The notes beneath the pieces are model-generated. The model was not told where the DNA came from, ran no database searches, and saw only the letters and a list, made by a program, of their open reading frames with translations. A program made the translations under genes and the position numbers. This document shows positions 1 through 64,000 of a stretch of DNA of 64,000 bases, in pieces; positions within the stretch are counted from its first letter, which is position 1; each line of letters opens with the position of its first letter. The stretch is from contig OX637393.1 of the NCBI GenBank assembly GCA_951799425.1, forward strand, positions 20,091,244 through 20,155,243, written 5' to 3'. Source of the DNA: Ilex aquifolium (taxonomy: Eukaryota; Streptophyta; Magnoliopsida; Aquifoliales; Aquifoliaceae).

Positions 1-736
1 TAAAATGATTCTTTCTTCACTAAAGAATGAATAAAATACTACTCACCCTTCATGGCTTCAAAGGAAGCTATAAAAGTGAGAGAAGTTCATCCCTCCAAAT
101 GAAGAAGAGATCTTAAAAAGAAATGTAGAAAATAGGAAATGTAAACACTTCAAAACTAGAGAGAATTTTGAGAGAGAAGTGCTGCCAGGCATCCTCCAAA
201 CATGCCTCAACTCTAAGGACTAAGAGGGGTATTTATAGAGGGAGATGGGCGGCAAGGAAAACTAATTCCAAAGCTTGAAATCAAAAGCAAAAAATGTAAT
301 TTTGGGGGGAGCAACATCCTGATGGTGGCAGTGGCGTTCGGACGGTGGAAACTCTCTGGAATTGGATTTCCAGGCTTTAATTCTGCATTTGGAGAAGGGC
401 GTCGAATGGTGGAAATGGCGTTGGAACGGTGGTCACTTTCAGCTTGTCCAATTTTTCTTCCAAACTTTGCGGCCGTTTATCAGAAATCTCAAATGGGCAG
501 TGGCGTCCAGACGGTGGCAGCTTTCTAGAACTTTTGTTTTTTTCTCTTTTGGTCGACTTTTCCACTTTGCTACCCCCAAAATTTATCAAATTGCTCCTTG
601 TACCCTGCACTTTATGTTAGCCTTTAGATTTTCCCTATACAATTAAAATCACATAATTTATAAAAAAATTAAACATGAATTGCAAGTAATTAACCCTCTT
701 AGTGTATATTGAAATGTAACATTTAAAGGTTAATCA
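1..736 (-). mobile_element. Partial LTR (minus sense), cut by the window edge
   Basis: Read on the minus strand this LTR starts TGATTAACC at 736, the usual TG terminus. A TATA box (TATAAATA on the minus strand) lies at 230-237. Positions 30-150 resemble 4675-4880 of the solo LTR at 3952-5478. A cluster of CpG-centred motifs (GCGTTCGGACGG type) lies at 325-518. The distal end and target duplication are outside the window. Short ORFs here are not convincing genes. Confidence 0.7.
325..518. repeat. CpG-centred motif cluster in an LTR (GTYCGRAC type)
   Basis: Three degenerate copies of GTGGCGTYCGRACGGTGG occur near 325-345, 398-440 and 495-518. The core dyad is centred on CG, as in the other LTR clusters of this window, but its outer bases differ from theirs. 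Confidence 0.6.
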
Positions 737-2188
737 CTGTCCTCCGACAGAGCTTCCTTGCTTCCTACGTGGTTGGGGGAAGAACATTGTATTGTAGATA
801 GGTGAATATCTCATCCATCCAACTTGCCTCATGCGCGACTAGTTGAGCATCCATGGTGTGGATTCTAGGCCTATGTAAGAACTCAATAGAGATTAACCTT
901 ACTAAATCATCTGATAGGGCTGATGCCAGCATTGCTAAAGATTCGGCATGCGAGTTCTAAGACCGGGGGATCTGCCCAATCTTAAAATGCTCAAACTTCT
1001 ATATAAGTTCTCTTGCCAAGCCTATGTAGGAACACATCTGGGGTTTCCTAGCCTCATATTCTCCTTCAATCTATCTTACCACGAGCTAGTAGTCACTCCA
1101 CACTTGCAAATACCTTGTCCTGAGCACCTTAGCAATCTATAGACCTGCAATAAGCTTTTCAAACTCAGCTTCGTTATTTTAGGGCTTAAATCCGAAGCAT
1201 AGAGCATGCTCTATCTTTTCTTCCTCTAGTGAGATGAGCATTAATCCTACTTATCCAGTTGAGCTAGAAGACCTATCAACATACATCCTCTAAGAGGTTT
1301 ATTGGAGATCTCGGTCTGACTTCGAGAGCTCAGTCTATTCTGTTGCAAACTCTGCAATCAGCTCTGCTACAACCTATCCCTTAATTGAGGTTCATGGTAT
1401 GTATTTGATGTCGAACTTCCCTAGCTCAATGGACCACTCTTCTAGTTAGCTTGAAACTTCTAGCTTCTAAATTATTTTTCGTAAGGGGTTGTTAGTGAGC
1501 AATACAATTGTATATGCTTGAAAATAGGGCCTTAGCTTTCTCTAGGCTACCACTATTGCTAGAGCTACTTTCTCCATGGCAAGATACCTAGTCTCCGCCC
1601 CTCTCCATGGCTTATGTAACACCTCTCTGAGAGGCTAGGACTGCACTAGTGGCCTCTTAAGACGACTAGGTATAGGTATAACTTCTCTTTTTGCTCCAGC
1701 TTTACCAACAGTGGAGGGTTGCTAATATACTTCGTTAGAGAACTGAAGGCCTCCTCAGACTCTTGGTTTCATTCGAATGCTTTCCTTAAAAATTTGAATA
1801 AAGGTAAGCACTTATCACTAGCCTTGAAGATAAACCTGTTAAACACTACTACTCTCCCAATGAGCACCTGAACTTCCTTGGTGTTCCTGGGTGACCTTAT
1901 GTCAAGGAGTGCCTTGATCTTTTCGAGGTTGGCTTCAATGCCTCTTTGGGTTACCATGAAGCCTAGAAATTTCTCTGAGGAGATTTTGAAGACACATTTG
2001 ATAGGATTGAGCTTCATGTTTTACTTCCTCAAGATATTGAAGGTACACCTGAGGTGATTAATATGCTTGTTGGTGTGGAGGCTTTTGACAAGCATGTCAT
2101 CCACATAAACTTTCATTAAGCTGCCAATGAGGTCTTTGAACATCTTGTTAACCATCCTTTGGTAGGTTGCTCCTACGTTCTTTAAAAA
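737..2188 (-). pseudogene. Tat-lineage Ty3/gypsy pol fragment: RT C-terminal part and RNase H
   Basis: On the minus strand, 1769-2017 encodes a stretch beginning [20 protein letters not shown], typical of the RT connection of Tat/Ogre-type elements. Just upstream in sense (about 2030-2180) come residues like VNKMF and YVDDMLVKS, the RT catalytic YVDD. Further downstream (around 1180) a stretch reading GFKP-NNEAEFE-LIAG matches the RNase H of this lineage, with a stop inside. Stops and frameshifts are frequent, so this is an old dead copy. It continues at 3896-3951 and 5479-5947; the splits are two LTR insertions. It is the outermost host of the nest. Confidence 0.8.
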
Positions 2189-2460
2189 AAAAGTGATTAA
2201 CCCTAATTAGTATATAAATTAAGCTAGTTAAATAAGTACATCATGTAAGATAAATCAATTAAAAATTGTAAATTAGGGTTTGTGCGTAAGCTAGGATTTT
2301 ATTTATATAATGTATGAAATTTCAGGGTTTTTGTGCGGAATTGCTGGAAATTACAAAGGACAATCGGTCAAAGCTTGAAAGAACAAGGGATGCAAGTGTA
2401 AAATAATCAAGAATTAGCCAGCACAACAAAGAGGATCAAGATCACTTTTCCAGCAAAGCA

Positions 2461-2500
2461 CCACCGTCCGGACGGTGGTGATGGCGTCCGGACGGCTGTG
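2461..2500. repeat. CGTCCGGACGG palindrome pair in the LTR
   Basis: Two copies of CGTCCGGACGG lie about 25 bp apart, the first inside a longer dyad CCACCGTCCGGACGGTGG. They lie just upstream of the TATA box at 2546, so in U3. Confidence 0.8.
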
Positions 2501-2545
2501 TATGGCGGCTTGTCATGATCTCTCCACCTCCTGCTTCTTCTTACT

Positions 2546-2553
2546 TATAAATA
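2546..2553 (+). promoter_or_regulatory. LTR TATA box
   Basis: TATAAATA followed by a G run and, about 35 bp on, a GA-rich tract. This is the expected core promoter of the LTR at 2194-3895. Confidence 0.6.
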
Positions 2554-2981
2554 GGGGGTGCCTTCTTCATTTTATGTGTGGCCAGGTAGAGAGAGGAATA
2601 AAGAGGAGGAGAAAGGAACTCCAAGAGAGAAATAAAAGAAAAGAAAGGAAAGAGAGAAATTCATAGAAATATTCTAGATTCGGTGCGACCTACTCTCCAG
2701 CTAAAACTCTATATTTCTACATTTATGTTATATCTTTCTACTTGGACAGTTGAACTGCCATCACCTTTATATTTTAATCAATATTAAGGGTGATTGTATT
2801 TCAGTTATTCCTTGCGAAAGAAGTATTTGCGTCTATATTTTATTTAATACTTTAATGAGAATTACCCGCACTGCTTGCTTGTTTATAGCAATGGAGCGTG
2901 AGTAGTCTCCTTATACCCTTCAGTGAAGGGTAAACATATGTATAACACTGGTTAAGTTGTGGAAATGCCGATGTTTAATTA

Positions 2982-3012
<31 letters not shown>
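2982..3012. repeat. (TA)n microsatellite
   Basis: About 15 uninterrupted TA units within the solo LTR at 2194-3895. Confidence 0.9.
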
Positions 3013-3015
<3 letters not shown>

Positions 3016-3243
3016 CCCTTAATTGTTGGATGGTTATATTTATATATACTCTACTATATTATATATTATTATGAACTTCATGCATGATACAGTGATGTGC
3101 GTAATTGGGTGTTACTACGTAGCCCGGAATTATGTCATCAGTGAATCATCAACCTACCGGTTGAATATCTTCGGTGTCCAATGGTATGGCTTGACCTCCA
3201 AGGGGCACTGAGGATGTTTATTGTTGCATGGTACATAAAATTA

Positions 3244-3410
3244 TCAGATTAATGACCTAAGTGATCCACTTGAATGCCTTGTCCTTCTAGTTCACTTGGG
3301 TCGTTTAACTAGTATATAAAGCTGTCAGATTAATGACCTAAGTGATCCACTTGAATGGCTTGTCCTACTGGTTCACTAGGGTCGTTTAACTAATACATAG
3401 TATTAAACTA
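3244..3410. repeat. 81-bp tandem duplication in the LTR
   Basis: The segment starting TCAGATTAATGACC at 3244 recurs at 3325 (81 bp spacing) with few differences. A more diverged partial third copy follows to about 3480. Confidence 0.75.
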
Positions 3411-3895
3411 ACAATTGAGTAATTTCGGTATTCCTCATGAATGACTTGTCCTTCTGGTTTACTTAAATTAGTCAATTGACATATATAACACCAGCTAACC
3501 TAAGAATTTGATGTGTTTACTATACATCAGACCTACCGGTTGACTTTTCAGTGACCTGGAAGTTAATTGTTGTAAGGTGGCATTTCCAATACTTAACCAA
3601 GATAAAGTATATGGGATCCTTAAACTGACGGGTATCTTTTCATATTATTGTCTTAAACAATCCATCTACGCACTTTATTTAATTAAACTAGTTATCAATC
3701 TAAGCTCACATCACAAGCTATCACATGTTACATTGCTTTAAACAACAACTTCACTATTTTTATTTTAAATTCTAATTATTAAAACTCTTCGTGGGATCGA
3801 TCTTGGACTTAAACCAGGAAAACTATAATTTGATCACTTATACTTGGGTGTATGATATAAAACAACTCGAATAAAAAAGACATCAACTTATAGCA

Positions 3896-3951
3896 AAAAG
3901 TCCCCTTCTCTATAATTAATGAGCTCTTTTCTTGATCTCGCTTGTGCATCA
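3896..3951 (-). pseudogene. Tat RT central fragment between two solo LTRs
   Basis: On the minus strand this short piece reads MHKRDQEKSSLIIEKG, the Tat-type RT block that should follow the YNHIMM end at 5479. It shows that the two solo LTRs entered the same RT gene about 56 bp apart. The terminal CATCA and AAAAG are the two target duplications. Confidence 0.75.
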
Positions 3952-5478
3952 TGACTTGGCCTGAAATGTGTACACCCAAGTGCAGGTGGTCAAGTTGTAG
4001 TTATAATCCGGTTTAGTCTGGAGTCAAATCCACAGGAAACTAATGTTGGTGTTTTGAAGTTATAAGTGATAGAGACCAAAGTGACTGGAACCCTTGAGAT
4101 TTGAAATTATGATGATTATAGAATTTTCTAGAAAAAATATATGATTCTCTTAAATGAAAGAGTCAGACTTTAGCTCGACGATCTGGACATGTAGTTATTC
4201 ATCTGGTTGTTATATGTGTGCTTTATAAACAACTCGATCAACCCCTAAGTCAATAACGAGTTAATAGGAGGATAAAGATGGAGTGTACGAATTAAGCGCA
4301 TGGCTCCGATGTCTTTGTAGAGATTTGCAAGAATTGTTAGTGCTGAGACTTAACCCGTCTACCGACAAGCATGAAATCCTACAAAACATCCAGCAAATGT
4401 TAAATTACCCCATTCTTATTTAAAGTATAATGGCAATAAAGATTGAGAAGTTGTCATGAGGACCTAACTTGAGTACTTGCAAAGAACCAATGAATTCTCC
4501 TATGTCAAGAGTCAACTTTTCTATAAGAGACTCATGATTGTACAAAGTACTTTAGCCTTGCTAGATGTATTCAATCATTCAATAAGCAATGGAAAGATAA
4601 ATCATTAAGTATAAATGAAATGCACAAATATAACTCCCGAATAATAATATACATGTCCATCACCTTTTACTAAAGAGTGAATGAGAAACTACTCACTCTT
4701 CATGGCTTTGAGAAAGCTAGAAAAGTGAGTAAGCAGAGCAACTTCTAATTACAAGTTAACATTTACCAAAACAATAAGTTTATCTCCAACAACGAATGAG
4801 TGAAACACTACCCACCCTTCATAACTACAAGAAAGCTAGAAAGGTTAGAGAGGTTCAATCCTCTAAGTGAAGAAAGAAGCTTTACAAAGGAAGCTAATGA
4901 AACTAATGATGAAAGTAGAAGAAAATTAATTACTTTTGGAGGGTTTTTCCACTTCCAAAAGATATCCTTAAACAAGTTCCAAGGGATGATATTTATGGAC
5001 AAGTGAGGGAGATAAAGGACAGACCTAGGTGCTTAAATTACAAGCCTATGCCACAAAATCCGAGTGGAAATCTAATCTACCTGCATTCTATCAGGGATTT
5101 ACGTTCGAACGGTACTTGGCATTCGAACGTAAAAACATTTCTTCTTTGAAGTGCGTTCGAACGTTGTTGGAGTTCAAACGTGGTTGCTAATGCAGCTTTG
5201 TCAAGTAACAAGCCTCATGTCATCTCCCTAGTAGCCTCATGGAGATCCTGAGTAATTTCAATGTGGCGTTCGAATGTAGAAGTGGTGTTCGAACATGGAA
5301 GCTAGTTTCCTCTTTCTTGAGTTCTCTTTAAAAACACATATGTCCTGCTTGAAAGAGTGATGTTGTTACCTTTAAGCCTTTGTACTTTCTTTATCATGAA
5401 ATGTTATCATTTAAACACAATTAAAGCATAATTAATCTCATAAAGGGATAGTATGATGTGACTTTTAAGTATGCATCA
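3952..5478 (-). mobile_element. Solo LTR, minus sense, TSD CATCA
   Basis: The 1527-bp unit begins TGACTTGG and ends ATGCATCA on the plus strand. It is flanked by CATCA at 3947-3951 and 5479-5483. Removing it rejoins the Tat RT reading frame. A conserved U5-type block (TGTACACCCAAGTGCAGGTGG, with ATCCACAGG) lies at 3969-4040. CGTTCGAACG-type palindromes lie at 5100-5300. No internal region is present. Confidence 0.85.
5098..5300. repeat. CGTTCGAACG palindrome cluster in the solo LTR
   Basis: At least six perfect or degenerate copies of the CG-centred palindrome CGTTCGAACG occur, for example near 5103, 5125, 5153, 5170, 5264 and 5284. The distribution resembles the CCGG-core clusters in other LTRs, but the core is TCGA. 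Confidence 0.75.
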
Positions 5479-5947
5479 CATCATGATGTGGTTATAACTA
5501 GACAATGCGTCCATGAATGTGAGTCTCTCATATCTTGCAGTATTGTTGACGAGAACATCTATTTTGGGTAATGAAAAATAGTATTTTGGACATGCTTTAT
5601 TTAGATCTGTGAAATTGATACACATGAGCCACTTTCCGCTGGTTTTCTTTATAACTACATTGGCAAGCCATTCTGGATACTGCACTTATCTTATTGAGCT
5701 CACCTGAAGGAGCTTCAACACCTCCTCTTTATAGCTTTATTTCGCTCTGAAGTGAAGTTCATAGACTTTTGTTGGATTTGCTTGATGGTCAAACTGACAT
5801 TCAACTTATGCTCTGCAACTGAAGGGTCAATACCTTGTATGTCAGACTGCTTCTAAGCGAAAACATCACTATTGGCCCATAAGAACTCCACAAGCAGTTG
5901 CCTCAGAGTTCCCCTAGGCATTTTTCCAATATAAGTGGTCTGTTTGG
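5479..5947 (-). pseudogene. Tat-lineage RT N-terminal fragment
   Basis: On the minus strand, residues like YPEWLANVVIKK, FTDLNKACPK and FMDALSSYNHIMM mark the start of the RT domain of the Tat lineage. The region toward 5947 carries the leader with RNKAI, in another frame with stops. The reading ends where the solo LTR at 3952-5478 was inserted. At 5947 it is interrupted by the LTR of Athila-C. Confidence 0.8.
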
Positions 5948-7699
5948 TGCTTGATTTGTTTCCCTTGCTTCCCACACGAACCCAATTATGTGTATGGCTT
6001 ATAATGAAAGGTGAGTGTCACTTTCACTCAAGCTCATACAAGATGCAAGGAAATTGTGTGTGGATGAGCAAAAACGTGTGTGAATATGCAAAAATGCTCC
6101 CCAAGCATAGGGAGTCTTACGTGTCGTGTTTTAACTCGGAAAAAGTTTCGAGGTCGTCTCCTCAAGCAAAGTCAAGACTAAGTGTTTTGAAAGGGAAAAA
6201 TGGAAAATATTGTGATTTGAAGTTTGGTGATCTGTGTTTTGAGAAATATGCAAGTAAAAAGAGGGTTGGCTAATCCATAGAGTTCATTCCAAATGGGTAA
6301 GCCAAATCAATTCATTCCATTTAACCAATGGTGCCTAGGTGTTTGATTGATTCGTAGGAAGCGAAAGATAAATGTAGTTGCTTGGACAAGAGCATACCCC
6401 GTGACAAGTCTATGGTGCATCAAAAGCCTACAACCGCATTCATCCACACTCAAACTAGTCAAACCCAACACTTTACACTATGAGGAAGAATGAAAGAAAG
6501 TTGATTTCACATACCCAAGATGAAATCCCTCTTGGATTTGCCAACTAAAGGTTTTGCTACTTATAATAAAGGCAAGACAAACATGAAAGAGAAAAACATG
6601 GTAATGAAATCAAACATGAACTTGTATTAATATAAGAAAAAGTTTAAATTACAAAAGAAATAGCATTCATACACAAAATGTAAAGCTTAAAGAGAAAATA
6701 CCCAAATACAAGTAATAGAACTAGTAAACCCTAGCTAAACTCAGTACAACTTGAAATAAACGAGATTAATGTGCTAGAAAGAAATATTACATGTATATTG
6801 AAGCTTACAAGAATGAAAATGGTGAAGGAAAATAAAAAACTCTAGCTTTCTCTCTCTAGAACTACCTTCTTCTTCCTTGGAGCTTCTCCCTCTAAAAGTT
6901 GAAAATTATCTCCCAAAAGACAAGTGTAAAAAATTTTGTCCATCCCCTTCTCCCTGCTATTGAGTGTGCTGAGATAGATTTTTTTGGGAAGAGGTTATCT
7001 AAAAAGGCTTCCAAAGTCAATCCAAAGCATGCCCCCTTCCTTTTTCAACCACTCTCTCTCCTATCATCTTATCATTACCCTTTCCACTCTTGCATGCAAA
7101 TAGACAAAATGTAGAGGTTATGAGGCTATGGTGGTGTGCTGAAATGGTCAAAACATTGTTCAAATATAAAGAAGTGGGCCCTTGTAGCAAATGGAGTCGT
7201 GGAGAAATTAATCTGGGATTTTTGGGCTTTGGGTATCAGTACCAAGTGATGAGGTACCCGTAACTCTATGGCAGTAGGATCAGGTACCGGTACCAAGTGA
7301 TGAGGGTACCGGTACCGACTTCAGTCTTTAATTTTTAAAAAATTTGAGGTATAGTACCAGTTGCCGGTACCTCAATTCTAGTAAGGTCAGATACCGGTAC
7401 CTCAATTTTAGTAAGCTCAGGTACCGATACCTAAGGATTAGGGTAGCAGTACCTCCCTTGCATTTTTTGACTCTTTTGTATTTCAAAGTCCTGAGCAATT
7501 TTTCTTGAATTCCTTTGTTGCCCATTGTCCCCGATCACGTTGCAAAGTGATTAACACCTATATTTACAATTTAATCACCTGCAATCAATACATTTCTCCA
7601 TTAATCTCCAATTTAGGCTAACTCTCAATAATACATTACAAAAACAAGTTAAAATGAATGTAATAAGGGTGTTAAATATGCAATATTCCGCACTCATTA
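5948..7699 (-). mobile_element. 3' LTR of Athila-C (minus sense)
   Basis: The 1752-bp LTR starts TGCTTGATTTG at 5948 and ends CACTCATTA at 7699, directly followed by the PPT of its element. The outer TG of the sense strand has mutated to TA. It contains the block CTCCCCAAGC...GAGGTCGTCTCCTCA near 6090-6175, typical of the Athila-type LTRs here. A GGTACCGGTACC cluster lies at 7228-7445. The partner 5' LTR is outside the window. The left target duplication would be TTTGG (5943-5947), unverified. Confidence 0.75.
7228..7445. repeat. GGTACCGGTACC palindrome cluster in the Athila-C LTR
   Basis: About eight perfect or degenerate units of GGTACCGGTACC are present, including GGTACCGGTACC near 7275, GGGTACCGGTACC near 7304, and variants to 7440. 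The same motif recurs in the internal region of this element at 48560-48620. Confidence 0.85.
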
Positions 7700-7778
7700 C
7701 ACCCCCCAACTTGAGTTTGTCTAGTCCCTAGCAAATCTTATTCAAAAGATAAAAATAAAGCTATAATGACACTATGTT
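7700..7778 (-). mobile_element. Polypurine tract and adjoining internal end of Athila-C
   Basis: CACCCCCCAACTT at 7700-7712 is the minus-strand polypurine tract AAGTTGGGGGGTG abutting the 3' LTR. It is followed by the conserved stretch with CTAGTCCCTAGCAAA. The internal region is cut at 7778 by Athila-A and resumes at 46932. ATGTT at 7774-7778 is the probable target duplication of Athila-A. Confidence 0.75.
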
Positions 7779-8139
7779 TGATGTTTTCCCCTTGTATTCC
7801 CTAATCTCCGGACATCATCCCTAAATGTGTGTATGGCTTATAGGGATAGCGGAGTGTCACTCTCCCTTGGAATGATGCAAGAAATGGGGAAACAGATTAA
7901 TGGTGGGTGAATGATATGTGTGTGTGTGAGAACAAAAGTGCTACCCAAGCGCAGGGAGACTTTCGAGTGTCGTGTTTTACTTGAAAATCTTATTCCAAGG
8001 TCATCTCCTCAGGGAAGGAGGTGAATCGTGTTGAAAGTGATTTTGGTGAAAAAGGGAAAAGTGTAAAAATCTTTTGTTGTTTGAGTTTGGGTTGAGGTTG
8101 TATCTTGATGAAATTGAAATGGAACAAGTGTTGGGTAAT
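7779..8139 (-). mobile_element. 3' LTR of Athila-A, segment 1
   Basis: Starts TGATGTTTTCCCC and matches 45140-45510 of the 5' LTR closely. It contains the TATTCCAAGGTCATCTCC block at about 7991. It breaks at the conserved GTGTTGGCTAATCC block, where element N inserted; GTAAT at 8135-8139 is a mutated copy of the CTAAT target. Confidence 0.85.
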
Positions 8140-10005
8140 TGATTGCTTGGAAATGCGGTGTTGTATCCTCGTAACATCACCCTCACCCTCAATGTGTGTA
8201 TGTGGCTTATAGTGATGGGGGAGTGTCACTCTCCCTCCGGATGATGCAAGAAGATAGGAAACAACAACAAAATGGATGTAAATGTGGAATGAACAAAATA
8301 TGTGGAATGAAATGCGGGTGTGAACAAAAGCGCTCCCCAATCACAAGGAGTCTTTCGTTGTCGGTGTTTTACTTGGAAGAGTATTCCAAGGTCGTCTCCT
8401 CAGGGAAGGAAAGGGAGTTTTGTGAAAATGATTTTGCAAAAGTGAAAAGAAAATGTAAAATCTTTTGTTTGAGTTTTGTGTTTGGTTTGTAAATGAAAAT
8501 GCAAATAAAGCAAGTGTTGGCTAATCCAAAGGGTTCATTCCAATGGGAATACCAAATCAACTCAAAGCCTTCCTCCGATTGAGCATGAATGAACGATTGA
8601 TTCGGGGGAAGCTAGGGACGAGATTGGTGAGTATCTAAGCATAAACCGTGACTAGGCCTACGGAATATCAAAGGCTCACCAACTCATCCACTCTCAATCC
8701 CGTCAAACCGAACCATTTGACTCTAAAGGGAGGAATGAAGAAGAGTTGAAAATGGTATTCCCAAGAGGAATTTTCCCTTGGATTAACCAACTTAAATCCT
8801 AGCTACTCATATTAACAATGCAAGACAAGCATAAATGAAATGGACATGGAAGGGAAATGGAGCATGGAACTTAACTTACAACAAGAAATCTAAAGCTATG
8901 AAGGAAAAATATGCAATACCCAATATAAAAGCTTGAAATGAAGAAAACTTAAATAACAATGGTGAAATGAAGAACATGAAAGTAAACTTGCAATAAACTT
9001 GAAAGGAATGACATTAAAGACAATAAATGAAGCTTACAAGGTTCTTACATTAAACTACAAGTGAAAGAATGGAAGAAAAATGCAAAAACGTCACTTTGAG
9101 CACTATTCATCATCTTCCCCATTGGAGCTTTCTATATCTAATCCTAAGCTTAGGTAGCCAACTTCTATACAAGCTTGTAATGTTCAATATATGCTGTGTG
9201 GAGACTTGCCAAAACGTGCATGAGGCTCCCCCTTAGCTGTGTGCAGACCTCTCATCAAGAGGGGGCTGAGTTGATGGGTCTTGACAGGCTAGCCTGCAAC
9301 CCCATATGGCAGCCCACTTCTCTCTCCTCTTCATTCAATGCCAAGCCTCGAAAGTCTTCCATTTGTGTAAGGGAGGCATGGTTGTAGGGATAAAATGTCA
9401 GGCTAGGCGTGGGAGAAGTGTAGGTGGGACCCCCAAGCAAGTGGAGCAAGAAAGAAGTCGTTCTGGGCACTTCTGGGCAATCAGCTACCGGTAACTCGGC
9501 GGTAGCAGCAACTCCAGAAGCAATCGGTTACCGGTAGTAATGCGGTATCTGGCTTCGCTGGACCAGTTTTGGTAGAATCGGCATAACTTTTGATCCAACC
9601 GTTGGATTGGGCTGAAATTTGGACACAATATAGAAGACATCCAGATCTACAACTTTCATGTTTTTAACTTTTTCTGATTCTGAGTAGAGCATGGCCAAAA
9701 TGGAGGAAAACGAAGGCAGTGCTTCCAAATGATGTGGCTGCTGATGCCCTTGTTCCCAAGCACCAATGCCTTATTGATTTCTTCACTTTTAAGCCTCCAA
9801 TTCTTCATGTATTGTGTCTATGCATTCACCACACATCCATCATAGTTGCAAGGTTATAAAATACATGATTTAAGGTATAAAAACATGCAACATCAAAATA
9901 TCAACATTATTGACAATTTTGGCTAACACTAAGTATTTAAATGCAAAAATTGAGTTATAATGCATGTAATGAGCCCTTCAAATATGCAATATTATGCGCT
10001 CATCA
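8140..10005 (-). repeat. 3' LTR of element N
   Basis: 1866 bp, TGATTGCTTGG to GCGCTCATCA in plus orientation. The sense strand starts TGATGAGCGC right after the polypurine tract. It carries CTACCGGTAG-type motifs at 9483-9555 and the TATTCCAAGGTCGTCTCC block at about 8381. Confidence 0.9.
9483..9555. repeat. TACCGGTA motif cluster in the N 3' LTR
   Basis: GCTACCGGTAA, GGCGGTAGC, GGTTACCGGTAG and GCGGTATC occur within 75 bp. The 5' LTR counterpart (14734-14806) retains GCTACCGGTAGC and GGCTACCGGTAG. The internal cluster at 11723-11888 uses the same motif. Confidence 0.85.
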
Positions 10006-10018
10006 CACCCCCCAACTT
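10006..10018 (-). promoter_or_regulatory. Terminal polypurine tract of element N
   Basis: Plus-strand CACCCCCCAACTT equals AAGTTGGGGGGTG on the sense strand, directly next to the 3' LTR start. This is the plus-strand DNA primer position. Confidence 0.85.
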
Positions 10019-12280
10019 AAACTTTGCTAGTCCCTAGCAAACAAAATGTAAAAGCAAGCAAACAAAAATAAACCTATACTAATTCCGCAATTGCATTTAG
10101 CACATGCAACAAGCCTTTAAACCCCTAGGTGATCCCTAGTGGACGAGTTTTGTCTCGTGAAGGTTTCCAGTGAAGGTACCTACAAACTTCTTGCTAACAT
10201 CCAATATTTAAAGTATATTCCCCTATCTTAACTAGCGATGGGATTTCAATAAAAAAACTATGTTCAAAACATCCTAACTAAAAACACATGCAACACATTA
10301 TAGCTTTAAATGCTATTCTAGAGTATTCACCTATACATTTCCTTTCAAAACTCGTGTGTGTGTGAACTGAACATGTAATTTAAGCATTTACACAACGGAA
10401 TTCACATTCACGTGGCTATCTAAATTAAGCTTTGATGCCAAAAACTCACCAAGGGTTTCTCTCAAAAATGAATAACTCAATGATTATCCTAGCATGCACT
10501 CCATGTGTATATGTGAGATAGAATCTTATTCACAAACCAAAATGCTCACATATAATCAAAAAATGAAGCACATGTATACAAATGAAACAACCTTGGCATA
10601 ATCTCATGAAAGGAATGCTAGGGCATTAGATAGTAAAATTAACTTCTCTTTTTCTTTAAAAGTATGCATCCCCCATGCTTCTCTAGATCTTTTAGGACTT
10701 TCATGGGTTATAATGGGGCCTTGGGGTGATGTTGTGGTAAGGGAAACGAAGGATATAGGATAACAAAGAGGGTTGTTCCGAGTGAGAGACATTAATCTTA
10801 GAAAAACACTTCCCTTTTATGGGATTTTGATTTTCACACCATCACCACATCCTTTGTTTCTTTTCTTTCTTTTCCTTTACATTTTTCCCTTTTCTTTTTC
10901 TCTTTCTTTTCTTCTTCTCACCCCTTTTCTTCCTTTTCTTGGATTATCAATTTTTTTTTTCTTTTCATTGAACTCTATGCGTTCCAACATCATTCACCCC
11001 TTTTTGCTTGAGTTTCCACACCATACTTCCTTCTTTTGCAATCACTCATTTTTGTTTTAGGAACAACCAAGGTAAGGTAGGTATTTCTTATTTTCTTTGG
11101 CTTGGTTCAATGTGTGGCATAGAAATGAATTCAATTAAGGCTCAATCATGGCACTAGGGATAAATTTCACAAGAAAAAGGCTTAGGCTCAAAGCATTCAA
11201 AAATGGCCTAAGATCATCTCTAGATAAGCATATGGGAGCATTGTACAATCAAGACAAAGTCAATCAACTACCCAAATGCACCTAACCGAAACAAGCATAA
11301 TGAGACTATTGAACAAATTTGAAAATTAAGAATTGTTCCTTGAGTAAATGTAAGTTCCCTCCAAACAAGGATTGGCATTAAAGCTCACATGGGTTCTTAC
11401 TCATCTCCACTATTCATGTCAAGCACTCAAATGTGAACTTAATCCGTAAATTGTCCAAATTACACATTCAAGGTGCACAATGGTTGAGTTTGAAAGAAAA
11501 CACATATGTGATACTCAAACATAGGATAAACTTCTATAATGTGCTCATGTATTCAAAGTTAAAAAATGAAGATCAAGCAATCACACATCCCACAACAATT
11601 AGGATAGGGGAATATAGTTCAATATTGGATATTTTTGGTGTTAGGGACAAATGGGAGGATCAATGGTGGGATCCCCAAAATTGTAGGGCTTGAGTTGCAG
11701 AAATGGGCAAGTTTCAGCACTGACTACCGGTAGGTCGGGTGTTACTACCGGTAGTCATGACTCCAGTAGCCATCGACTACCGGTAGAACTGCGGTAGCAA
11801 CTGGTCCAGTGGCCAGCGACTACCGGTAGTCATGCGGTAGGTGACGGACCAGTAGCCAATAACTACCGGTAGGCTACCAGTAGTTATTTCCTTGTTTTGC
11901 AAAATTTTTGGTTCCTCCATCTTTTAATCAAAATCAACACTCCACCTCATTTCCAACAACTCAAGCATCATGATAAACACCATTTGAACCCTATTTTACC
12001 AAAAATTGTTCAAAAATTTCAAAATTTTCACATTTCCCATTATTCTATAAAAAGTGGTGGAACATGTAAATGGTGCACCTCACCCCCCAACTTAAACTAT
12101 GCATTGTCCTCAATGCACAAGAAATCATGCAATGAGAAAAATGGGAGTAAGTGGAAAATAAAATACACCCTTTTTATTGCATCTAATCTACCAAAAACTT
12201 GGATCACACATATATACATGAAAATAAAAACAAAGAAGGCTACTTACTATGTACATTAAAACAAACAAATAGGGCTCTTG
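10019..12280 (-). other. Noncoding internal region of element N
   Basis: No credible ORF. It is clearly alignable to noncoding internal regions of the autonomous copies. Near 10120 it has CTAGGTGATCCCTAG and GTTTCCAGTGAAGG, as does Athila-C near 48938. The passage around 10600-11060 (GTTGTTCCGAGTGAGAGAC, then a T/C-rich stretch) matches 20940-21038 and 22784-23120 of Athila-A. A central G-rich tract (GTTGGGGGGTGAGG on the minus strand) lies at about 12074-12090. Flanks of the palindrome cluster at 11723-11888 resemble LTR sequence (GCTTGAGTTGCAG). Confidence 0.75.
11723..11888. repeat. CTACCGGTAG palindrome cluster inside element N
   Basis: Five perfect CTACCGGTAG copies and several half-type copies (GCGGTAG, CCAGTAG) occur in 165 bp. 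The motif matches the one in this element's LTRs. The left flank (GTGGGATCCCC, GCTTGAGTTGCAG) resembles sequence next to LTR clusters (for example 16134-16165), which suggests it was copied from an LTR. Confidence 0.85.
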
Positions 12281-13259
12281 TCAATCCGGCTTCAATTCGG
12301 ATATGACCTTACGCCCATTAATTTTTTTGATTTTAAAATTTTTTTGTTGTATAAATGCCCTTCTTAAACCATCTATCCAACAATATAAAGGAAAAGGAGT
12401 CAAAAATCTCAACCAAACCAAGATATATGCAATACAAAAGGTGGAGTATTCAATTTTTCTTTAAGAGTCTCAACACTTAACTCCATTGCAATGCCCTCCC
12501 CAAGTTGAGAAATGTGAATCTCAACACCACTCATAGATGGCAAAATGTCCTTGGGCTCATTAGCCTCATGCAAGATAATAACTTCATCAAATGTTTCACA
12601 ATCTATAGTGGTGGGAGATTCAACATCCCTATGCATTTCATTGGGGGGGGGTCATCCTCAATACAATGACTATGCTCAAGGTGTTGTTCTGCATGCATAA
12701 CAATTGTAGCATTAGTCAATGCATTAAGTTGTTGGGCAATGCATTCCATTTGGGCATTGCATTCCATTTGGGATTGCATAAACTCATAAAAAGTATTTTC
12801 CAATGCTTGTTCGGTTGAGTCCTCATATGTTGGATAATGGGGAGATTCATTTGGTGGTGTGAGATCGGATGACCAATCATGAGGTTCATTCTCCCAACCA
12901 TAACTCGAATAACTCGGTGTAACATAATGGTTAGGGTAAAAAATTTCGGAGGCCAAATTTGAATTTGAACCTTCGCATTCAAAGTGTTGAACCGGATAAT
13001 TTATTGGGCATTCACTAGTGAGGTGTCCATTTTCACCACAAATTTCGCAAACGTTTCCAAAATAAGGGGCATTTATAGGGCACTCACTAGTGATGTGTCC
13101 ATATTCACCACAAATCTTGCAAACGTTTTCAAAATAAGAGGTCATTCTTGGGCACTCACTAGTAATATGCCCATACTCATCACAAATCTTACACACATTT
13201 TGCAAATTTTGGGCATTATATACATTTCCATAATAATTAGAAAACATTACAAAACACAA
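12281..13259 (-). pseudogene. Mini-Gag with three tandem zinc knuckles (element N)
   Basis: The minus-strand ORF starts at 13259 and runs open to about 12640. Residues about 22-85 hold three CX2CX4HX4C zinc knuckles (CKICDEYGHITSEC, CKICGEYGHITSEC, CEICGENGHLTSEC) repeated every 24 residues (exactly 72 bp). An acidic, Pro/Tyr-rich part with a FYEFMQSQ motif follows. The frame shifts at a run of nine C (plus-strand G at 12643-12651) into a part with ANEPKD and EIHIS-LG-G motifs. After another shift it ends in a hydrophobic then basic tail terminating in KPD at 12281. No capsid or enzyme domain is present. It probably binds RNA as a nucleocapsid-like protein. A homologue lies in element G (28430-29066 and 40248-40429). 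It may be a decayed copy of an intact gene. Confidence 0.7.
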
Positions 13260-13370
13260 ACTAAAATAAAATATTTACAAGTTAGACAACATACCTTGGC
13301 CGGTGATGAAAATCACAAGACTTACCTTATGCCGTCCCAAAATCACCACTTGAACTCAACGCTTAACCTT

Positions 13371-13387
13371 CCCCGGCAACGGCGCCA
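13371..13387 (-). promoter_or_regulatory. Primer binding site of element N, tRNA-Asp type
   Basis: Plus CCCCGGCAACGGCGCCA is the 3' end of plant tRNA-Asp including CCA. The sense strand therefore carries its 17-nt complement, 3 nt inside the 5' LTR. This primer is the rule for Athila-lineage elements. Confidence 0.9.
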
Positions 13388-13390
13388 AAA

Positions 13391-15256
13391 TGATTGCTTG
13401 GAAATGCGGTGTTGTATCCTCGTAACATCACCCTCACCCTCAATGTGTGTATGTGGCTTATAGTGATGGGGGAGTGTCACTCTCCCTCCGGATGATGCAA
13501 GAAGATAGGAAACAACAACAAAATGGATGTAAATGTGGAATGAACAAAATATGTGGAATGAAATGCGGGTGTGAACAAAAGCGCTCCCCAATCGCAAGGA
13601 GTCTTTCGTTGTCGGTGTTTTACTTGGAAGAGTATTCCAAGGTCGTCTCCTCAGGGAAGGAAAGAGAGTTTTGTGAAAGTGATTTTGCAAAAGTGAAAAG
13701 AAAATGTAAAATCTTTTGTTTGAGTTTTGTGTTTGGTTTGTAAATGAAAATGCAAATAAAGCAAGTGTTGGCTAATCCAAAGGGTTCATTCCAATGGGAA
13801 TACCAAATCAACTCAAAGTCTTCCTCCGATTGAGCATGAATGAACGATTGATTCGGGGGAAGCTAGGGACGAGATTGGTGAGTATCTAAGCATAAACCAT
13901 GACTAGGCCTACGGAATATCAAAGGCTCACCAACTCATCCACTCTCAACCCCGTCAAACCGAACCATTTGACTCTAAAGGGCGGAATGAAGAAGAGTTGA
14001 AAATGGTATTCCCAAGAGGAATTTTCCCTTGGATTAACCAACTTAAATCCTAGCTACTCATATTAACAATGCAAGACAAGCATAAAGGAAATGGACATGG
14101 AAGGGAAATGGAGCATGGAACTTAACTTACAACAAGAAATCTAAAGCTATGAAGGAAAAATATGCAATACCCAATATAAAAGCTTGAAATGAAGAAAACT
14201 TAAATAACAATGGTGAAATGAAGAACATGAAAGTAAACTTGCAATAAACTTGAAAGGAATGACATTAAAGACAATAAATGAAGCTTACAAGGTTCTTACA
14301 TTAAACTACAAGTGAAAGAGTGGAAGAAAAATGCAAAAACGTCACTTTGAGCACTATTCATCATCTTCCCCCTTGGAGCTTTCTATATCTAATCCTAAGC
14401 TTAGGTAGCCAACTTCTATACAAGCTTGTAATGTTCAATATATGCTGTGTGGAGACTTGCCAAAACGTGCATGAGGCTCCCCCTTAGCTGTGTGCAGACC
14501 TCTCATCAAGAGGGGGCTGAGTTGATGGGTCTTGATAGGCTAGCCTGCAACCCCATATGGCAGCCCACTTCTCTCTCCTCTTCATTCAATGCCAAGCCTC
14601 CAAAGTTTTCCATTTGTGTAAGGGAGGCATGGTTGTAGGGATAAAATGTCAGGCTAGGCGTGGGAGAAGTGTAGGTGGGACCCCCAAGCAAGTGGAGCAA
14701 GAAAGAAGTCGTTCTAGGCACTTCTGGGCAATCAGCTACCGGTAGCTCGGCGGTAGCAGCAACTCCAGAAGCAATCGGCTACCGGTAGTAATGCGGTATC
14801 TGGCTTCGCTGGACCAGTTTTGGTAGAATCGGCATAACTTGTGATTCAACCGTTGGATTGGGCTGAAATTTGGACACAATATAGAAGACATCCAGATCTA
14901 CAACTTTCATGTTTTTAACTTTTTCTGATTCTGAGTAGATCATGGCCAAAATGGAGGAAACCGAAGGCAGTGCTTCCAAATGATGTGGCTGCTGATGCCC
15001 TTGTTCCCAAGCACCAATGCCTTATTGATTTCTTCACTTTTAAGCCTCCAATTCTTCATGTATTGTGTCTACGCCTTCACCACATATCCATCATAGTTGC
15101 AAGGTTATAAAATACATGATTTAAGGTATAAAAACATGCAACATCAAAATATCAACATTATTGACAATTTTGGCTAACACTAAGTATTTAAATGCAAAAG
15201 TTGAGTTATAATGCATGTAATGAGCCCTTCAAATATGCAATATTATGCGCTCATCA
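13391..15256 (-). repeat. 5' LTR of element N
   Basis: 1866 bp, the same length as the 3' LTR, with TG...CA ends. Differences from the 3' copy are scattered substitutions only. The TACCGGTA motif cluster is at 14734-14806. Confidence 0.9.
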
Positions 15257-16326
15257 CTAATCCGAAGGGGTCATTCCAATGGGAATGCCAACTCAACTCG
15301 AAACCTTCTTCCAATGGTGTCTAGATGTTCGATTGATTCGTAGGAAGTGCGAAACCAAAATGGGGGAGAGGATTCAAGCATACACCATGACAAGTCTACG
15401 GTGTATCAAGAACTCACAACCACGTCCACACTCAACCTAGTCAAACAGAGTCATCGTACACTACGAGGAGGAATGAAAATGGGTTGAAATGGCATACCCA
15501 AGAGTAGTTCTCCCTTTGATTAGCCAACTTATAGTCTAGTTACTCATATTTAATGCAAGACCATAAATGAAATGAAGAGACGTTGCAAAGAAATGAAGAT
15601 TGGAACTTAGTTTAATGCAAAGAAACTTAAACTAGGAATAAAAACATTCAATACCCATTTTTAAACTTGAAATGAAGAAAACTACCTACAACAATGGTGA
15701 AAACCAAAATGGAGAACTAAACTTGCAATGTGCTTGTAATAAATGACATTCAAGACATTAAATGAAGTTTACATAAGTCTTACAGGAACTACAAGTGAAA
15801 TGGATGGAAGAGCATGTAAAAATCCAAGCTTTCTCTCTCTAACTATGTCTTCTACCTAGAGCTCCTCTCTCTACAATGTAATACAAACTGAATAATGGTA
15901 ATCAATGATACATTTTCGTCCATAGAGAGCTCTGTAGGTGTGTGGCAGGCCTAACACCAAAAGGGGGCTGATTGGATGCATTTGGTAGGCTAGGATAGGC
16001 CTAGCCTGTGTCTCCCTTGCATTACGTCTTCTTTCTCCTCCACATTAATGTCAATGCCTCCAAAGTCCAAGCTAAGGTGAGGGGAGGCCTATAGATGTGT
16101 AAGGGATGTCAGGGGAAAATTTGGAGAAGTGTAGGTGGGACCCCCAAATAGCAGAGCTTGAGTTGCAGGCTGTCTGGGCATTCTGGGCAAAACCTTCCGG
16201 AAGGTTTGTGCAGGAACAGTTAAAATGGAAAAACTGTAAGAAAAACCTTCTGAAAGGTTTAGCAAACCTTCCAGAATGTTCATTCCAGTAGACAAAACCT
16301 TCTGGAATGTTTTGGCAGTGAATAGG
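15257..16326 (-). mobile_element. 3' LTR of Athila-A, segment 2
   Basis: Resumes with CTAATCCGAAGG and matches 45509-46600 of the 5' LTR. It contains ACCTTCCGGAAGGT-type palindromes at 16190-16312. It is interrupted at ATAGG (16322-16326) by the next solo LTR. Confidence 0.85.
16190..16312. repeat. ACCTTCCGGAAGGT palindrome cluster in the Athila-A 3' LTR
   Basis: One perfect copy (16194) and degenerate copies are spaced 20-45 bp apart. A further copy follows at 18210-18232 after the nested solo LTR. The 5' LTR carries the matching cluster at 46437-46672. Confidence 0.85.
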
Positions 16327-18193
16327 TGATTGGTGAAAAACGGTGTTGTATTCCCTAACCTTTTAAGTACTATCCCCCAAAGTGTATGTGTGATGTATGT
16401 TCAAACGGGAAGAGAGGGTCACGCTCCCTTGGGATAGAGTCAAAAGGAAGGGCAAGAGGGAAGGAAAAAGGGATGGTGTAAATATGATGCGTGAATGCAC
16501 AAAAATGCTCCCCAATCGCAAGGAGACTTTCGTGGGTCGTGTTTTACTTGGTGGTATTCCAAGGTCGTCTCCTCAGGGAAGGAAAGTTCAAGTGTGTGAA
16601 GGTGATTTTGTCAAAAAGAGAAAGTGTAAAATCTTTTAGTTTGTTTTGGTGAGTGGAGTTTGTAAATGAAAATGCAAGAAAACAAGTGTTGGCTAATCAA
16701 AAGGGGTCATTCCAATGGGAATACCAAATCAACTCCAATCCTTCCTCCAATGGTGCATAGACGAACGATTGATTCGTGGGAAGCTAGGGATGAGATGGTG
16801 AGGATCCAAGCATAAACCGTGACTAGGCCTACGGAATATCAAAGACTCACAAACTCATCCACCCTCAACCCAGTCAAACTGAACCATCATACACCGAGAG
16901 GAGGAATGGAAAAGAGTTGAAGTAGCACACCCAAGAGGAATTTTCCCTTGGATTAGCCAACTTAAATCTAGCTACTCATAATAAAAGACAAGACAATAAT
17001 GTAAAATGAAAGACATTGTAGAGAGATGAAGATTTAAACTAAGTTAATGAAAGAAAACTTAACTACGAAGAGAAATATTCAATACCCATTTTAAAGCATG
17101 AAAATGAATAAAACTTGAACAACAATGGTGAAATCTAGAATATTCAACTAAACTTGCAAAGCACTTCAAGTAAATGACATTAAAAGTAATTAATGAAGCT
17201 TACAAGAGTATTCAAGAAGATTGCAAGTGAAAAGATGGAAGAAAATGCAAAAACATAAATTTCTTACACTATGGCACTATTCATTGTCTTCTTCATGGGA
17301 TTTTCTAAGCTTAGGTAGCCACCCTCAATACAATGTGTAAATTCTGAATATAATGGAGAGTTAGCCTTCAATTTTCGTGCATGGTGGCCCCCCCTAGCTG
17401 TGTGCAGGCCTCCCATCAATGGTAGGCTAAATGATGGCTCTTGACAGGCTAAGGAAGAGCTAGCCTGCAACTCACTGGCAGCCCCCTTCAATCCCCTCTT
17501 CATTTAATGTCAAGCCTTAAAAGTCTTCAAAATGTGTAAGAGAGGCATGGAGATGTGCAAGGAAATGTTGGGGGCAAGTGGGAGAATCATTGGTGGGACC
17601 CCCAAGCAAGTGGAGAAGAGTTTGCAGGTGTTCTGGGCTGTTCTGGGAGCGTACCGGTACTGTGTACCGGTACTCTAAACCTTCTGGAGTTCGAAGTACC
17701 GGTACGCAGTACCGGAACGGTATAGTACCAGTACTGTTTTCTGCTCCGGACTAATTTTCGTAGAATCGGCATAACTTTTGATCCAACCGTTGGATTGAGC
17801 TGAAATTTTGACACAATACAGAAAACATCAAGATCTACAACTTGCATGTTTTAAAAATTTTCAGATTCGAAGTGGATCATGGTCAAAATGGAGGAAAACC
17901 GAGGCTCTTCAACCCAGTGGTGTGGCTGCTGGCGCTTTTGTTCCCAAACACCAATACCTCCTTGATTTCTTCACTTTTAAGCCTCCAAATCTTCATGTAA
18001 TGTGTACATGCCCACACCACACATCCATCATAGTTGCAAGGTCCTAAAATACATGATTTAAGCTATAAAAACATGCAACATCGAGAATTCAACATTATTC
18101 ATAAAATCGGCTAACTCTAAGTACTTAGATGCAAAAGTTGAGTTAAAATGAATGTAATGAGGCCTTCAAATGTACAATATTTTGTGCTCATCA
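16327..18193 (-). mobile_element. Solo LTR, minus sense, TSD ATAGG
   Basis: The 1867-bp unit runs TGATTGGTG to GTGCTCATCA. Perfect ATAGG duplications lie at 16322-16326 and 18194-18198. It is related to the LTRs of element N. The TATTCCAAGGTCGTCTCC block lies near 16556, and GTACCGGTAC palindromes lie at 17650-17735. No internal sequence is present. Confidence 0.9.
17650..17735. repeat. GTACCGGTAC palindrome cluster in the solo LTR
   Basis: Four or five units (GTACCGGTACTG, GTACCGGTACTC, GTACCGGTACGC, degenerate ones) surround the spacer AAACCTTCTGGAGTTC. The reverse complement aligns with the array in the Tekay-B 3' LTR at 38270-38345. Confidence 0.8.
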
Positions 18194-18473
18194 ATAGGCA
18201 GACCAAGGCAAAACCTTCCAGAAGGTTTTCACCCAAACTGCATTTTTCTTGGTTTTTCATCCTCAAAGTCTTTCTTTAAGCTATACCCTCATCTTCATTG
18301 ACTTCAAACACTTCAATGGGGGCTTAACTTGAATCATTTACATCCTTTTACCTGCATTTACACAAAACTCCATCAAAGAGAAGATTAAATGCATTTCTCC
18401 GCAATTTCACGACAGAAGCAAGTATAAAAGGGCATATTAGCATATAATATATGTAATGTTTTTGTGCTAATCA
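18194..18473 (-). mobile_element. 3' LTR of Athila-A, segment 3
   Basis: Continues after the solo LTR and matches 46590-46920 of the 5' LTR up to the terminal GTGCTAATCA at 18473, next to the polypurine tract. Confidence 0.85.
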
Positions 18474-18789
18474 CACCCCCCAACTTGAGCTTTGCTAGTC
18501 CCTAACAAACATTTAATTTAAACCACTAGCTATAAATTAAAACAAAATTCATACATACATACAAGTAAACATCCAAAGACTTAAAATGCATAAATCATAT
18601 TGCAATTAAATAAATGGCTTTGGACAATGATAAACAAGACAAATGTGGTATTTCATTGATCATTTCCAAAAGTTCTTTACAATGGGTTCAAGTTTCAAAC
18701 AAAACGGCCAAAACCTAAAGATTCTTCTACTGGCCGACACAAGAAACCCTAGCTATGTACAACCAAAATTCAAAACAAAATACAAAATT
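18474..18789 (-). mobile_element. Athila-A polypurine tract and 3' untranslated internal region
   Basis: CACCCCCCAACTT at 18474-18486 is the minus-strand polypurine tract at the LTR boundary, followed by CTAGTCCCTAACAAAC. The remainder to 18789 is A-rich with no ORF or other signal that I can support. Confidence 0.75.
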
Positions 18790-19842
18790 CCTCAGTCATC
18801 CTCCTCATCAAAAGCATCCTCGTCCTTAGTCTTGAACTCAGATTCATACTCCTCCTCCTCCTCCTCCTCCTCCACCTTGACAGTCATGGAGGGCACATGA
18901 GCAGTGGTCTAGGGTCCAATAGGCTGTGGCGGAGGTCCTCCGGGGATAGGCTCACACGGGAATGTGTGTTGGAAAAGTCGTGTCACCATGACCGACAGTC
19001 CATGCATGGTGGACTCCAGCGCGTCCATAGGCTTCGCCATAGATGGCCTTGTAGCAGATGGCTCTGGCCCCCGAGCCCTGGGTCTCTCTCCCCCAGTCCT
19101 AGTAGCCCTTTTGCTGCTACTGGAATTCCCCATGGCTTCAGTCTCTAGGGGGAGCAGTGTATCATAGGCGTAGTGCTTCACTTTAGCCAGGTCACAAAGA
19201 CGGGTGACAAGGCTGCCAAATGGGAGGTTCACCTTTGGCTTTGTAGCCTTGGCGAACTCCCGCATTTCCTCAAAAGTCCGTGAGAGTCCTACCCCCGTCC
19301 ACGTTGTGTGGGTAGACCAAGATAGTCGGGGGAGGCCTCTCGTATCTCATCACAGTGGCGATTGTGTCGGGGGTCACCTCAAATGTCTTTCCCCTCACAT
19401 TGGTCCTCAATCTACCCCCGTCCTCACCAAACACGGACAACTTCTGGTAAAATTCATGACACATCCCTAGGTTGTATCCCTTAACCTCCTCAAACCACAC
19501 ATTCAATCCACGAGCCTCGATCACTCTCACAACCTCATCCCTAGGTCCAAGAGAAGGCTTATCTATGTATCTCTCGCACGTGACACCTTTTTCCTCAATC
19601 CTTTGTCTCCAGGCGTCATGCTTAGCCTTGGTTCACCTCTCCTCTCTCTCTGGACCACTTGGGCCCTCTCCACTCCTCTTTTGGGAGCTAGAGCCCATAG
19701 GTGGAGGAGACTCGGGGCCCGTCCTTTTCGTGCGGGCCATGAGTATCAACAGTGCCCCTAAACCCATAATTGTCAAAAACCACACCAAGAAGCTCTCCAC
19801 ATGCTCAAACACCTCCATAGACATCACATTTCCACGAGCCAT
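18790..19842 (-). pseudogene. Athila-A env-like ORF (putative plant transposon protein type), broken
   Basis: The sense reading starts at 19842. A hydrophobic segment (residues about 14-34, VWFLTIMGLGALLILMA) is followed by a basic, Ser/Pro-rich linker. After an in-frame TGA (about 19635) the same frame continues with the conserved NVWFEEVKGYN and CHEFYQKL part. A frameshift near 19268 leads to REFAKATKPKVN and a Pro-rich region ending at a stop (18909). An acidic tail from a GGA repeat follows to about 18790. The arrangement and its place between IN and the 3' LTR fit the third ORF of Athila elements, often called env-like; envelope function is not shown. A second copy is at 47031-48383. Confidence 0.7.
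18851..18874. repeat. (CCT)n / (GGA)n trinucleotide repeat
   Basis: Eight CCT units on the plus strand. On the sense strand they encode the poly-Glu tail of the env-like frame. Confidence 0.85.
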
Positions 19843-19906
19843 AGTAAAAGAGTTGAAGGGTTTGCAAAAGGATCAAAATAGTCTTGGGGAATTTAGGAAA
19901 AAGTGA

Positions 19907-21038
19907 GGACTTAGGGTTTGTGGAGAACACTAGAATTTTTAGCTAAAATACTTCAAAATCAACTTGAATCATGGCAAGAAATGGGAAATTTGAGCTTTGG
20001 TGGAGTGTTTTGAAGATTGGAAGAGGTTTGAGGGAGAGGAGAGAGCTTGGGAGCTTGAGATGGATGGGAAATGTGAAGGATTTTTCAAAAATTTCGAACT
20101 TAAAACCCTCGTTTTTAGGTTTCTGGGAAAAACCTTCCAGAAGGTTTTGCTTACTACTTGAGGCAAAAATTCCAGTAGGCAAAACCTTCCAGAAGGTTTT
20201 GCTTACTGCTGGGACACCTCTGTCCAGTAAGGAAAACCTTCCGGAAGGTTTTGCCTTTGTTGCAAAACCATTCCTTAGTTCAAAAATTCACATCCACTCC
20301 ATCTTCCCTCAACTCCAAAACATCTTACACCCTATCTATGACAACTAACCTACCAAAAACTCGAACCACACTTATGAACCACAATTGGTTGATCATGCCC
20401 AAATTCATTTCCGAAATTGCAACATGATTTAAGATTTTGATGTTTTCAAAGTACAAGACATGGATTTCTAATTTAAACTACCAAAATGAATACCCAAAAT
20501 GTAAAACATGAGTTCAAATAATAAGGACATTCCTAAATCTTATCAAATATCGAAAGTTGAGGAATATTCCCCTATCCTTTAAGAATAGAGCTGCCTAACA
20601 CGTCGTTCAACTGCCAGAACCAAACATATATGAGCAACACCATATCTTTAAATGCTAGTCTAGAGTATGCACCTACATACTTATTTTCAAACTCGTGTGT
20701 GTGTGCAAATGGACATGCAATTTAAGCAATTACACAATGGAATTCACATTCACTTTGGCCATCCAAATTAAGCTTCGATGCAACCTCACCAAGGGTGTCT
20801 CTCAATAATGAATCACATTATAGTTATCTTGGTTTGCTCTCCATGTGTATATGTGAGATTGAATTTTGTACACAAAAAGAAGTATGCTCACATATAATCC
20901 AAAAATGAAGTTCATGCATGAAAATGAAACATCCTTGGCATAATCTCATGAAAGGAATGCTAGGGCATTAGATAGCAAAATCAACCTTCTTTTTCTTTCA
21001 AAGTATGCTATCCCCCATGCTTCTCTAGATCAATTAGG
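19907..21038 (-). other. Noncoding stretch between IN and env-like ORF of Athila-A, part 1
   Basis: No supported gene. It contains the palindrome cluster at 20122-20260 and, from about 20380, sequence alignable to Athila-C (ACGAAATTGCAATG at about 48784 corresponds to CCGAAATTGCAACATG at about 20412) and to element N. It breaks at 21043 where a solo LTR entered. Confidence 0.65.
20122..20260. repeat. ACCTTCCRGAAGGT palindrome cluster upstream of Athila-A env-like ORF
   Basis: Three long units, AAAACCTTCCAGAAGGTTTT twice and AAAACCTTCCGGAAGGTTTT once, are spaced about 55 bp apart. They begin about 280 bp upstream of the env-like start. The motif is the one in this element's LTRs. The equivalent site in Athila-C holds GGTACCGGTACC instead. 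Confidence 0.85.
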
Positions 21039-21043
21039 ACATC

Positions 21044-22778
21044 TGCTTGATGAAAAACCTTGTTGTTCCTAACCTCCTAAAATCATCCCTTAATGTGTAT
21101 ATGATTTATAGTGTGTAGGGGAGTGTCACTCTCCCTCGGAATGATGTGGAAAATAGGGCAACAAAATGGTGGATGAATGAAATAAATGAAATGTGAAATG
21201 TGCGAAATGAACAAAAGTGCTCCCCAAGCGCAAGGAGTCTTTTGCTTGTCGTGTTTTTCTTGGAAAAGTATTTCAATGTCGTCTCCTCAGGGAAGGAAAG
21301 GTCAAGTTGTGTGAAAGTGATTTTGTCAAAAAGAGAAAGTGAAAATCTTTTGAGTTTTGGTTTGGGAAGTGAAGTTTGTTAAAATGAAATGAAAACAAGT
21401 GTTGGCTAATCCGAAGGGTTCATTCCAATGGGAATCACAAATCAACTCGAAGCCTTCCTCGAATAGAGCTTAAATGAACGATTGATTCGTGGGAAGTTAG
21501 GGACAAAATGGAGGTGAGGATCCAAGCATAACCCGTGACCAGGCCTACGGGATATCAAAGACTCACAACCGCATCCCCTCTCAACCTAGTCAAACTGAAC
21601 CATCGTACTCTGAGAGGAGGAAAAAAAATGAGTTGAAATGGCACACCCAAGAGGAGGTCTCCCTTGGATTAGCCAACTTAAACTCTAGCTACTCATGAAA
21701 GCAAGAAAGAAATGCATAATGTAAAGAGAAATAATTGAAATGGAGCATGAAACTTAAATTAATGCAAGGAATCTTAAACTATGAAGAAAAATATTCAAAA
21801 CCCATTTTAAAGCTTGAAAAATGAAGAACTTGAAAGCATTAATGGTTGAAATCTAAAATGCAAGACTAAACTTGAAATATACTTGAAATAAATGACATTA
21901 AAGGAAATGAAAGAAGCTTACAAGAGTATGCAAGAGATTACAAGTGAAAATGGGCAAAGGAAATGCAAAAACATAAATTTCTATTCTACTATTCATCTTC
22001 TTCTTCCTAGGAACTGTCTAAGCTTAGATAGCCACCCCTCAAAACTTGTGTGAATGCTGAATATATGGAGTGTAGAGACATCAAATTTCGTCCATGAGGC
22101 TCCCCTAGCCTGTGTGTGCAGGCTTCCCATCAATGGGAAGAGATTTGATGGCTTGGACAGGCTAGGAGCAGCCTACCCAGCAACTCCCCAAGTGGGAGAA
22201 GTGTAGGTGGGACCCCCAAGAAAGTGGAGATGATTTGCAGGTGTTCTGGGCTGTTTCATAAGAGCGTACCGCTACGCGTACCGGTACGGTTTGGCTACTG
22301 GAGTTCGGCGTACCGGTACGGTTTGCCTACTCTGGACCAGTTTTCGTATAATTATCCTAACTTTTTATCCAACCGTCCGATTGAGCTGAAATGTTGTTAC
22401 AATACAGAAGACATCCAGATCTACAAGTTTCATGTTTTGAACTTTTTCAGATTCAAAGTGGATCATGGTCGAAAATGAGAAAAACAGAGGTACTGTGTCA
22501 AAACTTTGGGAAACCAGTGGGCTAAATCTTCCAAATTTCATTTGTCTTGGTTTCTTCACCTTTAAGCCTCCAAATCCTCATTGAATGTGTTCATCTCTTC
22601 ACCACTCATTCATCCTTAGTTGCAAGGTTATAAAATCCATCATTTACGCTATAATTACCTGCAACATCGAAAATTCAACATTATTCATAATTTCGGCTAA
22701 CTCTAAGTACTTAAATACAAAGTTGAGTTAAAATGCATGTAATGAGGCCATGAAATATGTAATATTTTGTGCTCATCA
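21044..22778 (-). mobile_element. Solo LTR, minus sense, TSD ACATC
   Basis: The 1735-bp unit runs TGCTTGATGAAAAACC to GTGCTCATCA. Perfect ACATC duplications lie at 21039-21043 and 22779-22783. It carries the Athila-type LTR block (GTCGTCTCCTCAGGGAAGG near 21280) and CGTACCGGTACG motifs at 22263-22335. The host sequence on each side is contiguous when compared with 10660-10760 of element N. Confidence 0.9.
22263..22335. repeat. CGTACCGGTACG palindrome cluster
   Basis: GCGTACCGCTACGCGTACCGGTACGG and GCGTACCGGTACGG are separated by GTTTGGCTACTGGAGTTCG. Each unit has a CG-centred dyad. Confidence 0.8.
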
Positions 22779-22783
22779 ACATC

Positions 22784-24088
22784 CAAGGGTTATAATGGGG
22801 CTTGGGGGTGATATTTAGGTAAATGAAATGAAGGATATAGGAAAACAAATAGGGTTGTTCCGAGTGAGTGACTTTTATTTCAAAAATATCTCCCTTTTTA
22901 TGGGATTTTCAGTCCAACACCATCACCACACTCTTTGTTTCTTTTCTTTCTTTTCCTTAACATTTTCCTTTTCTTTTGATCATTATTTCTTCTTCTCACC
23001 CCTTTCTCTCTTTTCTTGGATTTTCATTATTTTTTCTTCGGCTCTTTGAGTTTCAACCTCATTCATCCCTTTTATTTGAGTTTCCACACCATACTTCCTT
23101 CTCTTTTATGATCACTTTTATTCAATTCTAGGAACAACCAAGGTGAGATAGATTTTTATCATTTTGCACTGCCTTGGAATTGTGTGGTATGAAAATGAAT
23201 TTGCACTTAAGGCTCAATCACGGCACTAGGGATAAACTTTCACAAGAAAAAGGGCTAAGGCTCAAAATAAATAAACGATGGCCTAAGATCACCTCTAGAT
23301 AAACATGGGGGAGCATTATGCATTTCAAGACAATTCAATCAACTACATAAATGCACCTAATCGAAACAAGCATAATGAGATTATTGAACACATTTGAAAT
23401 TTGAAGAATTGTTCCTTGAGTAAATGTAAGTCCCATCCAACAAGGATTGACACTAAAGCTCTCATGGGTTTTTACTCATCTCTACTATTCATGTCAAGCA
23501 CTAAAATGTGAACTCAATCCGTAAATTATCAAAATTACACATTCAAGGTGTACATATTGGTGAGTTCAAAAACAAACACATATTTGATACTCAAGCATAG
23601 GATGGACTTCTATAATGTGCTCATATATTCACAATTCAACACAAAGATCAACATGTCAACAACCCAAAGCACTCTTAATAAGGGAATATCGTTCAACATT
23701 CAGATATTTTCTCAAACATTTTCAAAATTTTCACATAATTTGTAACTATTGTGAACAAAAATCTGTATGATATGTGAAAGGTGAATTTTTCACCTCAAAA
23801 TTTTGTATTATCAACAAAAAATTTCCACAAATATTGGTGTATCATACAAATGGTGCACCTCACCCCCCAACTTGATTTATGCATTGTCCTCAATGCAATA
23901 AAAAAGATATGATATGCAATGAAGGACTGTAAAAAGATGATTAGGGTTAGAAAACACCTCGCACTTGAGATTTTGACAAAACCACCAACATCTGCAACTA
24001 AGAAAAACAACATTATACTCGAATTTAAAGTAAATAAACATAAACAGATAAAGTAAAAGTAACTGTACACTAAAGACCATAAGAAAAG
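22784..24088 (-). other. Noncoding stretch between IN and env-like ORF of Athila-A, part 2
   Basis: No supported gene. It is alignable to 10690-12120 of element N and to 49550-50650 of Athila-C. Near 23857-23900 the sense strand reads TTGAGGACAATGCATAAAT followed by CAAGTTGGGGGGTGAGG, a second (central) polypurine tract just downstream of the IN stop. Confidence 0.7.
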
Positions 24089-25248
24089 TCAATCCTCCAA
24101 CAAGTCCGGGTAAACTGGATCCATCAAATCCTCCTCCACTCCTTGTCCTTCAAAACCCTCGAAAAATGGTTTAAGTTTTTGGCCATTGACCTTGAATGTC
24201 TTGCCATCCTCGGGGTTTGTGAATTCCACGGCTCCATTGGGGTAGGCCACCTTGACAAGATTGGGGCCATCCCAATGAGATCTGAGCTTTCCTTGAAAAA
24301 TTGAGAAACGCGAGTTGTATAAGAGCACTTTTTTGCCTGGCTCAAATGACTTCCTCACAATGGATTTTTCATGAAAGATCTTAGCCCGCTCTTTTGAAAT
24401 TTTAGAGCTCTCATACGCATCTCTTTGGATCTCTTCAAATTCATTCATTTCTAGCTTCCTATGCTCTCCGACCATTCTCAAATTGAAGTTTAGAGTCTTT
24501 ATAGCCCAATAGGCCTTGTGTTCCATTTCAACTGGAAAATGGCAAGCCTTTCCATAGACGAGCTGATAGGGAGACATGCCTAAGATAGCCTTATAGGTCG
24601 TGCAGTAAGCCCAAAGGACATCGGTCAACCTAAATGACCAATCCTTCCTATTGGGGTTTACCGTTTTCTCTAGGATATTTTTAATCTCCCTACTGGCCAA
24701 CTCGGCTTGGCCATTGGTTTATGGGTGATATGTAGTGGATGTCTTATGTGTGACGCCATATTTATGCATCAAAGACGTAAATGGCCTATTGCAGAAATGC
24801 GATCCGCCGTCGCTTATCATAGCACGAGGCATCCCGAACCTCGAAAAGATGTTCTCTGTCAAGAATTTGACCATGATCCGGTGGTCATTGGTCTTGGTTT
24901 GGATAGTCTCCACCCATTTGGACACGTAGTCCACTGCGAGTATAATGTATAGGAAACCAAACGACACGGGGAAGGGACCCATAAAGTCAATGCCCCAACA
25001 ATCAAATATTTCATTGACAAGTACAGGGGACAGGGCATCATATTCCTTCGGGTCACACTGCCCAGTCTTTGGCATCTATCACATTCTTTACAAAATAAAA
25101 CACAATCTTTGTTAAGTGAGAGCCAGTAAAAACCTGATTGTAGAATTTTCGCCGAAGTCTTCTTGGAAGATAAGTGACCACCGCATGAATCCGAGTGGCA
25201 AAATGCAAGGACATCCCGCTGCTCATTTTCTAGTACGCATCTCCGCAT
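24089..25248 (-). pseudogene. Athila-A integrase, broken
   Basis: On the minus strand an HHCC zinc-binding part (HLSSKK...CKECDRCQ, frame starting 25248) is followed in another frame (25075-24719) by the core. The core has IDFMGPFPV and MISDGGSHF with the two catalytic Asp, then YHP at a stop. The open stretch 24700-24089 holds [19 protein letters not shown], the [11 protein letters not shown] and [15 protein letters not shown] parts, and the C-terminal end [11 protein letters not shown]. The order and wording are those of Athila IN. At least one frameshift and one stop make it non-functional. Confidence 0.85.
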
Positions 25249-25296
25249 GACTTGGTCAGGGCAGTACTTGAACAGCTACGGGTTGTCGAAGTAGAA

Positions 25297-26018
25297 TTAC
25301 TTCACATCTGCCATAAATCTTCTTCGATCCTCCGGGCTCCAGTGTGGTGGTATTTGTCCTGTTGCAAGATAATTACATATGTCAGCATAGTAGGGACAAA
25401 CAGAATGAATCGAAAGTAATTGCTCATCAGGGAAAAAATCAGGGATAGAAATGTGCTCATCGGCCTCTTGCACCACCAGTCGGGACAAATGATCTGCCGC
25501 CACGTTCTCCATTCCCTTTTTATCTTTGATTGTCAAATTGAACTCTTGGAGTAGGAGGATCCACCTGATGAGTCTCGATTTTGCATCCTACTTAGACAAC
25601 AAATACTTCAAAGCAAAGTGATTAGTATAGACTACTATCGGTGAACCAATGATGTAGGACCGAAATTTATCCAATGCAAATGCTACCGCTAGCAACTCAT
25701 TTTCTTGGTGGTATAGTTCATTTGAGCTTCATTAAGTGTTTTGCTAGCGTAGTATATTACATAAGGTCTCTTATCCTCCCTTTGACCAAGCACTCGTGTT
25801 GCAGATAAGCTCCAAAGGTAAATCCCACTTAGGTGGTCGCATAATCGGAGGTGTAGTAAGCATGCTTTTGAGTTTTGTAAAAGATGCCTCACAATTATCC
25901 GACTACTCGAATGGGACATCCTTAGACAGTAAATTGGTCAAAGATCGGGTCAATGCACTAAAGCCTTTAATAAAACAACGATAAAAGCCGGCATGGCCCA
26001 GAAACGACATGATATCCT
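25297..26018 (-). pseudogene. Athila-A RNase H and connection to integrase, broken
   Basis: The minus strand at 25689-25919 reads GQREDKRPYVIYYASKTLNE and MNYTTKKM, the RNase H start in Athila. A further frame (25536-25297) reads KKGMENVAADHLSRL, the conserved end of RNase H, then the linker toward IN. Frames change several times. Confidence 0.8.
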
Positions 26019-26909
26019 TTATGACTTCACTGTAGGGAGGTTGGAAATGGCCTCAACCTTTGATTTGTCCACTTCGATCCCCTTCGCCGAGATGATATGC
26101 CCAAGAAAAATTCCTTGTGTCACCATGAAGTGACACTTCTCCCAACTCAAGACTAAGTTCTTCTCCTCACATCTCTCAAGAACTCTCTCCAAATTCTCCA
26201 AACATCCACTGAAGGAATCCCCAAACACCGATAATTCATCCATAAACACCTCTACATTCTTCTCCACCATATCACTGAAAATCCACATCATGCAACGCTG
26301 AAAAGTTCCAAGAGCATTACACAACCCAAAGGGCATGCGACGATAGGCAAAGGTACCATAGGGACAAGTGAAGGTGGTCTTCTCTTGATCCTCCAATGCA
26401 ATCTCGATTTGATTGTAGCTGGAGTATCCATCCAAGAAACAATAGAATAAGTGTCCGACTACTATTTCTAACACTTGGTCGAGGAATGGCAAAGGGAAAT
26501 GATATTTTCTTGTGCACAGGTGGAGCTTTCGATAGTCAATGCATACTCTCCATCCGATTATCACCCTAGTCATAATCAACTCATTATCCTCATTTGCTAC
26601 CTTAGTGACCCCCGATTTCTTTGGAACCACTTGAGTGGGACTCGCCCATTTACTATCGACAATCGGGAAGATGATGCCCACATCAAGTAGTTTAAGTACC
26701 TCGTCCCTCACCACATCCTTCATAATTAGATTCAATCTTCTTTGCGGTTGTCGGGAAGGCTTGGAGTCATCCTCAAGGTAAATGCGGTGTGTGCAAATGA
26801 GGGGGCTTATCCCCTTGATGTCGGCAATTGTCCAACCAATCACTCCCTCATGCCTTCTCAACACTTCCAAGAGATCCTCTTCTTGCTTCTCCTCCAGTGC
26901 TGAGCTAAT
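26019..26909 (-). pseudogene. Athila-A reverse transcriptase, altered active site
   Basis: The open frame from 26870 to 26019 encodes the start of pol (GVIGWTIADIKGISP, a conserved pre-RT signature), then WRVCIDYRKL, FTCPYGTFAYRRMPFGLC, the catalytic region FMDELSVFGDSF, and CHFMVTQGIFLGH. The family normally has FMDD; here the second Asp is Glu, so polymerase activity is doubtful even though this stretch is open. The region is separated from its PR and gag part by element G, inserted at CTAAT (26905-26909 and 42216-42220). Confidence 0.88.
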
Positions 26910-28237
26910 TGATTAACCATCAAAAGTGTTATTTTATTATATTTAATGATTGGTTAATTGCATATTATTTGTGATTAAATTTGTTAAATTTCTTGATTTT
27001 CTAGTTTGATACTTTTTCTAGTTGTTTGGTTTATTTTGCAGATAAATTGGTTGATTTAAAGTAATAATGGATAATGCAAGTGAAGCAATAACTAGAGGAA
27101 GAATCACAATTGATAAGGATTGAAGAATCATCAGGAAGATTTGAAGATATATCAGCAATTTTAATCCTTATAAGAGTCCAAGTGAGAAGAAAACTCGTTT
27201 AAAGTTGGATTAGGAAAGTTTCCTAGAAGATAAGGATTTGACACGTTTTTAATATTTTGGTCATAACTTTTGACTCCGATATTGGATTGACCTGATTTTT
27301 GCAGGGTTGGAAAGAAAACTTCAAGGGCTACAGAAGTATATTTCATGATAATTTCGTGAATCAGCCTCTAAATATGCGACATCCAAGCTCGAAATCTGGA
27401 CAGATTTTATACCCGCACCCCAAGATTTTATGCATGGGATTTAACTTTAAAAGACTTTTGTTTGAAAAAAAATTCCTCCCAATCCACCCTTATATTTTTT
27501 ACCTGTACCTAGGATTTATTTTAGTATAAATAAAGGCTCTCATCTATTGAGAGAGATAATTAAGAATTAGGATTAGTATTATTATTCTTTTCATATATTA
27601 TTTTTGGTTTTAGTTTATCATGTCTGGCTAGAGGGTTAAGCTAGAGTTAGGGGAAGACCTCTCAATGAAGTACCATAATGTTATTGACTCTGAGCTTAAT
27701 GATATGTGATATTTTGTTAATTCAATTTTTAATTTCTTAGCAAAGTTTTTGCTCTGTAAAAATCCTTGAGTCATTGTGCCACGTACATTGATTGCTTCAA
27801 TTTCCCTGCGAGTAAATAACTGGTTATTCCACTTTTAAGTTAATTATCATTATTTCACAGAATAATATAATTGGATGGTTATTCAGGTTCCTGAATAATC
27901 TTTTGAATATAAATTGTGGTTTTATTGCTTAATTAGGTGACTTGAATCAACCGGCATTTGACTCTCGTCTAGAATTAAGAATTAAGTCTTTAATCATTAT
28001 TGTATGGAATTGAGAGGGAGTACCTGATGCTCTAGTATTTTTATTATATTGTTTTAATTACTTCAATCAGTAGTTACAACTCAAAAATCTTTTAAACAAA
28101 TCGTCTTCACAAGTTTGTTTTATTGTTTATGTGATTGCTGCTGTTTCACAATTCCCTAAGGGTTCGACCTTGGTCTTCCGAGAAATATATTACTTCGCTC
28201 AACCTGCGCTTGGGTTTACAATATTAAAGTTGAAGCA
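26910..28237 (+). repeat. Left LTR of element G (plus sense)
   Basis: 1328 bp, TGATTAACC to GAAGCA. TATAAATAAA at 27525 is a likely TATA box. The 3' end has TTCGACCTTGG and CGCTTGGG, the conserved U5-type block. No CpG-palindrome cluster is seen in this LTR. Confidence 0.88.
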
Positions 28238-28243
28238 AGTTTT

Positions 28244-28260
28244 TGGCGCCGTTGTCGGGG
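28244..28260 (+). promoter_or_regulatory. Primer binding site of element G, tRNA-Asp type
   Basis: TGGCGCCGTTGTCGGGG matches the complement of the tRNA-Asp 3' end with one change (C to T at position 12), 6 nt inside the LTR. Confidence 0.85.
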
Positions 28261-28429
28261 AGTTGTTTGAAGGCAAGGACATCTATTTAGGTTTGCTAGA
28301 TTTGAGATTCGTCACAGATCCAGTAATCTCATCCCCTTTTTTTTATTATTTATTTTTTTACTTGTTTTATTTTACCTTAGGTTAGATTTTCATAATTTTT
28401 ATTTTTATTTTTTTTTTGATTATTTTAAT

Positions 28430-29066
28430 GTGGTGTCAAGTTTTTTCCCGGTGGAGGAATTATGTGTGATTTGTGATACGTTTGGGCATCCCACTGAGGT
28501 TTGCCCTTTAATTCCAACTGCTCGAAAATTTTTGAGGAATGGGTCAATTATATTACCTAACTCTTATCAACCTTACCTTGACCATTGTTTTGAAACTTTT
28601 TATCCTAATTTTGGTTGGGGGAATGAACATTATCAGTTACCTATATATGACACATCACCACAAGACCCACCCCAATATCCACCTTACCATGACCCACAAG
28701 AAAAGAATTTGGAAGACATTCTTTGTGAATTTATGCAAAGCCAACAAGCTTTCAATGAAAGCTAACAAGCTTTCAATACGCAAATAAGTCAAGATACTGA
28801 AGAGATAAAAGACATGCTCAATATATTGGTACAAGAACAAGAGGTTAAAAATAGTCAATATAGTGAGAGTGATTCTTTTCCTGAACTACAAACTGAGGAT
28901 GAATCCATTAATACTCTTGATATTGAAGAATTAAGTGACATTATTATTCCACAAGAGGCTAATGAGCTCAAAGACCTTTTATTATCAACAAGTAGTAATG
29001 AGATTCACATATCTAATCTTGGTAAGGGTATGAAAGTTGAGTTGTGTGTTGTAATTGATAAAAATC
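28430..29066 (+). pseudogene. Mini-Gag of element G, N-terminal part
   Basis: One zinc knuckle (CVICDTFGHPTEVC) is followed by a Tyr/Pro-rich part with GWGNEHYQ and FMQSQQAFN motifs. After an in-frame stop at about 28763 comes an acidic part with ANELKD and EIHISNLGKG. The order of motifs equals the mini-Gag of element N, which has three knuckles. The start codon is unclear; no ATG precedes the knuckle in frame. The gene continues at 40248 after Tekay-B. Confidence 0.7.
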
Positions 29067-29377
29067 TGTAACACCCCGCATTTTCTTTTATATATGCATA
29101 TAGATATATAGATATAGCAAATAATGGTTGTAAAGATGTGGATAGGGGTATTGAAGTGTGTTTGAACTTTGTAAATTTGAAAAGTAAAGATTTAAAATGT
29201 TAATGAAAATCATAGTTGAAATTTAGTTTTAGTGAGTGAAAATATAAAATGTTAGGTCATATAACTTGTATTAGATAGGTTTGGTGTATAAATATGTGTT
29301 GGAGAGGTTTGTGATGGATTTGGTTAGTTTTGGAATGGATTGGAAATGGAAAACAAAAGAAATAGACAAAACTGGGT

Positions 29378-29440
29378 AAATGGTACCGGTACTGAATGGT
29401 ACCGGTACTGAATGGTACCGGTACTGAGTACCGGTACTAC
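29378..29440. repeat. GGTACCGGTACT array in U3 of the Tekay-B 5' LTR
   Basis: Three tandem GGTACCGGTACTGAAT-type 16-mers are followed by GAGTACCGGTACTACC, about 55 bp upstream of the TATA box. The 3' LTR array is longer and differently composed. Confidence 0.88.
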
Positions 29441-29494
29441 CAAAACCAGACTGTTTATTTTAAAGTCGCGAATTTCGGCCTCTCTCTCTCTCCC

Positions 29495-29502
29495 TATAAA
29501 TA
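29495..29502 (+). promoter_or_regulatory. Tekay-B LTR TATA box
   Basis: TATAAATA after a CT-rich run. The same site is at 38413 in the 3' LTR. Confidence 0.65.
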
Positions 29503-31319
29503 CTTAAGGCCGACTATTTGAGCCCCATTTCAGCCTTCTAAACCCTAGGCACCTTTAGAGAGAAAGAGAGGGAGAGAAGAACATCAAAGATAAGGAGAGA
29601 TACACCATTTTAGAAGATTAAAACCCTAGATTTCTAAGATTTCACTTCTCTACTCATTCTTTTTTCTTCCATTCTTCACCCACTCTCACCCAAATCTTTT
29701 GAAAACCCTAGGGAGAGGAGATTAAAAGGAAAAGAAAGGAAAGCAAGAAGGTCTTGAAGCTTGGGTATTTGGCTAAAACTCTTGAGCATTGAGGTAGGGG
29801 ATTTCTTCCTATTCTCTTACATTGAGGCTAGGATTAAATTATATGTATTCTTTTGCTTCAAAATCATATATACTTGCTATTATTTACTTGATTCTTGATC
29901 CTCTTGCATTTATTGCCATGTTTTAAACATTGTGGTAGTTGGGTAACCATTAAAGGTCCCTTTTTCATTCTCAAACTCTAGTTTTAAGAAAAATGAATTT
30001 TTCCTCTTTACATTTTCTTTGTTCTCACCATCACAACCTTAGTGCTTGATATTGTATAACAAAATGATGTTTATGGTGATCTCTTGCTCTTTTTCTTCAA
30101 TTTTGCTATGGTACAAATTGTGAAATTTGGGGATTTTGGGATTTCTGGTAAATTGAGAAAATGTTTGTAATGATATCTCTTGTATGATTGTTGTGATGGA
30201 CTTGAATTGCTTTCGAGCATTGCCGTAGAGTGTTAGAGGTTAGTCTATCCCGGTGGGGGTTTATGGTATGGTTAGAATGTGAGATATTTGTGGGAATTTT
30301 ATCGCTTGCGTGGTTGTACGATACGAACATGGATTACTATGGACCGGGTATCATGTAGTGGGTATACGTCTTTATATGCCACGCGGGTATGAACTTTTCC
30401 TACCACATGGAGTGGGTAGACGCCTTTGTACGCCGTGTGGGTATACATTTTTCATATCGCTAATGATCACGGGTTAGTAACGTGGGTTGTATCGGGCACA
30501 CAGTGTGGGTCATCGTGCATTGTACCATAAATTGTTTTGACAAGAGTTTCGGGAAGTATGGGATTCTGCGAGAACTTGTTGAAAACGGTTCATGGTAGAA
30601 TGAATTACCAATGGTATACGGTGTTTATTTATCCATTTCGATTACTATTGCTACTTAAACTTGAGATCTATTTAAAATGTCCTGCTTTTCCTTCAAAATG
30701 TTATATATGCTATTTGTGAAAATGAGACCAACCGTTTTATATGCTTTCCTAAACCTTGTTTGAGTTTGGGAAGATTTTGCTACAGAGCTTCGTGCTCATC
30801 CCCTACAATTAACATTTTTCAGATTATGTTATAGAGGAGGAGCTTGGCGCTAATGAGCCGGGCCTTGGGGAAGCCTCATTAGAGGGGTACCTGGATCCCG
30901 AGTGGGACATTTAGAGATGCCCCTTTTATTTTTGTACTAGACTAGGAACCAATATGTACAAACATTGTAAAGTCTAGTTTCTTTTGAAATTCCGTTGCAA
31001 TATATTCATGTAATTCTTTTGGGTTGTAATGGCCTTAGTTTGGCTTATTCTTTTGGGATGATCGTTGTGGATAGTATATATGGTGAATGAAATATTTTGG
31101 ATTTGATGGTTAGATAGACCCGGTGTGGTCAAGGTATTATAAATGTACAGGTTGTGAGTTTTGGGAGAGCTTCCCGTACGAAGGAGACTCTGCCCGAATT
31201 TTGTTAAATTAAGAATGTTTCTTATTTGATGGATATATATATATATTTAGTTGCTCTCATGACAGGAATGATTTCATAATGTAATGCCGTCCAGAGTGGT
31301 ATTTGGGGCGTTACAAAGT

Positions 31320-31331
31320 TGGTATCAGAGC
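31320..31331 (+). promoter_or_regulatory. Primer binding site of Tekay-B (initiator-Met tRNA)
   Basis: TGGTATCAGAGC, the complement of the initiator-Met tRNA 3' end, 4 nt inside the LTR. Confidence 0.92.
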
Positions 31332-31507
31332 CTAGGCTTTAGGTCTTACATGGGAGCTGTAGGTTATGGATTACCACTAGAGATGTAGGTTTAGGGTGAA
31401 GGAAATTGTTAAGTTAAATTTTGTATATGCCTTGTGCTTAAATCAAGACATCCTACATATCACTTTAGTTTATAGCTTGCACATCAAGGGAACTAAATTA
31501 TGGATTG

Positions 31508-34500
31508 ATGTGCAGGATGGACGGTACAAGGGGACGCGGACGTGGGCGTGGCCGTGGAGGTCAAGCAAATCCACCACCACCACCACCTCCGGATGCCATG
31601 CAAGGCATTTACCAATGCTTGAGGGAGCTCACCACTTTGGTACAAAACCAAAATGGTAACAACAACCACAATGGTGGAGCTCATCCTCTCGCTCAAGTAC
31701 CGGGCTACGGAGAGGAGAATAGGAGAATTGTAGTTCTCCGAGAGTTTCTGAGGCAACACCCGCCTACTTTCCAAGGGAGCTCTAACCCTTTGGATGCGGA
31801 TAGATGGATCCGCCGAGTGAAGAAGATTTGTGACGGCATGGGAGTTGCCGAGGACTTGCGGGTGGGCTTAGCTATCTACCTGTTCGAGGGGGAGGCCGAC
31901 CATTGGTGGGAATCCGTAAAGAGAAGGAGGAACACCGATACACTCATTTGGGAGGAGTTCGACCAAATCTTCCAAGACAAGTACTTCCCCGAATCAGTCA
32001 GAGATAGAATGAAGGCCGATTTCCTTGCTCTACGACAGGGCAGCACGTCTGTGGCCGAGTATGAGAGGAGGTTTGATGAGCTATCTCGTTACGCTACGGA
32101 GTTTATAGCTACTGAGGCCGACAGGGCCAAGCGATTTGAGCAGGGCTTGAGGCCGACTATCAGGGAGAAGTTGGTGGCTCTCAAGATCAGGGAGTATGGG
32201 GATCTGGTTGATAGAGCCGCACTTGTGGAGAGAGACATGGAGGATACTCAGCGGCGACAGAGCTTTATGAGGGGAGGTCCGATCAGGACGGGTGCTAGCG
32301 GCAGTGGAGCACAGAGGCCGACACCATACCGTCGCCCAGACCAGGCAGGGGGACATAGACCGCCGGTAGCTCGAGGAGTAGGAGAGGTACCGGGGAGGAC
32401 AGCCACAGACCCCCGTCACTGCTTTGCATGTGGAGAGGTTGGGCACTACAAAAGTCAATGCCCATCGTTTCCACCAAGGACCAATCAAGCAACCGGACAA
32501 TTACCCACAAACAAGCCACCTTTACAAAGGCCAACACAGCAGAGACCGTTACAAGCTCAAGCCCCCGGCAGCGCAAATCAAGGAAGGGTTTTTGCTTTGA
32601 CCCAAACGGAGGAAGATGCCTCCAAGGCAGTAGTTGAAGGTATTGTTCTTCTCTACAATTCTTGGGCCCGAATTCTATTTGATCCCGGTGCGACTCATTC
32701 TTTTATACGTACTGCGTATGCTACTAATTTGGGATTGGGTTTCGAGAAGCTAGAACATGCATTGAATGTTGACTTGCCTACGGGAGAACGATTGGATACA
32801 ACTAGGGTATGTAGAGAATGTGTGCTTCGCATTGGGGAGCAAGATTTGGTTGTGTTAGACATGAAGGGGTATGACGTTATATTTGGGATGAATTTGTTGT
32901 CCGCTTTCCGTGCGGTGATGGATTATTTTCGCAAGCGGATCTCATTCCAATTACCGGGAGGGGTAGTCTTTACTTTCATGAATGATCGTAATTCTTCCCA
33001 TCCATTTCCTACTACGGGTAATAAATTCTTGAAAGCGAAGGCGGGAAGCCAGTTGAGTTTCTTAGCCAGCTTAATGGGAGATGATCGGGATAAATCCCAT
33101 GCGGACGTAGTGTTGATAGTATCGGATTTTTCGGATGTCTTCCATGAAGAATTACCTGGGTTACCTCCACAAAGGGAGATTGAGTTCAAGATTGATCTCT
33201 ATCCAGGAACTGAACCCATATCCATTGCCCCTTATCGAATGGCACCTTTGGAGTTGAAGGAGCTAAGGAAGCAATTGGATCATCTACTGGCCATTGGGTT
33301 TATACGTTTGAGCACCTCACCTTGGGGAGCCCCGGTCCTCTTTGTGAAGAAGACAGATGAGACACTACGGTTGTGCACGGATTACCGAAGGTTGAATCGG
33401 GTTACCGTGAAGAATAAATACCCTTTACCTCGGATTGACGATTTATTTGATCAGTTGAGGGGTTCGAGGTACTACTCTAAGATTGATCTTCGCATAGGGT
33501 ACCATCAACTGCGGATTAAGGAGGGGGATATTCCTAAGACTGCTTTTCGTACCCGATATGGTCATTTCGAGTATACGGTGATGCCGTTCGGATTGACTAA
33601 TGCCCCCGCAGCCTTCATGGATTTGATGCATAGAGTCTTTCGGCCTTACCTCGATCAATTTGTCATTGTGTTTATTGATGACATATTGATTTACTCACAG
33701 ACTCAGGAGGAACATGCTCGTCATCTCTCTATTGTGCTACAAACATTGAGAGAACATAAGTTATATGCGAAGATGAGCAAGTGTGAGTTTTGGATGAAGG
33801 AAGTGAAGTTCCTTGGCCATGTTGTGTCCGAGAAAGGAGTAGCTGTTGATCCCGCAAAGATTGAGGCTGTGATGAAATGGGAACCACCGAAGAATGTGAC
33901 CGAGATACGTAGCTTCTTGGGTTTAGCAGGTTACTATCGGAGGTTCGTAGAAGGGTTCTCAAAGCTTGCGATGCCGATGACTCGCCTTACAAAGAAGGGA
34001 GAAAAATTTGTGTGGACTCAAGCGTGTGAGCTAGCCTTTCGCACCTTGAAGGAGAAGTTGACGACGACTCCTGTCCTCATTATTCCGAGCAGTGGGGAGG
34101 GATATGATGTGTACACGAATGCTTCGCTACGAGGCTTGGGATGTGTTCTAATGCAAGGAGGGAAGGTAGTTGCTTATGGATCGAGGCAACTCAAAACTCA
34201 GGAACAGAACTATCCCACTCATGACTTGGAGTTAGCCGCTGTGGTTTTTGCTCTTAAGTTGTGGAGATGTTATTTATACGGGGAGAAATTTCAAGTGTTC
34301 TCAGACCATAAAAGCCTCAAATATATCTTCACGCAGAAGGATTTGAATCTCCGCCAAAGAAGGTGGATTGAGTATTTAGAAGACTACGAGTTCACGCTCA
34401 ATTACCATTCGGGGAAAGCCAATGTAGTCGCCGATGCACTTAGCCGAAAGTCTTGGGGTGAACTCAATGCTCTTGCAAGTAAATGGAAGTTGAGGGATGC

Positions 34501-34999
34501 CCTTGGAGATTTTGATCTATGGTTTGGAGAAGACGGATCCCGACCATGTTTGTTCAACCTTGTGGCTCAACCTACTCTCCAACGTAGGGTTGCAGAATTG
34601 CAATGCTTAGATCCTGAATTAGCGTCGATTCGAGCTAGATTGGAAAATGGGGAAACTATGGAGGGTTGGTCTTTGAGAAACGGAGAATTGAGACATGGGG
34701 AGAAGCTATGCATTCCCGATGATTCGTCCCTAAAGGAGGAGATACTTGGTGAATGTCATCGCTCTAAGTTTGCTATCCACCCCGGTAGCACCAAAATGTA
34801 CAGGGACATGAAGCGCCAATATTGGTGGAAGGGAATGAAGAAGGATGTGGCAAGGTTCATAGCAAAATGTGCGGTGTGCCAGCATGGAAGTGGGATCACA
34901 TCACCATGGACTTCGTATCTGGCTTTCCACGAACTTCACGCGGGCATAATGCCGCATGGGTCATTGTTGATAGACTCACCAAGTCCGCTCACTTCTTGA
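31508..34999 (+). pseudogene. Tekay-B Gag-Pol, long open part with inactivating changes
   Basis: The likely start is ATG at 31508 or 31517 (before a Gly/Arg-rich stretch). In order: gag; zinc knuckle [14 protein letters not shown] (about residue 305); protease whose active site reads [10 protein letters not shown] instead of D(S/T)G; RT with LCTDYRRLN and intact [10 protein letters not shown]; RNase H in which the first catalytic Asp is Asn ([12 protein letters not shown]); start of IN with the HHCC residues to CAVCQ. About 19-20 codons are then deleted relative to Tekay-T and the frame shifts (about 34890), so the last 30 or so residues are off-frame. Protease and RNase H would be inactive. 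Confidence 0.9.
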
Positions 35000-35383
35000 G
35001 TATGAAGACCACCGACACGTTAGAGACCCTGAGCAAGCTCTATATTCGCGAGGTAGTGAGATTGCATGGAGTTCCGCTATCCATTGTGTCGGATCGTGAT
35101 TCTCGTTTCGTAGCGCAATTTTGGCAAAGTCTTCAAAGGGCTATGGGGACAGAGTTACACTTCAGCACCGCCTTTCATCCCCAAACGGATGGCCAATCCG
35201 AGAGGGTAATCCAGATTCTAGAATACATGTTGCGTGCTTGTGTGTTGGACTTCAAGGGAGGTTGGAGCGACCATTTGCCGTTGGTGGAATTTGCATACAA
35301 CGACAGCTATCAGAAAAGTATTGGGATGGCACCGTATGAAGCATTGTATGGAAGACCATGCCGATCACCGACATGTTGGTTAG
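34890..35383 (+). pseudogene. Tekay-B integrase core after the frameshift
   Basis: In the shifted frame: [11 protein letters not shown] (first catalytic Asp), SIVSDRDSRF (second Asp), TDGQSERVIQ (Glu), and FAYNDSYQKS down to RSPTCW. The reading ends at 35383, where the solo LTR with target GTTAG interrupts it. Confidence 0.88.
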
Positions 35384-37353
35384 TGATTGATCAAAAACAA
35401 TCCTATTCCTAACCCTTTTACTACTATCCTTCAAATGATGCAATGTATGAGCGGAATGAAGGATTTCTCCCCCTTTGGGATAGTGTGAAAAGAAAGGGCA
35501 ATAGGAAAGGGAAATGGGATGATGTAGATATGGAATGTGTATGCACAAAAATGCTCCCCAATCGCAAGGAGACTTTCGTGAGTTGTGTTTTACTTGGAAA
35601 GTATTCCAAGGTCGATTCCACAGGGAAGGAAGTGAGCAAATGTGAAAGTGATTTAGTGCAAAAGAAAGTGTAAAATTCTTGTTGTTAGAAATTGTTTGGT
35701 GAAGTGTGTGTTGGTGAAATTAGAATGAGAAAACAAGTGTTGGCAATTCCAAGAGATCCCGCCAATGGGTATACTATCTCAACTCAAAACACTCCTCCGA
35801 TTGAGCAAGAATGAACGGTTGATTCACGGGAAGCCGAGGATGATGATGGTGAGTGCCTAAGCATAAACCGTGACTAGGCCTACGGGTTATCAAAGACTCA
35901 CCAAATCATCCACCTTCAATCCGGTCAAACCGAACCATGGGACTCTAAAGGGAGGGTGTAGAAAGAGTTGAAATGGTATACCCCAATGAGGATTCCCCTT
36001 GGTCTTGCCAACAAAAAGTGCTTAGCTACTCATACTTGAACTAGACATGATAATGTAAAGGTAATGCATTCTAAGGCTATGGAGTTTTTAAGTAACTAAG
36101 TGCAAGAAATCCTAGACTAGAAGTGAATGAAATGAAAAACTATTTTATATCTATGAACAAGAATAATCTTGAAAGCATTAATGGTAGAACATAAATGGGA
36201 GCATTCAACTAACCAAACATGAAGGGAAAACAACATTTATGGCATTCAATGAACTACTAAGATTCTTACTCAAGATTACAAGACAAATGCAGTAGGAGAA
36301 ATGGTAAAATCGTCACTTTCTCTCTCTAAAAACCACTATTCATCCTCTTCTCTGCCTAGAGCTCCTCTCTCTAAAACTATATCATCCAATACATCCCCTT
36401 CTGAATACCCCCCCAAGGAGACTCTTGCTTTCCCCCCAAAACGTGCCTGGAGAGAGAGGGAGGTCTACAGAGTTGATCTCCATCACTAGGGGTGCAGCAA
36501 CATGGGCTGGACAGGGGGTGAGGCAGAGCTGTCTGCCCACCCAGCTTCCTTCTTCTTCTCTCTCTTCATTAATTATCAAGACTCATCCAAATCAATGCAG
36601 GGGTGAGGAGGCTCCAGGATGTGTAAGGGATGTCAGGAAGCATGTAGGAGAAGTGCATGTGGGACCCTCCAAGCCGCAAAGTTGAGTTACAGGCTGTCTG
36701 GAGAAAAGTGCAAAAACCTTCCGGAAGGTCGACATACACCTACCGGAAGGTCGCTGAAAGAACAGTTAAATGAAAAGAATCAAATGCAAGAACTTCCGGA
36801 AGGTCGACATCAGTAGCAAAAATCTTCCGGAAGGTTCATTCCAGTAGCCAAAACCTTCCGGAAGGTTCATTCCAGAAAACAAAACCTTCCGGAAGATTTT
36901 GGCAGTCAAAAAGAAACCCAAGGCAAAACCTTCCGGAAGGTCCATTCCAGTAGACAAGTCCTTCCGGAAGGTTTTACTCCAGTAGCTAAAATCTTCCGGA
37001 AGGTTCATTCCAGTGGACAAAACCTTCCGGAAGGTATTAGCTGTGAACAAGGCATCCAGGGTTTTTAGCAAAACCTTCCGGAAGGCCGACATACACCTTC
37101 CGGAAGGTTTTCAGACTGTGAGCAAAAATTGGATTTCTTTCCCCTCCAAACCATCCTTAAAGCTACCCCATACATCCATTAGCCTCATATAACACCATGG
37201 GGGTTTAAATCATGTCATTTACATCATTTTACATGCATTCACCCAAAATTCCATCAAGCCACAAACAAAACCAAAACACTCTCATTTATTGACAAAAAAG
37301 GTGAAACAAAAGCACATTAGCACACCATACATGTCATTGTTATGTGCTAATCA
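35384..37353 (-). mobile_element. Solo LTR inside the Tekay-B integrase, minus sense, TSD GTTAG
   Basis: The 1970-bp unit runs TGATTGATC to GTGCTAATCA. Perfect GTTAG duplications lie at 35379-35383 and 37354-37358; the IN frame resumes directly after. It is an Athila-type LTR (GTATTCCAAGGTCGATTCC block at about 35601). It holds the largest ACCTTCCGGAAGGT array of its kind (36714-37115), within a 463-bp stretch shared with the Tekay-T LTRs. It is the innermost and one of the youngest insertions. Confidence 0.92.
36712..37174 (-). repeat. ACCTTCCGGAAGGT array, block shared with the Tekay-T LTR
   Basis: About 13 units of ACCTTCCGGAAGGT, perfect or with one or two changes, alternate with spacers such as CATTCCAGTAG. 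Read on the minus strand the whole block, including unique flanks (TGTATGGGGTAGC, TTTAAGGATGG), aligns end to end with 54480-54947. Confidence 0.9.
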
Positions 37354-37893
37354 GTTAGAAACCGGCGAGAGTAGTTTGTTGGGATCGGACCTTGTTAGAG
37401 AAACTACAGAAAAGATTCAACTCATCCGAGAGAGGCTACGGACGGCGCAAAGTAGACAGAAGAGCTATGCGGACCGCAGACGAAGACCCTTAGAACTCAA
37501 GGTGGGAGACTACGTATACCTTAAGGTGTCACCCAAGAAGGGCGTGTTTCGATTCGGTAAAAAGGGGAATTTAGCGCCAAGATATACCGGACCGTTTGAG
37601 ATAATCAAAGTGGTAGGCAAGGCGGCATATCAACTTCGACTACCAGCCCAGCTACCCGGAGTACATGACGTGTTCCACGTGTCGATGTTGAGAAAGTGTC
37701 AATCGGATGCCACGCCGGTCGTAGACTTGGAAGATATTGAAATTCAAGAGGGAGCAACCTATGAAGAATAACCGTTGAAGATTCTCGATGCCAAAGAGAA
37801 GGTGCTCCGTAACAAAGTCATCCGACTAGTGAAGGTTTTGTGGCAACACCATGGAGTGGAAGAAGTATCCACATTTGTTCGCTACTTGAGGTA
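37354..37893 (+). pseudogene. Tekay-B integrase C-terminal part and chromodomain remnant
   Basis: Resumes with ETGESSLLGSDLVRETTEK, then [39 protein letters not shown] and [10 protein letters not shown] stop (TAA at about 37769) precedes the chromodomain-like ILDAKEKVLRNK and VKVLWQHHGVEE. The conserved ATWE end seen in Tekay-T is replaced by an unrelated short tail. The remaining bases to the polypurine tract (37917) are noncoding. Confidence 0.85.
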
Positions 37894-37916
37894 AGTTTCG
37901 AGGACGAAACTTTCTT

Positions 37917-37930
37917 TAAGGGGGGTGGAT
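37917..37930 (+). promoter_or_regulatory. Polypurine tract of Tekay-B
   Basis: AAGGGGGGTGGAT directly before the 3' LTR. Confidence 0.85.
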
Positions 37931-40242
37931 TGTAATACCCCGCATTTTCTTTTATATATGCATATAGATATATAGATATAGCAAATAATGGTTGTAAAGA
38001 TGTGGATAGGGGTATTGAAGTGTGTTTGAACTTTGTAAATTTGAAAAGTAAAGATTTAAAATGTTAATGACAATCATAGTTGAAATTTAGTTTTAGTGAG
38101 TGAAAATATAAAATGTTAGGTCATATAACTTGTATTAGATAGGTTTGGTGTATAAATATGTGTTGGAGAGGTTTGTGATGGATTTGGTTAGTTTTGGAAT
38201 GGATTGGAAATGGAAAACAAAAGAAATAGGCAAAACTGGGTAAATGGTACCGGTACTGGGTACCGGTACTGTACCGTACCGGTACTGTGTACCGGTACCC
38301 CAATTCCAGAAGGTTTCTGGTACCGGTACTGGGTACCGGTACTGAGTACCGGTACTACCGAAACCAGACTGTTTATTTTAAAGTCGCGAATTTCGGCCTC
38401 TCTCTCTCTCCCTATAAATACTTAAGGCCGACTATTTGAGCCCCATTTCAGCCTTCTAAACCCTAGGCACCTTTAGAGAGAAAGAGAGGGAGAGAAGAAC
38501 ATCAAAGATAAGGAGAGATACACCATTTTAGAAGATTAAAACCCTAGATTTCTAAGATTTCACTTCTCTACTCATTCTCTTTTCTTCCATTCTTCACCCA
38601 CTCTCACCCAAATCTTTTGAAAACCCTAGGGAGAGGAGATTAAAAGGAAAAGAAAGGAAAGCAAGAAGGTCTTGAAGCTTGGGTATTTGGCTAAAACTCT
38701 TGAGCATTGAGGTAGGGGATTTCTTCCTATTCTCTTACATTGAGGCTAGGATTAAATTATATGTATTCTTTTGGTTCAAAATCATATATACTTGCTATTA
38801 TTTACTTGATTCTTGATTCTTGATCCTCTTGCATTTATTGTCATGTTTTAAACATTGTGGTAGTTGGGTAACCATTAAAGGTCCCTTTTTCATTCTCAAA
38901 CCCTAGTTTTAAGAAAAATGAATTTTTCCTCTTTACATTTTCTTTGTTCTCACCATCACAACCTTAGTGCTTGATATTGTATAACAAAATGATGTTTATG
39001 GTGATCTCTTGCTCTTTTTCTTCAATTTTGCTATGGTACAAATTGTGAAATTTGGGGATTTTGGGATTTCTGGTAAATTGAGAAAATGTTTGTAATGATA
39101 TCTCTTGTATGATTGTTGTGATGGACTTGAATTGCTTTCGAGCATTGCCGTAGAGTGTTAGAGGTTAGTCTATCCCGGTGGGGGTTTATGGTATGGTTAG
39201 AATGTGAGATATTTGTGGGAATTTTATCGCTTGCGTGGTTGTACGATACGAACATGGATTACTATGGACCGGGTATCATGTAGTGGGTATACGTCTTTAT
39301 ATGCCACGCGGGTATGAACTTTTCCTACCACATGGAGTGGGTAGACGCCTTTGTACGCCGTGTGGGTATAAACTTTTCATATCGCTAATGATCACGGGTT
39401 AGTAACGTGGGTTGTATCGGGCACACAGTGTGGGTCATCGTGCATTGTACCATAAATTGTTTTGACAAGAGTTTCGGGAAGTATGAGATTCTTCGAGAAC
39501 TTGTTGAAAACGGTTCATGGTAGAATGAATTACCAATGGTATATGGTGTTTATTTATCCATTTCGATTACTATTGCTACTTAAACTTGAGATCTATTTAA
39601 AATGTCCTGCTTTTCCTTCAAAATGTTATATATGCTATTTGTGAAAATGAGACCAACCGTTTTATATGCTTTCCTAAACCTTGTTTGAGTTTGGGAAGAT
39701 TTTGCTACAGAGCTTCGTGCTCATCCCCTACAATTAACATTTTTCAGATTATGTTATAGAGGAGGAGCTTGGCGCTAATGAGCCGGGCCTTGGGGAAGCC
39801 TCATTAGAGGGGTACCTGGATCCCGAGTGGGACATTTAGAGATGCCCCTTTTATTTTTGTACTAGACTAGGAACCAATATGTACAAACATTGTAAAGTCT
39901 AGTTTCTTTTGAAATTCCGTTGCAATATATTCATGTAATTCTTTTGGGTTGTAATGGCCTTAGTTTGGCTTATTCTTTTGGGATGATCGTTGTGGATAGT
40001 ATATATGGTGAATGAAATATTTTGGATTTGATGGTTAGATAGACCCGGTGTGGTCAAGGTATTATAAATGTACAGGTTGTGAGTTTTGGGAGAGCTTCCC
40101 GTACGAAGGAGACTCTGCCCGAATTTTGTTAAATTAAGAATGTTTCTTATTTGATGGATATATATATATATATTTAGTTGCTCTCATGACAGGAATGATT
40201 TCATAATGTAATGCCGTCCAGAGTGGTATTATGGGCGTTACA
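37931..40242 (+). repeat. 3' LTR of Tekay-B
   Basis: 2312 bp, TGTAATACC to GCGTTACA, 63 bp longer than the 5' copy. The extra length is mainly in the palindrome array at 38246-38362, plus a 10-bp duplication (GATTCTTGATTCTTGATCC region near 38811). Confidence 0.92.
38246..38362. repeat. Expanded GGTACCGGTAC array in U3 of the Tekay-B 3' LTR
   Basis: About seven GTACCGGTAC units occur, with an interior spacer CCCCAATTCCAGAAGGTTTC that is absent from the 5' LTR. It resembles the reverse complement of 17650-17735. Confidence 0.88.
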
Positions 40243-40247
40243 AAATC

Positions 40248-40680
40248 TATTTTCTATCTCATTGTTAGATTTGCATAAAAATGTATATATCTCCATTTTC
40301 TTGTATACTCTAATAATATATTGGGTATATGAGTGGATAGTTCGATTAAAAGAGTTGCTTCGACACCACATTTTTAAGCCAGTAAAATTGAAAGGGCGCA
40401 TATTCAAATCTGATTTTAAACCGGATTGAACGTGAGCTTTTATTTTTATTTTTATTTGTACATAGTAGTTAGGTTTTATTTTTATTTTTTTTTGAATTTT
40501 AATTTTTTTTTATTTGTTTCAATTTATAGTTTTTTTTGTTGAGTGTTTTTTTTTTTTTTAGGTTTTAGTGTTGTTGCAGTACCAGATATTCCTATCCCTT
40601 TGATCTTTATTCATTATTTTTATTGAGCATTAAGGTACTTATTTTTACATTGAGGACAATGTTGAATTTAGGTTGGGGGG
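40248..40680 (+). pseudogene. Element G: mini-Gag C-terminal part and central polypurine tract
   Basis: The mini-Gag frame runs on from the duplication AAATC. A strongly hydrophobic stretch (YISIFLYTLIIYWVYEW) leads to a basic tail ending in KPD at 40429, like the end of the element N protein. A T-rich region follows, then TTGAGGACAATG (40653) and GGTTGGGGGGTG (about 40669), equivalent to the central tract of the other Athila-type elements. Confidence 0.7.
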
Positions 40681-40888
40681 TGTGGATGTATTTTGTGTTG
40701 TGACAATTTCTAGTTTATTTAAATTTTAGTCTAAAAAAATATTAAAAAAAACTCTTTTGGGTATTAAATATCTAAATAACATTTTTATGCATAATTTGTC
40801 ACTACAATATACAAATGATTTGCATAACTTTAAATTTGCAACTATTTAAGCATCACATAGAACTTTATTCTATATAAATGAATGCACT
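40681..40888. other. Short AT-rich junction between the central tract and the inverted LTR of G
   Basis: About 210 bp without an ORF or recognisable signal. A normal terminal polypurine tract next to an LTR start is not found here. Confidence 0.5.
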
Positions 40889-42215
40889 TGCTCCAACTTT
40901 AATATTGTAAACTCAAGCGCATGTTGAGCGAAGTAATATATTTCTCGGAAGACCAAGGTCGAACCCTTAGGGAATTGTGAAACAGCAGCAATCACACAAA
41001 CACTAAACAAACTTGCGAAGACGATTTGTTTAAAAGATTTTTGAGTTGTAACTACTGATTGAAGTAATTAAAACAGTATAATAAAAATACTAGAGCATCA
41101 GGTACTCCCTCTCAATTCCATACAATAATGATTAAAGACTTAATTCTTAATTCTATACGAGAGTCAAATGTCGGTTGATTCAAGTCACCAAATTAAGCAA
41201 TAAAATCACAATTTATAATCAAAAGATTATTCAGGAACCTGAATAACCATCCAATTATATTATTTTGTAAAATAATGATAATTAACTTAAACGTGGAATA
41301 ACCAGTTATTTACTCGCAGGGAAATTCAAGCAATCAATGTACGTGGCACAATGACTCAAGTATTTTTACAGAGCAAAAACTTTGCTAAGAAATCAAAAGC
41401 TGAATTAACAAAATATCACATATCATTAAGCTCAGAGTCAATAACATTACCGTACTTCATTGAGAGGTCCTCTCCTAGCTCTAACTTAACCCTCTAGCCA
41501 GACATGATAAACTAAAACCAAAAATAATATATGAAAAGAATAATAATGCTAGTCCTAATTCTTAATTATCTCTCTCAATAGATGAGAGCCTTTATTTATA
41601 CTAAAATAAATCATAGGTACAGGTAAAAAATATAAGGGTGGATTTGGAGGAATTCTTTTCCAAACAGAAGTCTTTTAAAGTTAAATCCCGTGCATAAAAT
41701 CTTGGGGCGTGGGTATAAAATATGTCCAGACTTCGAGCTTGGATGTCGTATATTTAGAGGCTGATTCACAAAATTTTCTTGAAATATACTTCTGTAGCCC
41801 TTGAAGTCTTCTTTCCAACCCCGCAAAAATCAGGTCAATCCAATATCAAAGTCAAAAGTTATGACCAAAATATTGAAAACATGTCAAATCCTTATCTTCT
41901 AGGAAATTTTCCTAATCCAACTTTAAATGAGTTTTCTTCTCACTTAGACTCTTATAAGGATTAAAATTGCTGATATATCTTTAAATCTTCCTGATGATTC
42001 TTCAATACTTATCAATTGTGATTCTTCCTCTAGTTATTGCTTCACTTGCATTATCCATTATTACTTTAAATCAACCAATTTACCTGCAAAATAAACCAAA
42101 CAACTAGAAAAAGTATCAAACTAGAAAATCAAGAAATTTAACACATTGAATCACAAATAATATGCAATTGACCAATCATTAAATATAATAAAATAGCACT
42201 TTTGATGGTTAATCA
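40889..42215 (-). repeat. Right LTR of element G, in inverted orientation
   Basis: The 1327-bp reverse-complement copy of 26910-28237 shows a few percent difference by eye. The alignment stops within three bases of the LTR/primer-site junction (CAAGT shared, then divergence), so the inverted unit is exactly one LTR. The TATA box counterpart is near 41590. Confidence 0.88.
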
Positions 42216-42793
42216 CTAATCACCACCGGAAAGGTCTTGTCATCCCCAAGATATGCATACTTAAGATGGGATGGTAATGGTTTCAATTCCAAAATGGGTT
42301 TTTGCTCATTTAATGCAAAAATCTTCTTATCTTGGTGCGGAAGCTTCTCAAATGTAGGGGTCCACTTTTCTACCCCTTTCAAGCTCTCCGGCTCCTCTTG
42401 CTCATCAACCTCTTCCTCCCCCAATTTTAACATGCCCAGCAACTCCAAGTGCTCCTCTACCAAGGTGTCAATCCTATTGACTTCTTGCACTTCCTCATCA
42501 TCCCCCAGTTGTTTGTTCAAATTGAACACATTGAAGTGCATAGTCATGCTTCCGAAAGTAAGCTTCATGAGACCATTCCTGCAATTAATAACAGCATTAG
42601 AGGCAGCAAGGAACGGTCTTCCTAATATAACAGGGATTTGGGAGCAAGGATTAGCAACAGGGTGAGTCTCAAGCACAATAAAATCGACAGGAAAATAAAA
42701 GTTATCCATTTGAACCAAAACATCCTCAACCACTCCCTTCAGTGTTTGAATGCTCCAATCCGCCAATTGAAGAGTGATTGAAGTTGGCTTCAA
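42209..42793 (-). pseudogene. Athila-A protease region
   Basis: The minus-strand open frame has LQLADWSIQTLKGVVEDVLV, DFIVLETHP and IPVILGRPFLA, the conserved second half of the Athila aspartic protease, then an acidic linker and LPSHLKYAYLGDD before pol. The expected DxGA active-site part lies upstream and is interrupted. The frame ends at the insertion of element G. Confidence 0.82.
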
Positions 42794-42874
42794 CTCTTAA
42801 ATTTGGAGTTGCTTGTACACCGAGTAAGGTAGGAGGTTGACACTAGCCCCTAAATCAAGCAATGCTTGCTCCAC

Positions 42875-43555
42875 CTAGTAATTCCCTATTGTGATAGCAA
42901 TGGTAGGGCAGCCGGAGTCTTTAAACTTTGGTGGGGTGTTCGTCCTCAGGATTGAGCTCACTTGCTCGGTGAGGAATGCCTTCTTGTGGACATTGAGTTT
43001 CCTCTTCACTATGCACAAGTCCTTCAAGATCTTTGCACAAGATGGAATTTGCTTTATTGCATCGAGGAGTGGAATGTTGATTTTCACCTGCTTGAACATC
43101 TCAATTATATCAGAATAGTTAGCCACCTTGACGGGTGGCTTCAAACGATGACGAAAAGGGGCCGGAATGGGGGAAACATGCACACTTTCTTCAACCAATT
43201 TTTCTTTCTCACCCACCTCATCACTCACCTCACCCCCCCCCCCCTCGGTGTCACCTTTGATGTTTTTTTCCATTGGCAATGTGGCCTTAGGTGAGACCTT
43301 TGGCACAATGGTCTTATCAAATTGTTTGCCACTTCGAAGGGTGGTGACCGCTTTAAGTTGCTCACAACTCTCCTTTGTGGGTTCGGACGACTCAATCACA
43401 TGTTGGCCCTGAGGGTCCTCTTGGGGTTGAGTGGGGAATTTCCCCTTCTCTTGTTGCGATATCCCTATAGCATTGGTAATTTTTGTGAGTTGAGCCAAAA
43501 TGATGTTGTTAAAGGCGGTTTGGCTTTGGATGAAATTGTAAAGCACATCTTCCAA
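42875..43555 (-). pseudogene. Athila-A Gag C-terminal part to protease junction
   Basis: A 227-codon open stretch: MEDVLYNFIQSQTAFNN (the region following the zinc knuckle), TLRSGKQFDK (a signature of Athila Gag-Pol), an acidic Lys/Glu-rich part, and IPLLDAIKQIPSCAKILKDL-CIVKRKL, the conserved pre-protease block. A stop separates it from the protease frame. Confidence 0.85.
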
Positions 43556-43669
43556 ATTCCTCTTATGGGGAGGTTGGTAGGTGGGAGGATTGGATGGTCC
43601 TTGTTGGGAAAAACTTTGGGGAGATGGACTTTGGGAGAAATTTTGTGGGGGTGGATTTGGTGAATACTC

Positions 43670-44269
43670 TTACGGATTGGATTGGGGGTATTGAGAGCTA
43701 GACGCTTGACCTTGGCCTTGGTATTGACTTTGCTTAGGAGGCACGGGAGGTGAAAATACATTAGAACTATGAGGAGTGGGATTCTCATTTCTCCAACTAA
43801 AGTTCAAGTGATTACTCCAACCCAAATTGTAAGTGTTTGAGTGCGGAGAAAATGATTGCCTCGTTCGGTTAAAGGCATGCACTTGCTCGTGGTACACTTC
43901 CTTAAGTGCCAGAATGTTAGGGCAATCCGATATGGAATGCTCCACACTCTCAAAAATTGAGCAAAACTCCTCGGCCTTTAAAACATTGGACACCTTGTGT
44001 CTCCTATTGACCTCAAGACTCTCCACTTTCCCAGACAACTTGGCAATTTTGGAAAGCAAGTCTTCCCGGTCTCTCAAATCATACATCCCTCCCCTTTGTA
44101 GTTGACTACTACCCAGAGATGACCTAGGTACATCGGTGGGATCCGTGATATCCCAAGATTGGGCATTTTGCGCCAATGTACTAAAGTAGTCTAGGGCCTC
44201 ATCAGGGTCCTTGTTCAGACACTCGCCAATACACATCATGTCAATGAATTGTCTATGACCCAGTGTCAT
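43670..44269 (-). pseudogene. Athila-A Gag central part with damaged zinc knuckle
   Basis: The start resembles the end of the capsid domain (GECLNKDPDEALDYFSTLA), then a leucine-rich LSKIAKLSGKVESLE. A nucleocapsid motif follows that reads CSIFESVEHSISDC; the second Cys of CX2CX4HX4C is Phe, so zinc binding is doubtful. A Gln/Ser-rich tail follows. Confidence 0.82.
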
Positions 44270-44476
44270 TCCTTCATAGAAGAAACTTACCAGTTGCCAT
44301 GATTCAAAGCCATGATGTGTAATGGACTATAGTAATTCCTCGTAGCAATCCCAACAGTTGTAAAATTGCTCATTGGGCTTTTCAGAAAAGTTTTGAATTT
44401 ACTTCTTTAAAGCGGGGGTTCTTGGCACCGAAAAAAAATTTATTCAAAAACTCAGAAAGTATTTATGCCCAAGAGG

Positions 44477-44995
44477 TTATAGATCGAGGCTGCAAGGATT
44501 TAACCACGTTTTTGCTTTGCCCTTGAGGGAAAAGGGAAACAATTTCAAACGAGCTATGTCTTCCATAACATAGTTAGTGTTAAAGGTTGCAACTATGTCC
44601 TCGAATTCCTTAATCTGTAAATAAGGATTTTTCTTTTCAATTCCGTGGAATGTAGGAAGTAGTTGCAACATTCCTGGCTTAACTAGGAAGAGATGAGCTT
44701 AGACCGGTAAGAGAATGCATGAGGGAGTGGTGCTACGTGTGGGTTGGGGAAAATCCCGCATTGACCTCGCGGGAGGATCAATTGGGATATTGTTCCCCTC
44801 ATTCCTAGGAGGGGGAAATTTCATTCGTAGATTAGGCACTCTAGGTTCTTGCACTCCCCCACCCCTTTGAATGTTCGGATTGGCACCTACATTCTCAAAA
44901 TTATCACCCGCATCTTCGGGTGGGTCTTGGTCAATGTTCATATTGGGGCCTAAAGGTTGTCTACCCAATCGGTTTTGTTCGTCCCGTCCCCACAT
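44477..44995 (-). pseudogene. Athila-A Gag N-terminal part
   Basis: Two open stretches: 44995-44699 (Asn/Pro-rich leader, MWGRDEQNRLGRQ) and 44671-44477 (LPTFHGIEKKNPYLQIKEFE, LFPFSLKGKAKTWL), the conserved capsid core of Athila Gag. A degenerate, frame-shifted piece lies between 44270 and 44476. Confidence 0.85.
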
Positions 44996-45114
44996 AAAAA
45001 AAACTATCTACAAATGAAAGTATATACAAGGAACAACGTATATCAGCCCATGATGAACAATACGAGACTTACCTCCGTTGTCCGAAAATCACCTTCTCAA
45101 TTCAACGCTTGCTA

Positions 45115-45131
45115 ACCCGGCAATGGTGCCA
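45115..45131 (-). promoter_or_regulatory. Primer binding site of Athila-A, decayed tRNA-Asp type
   Basis: Plus ACCCGGCAATGGTGCCA differs from the tRNA-Asp end CCCCGGCAACGGCGCCA at three positions. Two of these are changes in former CpG contexts. It lies 8 nt inside the LTR. Confidence 0.8.
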
Positions 45132-45139
45132 AAAATTCT

Positions 45140-46920
45140 TGATGTTTTCCCGTTGTATTCCCTAATCTCCGCACATCATCCCTAAATGTGTGTACGGCTT
45201 ATACGGATAGGAGAGTGTCACTCTCCCTTGGAATGATGCAAGAAATGGGGAAACGGATTAATGGTGGGTGAATGATATGTGTGCGTGTGTGTGTGTGTGT
45301 GAACAAAAGTGCTCCCCAAGTGCAAGGAGACTTTTGAGTGTCGTGTTTTACTTGAAAATCGTATTCCAATGGCGTCTCCTCAGGGAAGGAGGTGAATCGT
45401 GTTGAAATTGATTTTGGTGAAAAGGGGAAAAGTGTAAAAATCTTTTGTTGTTTGAGTTTGGGTTGAGGTTGTATCTTAATGAAATTGAAATGGAACAAGT
45501 GTTGGCTAATCCGAAGGGGTCATTCCAATGGGAATGACAACTCAACTCGAGACCTTCCTCCAATGGTGCCTAGATGTTCGATTGTTTCGTAGGAAGCGCA
45601 GGACCAAAATGGGAGTGAGGATTCAGGTATACCCCGTGACAAGTCTATGGTGTATCAAGAACTCACAACCACGTCCACACTCAACCTAGTCAAATCGAGT
45701 CATCGTACACTACGAGGAGGAATGAAAATGAGTTGAAATGGCATACCCAAGAAGAGTTCTCCCTTGGATTAGCCAACTTGTAGTCTAGCTACTCATATTT
45801 AATGCAAGACCATAAATGAAATGAAGAGACGTTGCAAAGAAATGAAGATTGGAACATAGTTTAATGCAAAGAAACTTAAACTAGGAATAAAAACATTCAA
45901 TACCCATTTTAAAACTTGAAATGAAGAAAACTACCTAAAACAATGGTGAAAACCAAAATGGAGAACTAAACTTGCAATGTGCTTGTAATAAATGACATTG
46001 AAGACATTAAATGAAGTTTACATAAGTCTTACAGGAACTACAAGTGAAATGGATGGAAGAACATGTAAAAATCCAATATTTCTCTCACTAACTATGTCTT
46101 CTACTTAGAACTCCTCTCTCTACAATGTAATACAAACTGAATAATGGTAATCAATGATACATTTTCGTCCATAGAGAGCCCCATAGGTGTGTGGCAGGCC
46201 TAACACCAAAAGGGAGCTGATTGGATGCATTTGGCAGGCTAGGACAGGCCTAGCCTGCATCTCCCCTGCATTGTCTCTTCTCTCTCATCCACATTAATGT
46301 CAATGCCTCCAAAATCCAAGCTAAGGTGAGAGGAGGCCTATAGATGTGTAAGGGATGTTAGCGGACAAGTTGGAGAAGTGTAGGTGGGACTCCCAAATGG
46401 CAAAGCTTGAATTGCATGCTATCTGGGCAATCTGGGCAAAACCTTCTAGAAGGTCGAAGCAAACCTTCCGGAAGGTTTGTGCAGGAATAGTTAAAATGGC
46501 AAACCAGTAAGCAAAACCTTCCGGAAGGTTTAGCAAACCTTTTGGAAGGTTCATCCAGTAGACAAAACTTTCCAGAAGGTTTTGGCAGTGAATAGGTAGA
46601 CCAAGGCAAAACCTTCTGGAAGATTTTTGGCAAAACCCTCCGGAAGGTTTTTAGCCAAACCTTCCAAAAGGTTTTCGCACAAACTGCATTTTTCTTGGTT
46701 TTTTCACCCTCCAAGCCTTCCTTTAAGCTATCCCCTCATCTTCATTGACATCAAACACTTCAATGGGGGCTTAACTTGAATCATTTACATCCTTTTACCT
46801 GCATTTACACAGAACTCCATCAAAGAGAAGATTAAACGCATTTCTCCCCAATTTCACGACATAAGCAAGTATAAAAGGGCATATTAGCATATAATATATG
46901 TAATGTTTTTGTGCTAATCA
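45140..46920 (-). repeat. 5' LTR of Athila-A
   Basis: 1781 bp, TGATGTTTTCCC to GTGCTAATCA. It matches the 3' LTR pieces at 7779-8139, 15257-16326 and 18194-18473. A TG microsatellite lies at 45278-45302. The palindrome cluster is at 46437-46672. Confidence 0.88.
46437..46672. repeat. ACCTTCCGGAAGGT cluster in the Athila-A 5' LTR
   Basis: About nine units, two or three perfect and the others with one to three changes, are spaced 20-45 bp apart. The motif equals that of the internal cluster at 20122-20260. Confidence 0.85.
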
Positions 46921-47030
46921 CACCACCATCCATGTTAATCATTTCAGAGACTACTCCAACTAATTCCAACCTAGGACATCTAAAAATTGCTAGACAAAAG
47001 GCAACAAATGACAACTGGTCTCTCTCTCCT

Positions 47031-48383
47031 CTACTTCTCCCCATCATCATCATCATCGTCGTCATCATCTCCCTTATCATCACCATCATCCTCCTCCTCA
47101 TCTTCTCCAGAATCTGCAAAATCAAGCACAACAATCGAGAGGGCTGGAGCAGGAGGATGGACAGAAGTGCTAGCCCTAGGAGTTTGTGGTGGGATATCTA
47201 ATACGACAGTTGGTGGTGGTGGCACCTCAAGGATAGGCTCTCCCGGGAAGGTCTGCTCAAAAACTCTCTTCATCATCAAAGTCAGCAGCTGCAGAGTTCC
47301 CCCACACTCATTCAATCTCCCCCCGATTCCAGTCAACCACTTGGGATCAGTCATTCAAGGGGTAGACGTGGATGTAGATGGCCTAAACGTAGATGGCCCA
47401 ACCTTCTCCTCATAGTGCCTGGATCCCTGAGTCATAGCCTTCCTTTTCTTGATACTTTGTTTGCCTATTGGGCCAAACTCATATGGGGACAACACGTCAC
47501 TAGGGGAGACTTTGATCTTGCTCCTTAAACAAATCTTGTTGACCAAGTGGGCACAGGGCATGTTCACCCTAGGCTTTGTGGCCTGGGCATAATCCCTCAT
47601 CACCTCCCGAATCATCAGTGCGATGTCCATCCGAGATCCAGCCATGAACTCATAGAGTAGGGCCATCTTTTCTACCACAGGCTTCTTCTACGATCCCCAT
47701 GGTAGGACGTTGTAATGGAGAATCTTGTGCATAACTCCATATGCATGCTTGAGCCCCCTGACTTGGATTTTGCCATTGAATTCTGCAAGGTTTTTGTACA
47801 TCAAGTTTGCATACTAATGGAGTTGCTTCCTCTCTTCATCGTCATGAGGGTAGTCGATTCTATCGGGAGGAGGCCTTTGATAATGCAACACCTCAGCTAT
47901 GACTGTCAGGTGACATCAATTTTTTCCCCTGCACCGTGATTCTCAAAAGCTCCAGCTCGACATCCACAACCATCAATTTCTGATAAAACTCTTGGCAAAA
48001 AGGGAGCACATTCCCCTTCACCTCTTGGAAACAAAACTGTAAACCATGGTTCTCAATAGTTTTTAAAACATCATAATCTAGCCCCAAAGTAGGTCTATCC
48101 ACCCGACGCTCACACGTCACGTTTCCCACCCCAATGGTCTCCGAATGGGGGTCACTTTTCCTTTTTTTTTTCTCTGTTCCCCACCACTTGGGCTTGGTTC
48201 ATCCGCCTTTCTTCGGGTCCCCATGCCCATTTGTTTCATCGGGGCAGGACTTGCTTGTTTCATGTGTGCCATCAAAGCCAATAACACACCAAAAACCAAA
48301 AATGGGAAAACCCACTCCCAAATCAAAGCAAACATATCAAAAGGTGGAGAAGAGTGCTTACCATTACTTGCCATGATCACCAA
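47031..48383 (-). pseudogene. Athila-C env-like ORF, broken
   Basis: Sense order: 48383-48117 with a hydrophobic segment (residues about 20-41, IWEWVFPFLVFGVLLALMA) and a basic linker; another frame (48129-47893) with ENHGLQFCFQEVKGN and CQEFYQKL; then 47678-47355 (REVMRDYAQATKPRVNMP, KKRKAM) and, after one stop, 47354-47031 ending in an Asp/Glu-rich tail. It is co-linear with the Athila-A copy at 18790-19842. A membrane-associated role is conceivable from the single hydrophobic segment; real function is unknown. Confidence 0.7.
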
Positions 48384-48554
48384 ATTCTAACCTTGAGTGG
48401 AGTAGTTGAGGAATTAGAAGGATGCCCAAAGGTTTTTAGATGACTTGGAAGGTTTCTATCAAGAAGAGAGTGTTTGAAACGAGAAGAAATGGGAATTATG
48501 AAATGAAAACCAAATTTTCCCCTTTTAAAACCCTCGATTTTCACAAATTAGGGC

Positions 48555-48620
48555 ACAAGGTTCCAGTACCTCCTCAAGCAGGTACCGGTACCTCTTTGAC
48601 TTGGTACCGGTACCTGCCCT
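48555..48620. repeat. GGTACCGGTACC cluster upstream of the Athila-C env-like ORF
   Basis: A degenerate GTTCCAGTACC is followed by CAGGTACCGGTACCTC and TTGGTACCGGTACCTG. The flank AAAACCCTCG is the same as next to the Athila-A cluster (20102-20111), so the sites are equivalent. The motif matches the Athila-C LTR (7228-7445). Confidence 0.85.
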
Positions 48621-50843
48621 TAATTCTACAAAAAAAATTCTTTGTTGCTCTTTTTTACTCCCATTCCACTTTATCTTTCTTATTTGACTCTAATACATTC
48701 TAACAACCTACTTCCTAACTTAACTATCCAAAAACATGATCTACGCTAGTCAATCACACTGTCTGACTTTGCCTGAATTCATTTACGAAATTGCAATGCG
48801 ATTTAATTCTTGATGATTTCAAAACACATGTAATGGAATTCTAAGTCTAACAAAATGAACACCATCAAGTAAAGCACAAAACAAAGTCTATGATATTCTA
48901 ATTTCTTCCTATCCTACTCACTACATTTTTAAACCACTAGGTGATCCCTAGCGGATGAGTTTTTCCCGTGAAGGTTTACAGTGAAGCCACCTACAAACTT
49001 CTTTCTCTTTCTTTTTTTTTTTTTTCATATCCAGTATTTGAAACATATTTCATCATCCTAACTAGCCCTGGGGTGCCTTGAACCAAAATTTTCGCATTCA
49101 CCCGAACTAGTTACCCATGAGTCATACCACAGATTTAAATGCTATTCAAAAATAGTTCACTTACACATCTCCCTTCAAGACTCGTGTGTGTGTGTAATGA
49201 CCATGACATTTTAAAAAACTTACCCAAAAACCTCTACATCCATTTTAGCTATCCAAATTCAGCTTCGATGCAATTCCCACCAAGGGTTTTTAGTCATAGT
49301 GAATCACTCTATAGTTATAGTGACTTTCTCTCAATGTTTCTACGTGAGGCAGAATCTTGTATTCAAAAACGAAGTATAATTCACATATAATCCCAATTGG
49401 AAAAGAACATTAAACAATTGAAATGACCTTGGCATAATCTCATGAATTGAATGTTAAAATAGTGTCATTGACTTCTCTTTTCCTTTAGAATGTACTTTTG
49501 TAATGTATCATTGAGAAAAAAAAGGACTTTTTTTGGTTATAACGTGGCTTTGGGTGAGGCCTAAGAGAAACGAAGGGAAAAAAGAGCTCAAAGTGAATTA
49601 TCCCAAGAATATGGCGTTAAAGTCACAATTCACCTTTTTGGTGCATCATTCATTTTTTTCCAATCCCCCTTCATTTTAATTCCATTTTTTTTCTTTCTTT
49701 CTCTTTTTCTTTTCACCCTTTTCTTGTTGTTTTTGCCTTCTTCGGCCCCTTTTTTTTCTTTTTCTTTGTCTTTTTGCTTTTGCGTTCCCTTTTTTCAGTC
49801 CATGCTGACATCATCCCTTTGTTTCATTTTCAATCATCACATCCCCTTCTTCAATATAAGCATTGCTCATCTCGGGATAACCAAGGTACGACAAATATAA
49901 TCCACATGGCCTGGTAAAAAATGTGGTTAAGGAAATGAAATTTGTTCATTTACAGCTCAATCACGGTGACTAGGGACAATATTTTGAACAGAAAGGCTAA
50001 GGCTCAATGTTGATCAAAGAAGGCCTAAAATCATTTCTCATAGATACATGGCCAAGTACTGCTATGCATTTCAGATCAAGTCAATTAACTATCATTTTGC
50101 ACACTAACCAAAGCAAGAATAATGAGACTATTGAACAGAATTGAATTCGAAAGATTTTTCGTTTTTCGTACATGTAAGTTAACCCTCCAAAAAGGGATGA
50201 CATAATGGCTCACAAGGGTACTTCATTCATCTCCACTATTTCTGCCAAGCTCTTTAAGATGTGAATCTCCTTTGGTAAATTGCAAAAAAATTACATCTTC
50301 ACGGTGCACTTTGGTTGAGTTTGACTGAAGACATGCATGTGCTACTTAAGCATAGGATAAACTTCTATAGTACACCCATATGTTAAAAGTTCAAGTTCTA
50401 GGTCAAGCAAACACAGGTCCCAAAACAGTTAGGAGGCAAAATATAGTTCAATATCGAATATTTTTATATTTGTTTTTCAAAAAAAAAATTTAAAATTTCA
50501 TCAAATTTTTTTCAGCTTATCATCAATAAAATGGTGTATCATGCAAATGATGTATCTCACCACAAAATAGTATTATCAACAAAAATGGTGTATCATGCAA
50601 ATGGTGCACCTCACCAACTTAAACTAGGCATTGTCCTCAATGCAACAAAAAAGAAATGTAACGAGATGAGATAAATTTAAATACAAGAAGGGTAAGAAAA
50701 CACCTCGCACTGAACTTTAATAAAAACACTGCTGGCTGCAAAAACAAAGGAAAACACTAAGTACAATGGAAAGTAAGTCAACAATTTAACTAGTGAAATA
50801 AAGTAGTAAGAAAAATAATTGTACACTAACATTTATTGAATAA
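48621..50843 (-). other. Noncoding region between IN and env-like ORF of Athila-C
   Basis: No supported gene. It aligns with the noncoding regions of Athila-A and element N (CTAGGTGATCCCTAG near 48941; a T-rich stretch 49640-49800; CATTGTCCTCAATGC near 50629). The central polypurine tract is decayed here (CACCTCACCAACTT). Confidence 0.65.
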
Positions 50844-51488
50844 CTATGCCTCAACAAGATCCGGGTAGACTGGATCAACCAAATCCTCCTCGAATTCCTG
50901 AAGTTCAAAACCCTCAAAGAATGGTTTAAGTCTTTGGCCAATGAACTTGAATGTCTTGCCATCCTCCGGGTTTTCTATGTTCACGGCTCCATGTAGGTAT
51001 GCCACCTTGACAATGTAGGGGCCATCCCATCGTGATCGAAGTTTCCCTTGGAAAATGAAGAGGCGGAAATTATACAAGAGCACTTTTTGGCTAGGCTCGA
51101 ATGTTTTCCTTACAATGGATTTGTCATGAAAGATTTTAGCCATTTCTTTGTGAATTCTAGAGCTCTCATATGCATCCCAGTGGATTTCCTTCAACTCATT
51201 TATCTCCAACTTCCTATGACTCCCAGCTAAGCCTAGATTGAAATTCATAGTTTTTTATGACCCAATATGCCTTGTGCTCCATCTCCACTAGCAAGTGATA
51301 GGTCTTACCATAAACTAACCTATAGGGAGATATACCAAGAATGGTCATCTAAGCGGTGTGGTAAGCCCATAAGGCATTAGTCAATTTAAGTGACCAATCA
51401 TTTCGGTTAGGTTTAACCATCTTCTCAAGTATGCTCTTGATCTCCCTATTATCCAACTCATCTTGGCTATTGGTCTGTGGTGATATGC
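50844..51488 (-). pseudogene. Athila-C integrase C-terminal fragment
   Basis: The open stretch 51248-50844 has LAGSHRKLEINELKEIHWDA, FEPSQKVLLYN, RWDGPYIVKVAY and the end [13 protein letters not shown] VDPVYPDLVEA. It is co-linear with Athila-A 24520-24089. Upstream (to 51488) the frame is degenerate but recognisable up to YHP-Q. It is cut by the old Tekay LTR. Confidence 0.82.
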
Positions 51489-52552
51489 TGTAAATCTGGA
51501 AAAATTTGAACTTTTATGAAAAAGGGCAAAACGATAATTAACCATTGTGGTACGGGTTAAAAACCCAAATTTTTCTAGAACTCGGATGACAAAAAGGACC
51601 TCACCGTTAGATTCGTCTTGTGAAATCTAGTTACCCAGTCAATTTTTGTTGAATTCTAAAATAATCAAATTTTTCACGTTTTACGATGCGATCGAGTGTC
51701 GCGTAATCAAAATAAACGCGATCGGAATTTGATTGAGAAACATGGGAAATAATTTAAAGTTAGTTCAAATAAAATATGTTGAACATAATACGAGACGAGA
51801 TTTAATTGATTCGGGATAAAATTGGATCAGAAAAAGACGGGACGTGTGGCGCAATGAGGGCCAAGTATTAAGGGGTATAAATAGGAGAGAAAATCATATT
51901 TATCCCTATTTTACACCAGATTTTTGATAGAGAGAGAGAAAGAAGAGAGAAATTCAAGGGTTCTTCCATCTTCTTCTTGCGATCTAGGGTCAATCGTTCA
52001 TCGAATCGCCTCGGGCCAAGAACGAAAGTTGTTCTATGCAACGAGAACTACGTCTATGTACAAAAAATCGCAGAATTGGCCAAAGTATCAATATTGAGAT
52101 TTTCGGAAATCAAGTTTTGGAGCTTGATTTGGGCTTCTTGGAGTTTCTACCATTCGCATTACGCTTCAAGAGGTAGGGTTCTTATCTTAGCTAGGCTTAT
52201 TTTCAACTTAGGGTTTGCGTATGAAGTGGGTAACATGATTAGAGATGATATCTCTTGTCTTGATATATTCTTAGTGTGACTAGAGTGTGGAAAATGGGTA
52301 TAGAACATGTTAAACCAATTCTTATATAAATTGAGTTTGTTGAAATTGCTTGATTTGGGAATTTCATGGATAATGTGATGTGTTGGGCATGATTATGTGT
52401 TACATGATTATGTGCTTTAAAGGTGTTTGATAAAATGCCGAGGAAGGATTAAGTATGTTAATTGAATGGATATGATATAATATGCTTGGTGGAAATTGTG
52501 GAATGTAATTATTTGCTCATGATATAATTGACATTGTGAAAATTGTGTATGT
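51489..52552 (+). mobile_element. Old Tekay LTR, first part
   Basis: Starts TGTAAATCTGGAAAAATTTG and is clearly related to the Tekay-T LTR start. A TATA box (TATAAATAGG) is at 51876, and GA repeats follow at 51928. The left target duplication would be TATGC (51484-51488), partner not seen. It is split at TATGT by Tekay-T and resumes at 62799. Confidence 0.8.
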
Positions 52553-52940
52553 TGTGAAACCCGGGAAAATTTGAAATTTTTCTGAAGAAGGGCAAAATGG
52601 TAATTTGCCATTACTGCACGTATTTGAAATACATATGTTCTAGACCTCGGATGAGGAAACGGAGTGCGTCGTTGGATTCGCAACGCGAAATCTAGTGACC
52701 ACAAGAAAATTCGTTGAATTTCGAGATAGTCGGATTTTGCACGTAGTTCGAGACGACTGCGTGGCGATTGACCTTTTAAAGGTCCCCAAAAACGAGAAAT
52801 ATTAAATTTCCTTATAATTGGATTAATGTGCCAATAAAATTTATTTGGACTTAATCCGGGACTTAATGAGTCGTTTCGGGACGAAAAACGGACCCGAAAG
52901 TAATAAACGAGCGGTGCGATGTAGACCACACATTTAAAAT

Positions 52941-52948
52941 TATAAATA
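52941..52948 (+). promoter_or_regulatory. Tekay-T LTR TATA box
   Basis: TATAAATAGG context, about 390 bp into the LTR, followed by a GA-rich tract. The same site is at 60579 in the 3' LTR. Confidence 0.65.
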
Positions 52949-54479
52949 GGAGCTAAAATATCTGAAAAATCAGATTTCCAAGCCACTTGAGTCTTTGTTC
53001 AGCCGTTCAAAGAGAGAGAGAAAGAGAGGAGAGAGAAAAGGGTTTTCTTAAGCCTTTCTCCGGCGATTTCTCCGACAACCGTCGCTCGGATTCCGTCGAG
53101 CTAGAAGAGAGAGGTGATCTACTCGTCGAGGGCTACGTCTACGTACCAAAAATAAGGCGTTTCACCGAAGATCCAAAGGTGGAGTTTGGGGAAAGTCTTG
53201 GATTTTGGGTGATTTTGGTGTATAGAGATTGCCTACATCTCTATTGAGGTAGGGGTTAATCCTATCTTGGATCATTCTACTCTAGGTGTAGCTAGAATAA
53301 GGGTATACATAAATATATGCATGAGTAATAATGTATATATGTGATTTATGGTTTGTGCCTACAAGGTGTTTGTTTAAATGCCTTAGTTGATAAATGGGTG
53401 TTATTTCAATTATATTGTGATAACATATTTGTGTGTATAGAGATAATTGAAATTTATGCTCTATGTTGTCAAGATATGACTTTGATATGTTGATATGAAT
53501 ATGTGGTTTGGTAGTTATATGCACTTGATATAATTGCCATGAAGTTATGACATGTTGAACATGTGGATACATTGCTCATGTGGTAGATGTTACATTATGA
53601 GCATTTTCATGGCATCACATTCATGGGACTATTGCATGAGTGTTGGTGTGTGGGAGATGCATGGATATAATCAACACCTTGTTTGGTGGTTGATATGTGG
53701 GCTTGGAAATGTGGACCGATGGTCACATGGAGTCACATGATTGCATTGCATAAGGAAAAACTTGTGTTGGGTATAGTAAGAAGGGGCATGACGACTTCCT
53801 TGGGTGCAAAACCCTAAACCACTTGGTTGAGTCACTTGGCCGGCGGTGAGATTCCAGAAAAGTGACACGGTGTACGGAACCGGCGGTGTGATTCCGAAAA
53901 TCCGTTGCCCAAAGAAAACACAAGGGTTTTGGTTATAAAAACACCCATTCAATGGGTAGATTCCAATGATGATCGGATTTCATAACGATCATTGGATGGG
54001 TTTTTCCGTCAATAGACGGGGTGCATTACACTTTGGCGTTGCATTGTGTTGCGTGAGTCGGTGGGGACTCGGGTTGAAATGCATGGGTGAGTGTCACTTC
54101 ATTCCATGGCATGGCATTGTTGCATTCCATCATAGAATGCATAAGTATGTGAAATGTTAAGTGATATGTTTATGTTATGATTACATGAGCATGTGCATCT
54201 AGGGGGAGAGTAACCTCTATAGGTTTATCTCTACTGGGCGTTGTGCTCACCCTATACGGGAAACCATTTTCAGGTGTCGGGTTTACACCGGCGATTGGCT
54301 CCCATGGAGAGCATCAAGAATGAAGGGGGCCGGCTTGTGGCCTTAGATTAAGTTTTGTAAAACCTTTAACAAAATTCCATTTTGATGTATATATATTATG
54401 GAATGAATTGTAATAGAGATTGTATGAGTTGGGTATTATATGGAAAATCTCATTAAACATGTATTGAATGAGTTTGGAG

Positions 54480-54947
54480 TGTATGGGGTAGCTTTAAGGA
54501 TGGTTTGGAGGGGGAAGAAATCCATTTTTATGCTCACAGTCTGAAAACCTACCGGAAGGTGTGTGTCGGACTTCCGGAAGGTTTTGCTAAAAACCCCAGC
54601 TTGCCTTGCTCACAGCTAATACCTTCCGGAAGGTTTTGCCCACTGGAATGAACCTTCCGGAAGATTTTAGCTACTGGAGTAAAACCTACCGGAAGGACCT
54701 GCCTACTGGAGTGGACCTTCCGGAAGGTTTTGCCTTGGGTTTCTTTTTGGACTGCCGAGTTCTTCCGGAAGGTTTTGTTTTCTGGAATGAACCTTCCGGA
54801 AGGTTTTGGCTACTGGAATGGACCTTCCGGAAGGTTTTTTGCTACTGATGTCGACCTTCCGGAAGTTCTTGAAATTAATCTTTTTCATGTAACAGTTCCT
54901 TCAGTGACCTTCCGGAAGGTGTATGTCGACCTTCCGGAAGGTTTTTC
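54480..54947 (+). repeat. ACCTTCCGGAAGGT array, block shared with an Athila-type LTR
   Basis: About 13 palindromic units lie in a 468-bp block. Its reverse complement is co-linear with 36712-37174, including non-repetitive flanks. It lies downstream of the TATA box, so it would be part of the transcript leader. The second copy is at 62118-62585. Confidence 0.9.
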
Positions 54948-55163
54948 CAAAAAAACTTGAAATTTTCAAAATGCTTAACCATGCTTTTGGGCTTTGTTTT
55001 CTTTGACTTCTATGACATAAATGGAGGTATAATTGACCTTGTGGATGGTAAATCTGATTAAAAGCATGTGAGTGACGTGGTGTCGGGTTATACGACTATC
55101 ACGAGTATTTCCGCGGGTTGATGGGTTATCAACGGGACCCCCGGATTTTGGGGTGTCACAGCT

Positions 55164-55175
55164 TGGTATCAGAGC
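55164..55175 (+). promoter_or_regulatory. Primer binding site of Tekay-T (initiator-Met tRNA)
   Basis: TGGTATCAGAGC, 3 nt inside the 5' LTR. Confidence 0.95.
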
Positions 55176-55511
55176 ATAGGTTTACGATAAACCTAGGGCT
55201 TGAGGGGCATGGGTTTAGACCATTACATTCCATGTGCATACATGTTAATTGTTGTTTGCTATATGTTATGTGCTACATGACATGTGAATTATATACATGG
55301 TAGAATGTATATGTAAAGGAACACATTAGGTTAGAAAATATAACCTTGGGTTCGGAATAAGGGATGAACGGAGTGGTTCATGGTATAAATGTCTACTAGT
55401 GGGTGGCATAAGCATTACTAGTGAGACAATGAGAGGAATTCTCAAAGTTTCAATCTTGATCCCTATTTTCGGGATACCTTGTGAGACTTGTTTGCTATCT
55501 GACAAATATAG

Positions 55512-58500
55512 ATGGCTAGTCGAGGAAGGGGACGCCGAGGCGGTGGGAGAACTAATCAACAACCACCGGCCTTCGATCAACAGGCCTTTAATGAGACTAT
55601 GGGCATGATGGCAGCTACGGTTGCACACCGGGGAGGTATGAGTAACCTCCAACAGTTCAAGGCACATAAACCTCCAGTTTTTACGGGAGGGGCGAATCCT
55701 ATGGTGGCTGACCATTGGTTCCGGCAAGTAACAAAGATCTTGAAGGCAATGGGAATCACTTCCGACGCCAGTAAGATAACACTAGCTGCATTCCAGCTAG
55801 AAGGAGAATCCCAAGTGTGGTGGGATTGGGTCTCGGGCACAAAGGATCTTGAGACTATGACATGGGAAGAGTTCAAGGAGCTCTTCATGGGCAAGTATTT
55901 CCCACCGGCCATGCGACATGCAAAGGCCCGGGAGTTTCTGGAATTGAAACAAGGAAACATGACGGTGATGGAATACGTGGCGAAGTTCACAGAACTAGCA
56001 CGTTTCGCCGATGATTACGTAGCCACAGCTGTGGCTAAGGTAAGAAGGTTTGAGGAAGGCTTGAAGCTTTCCATTCGGGGGAAAATTGTAGGTCTTCTCC
56101 TACAAGATCTGGATTTAATGATCACGACGGCCATGGCTATTGAACGAGAGGTGGATGACGCGAGGAATATTCGCGAGGGTGGTACTAAGGACAAGAAGAA
56201 GGAGGGACCATACTCTTCTTCTAGTGCGGGAAAGAGGCAGAGAACTTTTACTCCGCAGGGACAGCAAGGGCAGGGCCGCGGCTATCAAAGCCAAGGCCAG
56301 GGTCAATCCTCCCAAGGTGGGAGAAATCAGAGGCCTTCCTACCAGGCAGGCCAACGGACTTGCTATCATTGCCACCAACCGGGGCACATGAAGCGGGATT
56401 GTCCTCAGAGGCAAGGATTCCAGAGTTATGGGGCATCCCAGTCCCAGTCTTCAGTGGGGCACACACAGACACCTTATGTTCCTCCCTACCCCACTACAGG
56501 CCAGGGAAGCCAGTACCAGTTCCAGGGTGCTGCACAGACCCCTACTACATCACGTGCGAGTGCCACGCAATCAGGCCAGATGGGCCAGAGTTTGGGTCGA
56601 GGCCGAGGACAGGGCTTACAAGCCGGTACTTCAGGGACCCAGGGGCGTGTCTACGCCATGACGCCACAGACTGAACCGGCAGATTTGTCGGTGATACAGG
56701 GTACATTCTTACTCTCTCGTTTATGGGCTAGGGTATTATTTGATTCTGGTGCATCACATTCATTTATTGCTGCATCTTGTGTGAAAGACTTGGGCTTAGA
56801 GGTTGAGACCTTGGAGGAGCCATTGCATGTGAGTTCTCCCCTAGGTGCTAGGGTGAGGGTTGGTCAGATATGTCGGGGTTGTGAGTTAGAGATCTCTGGG
56901 ATTCTACTCACCGTTGACCTTAGGGTCATGGACATGTCGGAGTTTGATGTCATCCTAGGGATGGATTGGTTGACGGCACACCGTGTTGTGATAGACTGTG
57001 ATCGGAAGAGGGTCACTGCTTATACGCCTGAGGGTGTTTGTTTCAAGTTCCAGGGGGACAAGCATGGTGCTTTACCCCAAGGGGTGTATGACTCCCGATG
57101 GCACGGGCAGTTGATGGGTTGGCTAGCAAGCCTTACCCTAGAGAACGAGGAGAGGCAGGAGTTGGGTCTACCTCGAGTGGTTTGTGAATACGAGGATGTT
57201 TTTCCGGATGAACTACCGGGATTACCTCCACATAGGGATGTAGACTTTACCATTGAGTTACATCCTGGCACTTCGCCCATTTCTATGACTCCACATAGGA
57301 TGGCGCCTGCTGAGTTGCAAGAACTCAAGGTCCAATTGCAGGAATTGTTGGACAGGGGATTCATTAGACCGAGTACCTCACCATGGGGCGCTCCGGTGTT
57401 ATTTGCAAAGAAGAAGGACAACACCCTTCGACTCTGCATAGATTACCGGCAGTTAAATAGGGTTACTATCAAGAACAGGTACCCTTTGCCGAGGATTGAT
57501 GACTTGTTTGATCAACTGAGAGGGGCGCGGATCTACTCCAAAATAGATCTACGTACCGGTTACCATCAGTTGAGGGTTAGGGAGGCAGATATCCCTAAGA
57601 CGGCGTTCAGAACGCGGTATGGGCATTACGAGTTTACTGTCATGCCTTTCGGATTGACGAATGCCCCGGCGGCATTCATGGATCTCATGCATAGGGTGTT
57701 CCAACCCTACCTTGATCAATTTGTCGTAGTCTTTGTTGACGACATCTTGATCTATTCCAAGTCTGAGGAGGAGCATGAGGGTCACTTGAGGATCGTTCTT
57801 CAGATCTTGAGAGACCATCAGTTGTATGCCAAGTTCAGCAAGTGTGAGTTTTGGCTGACTGAGGTGAAGTTTTTGGGACATGTAGTGTCGGCTTCGGGTG
57901 TATCCGTAGACCCGGAGAAGGTCGAGGCGGTGATGAATTGGGAGAGGCCGAAGTCAGTTTTCGAGATACGCAGTTTCTTGGGATTGGCTGGGTATTATCG
58001 GCGGTTTATCGAGGACTTCTCTAGGTTAGCTGCACCTATGACGAAGTTGACTCGGAAGGAGGTTAAGTTTGAGTGGAATGATTCTTGCGAGAAGGCATTC
58101 CAGGAGTTGAAGAGGAGGCTTACTTCAGCTCCTATATTGATAGTCCCAGAAAGGGGACAGAGGTACACAGTCTATTGTGATGCCTCTAAGGACGGGCTCG
58201 GATGTGTGTTGATGCAGTCCGGGAGGGTCGTGGCTTATGGTTCTCGACAGTTAAAGAACCACGAGCAGAATTACCCTACGCATGATATGGAATTGGCGGC
58301 TATTGTCTTTGCCTTGAAGGCTTGGCGCCACTACCTGTATGGTGAGCAGTTTGAGGTGTTTTCAGACCACAAGAGTCTGAAGTACATCTTTACACAGCGG
58401 GACCTCAACATGAGGCAACGCAGATGGATGGAGTTTCTGGAAGATTACGACTTCACGTTGCATTACCATCCTGGTAAGGCAAATGTGGTGGCTGACGCAC

Positions 58501-60137
58501 TTAGCCGAAAGTCGAGGGGAGTCTTGGCTAGTATGGCTTCCCGGGAGTGGGAAATGCTCGAAACTGTGGGACAGTTTGGGCTACATTACATGGGGCAGGC
58601 TCAGGGTACCCTGGGAAGTTTGGTGGCTACGCCTTCCCTACTGAGCAGAGTGATTGAGTCTCAGGGGCAAGACCCAGAGATAGTGTCCATTAAGGACCGG
58701 GTGCAGTCGGGTACAGGTGACGAGGGCTGGGCCATTCATTTGGATGGTAGTCTTCGGTATAGGGGAAGGATTGTGGTTCCCCAATCTCCAGATCTAAGGG
58801 AGGAGATTCTTAGGGAATTTCATTGTTCCCGTTTTGCAGTTCATCCAGGGGGCACGAAGATGTATCATGATCTTCGTCGCCAGTATTATTGGAATGGGAT
58901 GAAGAGACAAGTTGGTGAATTTGTTGGGAGATGTCTCACATGTCAGCAAGTGAAGGCTGAACACCAGAGACCAGCGGGATTACTCCAGCCTTTGGAGGTA
59001 GCTGAGTGGAAGTGGGAGCATGTCACGATGGATTTTGTGACTCACTTGCCACGGACATCGCAGGGACATGATGCGGTGTGGGTGATAGTGGACCGGCTTA
59101 CGAAGTCGGCACACTTCTTGGCTGTGCGGATGACCTTCACATTGGAGGAATTCTGTAGGTTATATATACGGGAGATTGTCCGATTGCATGGGGTGCCCGT
59201 ATCTATAGTATCGGATCGGGATCCCAGATTCACATCTCATTTTTGGGAGAGTTTCCAGCGAACCATGGGGACTCAGTTGATGATGAGCACTGCTTTTCAT
59301 CCACAGACGGACGGTCAGTCTGAGAGGACCATCCAGACACTAGAGGACATGCTGCGGGCATGCGTCCTAGACCTCAAGGGAAGCTGGGAAGATCACTTAC
59401 CCTTGGTAGAGTTTGCCTATAACAATAGTTATCAGGCGAGCATACAGATGGCACCCTATGAGGCATTATATGGGAGGCCTTGTAGATCTCCGGTTTGTTG
59501 GACGGAGGTTGGAGAGAGACCCTCTACGGGTCCTGAGTTGATTAGAGACACCTCAGAGAAGGTGAACTTGATACGGAAGCGTCTTCTCACGGCTCAGAGC
59601 CGGCAGAAGAGCTACGCCGACAGACGGCGGAGACCTCTAGAGTTTGAGGTGGGTGATCATGTATTCTTGAAGGTTATGCCTACGAGAGGAGTGGTCAGGT
59701 TCGGCAAGCGGGGAAAACTGTCGCCGAGATATATCGGGCCCTTCGAGGTACTCGAGAGGGTTGGTGCAGTTGCTTACCGATTGGCGTTACCGCCTGATTT
59801 AGCAAGTGTTCACGCAGTATTCCATGTCTCTATGCTCCGGAAATACACACCAGATCCGACTCATGTGGTGGATTGGGGCGAGCTTGTTGTTGATACAGAT
59901 GGGACCTTCGAGGAGGGACCGGTACGTATCATGGATAGCCGGGAACAGGTTTTGCGAGGCAAGACCGTGAGGTTAGTGAAGGTGCTTTGGCAGCACCGGG
60001 GAGTAGAGGAGGCAACATGGGAGCGTGAGGACACCATACGTGCCAATTACCCTTTCCTGTTTGAGGATAGAGGTACATTTTCATACTTACGGCTTGGTAT
60101 TGAGAGTATATTACTTGTTGCATATGCATGCTATTAA
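55512..60137 (+). CDS. Tekay-T Gag-Pol polyprotein, intact
   Basis: 1541 residues, starting at ATG 55512 with a Gly/Arg-rich N terminus. Approximate order: capsid (60-200); zinc knuckle [14 protein letters not shown] (284); protease [12 protein letters not shown] (409); RT with [10 protein letters not shown] (643) and [10 protein letters not shown] (about 740); RNase [12 protein letters not shown] (889); IN with the HHCC module ending CLTCQQ (about 1100-1142); catalytic MDF (1173), SDRDPRF (1234) and GQSERT (1270); the [10 protein letters not shown] domain; and a chromodomain-like stretch (about 1470-1522, [16 protein letters not shown]). All catalytic residues expected for the family are present and no stop or shift is seen. 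It would act in cytoplasmic particles, then in nuclear integration; chromodomains of this lineage are linked to heterochromatin targeting. Confidence 0.95.
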
Positions 60138-60177
60138 ATGTATATGTGTATGTGAATTTCAGGGACGAAATTCTTTT

Positions 60178-60190
60178 AAGGGGGGGAGAA
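60178..60190 (+). promoter_or_regulatory. Polypurine tract of Tekay-T
   Basis: AAGGGGGGGAGAA ending directly at the 3' LTR start. Confidence 0.9.
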
Positions 60191-62798
60191 TGTGAAACCC
60201 GGGAAAATTTGAAATTTTTCTGAAGAAGGGCAAAATGGTAATTTGCCATTACTGCACGTATTTGAAATACATATGTTCTAGACCTCGGATGAGGAAACGG
60301 AGTGCGTCGTTGGATTCGCAACGCGAAATCTAGTGACCACCAGAAAATTCGTTGAATTTCGAGATAGTCGGATTTTGCACGTAGTTCGAGACGACTGCGT
60401 GGCGATTGACCTTTTAAAGGTCCCCAAAAACGAGAAATATTAAATTTCCTTATAATTGGATTAATGTGCCAATAAAATTTATTTGGACTTAATCCGGGAC
60501 TTAATGAGTCGTTTCGGGACGAAAAACGGACCCGAAAGTAATAAACGAGCGGTGCGATGTAGACCACACATTTAAAATTATAAATAGGAGCTAAAATATC
60601 TGAAAAATCAGATTTCCAAGCCACTTGAGTCTTTGTTCAGCCGTTCAAAGAGAGAGAGAAAGAGAGGAGAGAGAAAAGGGTTTTCTTAAGCCTTTCTCCG
60701 GCGATTTCTCCGACAACCGTCGCTCGGATTCCGTCGAGCTAGAAGAGAGAGGTGATCTACTCGTCGAGGGCTACGTCTACGTACCAAAAATAAGGCGTTT
60801 CACCGAAGATCCAAAGGTGGAGTTTGGGGAAAGTCTTGGATTTTGGGTGATTTTGGTGTATAGAGATTGCCTACATCTCTATTGAGGTAGGGGTTAATCC
60901 TATCTTGGATCATTCTACTCTAGGTGTAGCTAGAATAAGGGTATACATAAATATATGCATGAGTAATAATGTATATATGTGATTTATGGTTTGTGCCTAC
61001 AAGGTGTTTGTTTAAATGCCTTAGTTGATAAATGGGTGTTATTTCAATTATATTGTGATAACATATTTGTGTGTATAGAGATAATTGAAATTTATGCTCT
61101 ATGTTGTCAAGATATGACTTTGATATGTTGATATGAATATGTGGTTTGGTAGTTATATGCACTTGATATAATTGCCATGAAGTTATGACATGTTGAACAT
61201 GTGGATACATTGCTCATGTGGTAGATGTTACATTATGAGCATTTTCATGGCATCACATTCATGGGACTATTGCATGAGTGTTGGTGTGTGGGAGATGCAT
61301 GGATATAATCAACACCTTGTTTGGTGGTTGATATGTGGGCTTGGAAATGTGGACCGATGGTCACATGGAGTCACATGATTGCATTGCATAAGGAAAAACT
61401 TGTGTTGGGTATAGTAAGAAGGGGCATGACGACTTCCTTGGGTGCAAAACCCTAAACCACTTGGTTGAGTCACTTGGCCGGCGGTGAGATTCCAGAAAAG
61501 TGACACGGTGTACGGAACCGGCGGTGTGATTCCGAAAATCCGTTGCCCAAAGAAAACACAAGGGTTTTGGTTATAAAAACACCCATTCAATGGGTAGATT
61601 CCAATGATGATCGGATTTCATAACGATCATTGGATGGGTTTTTCCGTCAATAGACGGGGTGCATTACACTTTGGCGTTGCATTGTGTTGCGTGAGTCGGT
61701 GGGGACTCGGGTTGAAATGCATGGGTGAGTGTCACTTCATTCCATGGCATGGCATTGTTGCATTCCATCATAGAATGCATAAGTATGTGAAATGTTAAGT
61801 GATATGTTTATGTTATGATTACATGAGCATGTGCATCTAGGGGGAGAGTAACCTCTATAGGTTTATCTCTACTGGGCGTTGTGCTCACCCTATACGGGAA
61901 ACCATTTTCAGGTGTCGGGTTTACACCGGCGATTGGCTCCCATGGAGAGCATCAAGAATGAAGGGGGCCGGCTTGTGGCCTTAGATTAAGTTTTGTAAAA
62001 CCTTTAACAAAATTCCATTTTGATGTATATATATTATGGAATGAATTGTAATAGAGATTGTATGAGTTGGGTATTATATGGAAAATCTCATTAAACATGT
62101 ATTGAATGAGTTTGGAGTGTATGGGGTAGCTTTAAGGATGGTTTGGAGGGGGAAGAAATCCATTTTTATGCTCACAGTCTGAAAACCTACCGGAAGGTGT
62201 GTGTCGGACTTCCGGAAGGTTTTGCTAAAAACCCCAGCTTGCCTTGCTCACAGCTAATACCTTCCGGAAGGTTTTGCCCACTGGAATGAACCTTCCGGAA
62301 GATTTTAGCTACTGGAGTAAAACCTACCGGAAGGACCTGCCTACTGGAGTGGACCTTCCGGAAGGTTTTGCCTTGGGTTTCTTTTTGGACTGCCGAGTTC
62401 TTCCGGAAGGTTTTGTTTTCTGGAATGAACCTTCCGGAAGGTTTTGGCTACTGGAATGGACCTTCCGGAAGGTTTTTTGCTACTGATGTCGACCTTCCGG
62501 AAGTTCTTGAAATTGATCTTTTTCATGTAACAGTTCCTTCAGTGACCTTCCGGAAGGTGTATGTCGACCTTCCGGAAGGTTTTTCCAAAAAAACTTGAAA
62601 TTTTCAAAATGCTTAACCATGCTTTTGGGCTTTGTTTTCTTTGACTTCTATGACATAAATGGAGGTATAATTGACCTTGTGGATGGTAAATCTGATTAAA
62701 AGCATGTGAGTGACGTGGTGTCGGGTTATACGACTATCACGAGTATTTCCGCGGGTTGATGGGTTATCAACGGGACCCCCGGATTTTGGGGTGTCACA
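60191..62798 (+). repeat. 3' LTR of Tekay-T
   Basis: 2608 bp, identical to the 5' LTR but for two substitutions noticed. The palindrome array is at 62180-62585. Confidence 0.95.
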
Positions 62799-63900
62799 TA
62801 TGTAATGTTACACTCATGATATGACGAACAAGACATCGGAATTACAATTGTACATTATATTGCATATGCAAGGAAAAAATCACATTCGTGGGCATGTGAC
62901 ATGGGTGTGGGTGTATGCATGGTTTTGATCAAACATCATTCTTGGTGGATGATGCGTGGGCTCGGGAAAGCTGGTCCAAAGTTTGACTGAGTCGAACGGG
63001 TTGCATTTAAAATAGGGTCAGGACTAGCAACAAGGGCTAGATTATTCCTCGGGTGCAAGACCCAGTGAGTTGGATACGCACTCCATTGGTATTGAGTCCA
63101 TAAAGTGTGTCGGCATACGCGAAGCCGTTGGAGGAAGTCCATAGATGCCGTGTCGGTTGGGTGCCCGTTGGTGGAATTCAATAAATACCCACCCCAAGAA
63201 AGACCCAGAATTTATAAATGGTCATTGGATGTATAACATCAATGGTGGGGGCGTGGAATGCCTGGATACATACACATGGCATTGCTTGTGTTGTGGGAGC
63301 CGGTGGAGTGCTCGAGTTGCGTTGCATGTGTGAGTCTCATCTCGTAACATGGCATAGCATTGTGACATTCATTTCTTGAAGTTGTATGTTATTAGATGAA
63401 TGCTTGTTTGATTGTTGAATTGCATGTGAGCATTTCATATGCATCTAGGTTGGGGAGTAGCCTCTTTAAGAGATACCCTACTGAGTATGGCTCACCCTTT
63501 ATGGGGACAACATTTCAGGTGCGGGACAAGCACCGGTAGACAGCCCTCACATGGGACCTTGTTGAGAAGAAGCCGAAATGTGGCTTTATGTTGCATTTTT
63601 GAAAATAAATTTGTGTAATTGGTTTTGGACATGTAATATTGCTTAAAGGGTTGTATAAAGAACCTTTATGGACTATATTTTGAGTATAATTTGATGTTTT
63701 ATGAGTTTGGGTAAATGTGGTATGAGGTTGGATGAGTTGAAATCAAAAAAGGAAAGATTTGGGGTAAAACTGGGCCCTAATACTTGTACCAAGTTGATTA
63801 GGTATCAGTACCACGATTCTAGAGGGCTGAGGTATCGGTACCAAGGCTTGAGGTACTAGTACCACGCTGTCAAGAGCTGACTCACATTCAGCCTGAATAG
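62799..63900 (+). mobile_element. Old Tekay LTR, second part
   Basis: Continues from 52552 with the duplicated TATGT. Related to Tekay-T LTR 54190-54350 (GGGGAGTAGCCTC, CTACTGAGTATGGCTCACC, CACCGG). It is interrupted at 63900 by another LTR before its own end, so it cannot be told whether this was a solo LTR or part of a full element. A GGTATCGGTACC-type cluster lies at 63784-63868. Confidence 0.75.
63784..63868. repeat. GGTAYYRGTACC palindrome cluster in the old Tekay LTR
   Basis: CTTGTACCAAG, GGTATCAGTACCAC, GGTATCGGTACCAAGG and GGTACTAGTACCACG occur within 85 bp. These are decayed relatives of GGTACCGGTACC, near the 3' end of the LTR as in Tekay-T. Confidence 0.7.
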
Positions 63901-64000
63901 TGGTATACACCCAAGTATAAGTGGTCAAATTACAATATAATATTCATTTTAAGTCCAAGGTCGAACCCACAGGGAGCTAATATTAGAAGTCAAAATAGAA
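63901..64000 (-). mobile_element. Partial LTR (minus sense) cut by the window end
   Basis: Starts TGGTATACACCCAAGTATAAG and contains AAGTCCAAGGTCGAACCCACAGG at 63951, the U5-type block also seen at 3969-4040. AATAG (63896-63900) would be its target duplication. Confidence 0.65.

What the first reader, a model, noticed from the sequence alone, without database searches (positions are those of the whole stretch)
7228..48620. LTR and internal palindrome clusters match in motif within each Athila-type element
Three elements carry two CpG-centred palindrome clusters each, one in the LTR and one internal. Element N: TACCGGTA in its LTRs (9483-9555, 14734-14806) and CTACCGGTAG inside (11723-11888). 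Athila-A: ACCTTCCRGAAGGT in its LTRs (16190-16312, 46437-46672) and inside (20122-20260). Athila-C: GGTACCGGTACC in its LTR (7228-7445) and inside (48555-48620). The motif differs between elements but agrees within each. This is expected if one element-specific factor or RNA interaction must recognise both sites, or if conversion keeps them alike. A known precedent of idea is the VANC anti-silencing proteins of VANDAL transposons, which bind short motifs clustered in their own copy. No such link is known for these elements.
Basis: partly seen in the sequence, partly recalled or inferred. Interest (0 to 1): 0.88.

Follow-up and report, generated by a model that had tools for sequence, protein, structure and literature searches.

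The report
Matching promoter palindromes in plant retrotransposons
Plant Athila-type jumping elements carry clusters of a short mirror-image DNA word both at their start promoter and just ahead of a second gene; the word differs between families but tends to match within each, suggesting that one DNA-binding factor controls both sites.

Summary
Alone it is weak: N and C share the core TACCGGTA, so three elements give two classes. In the 800 Mb source genome the pattern generalises. Seven loci were picked by their PF20167 ("Transposase_32") env-like ORF, blind to motif: 6 of 7 have a palindrome cluster upstream of the ORF; of the 5 whose 3' LTR was reached (recognised by a PPT-like junction), all 5 carry the family's own motif (4 exact, 1 only as a looser dyad). 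True INT/LTR pairing beats all other pairings of 8 elements (1 of 40,320). Strict 10-mer agreement fails inside N's family: 7 of 24 copies agree, all 24 share the 8-mer. Two young families have a TATA box just after both clusters, and one cassette is inverted, which points to double-stranded-DNA promoter modules. The layout is already published for another lineage, the Sireviruses (PMC2829016); I saw no report for Athila in the listings searched. Best reading: an Athila counterpart of the Sirevirus motifs, perhaps read by an element-encoded activator as in foamy virus Tas or VANC systems. Chromovirus LTRs in the window carry such clusters without an internal partner.

The parts
7228..7445 (-). 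Element C 3' LTR palindrome cluster (GGTACCGGTACC)
   Evidence: C LTR/internal start by homology 7609-7765 ~ 9914-10078
48555..48620 (-). Element C internal cluster, about 180 bp upstream of the ATG (48374) of a degenerate env-like ORF
47214..48165 (-). Element C degenerate region similar to A's env-like (PF20167-like) fragments
   Evidence: tblastn of A fragments, 36-55% identity
8137..10006 (-). Element N 3' LTR; cluster TACCGGTA at 9483-9555
   Evidence: 98.7% to 13388-15257
13388..15257 (-). Element N 5' LTR; cluster CTACCGGTAG at 14734-14806
11723..11888 (-). Element N internal cluster (CTACCGGTAG x5)
12603..13259 (-). Element N zinc-knuckle (gag NC-like) ORF, which sets the strand
   Evidence: PF00098 E 4.8e-12
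15257..16327 (-). Element A 3' LTR, middle piece (others 7778-8139, 18208-18480); cluster 16190-16312 + 18213
   Evidence: 91-94% to 45139-46927
45139..46927 (-). Element A 5' LTR; cluster 46437-46672
20122..20260 (-). Element A internal cluster, 280 bp upstream of the env-like ATG (19842)
18912..19872 (-). Element A degenerate env-like ORF fragments, PF20167-like
   Evidence: PF20167 E 6.5e-5 and 4.8e-5, below gathering score; pieces searched apart
16327..18207 (-). Solo LTR S1 inside A's LTR, GTACCGGTAC x3 at 17651-17705
   Evidence: ATAGG on both sides
21040..22784 (-). Solo LTR S2 inside A, CGTACCGGTACG x2 at 22277-22320
35383..37257 (-). LTR S3 inserted in B's integrase region; TTCCGGAA-class cluster 36709-37178
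   Evidence: right edge approximate
29067..40244 (+). Chromovirus-type element B (gag-pol, no internal cluster seen); LTR clusters 29379-29438 and 38246-38356, TATAAATA 57 bp after the latter
52553..62798 (+). Chromovirus-type element E (LTRs 99.9% identical); LTR clusters 54475-54949 and 62113-62587 are 93% identical to the S3 cluster; no internal cluster seen
4950..5420 (-). Further CGTTCGAACG cluster (class F) followed by a TATA-like word (CATAAATATC), perhaps an LTR fragment
2459..2494 (.). Further GTCCGGAC-core palindromes (class D/D2)

Best explanation
Env-bearing Athila-type elements of this plant carry two copies of one promoter module. One lies in the LTR U3 and drives the genomic RNA; the other lies ahead of the 3' env-like PF20167 ORF and drives that ORF. 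Each module is a cluster of family-specific palindromes, i.e. binding sites for a homodimeric DNA-binding protein, followed in young families by a TATA box. The same factor has to read both modules, so LTR and internal sites keep or switch motif together, by selection helped by occasional cassette copying. SHOWN: clusters, positions, agreement of LTR and internal motifs by family, position upstream of the ORF, sites better conserved than spacers, an inverted cassette. INFERRED: promoter activity, a dimeric DNA-binding protein, that one protein reads both, and the Athila label (from PF20167 and primer site; no RT tree).
For: Blind PF20167 picks: internal cluster in 6 of 7, motif agreement in 5 of 5 LTRs reached, one of them only as a dyad. 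Permutation: 1 of 40,320; by local alignment the internal region fits its own LTR best in 7 of these 8 elements. A family (30 loci fetched of 40 scored): 18 with own LTR and both clusters readable, all 18 TTCCGGAA-class on both sides; 3 with one side blank; 9 not assessable. Class R words: of 99 listed sites on C1-C9, 27 lie 737-1,104 bp upstream of a scored PF20167 domain, 27 of 27 on the same strand, at 17 of 70 domains, about 0.02 expected under assumed contig sizes. LTR-INT-LTR triplets with fixed spacing in the listed part of C1: class D 3, class F 5. TATAWA within 120 bp downstream for 5 of 12 clusters, null 0.123, binomial p 0.011, including all four D and F clusters. Palindrome columns 136/146 against spacer columns 204/265 in INT-LTR alignments of 7 elements. 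Best INT-LTR match inverted in C and D2, tied in D. Site spacing near multiples of 10.5 bp in two classes (R 0.74 and 0.91).
Against: No TATAWA within 120 bp of the A, C or N clusters nor of the R internal one. Helical spacing fails in GTACCGGTAC (R 0.32) and F (R 0.14). N keeps an internal cluster with no ORF of 80 aa behind it. In E no TATAWA follows the cluster in the LTR; the first TATAAATA lies about 1.5 kb before it. One PF20167 locus (L067) has no cluster in the 3 kb seen. By exact palindromes R2's internal set does not match its own LTR, and D2's matches D's LTR better than its own. The listed GGTACCGGTACC map of C1 shows pairs but no LTR-INT-LTR triplet with unequal gaps among 27 clusters. 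In R3 spacers (36/39) are kept as well as sites (13/16). The five far 3' LTRs rest on a PPT-like junction; their 5' partners were not fetched.
Confidence: 0.64

Rival explanations
1. Agreement is only a by-product of copying: tandem-repeat slippage plus template switching or gene conversion between U3 and the internal repeat keeps the two clusters alike, with no shared reader.
For: Identical 36-bp cassette, inverted, in family D2. A cluster 93% identical over 475 bp between an Athila-type LTR and a chromovirus LTR. N's internal cluster is followed by a block that looks like the LTR block behind its LTR cluster (by eye).
Against: Outside D2, spacers have diverged (204/265) more than sites (136/146) (R3 is an exception). 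Clusters sit at fixed places, ahead of the ORF and in U3. Recombination alone does not explain palindromy, nor TATA boxes behind both modules in D and F.
Confidence: 0.16
2. The sites are bound by ordinary host transcription factors, a different one per family; the element encodes no reader (a variant of the best explanation on who reads the sites).
For: Chromoviruses B and E, where Pfam scans of the gag-pol pieces show no PF20167, and short paired-LTR elements of the D and R classes carry the same LTR sites. Bousios et al. matched Sirevirus motifs mainly to stress-factor sites (PMC2829016, section 9).
Against: Motif turnover at a homologous LTR site between families whose flank is 82-84% identical, matched in R's internal cluster, seems fast for fixed host factors. 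A host factor does not by itself require LTR and internal sites to switch together.
Confidence: 0.35
3. The palindromes work in RNA (kissing loops for dimerisation or packaging, or circularising the genomic RNA through U3-internal pairing).
For: Every site is self-complementary and both clusters lie in the genomic RNA (sequence, established retroelement biology).
Against: TATA boxes behind both clusters in D and F and one inverted cassette. No folding test was run.
Confidence: 0.06
4. The clusters are targets of host silencing (CpG-dense repeats that attract methylation) rather than element sites.
For: Central CpG decays towards TG/CA/TA in A-family copies, as methylated CpG does.
Against: A silencing target should be lost, not kept in two places and replaced by new words; class R is centred on TA.
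Confidence: 0.06

Closest known systems
Sirevirus repeated motifs (RM), Bousios et al. 2010, PMC2829016 (abstract, passages and section 9 read)
   Same: [quoted passage not shown] upstream of a TATA box; ENV-less members have LTR copies only.
   Different: Sireviruses are Ty1/copia, and the paper calls the motif Sirevirus-specific, absent from the classic elements it compared. Here the hosts are Athila-type elements with a PF20167 ORF; several motif classes in one genome; LTR clusters also in chromoviruses.
VANDAL/VANC anti-silencing system, Hosaka et al. 2017, PMC5735166 (abstract and section list read)
   Same: Target motifs often form tandem repeats that vary considerably between related elements; a TE-encoded protein reads them.
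   Different: VANDALs are DNA transposons (recalled); VANC binding is shown by experiment. Here no protein-site link is shown, and sites are palindromic and promoter-placed.
Foamy virus Tas with LTR promoter and internal promoter, PMC8670036 (abstract and passages read)
   Same: One retroelement with an LTR promoter and an internal promoter; regulatory genes come from the internal promoter; Tas binds DNA upstream of both start sites.
   Different: Animal retrovirus. Palindromy and clustering of Tas sites were not looked up here. Athila's PF20167 protein has no known activity.
Athila 3' aORF with Transposase_32 (PF20167), sunflower, PMC11728184 (abstract and passages read)
   Same: Same Pfam family in a 3' ORF of an Athila element; the authors predict nuclear localisation.
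   Different: No cis motifs were reported in the passages read.
Sunflower Athila methylation clusters, PMC12844716 (abstract and passages read)
   Same: One Athila clade shows a drop of methylation in its LTRs in all three contexts; the authors raise VANC-like element-encoded factors as a possibility.
   Different: No motif or palindrome analysis ('palindrom' 0 times).
Del LTR CpG islands, PMC4029996 (passages read)
   Same: Variable CpG-rich blocks in chromovirus LTRs, proposed as a way to escape silencing.
   Different: Found there in monocot groups and not in eudicot Del elements; palindromes are not mentioned (term count 0).

Membership tests
Sirevirus RM architecture (as architecture, not lineage) | Palindromic repeated motif clustered in the upstream part of the LTR | tested here: met
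   Clusters roughly 200-530 bp after the PPT/LTR junction in A, N, D, R, R2, R3, D2
Sirevirus RM architecture (as architecture, not lineage) | Same motif again upstream of the env-like gene | tested here: met
   A, C, D, F, R, R3, D2; R2 only as a dyad. N is an exception: no ORF behind its internal cluster
Sirevirus RM architecture (as architecture, not lineage) | CGG-CCG core | tested here: not met
   TTCCGGAA, TACCGGTA and GTCCGGAC contain CCGG; classes F (TTCGAA) and R (CCTAGG) do not
Sirevirus RM architecture (as architecture, not lineage) | Env-less members lack internal copies | tested here: inconclusive
   True for B and E. D (2) and R (7) short pairs show none between LTRs by exact pattern in the capped listings, but their lack of env is inferred from length. 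N breaks the rule
Sirevirus lineage (Ty1/copia) | Ty1/copia reverse transcriptase lineage | not tested
   No RT tree was built; A has an RVT_1 ORF fragment
Athila lineage (Ty3/gypsy) | 3' ORF of Transposase_32 (PF20167) type | tested here: met
   PF20167 E 3.5e-48 (L065), 2.4e-31 (L066); weak and below cut-off in window A (5e-5)
Athila lineage (Ty3/gypsy) | tRNA-Asp-type primer binding site | tested here: inconclusive
   N carries TGGCGCCGTTGCCGGGGA after its 5' LTR; that this matches tRNA-Asp and is Athila-typical is recalled
Chromovirus (B and E) | gag-pol with integrase after RNase H and a chromodomain | tested here: met
   E: RT, RNase H, integrase, Chromo E 0.0045, below gathering score. 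In B integrase parts were seen; no chromodomain was listed in the pieces scanned
VANC-type anti-silencing system | Element-encoded protein shown to bind the motifs and remove methylation | not testable with these tools
Foamy-virus-type Tas / internal promoter | Internal promoter active and bound by the product of the gene it drives | not testable with these tools
   Only the order cluster, TATA, ATG was seen, for D and F

The most novel reading that the evidence does not exclude
The PF20167 protein of Athila elements is a self-specific DNA-binding activator or anti-silencer. It is made from an internal promoter that carries its own palindromic sites and acts on the LTR through the same sites, a plant counterpart of foamy virus Tas with VANC-like motif turnover: each family changes protein specificity, LTR sites and internal sites together. 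Chromoviruses such as E, whose LTR cluster is 93% identical to an Athila-type LTR cluster, and short elements without the ORF would then be parasites that acquired the cluster to use the Athila factor.
Probability: 0.28. Interest if true: 0.92.

Novelty: new variant of a known kind. Interest (0 to 1): 0.74.

Why it matters
The role of the 'envelope-like' ORFs of plant LTR retrotransposons is an open question. Two different plant lineages that carry such ORFs, Sireviruses and (here) Athila-type elements, place a family-specific palindrome ahead of that ORF and in the LTR. This suggests the ORF has its own promoter co-regulated with the LTR, and it yields a direct test: does each PF20167 protein bind its family's palindrome? 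A positive answer would turn an 'env' into a regulator and give a set of natural DNA-binding specificities that change together with their sites.

Tried and rejected
Heat-shock elements: TTCCGGAA resembles TTCnnGAA (recalled), but the ACCGGT, GTCCGGAC, TTCGAA and CCTAGG classes do not fit; dropped. Helical phasing as a general rule: strong in TTCCGGAA and CTACCGGTAG, weak in GTACCGGTAC, absent in F; not a main argument. Apparent discordance in A-family loci: 9 of 30 were not assessable; in 7 of these 9 (L036, L047, L048, L050, L057, L060, L064) one search shows a stretch of some other LTR downstream, L044 and L054 stay unresolved. Solved-structure search with the PF20167 protein of L066: 0 hits up to E 1, so no fold evidence for DNA binding. 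Structure prediction was not tried, because the intact PF20167 proteins come from loci outside that tool's stated list. The class F element was chosen because its triplet was already visible, so it is left out of the permutation (it was in that and in the TATA and spacer counts). The position of L068 was guided by class D spacing on C1. In one search the spacer count leaves out D2 (36/36 identical) and R2 (no site match). The N-family Fisher test used 17 for a cell that I recount as 16; the conclusion is unchanged (p about 0.33).
Full report
WHAT IS THERE. The window (C3:20091244-20155243 of an unnamed 800 Mb genome) is a nest of LTR retrotransposons. On the minus strand: element N (LTRs 8137-10006 and 13388-15257, 98.7% identical) inside the 3' LTR of element A (LTR pieces 7778-8139, 15257-16327, 18208-18480; 5' LTR 45139-46927), itself inserted near the 3' end of element C (5-bp repeat ATGTT at both ends of A). 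LTRs S1-S3 are nested further. On the plus strand lie two chromovirus-type elements, B (29067-40244) and E (52553-62798; one 1,541-aa gag-pol ORF; LTRs 99.9% identical).

THE CLUSTERS ARE REAL. Palindromes of at least 10 bp with CG in the middle: 68 observed, shuffle mean 7.4, max 12 of 30. The words are strongly over-represented genome-wide against the reversed pattern: GGTACCGGTACC 5,913 against 76; GCGTCCGGACG 5,383+5,219 against 17+15; GCGTTCGAAC 8,933+8,988 against 530+490; ACCTTCCGGAAGGTTTTG 4,245+3,813 against 0+0; CAGCGCCTAGGCGCC 112+93 against 0+0.

DOES THE MOTIF AGREE WITHIN ELEMENTS? Three tests. (a) Near relatives. N family, 30 loci fetched of 40 hits, 97-100% identical in the query: 24 with both clusters readable; 7 agree in the 10-mer (CTACCGGTAG twice), 16 have GTACCGGTAC inside and CTACCGGTAG in the LTR, 1 the reverse; all 24 share TACCGGTA; 6 have one side blank. 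So flank bases assort freely while the core does not. A family, 30 loci fetched of 40 scored, including the window's own: 18 with their own 3' LTR and both clusters readable, all TTCCGGAA-class on both sides (L035 and L037 only by one-mismatch sites on one side); 3 with one side blank; 9 not assessable, 7 of them with a stretch of some other LTR. (b) Far relatives. PF20167 was searched genome-wide: 150 scored of 6,661 candidates. Seven loci were fetched by ORF position, blind to motif. Internal clusters: L065/L069 GCGCCTAGGCGC; L066 CGTCCGGACG x7; L073 GCGCCTAGGCGC; L075 CAGCGCTG; L077 and L079 CCGTCCGGACGG; L067 none: 6 of 7. 3' LTRs, recognised by a PPT-like junction (5' partners not fetched), were reached in 5: L070 GCGCCTAGGCGC; L068 CGTCCGGACG x4; L074 only the looser dyad GCGC-N4-GCGC; L076 CAGCGCTG; L078 CCGTCCGGACGG: 5 of 5 in agreement, one loosely; the L080 stretch fell in other sequence. 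Permuting INT against LTR among A, C, N and these five by exact palindromes gives 1 of 40,320 arrangements as good as the true one. By that measure R2 has no match to its own LTR and D2 fits D's LTR better than its own; by local alignment 7 of the 8 fit their own LTR best (R2 does not). C and N share a motif and some families are kin, so independence is less than eight. (c) Positions only, from listings capped at 100 rows on C1: LTR-INT-LTR triplets of class D 3 (INT 3.4-3.6 kb from one LTR, 6.7-7.0 kb from the other) and class F 5 (3.5-3.9 and 8.5-8.7 kb; two more three-cluster groups have other gaps); the GGTACCGGTACC map shows none.

WHERE THE INTERNAL CLUSTER SITS. In A and C it lies 280 and about 180 bp upstream of the ATG of a degenerate ORF, PF20167-like in A and similar to it in C, on the way to the 3' LTR. 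Of 99 listed class R words on C1-C9, 27 lie 737-1,104 bp upstream of a scored PF20167 domain, all 27 on the same strand, at 17 of 70 domains (chance about 0.02, contig sizes assumed at 45 Mb); 68 of the 99 have no scored domain within 6 kb. In D the order is seven palindromes, CTATAAATAG, ATG; in F six palindromes, GGCTATAAAAGCC, a candidate ATG; their LTRs show palindromes and then a TATA box too. Over 12 clusters of six elements, 5 have TATAWA within 120 bp downstream against 0.123 expected per cluster (p 0.011); A, C, N and the R internal cluster have none. D2 internal and LTR and the R2 and R3 LTRs also show TATA words behind the cluster (not in the formal count).

HOW THE TWO CLUSTERS STAY ALIKE. 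In INT-LTR alignments of seven elements, site columns agree 136/146, spacer columns 204/265 (Fisher 2e-5; alignments are anchored on sites, so the contrast is inflated; R3 goes the other way). In D2 a 36-bp cassette is identical but inverted. R's LTR matches N, S1 and S2 LTRs at 82-84% up to the edge of the cluster, then carries another palindrome, and R's internal cluster carries that same new word. I read this as motif turnover with matched replacement, by copying plus selection.

CROSS-LINEAGE SHARING. The E LTR cluster is 93% identical over 475 bp to that of Athila-type LTR S3, in the same element sense; outside the clusters one search lists no similarity between the two LTRs (E 1e-10, 80 bp). 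The best 40 hits of the E LTR stretch (40 scored of 4,731 candidates) are all 99-100% identical over its whole length, cluster included, so a young family carries it. In E no TATAWA follows the cluster in the LTR and the first TATAAATA lies about 1.5 kb before it, so its role there is open. In B, CTATAAATA starts 57 bp after the cluster. The internal cluster of N-family copy L016 resembles the B LTR cluster (83% over 86 bp).

MECHANISM. The evidence favours dsDNA sites of a dimeric protein placed as promoter modules: palindromy, clustering, an inverted cassette, TATA boxes in young families, and in two classes spacing near multiples of 10.5 bp. For the latter: the ORF is the gene behind the internal module, sunflower's Athila PF20167 protein is predicted nuclear (PMC11728184, passages), one sunflower Athila clade shows an LTR methylation drop (PMC12844716, passages), and the layout is that of foamy virus Tas, a DNA-binding protein made from an internal promoter and acting on both promoters (PMC8670036, passages). 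Against: chromoviruses with no PF20167 hit carry the sites too.

WHAT IS KNOWN. Sireviruses have the same layout (PMC2829016, abstract, passages and section 9). That paper states the motif is absent from the classic elements it compared. Searches for an Athila report (open-access PMC only, listings partly capped, most papers seen only as listing) showed none; subscription papers were not searchable.

Noticed in passing
54475-54949 and 36709-37178: A 475-bp palindrome cluster is 93% identical between a chromovirus LTR (E) and an Athila-type LTR (S3), with no similarity listed between the two LTRs outside the clusters: exchange of a regulatory block between lineages.
   Followed up: partly
L077 (200-800 sense) and L078 (660-1260 sense): Identical 36-bp two-palindrome cassette in internal and LTR position of one element, in opposite orientation, including its shared non-CpG variant site.
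   Followed up: partly
L005-L034: N-family copies 97-100% identical in the non-coding block carry two different internal clusters and at least two LTR types (L007: LTR only 77% like N's), i.e. recombinant copies.
   Followed up: partly
11762, 16284, 20171, 36840, 36946, 36978, 46554, 22295, 54671, 54703, 54810: A spacer word TCCAGTAG/CTACTGGA recurs between palindromes of both the TTCCGGAA and TACCGGTA classes, in Athila-type and chromovirus LTRs: a possible second site.
   Followed up: no
26893-28240 and 40886-42230: Inverted repeat of about 1.35 kb (95%), part of it 76% like the post-TATA part of the class D LTR (L068), with no class D palindromes in the window copies.
   Followed up: partly
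G000 C1, C3-C7 (class R word): Seven pairs of class R words 5.36-5.48 kb apart with none listed in between look like short elements with LTR clusters only.
   Followed up: no
12999-13206: Element N's zinc-knuckle ORF contains a 72-bp tandem repeat of about three units.
   Followed up: no
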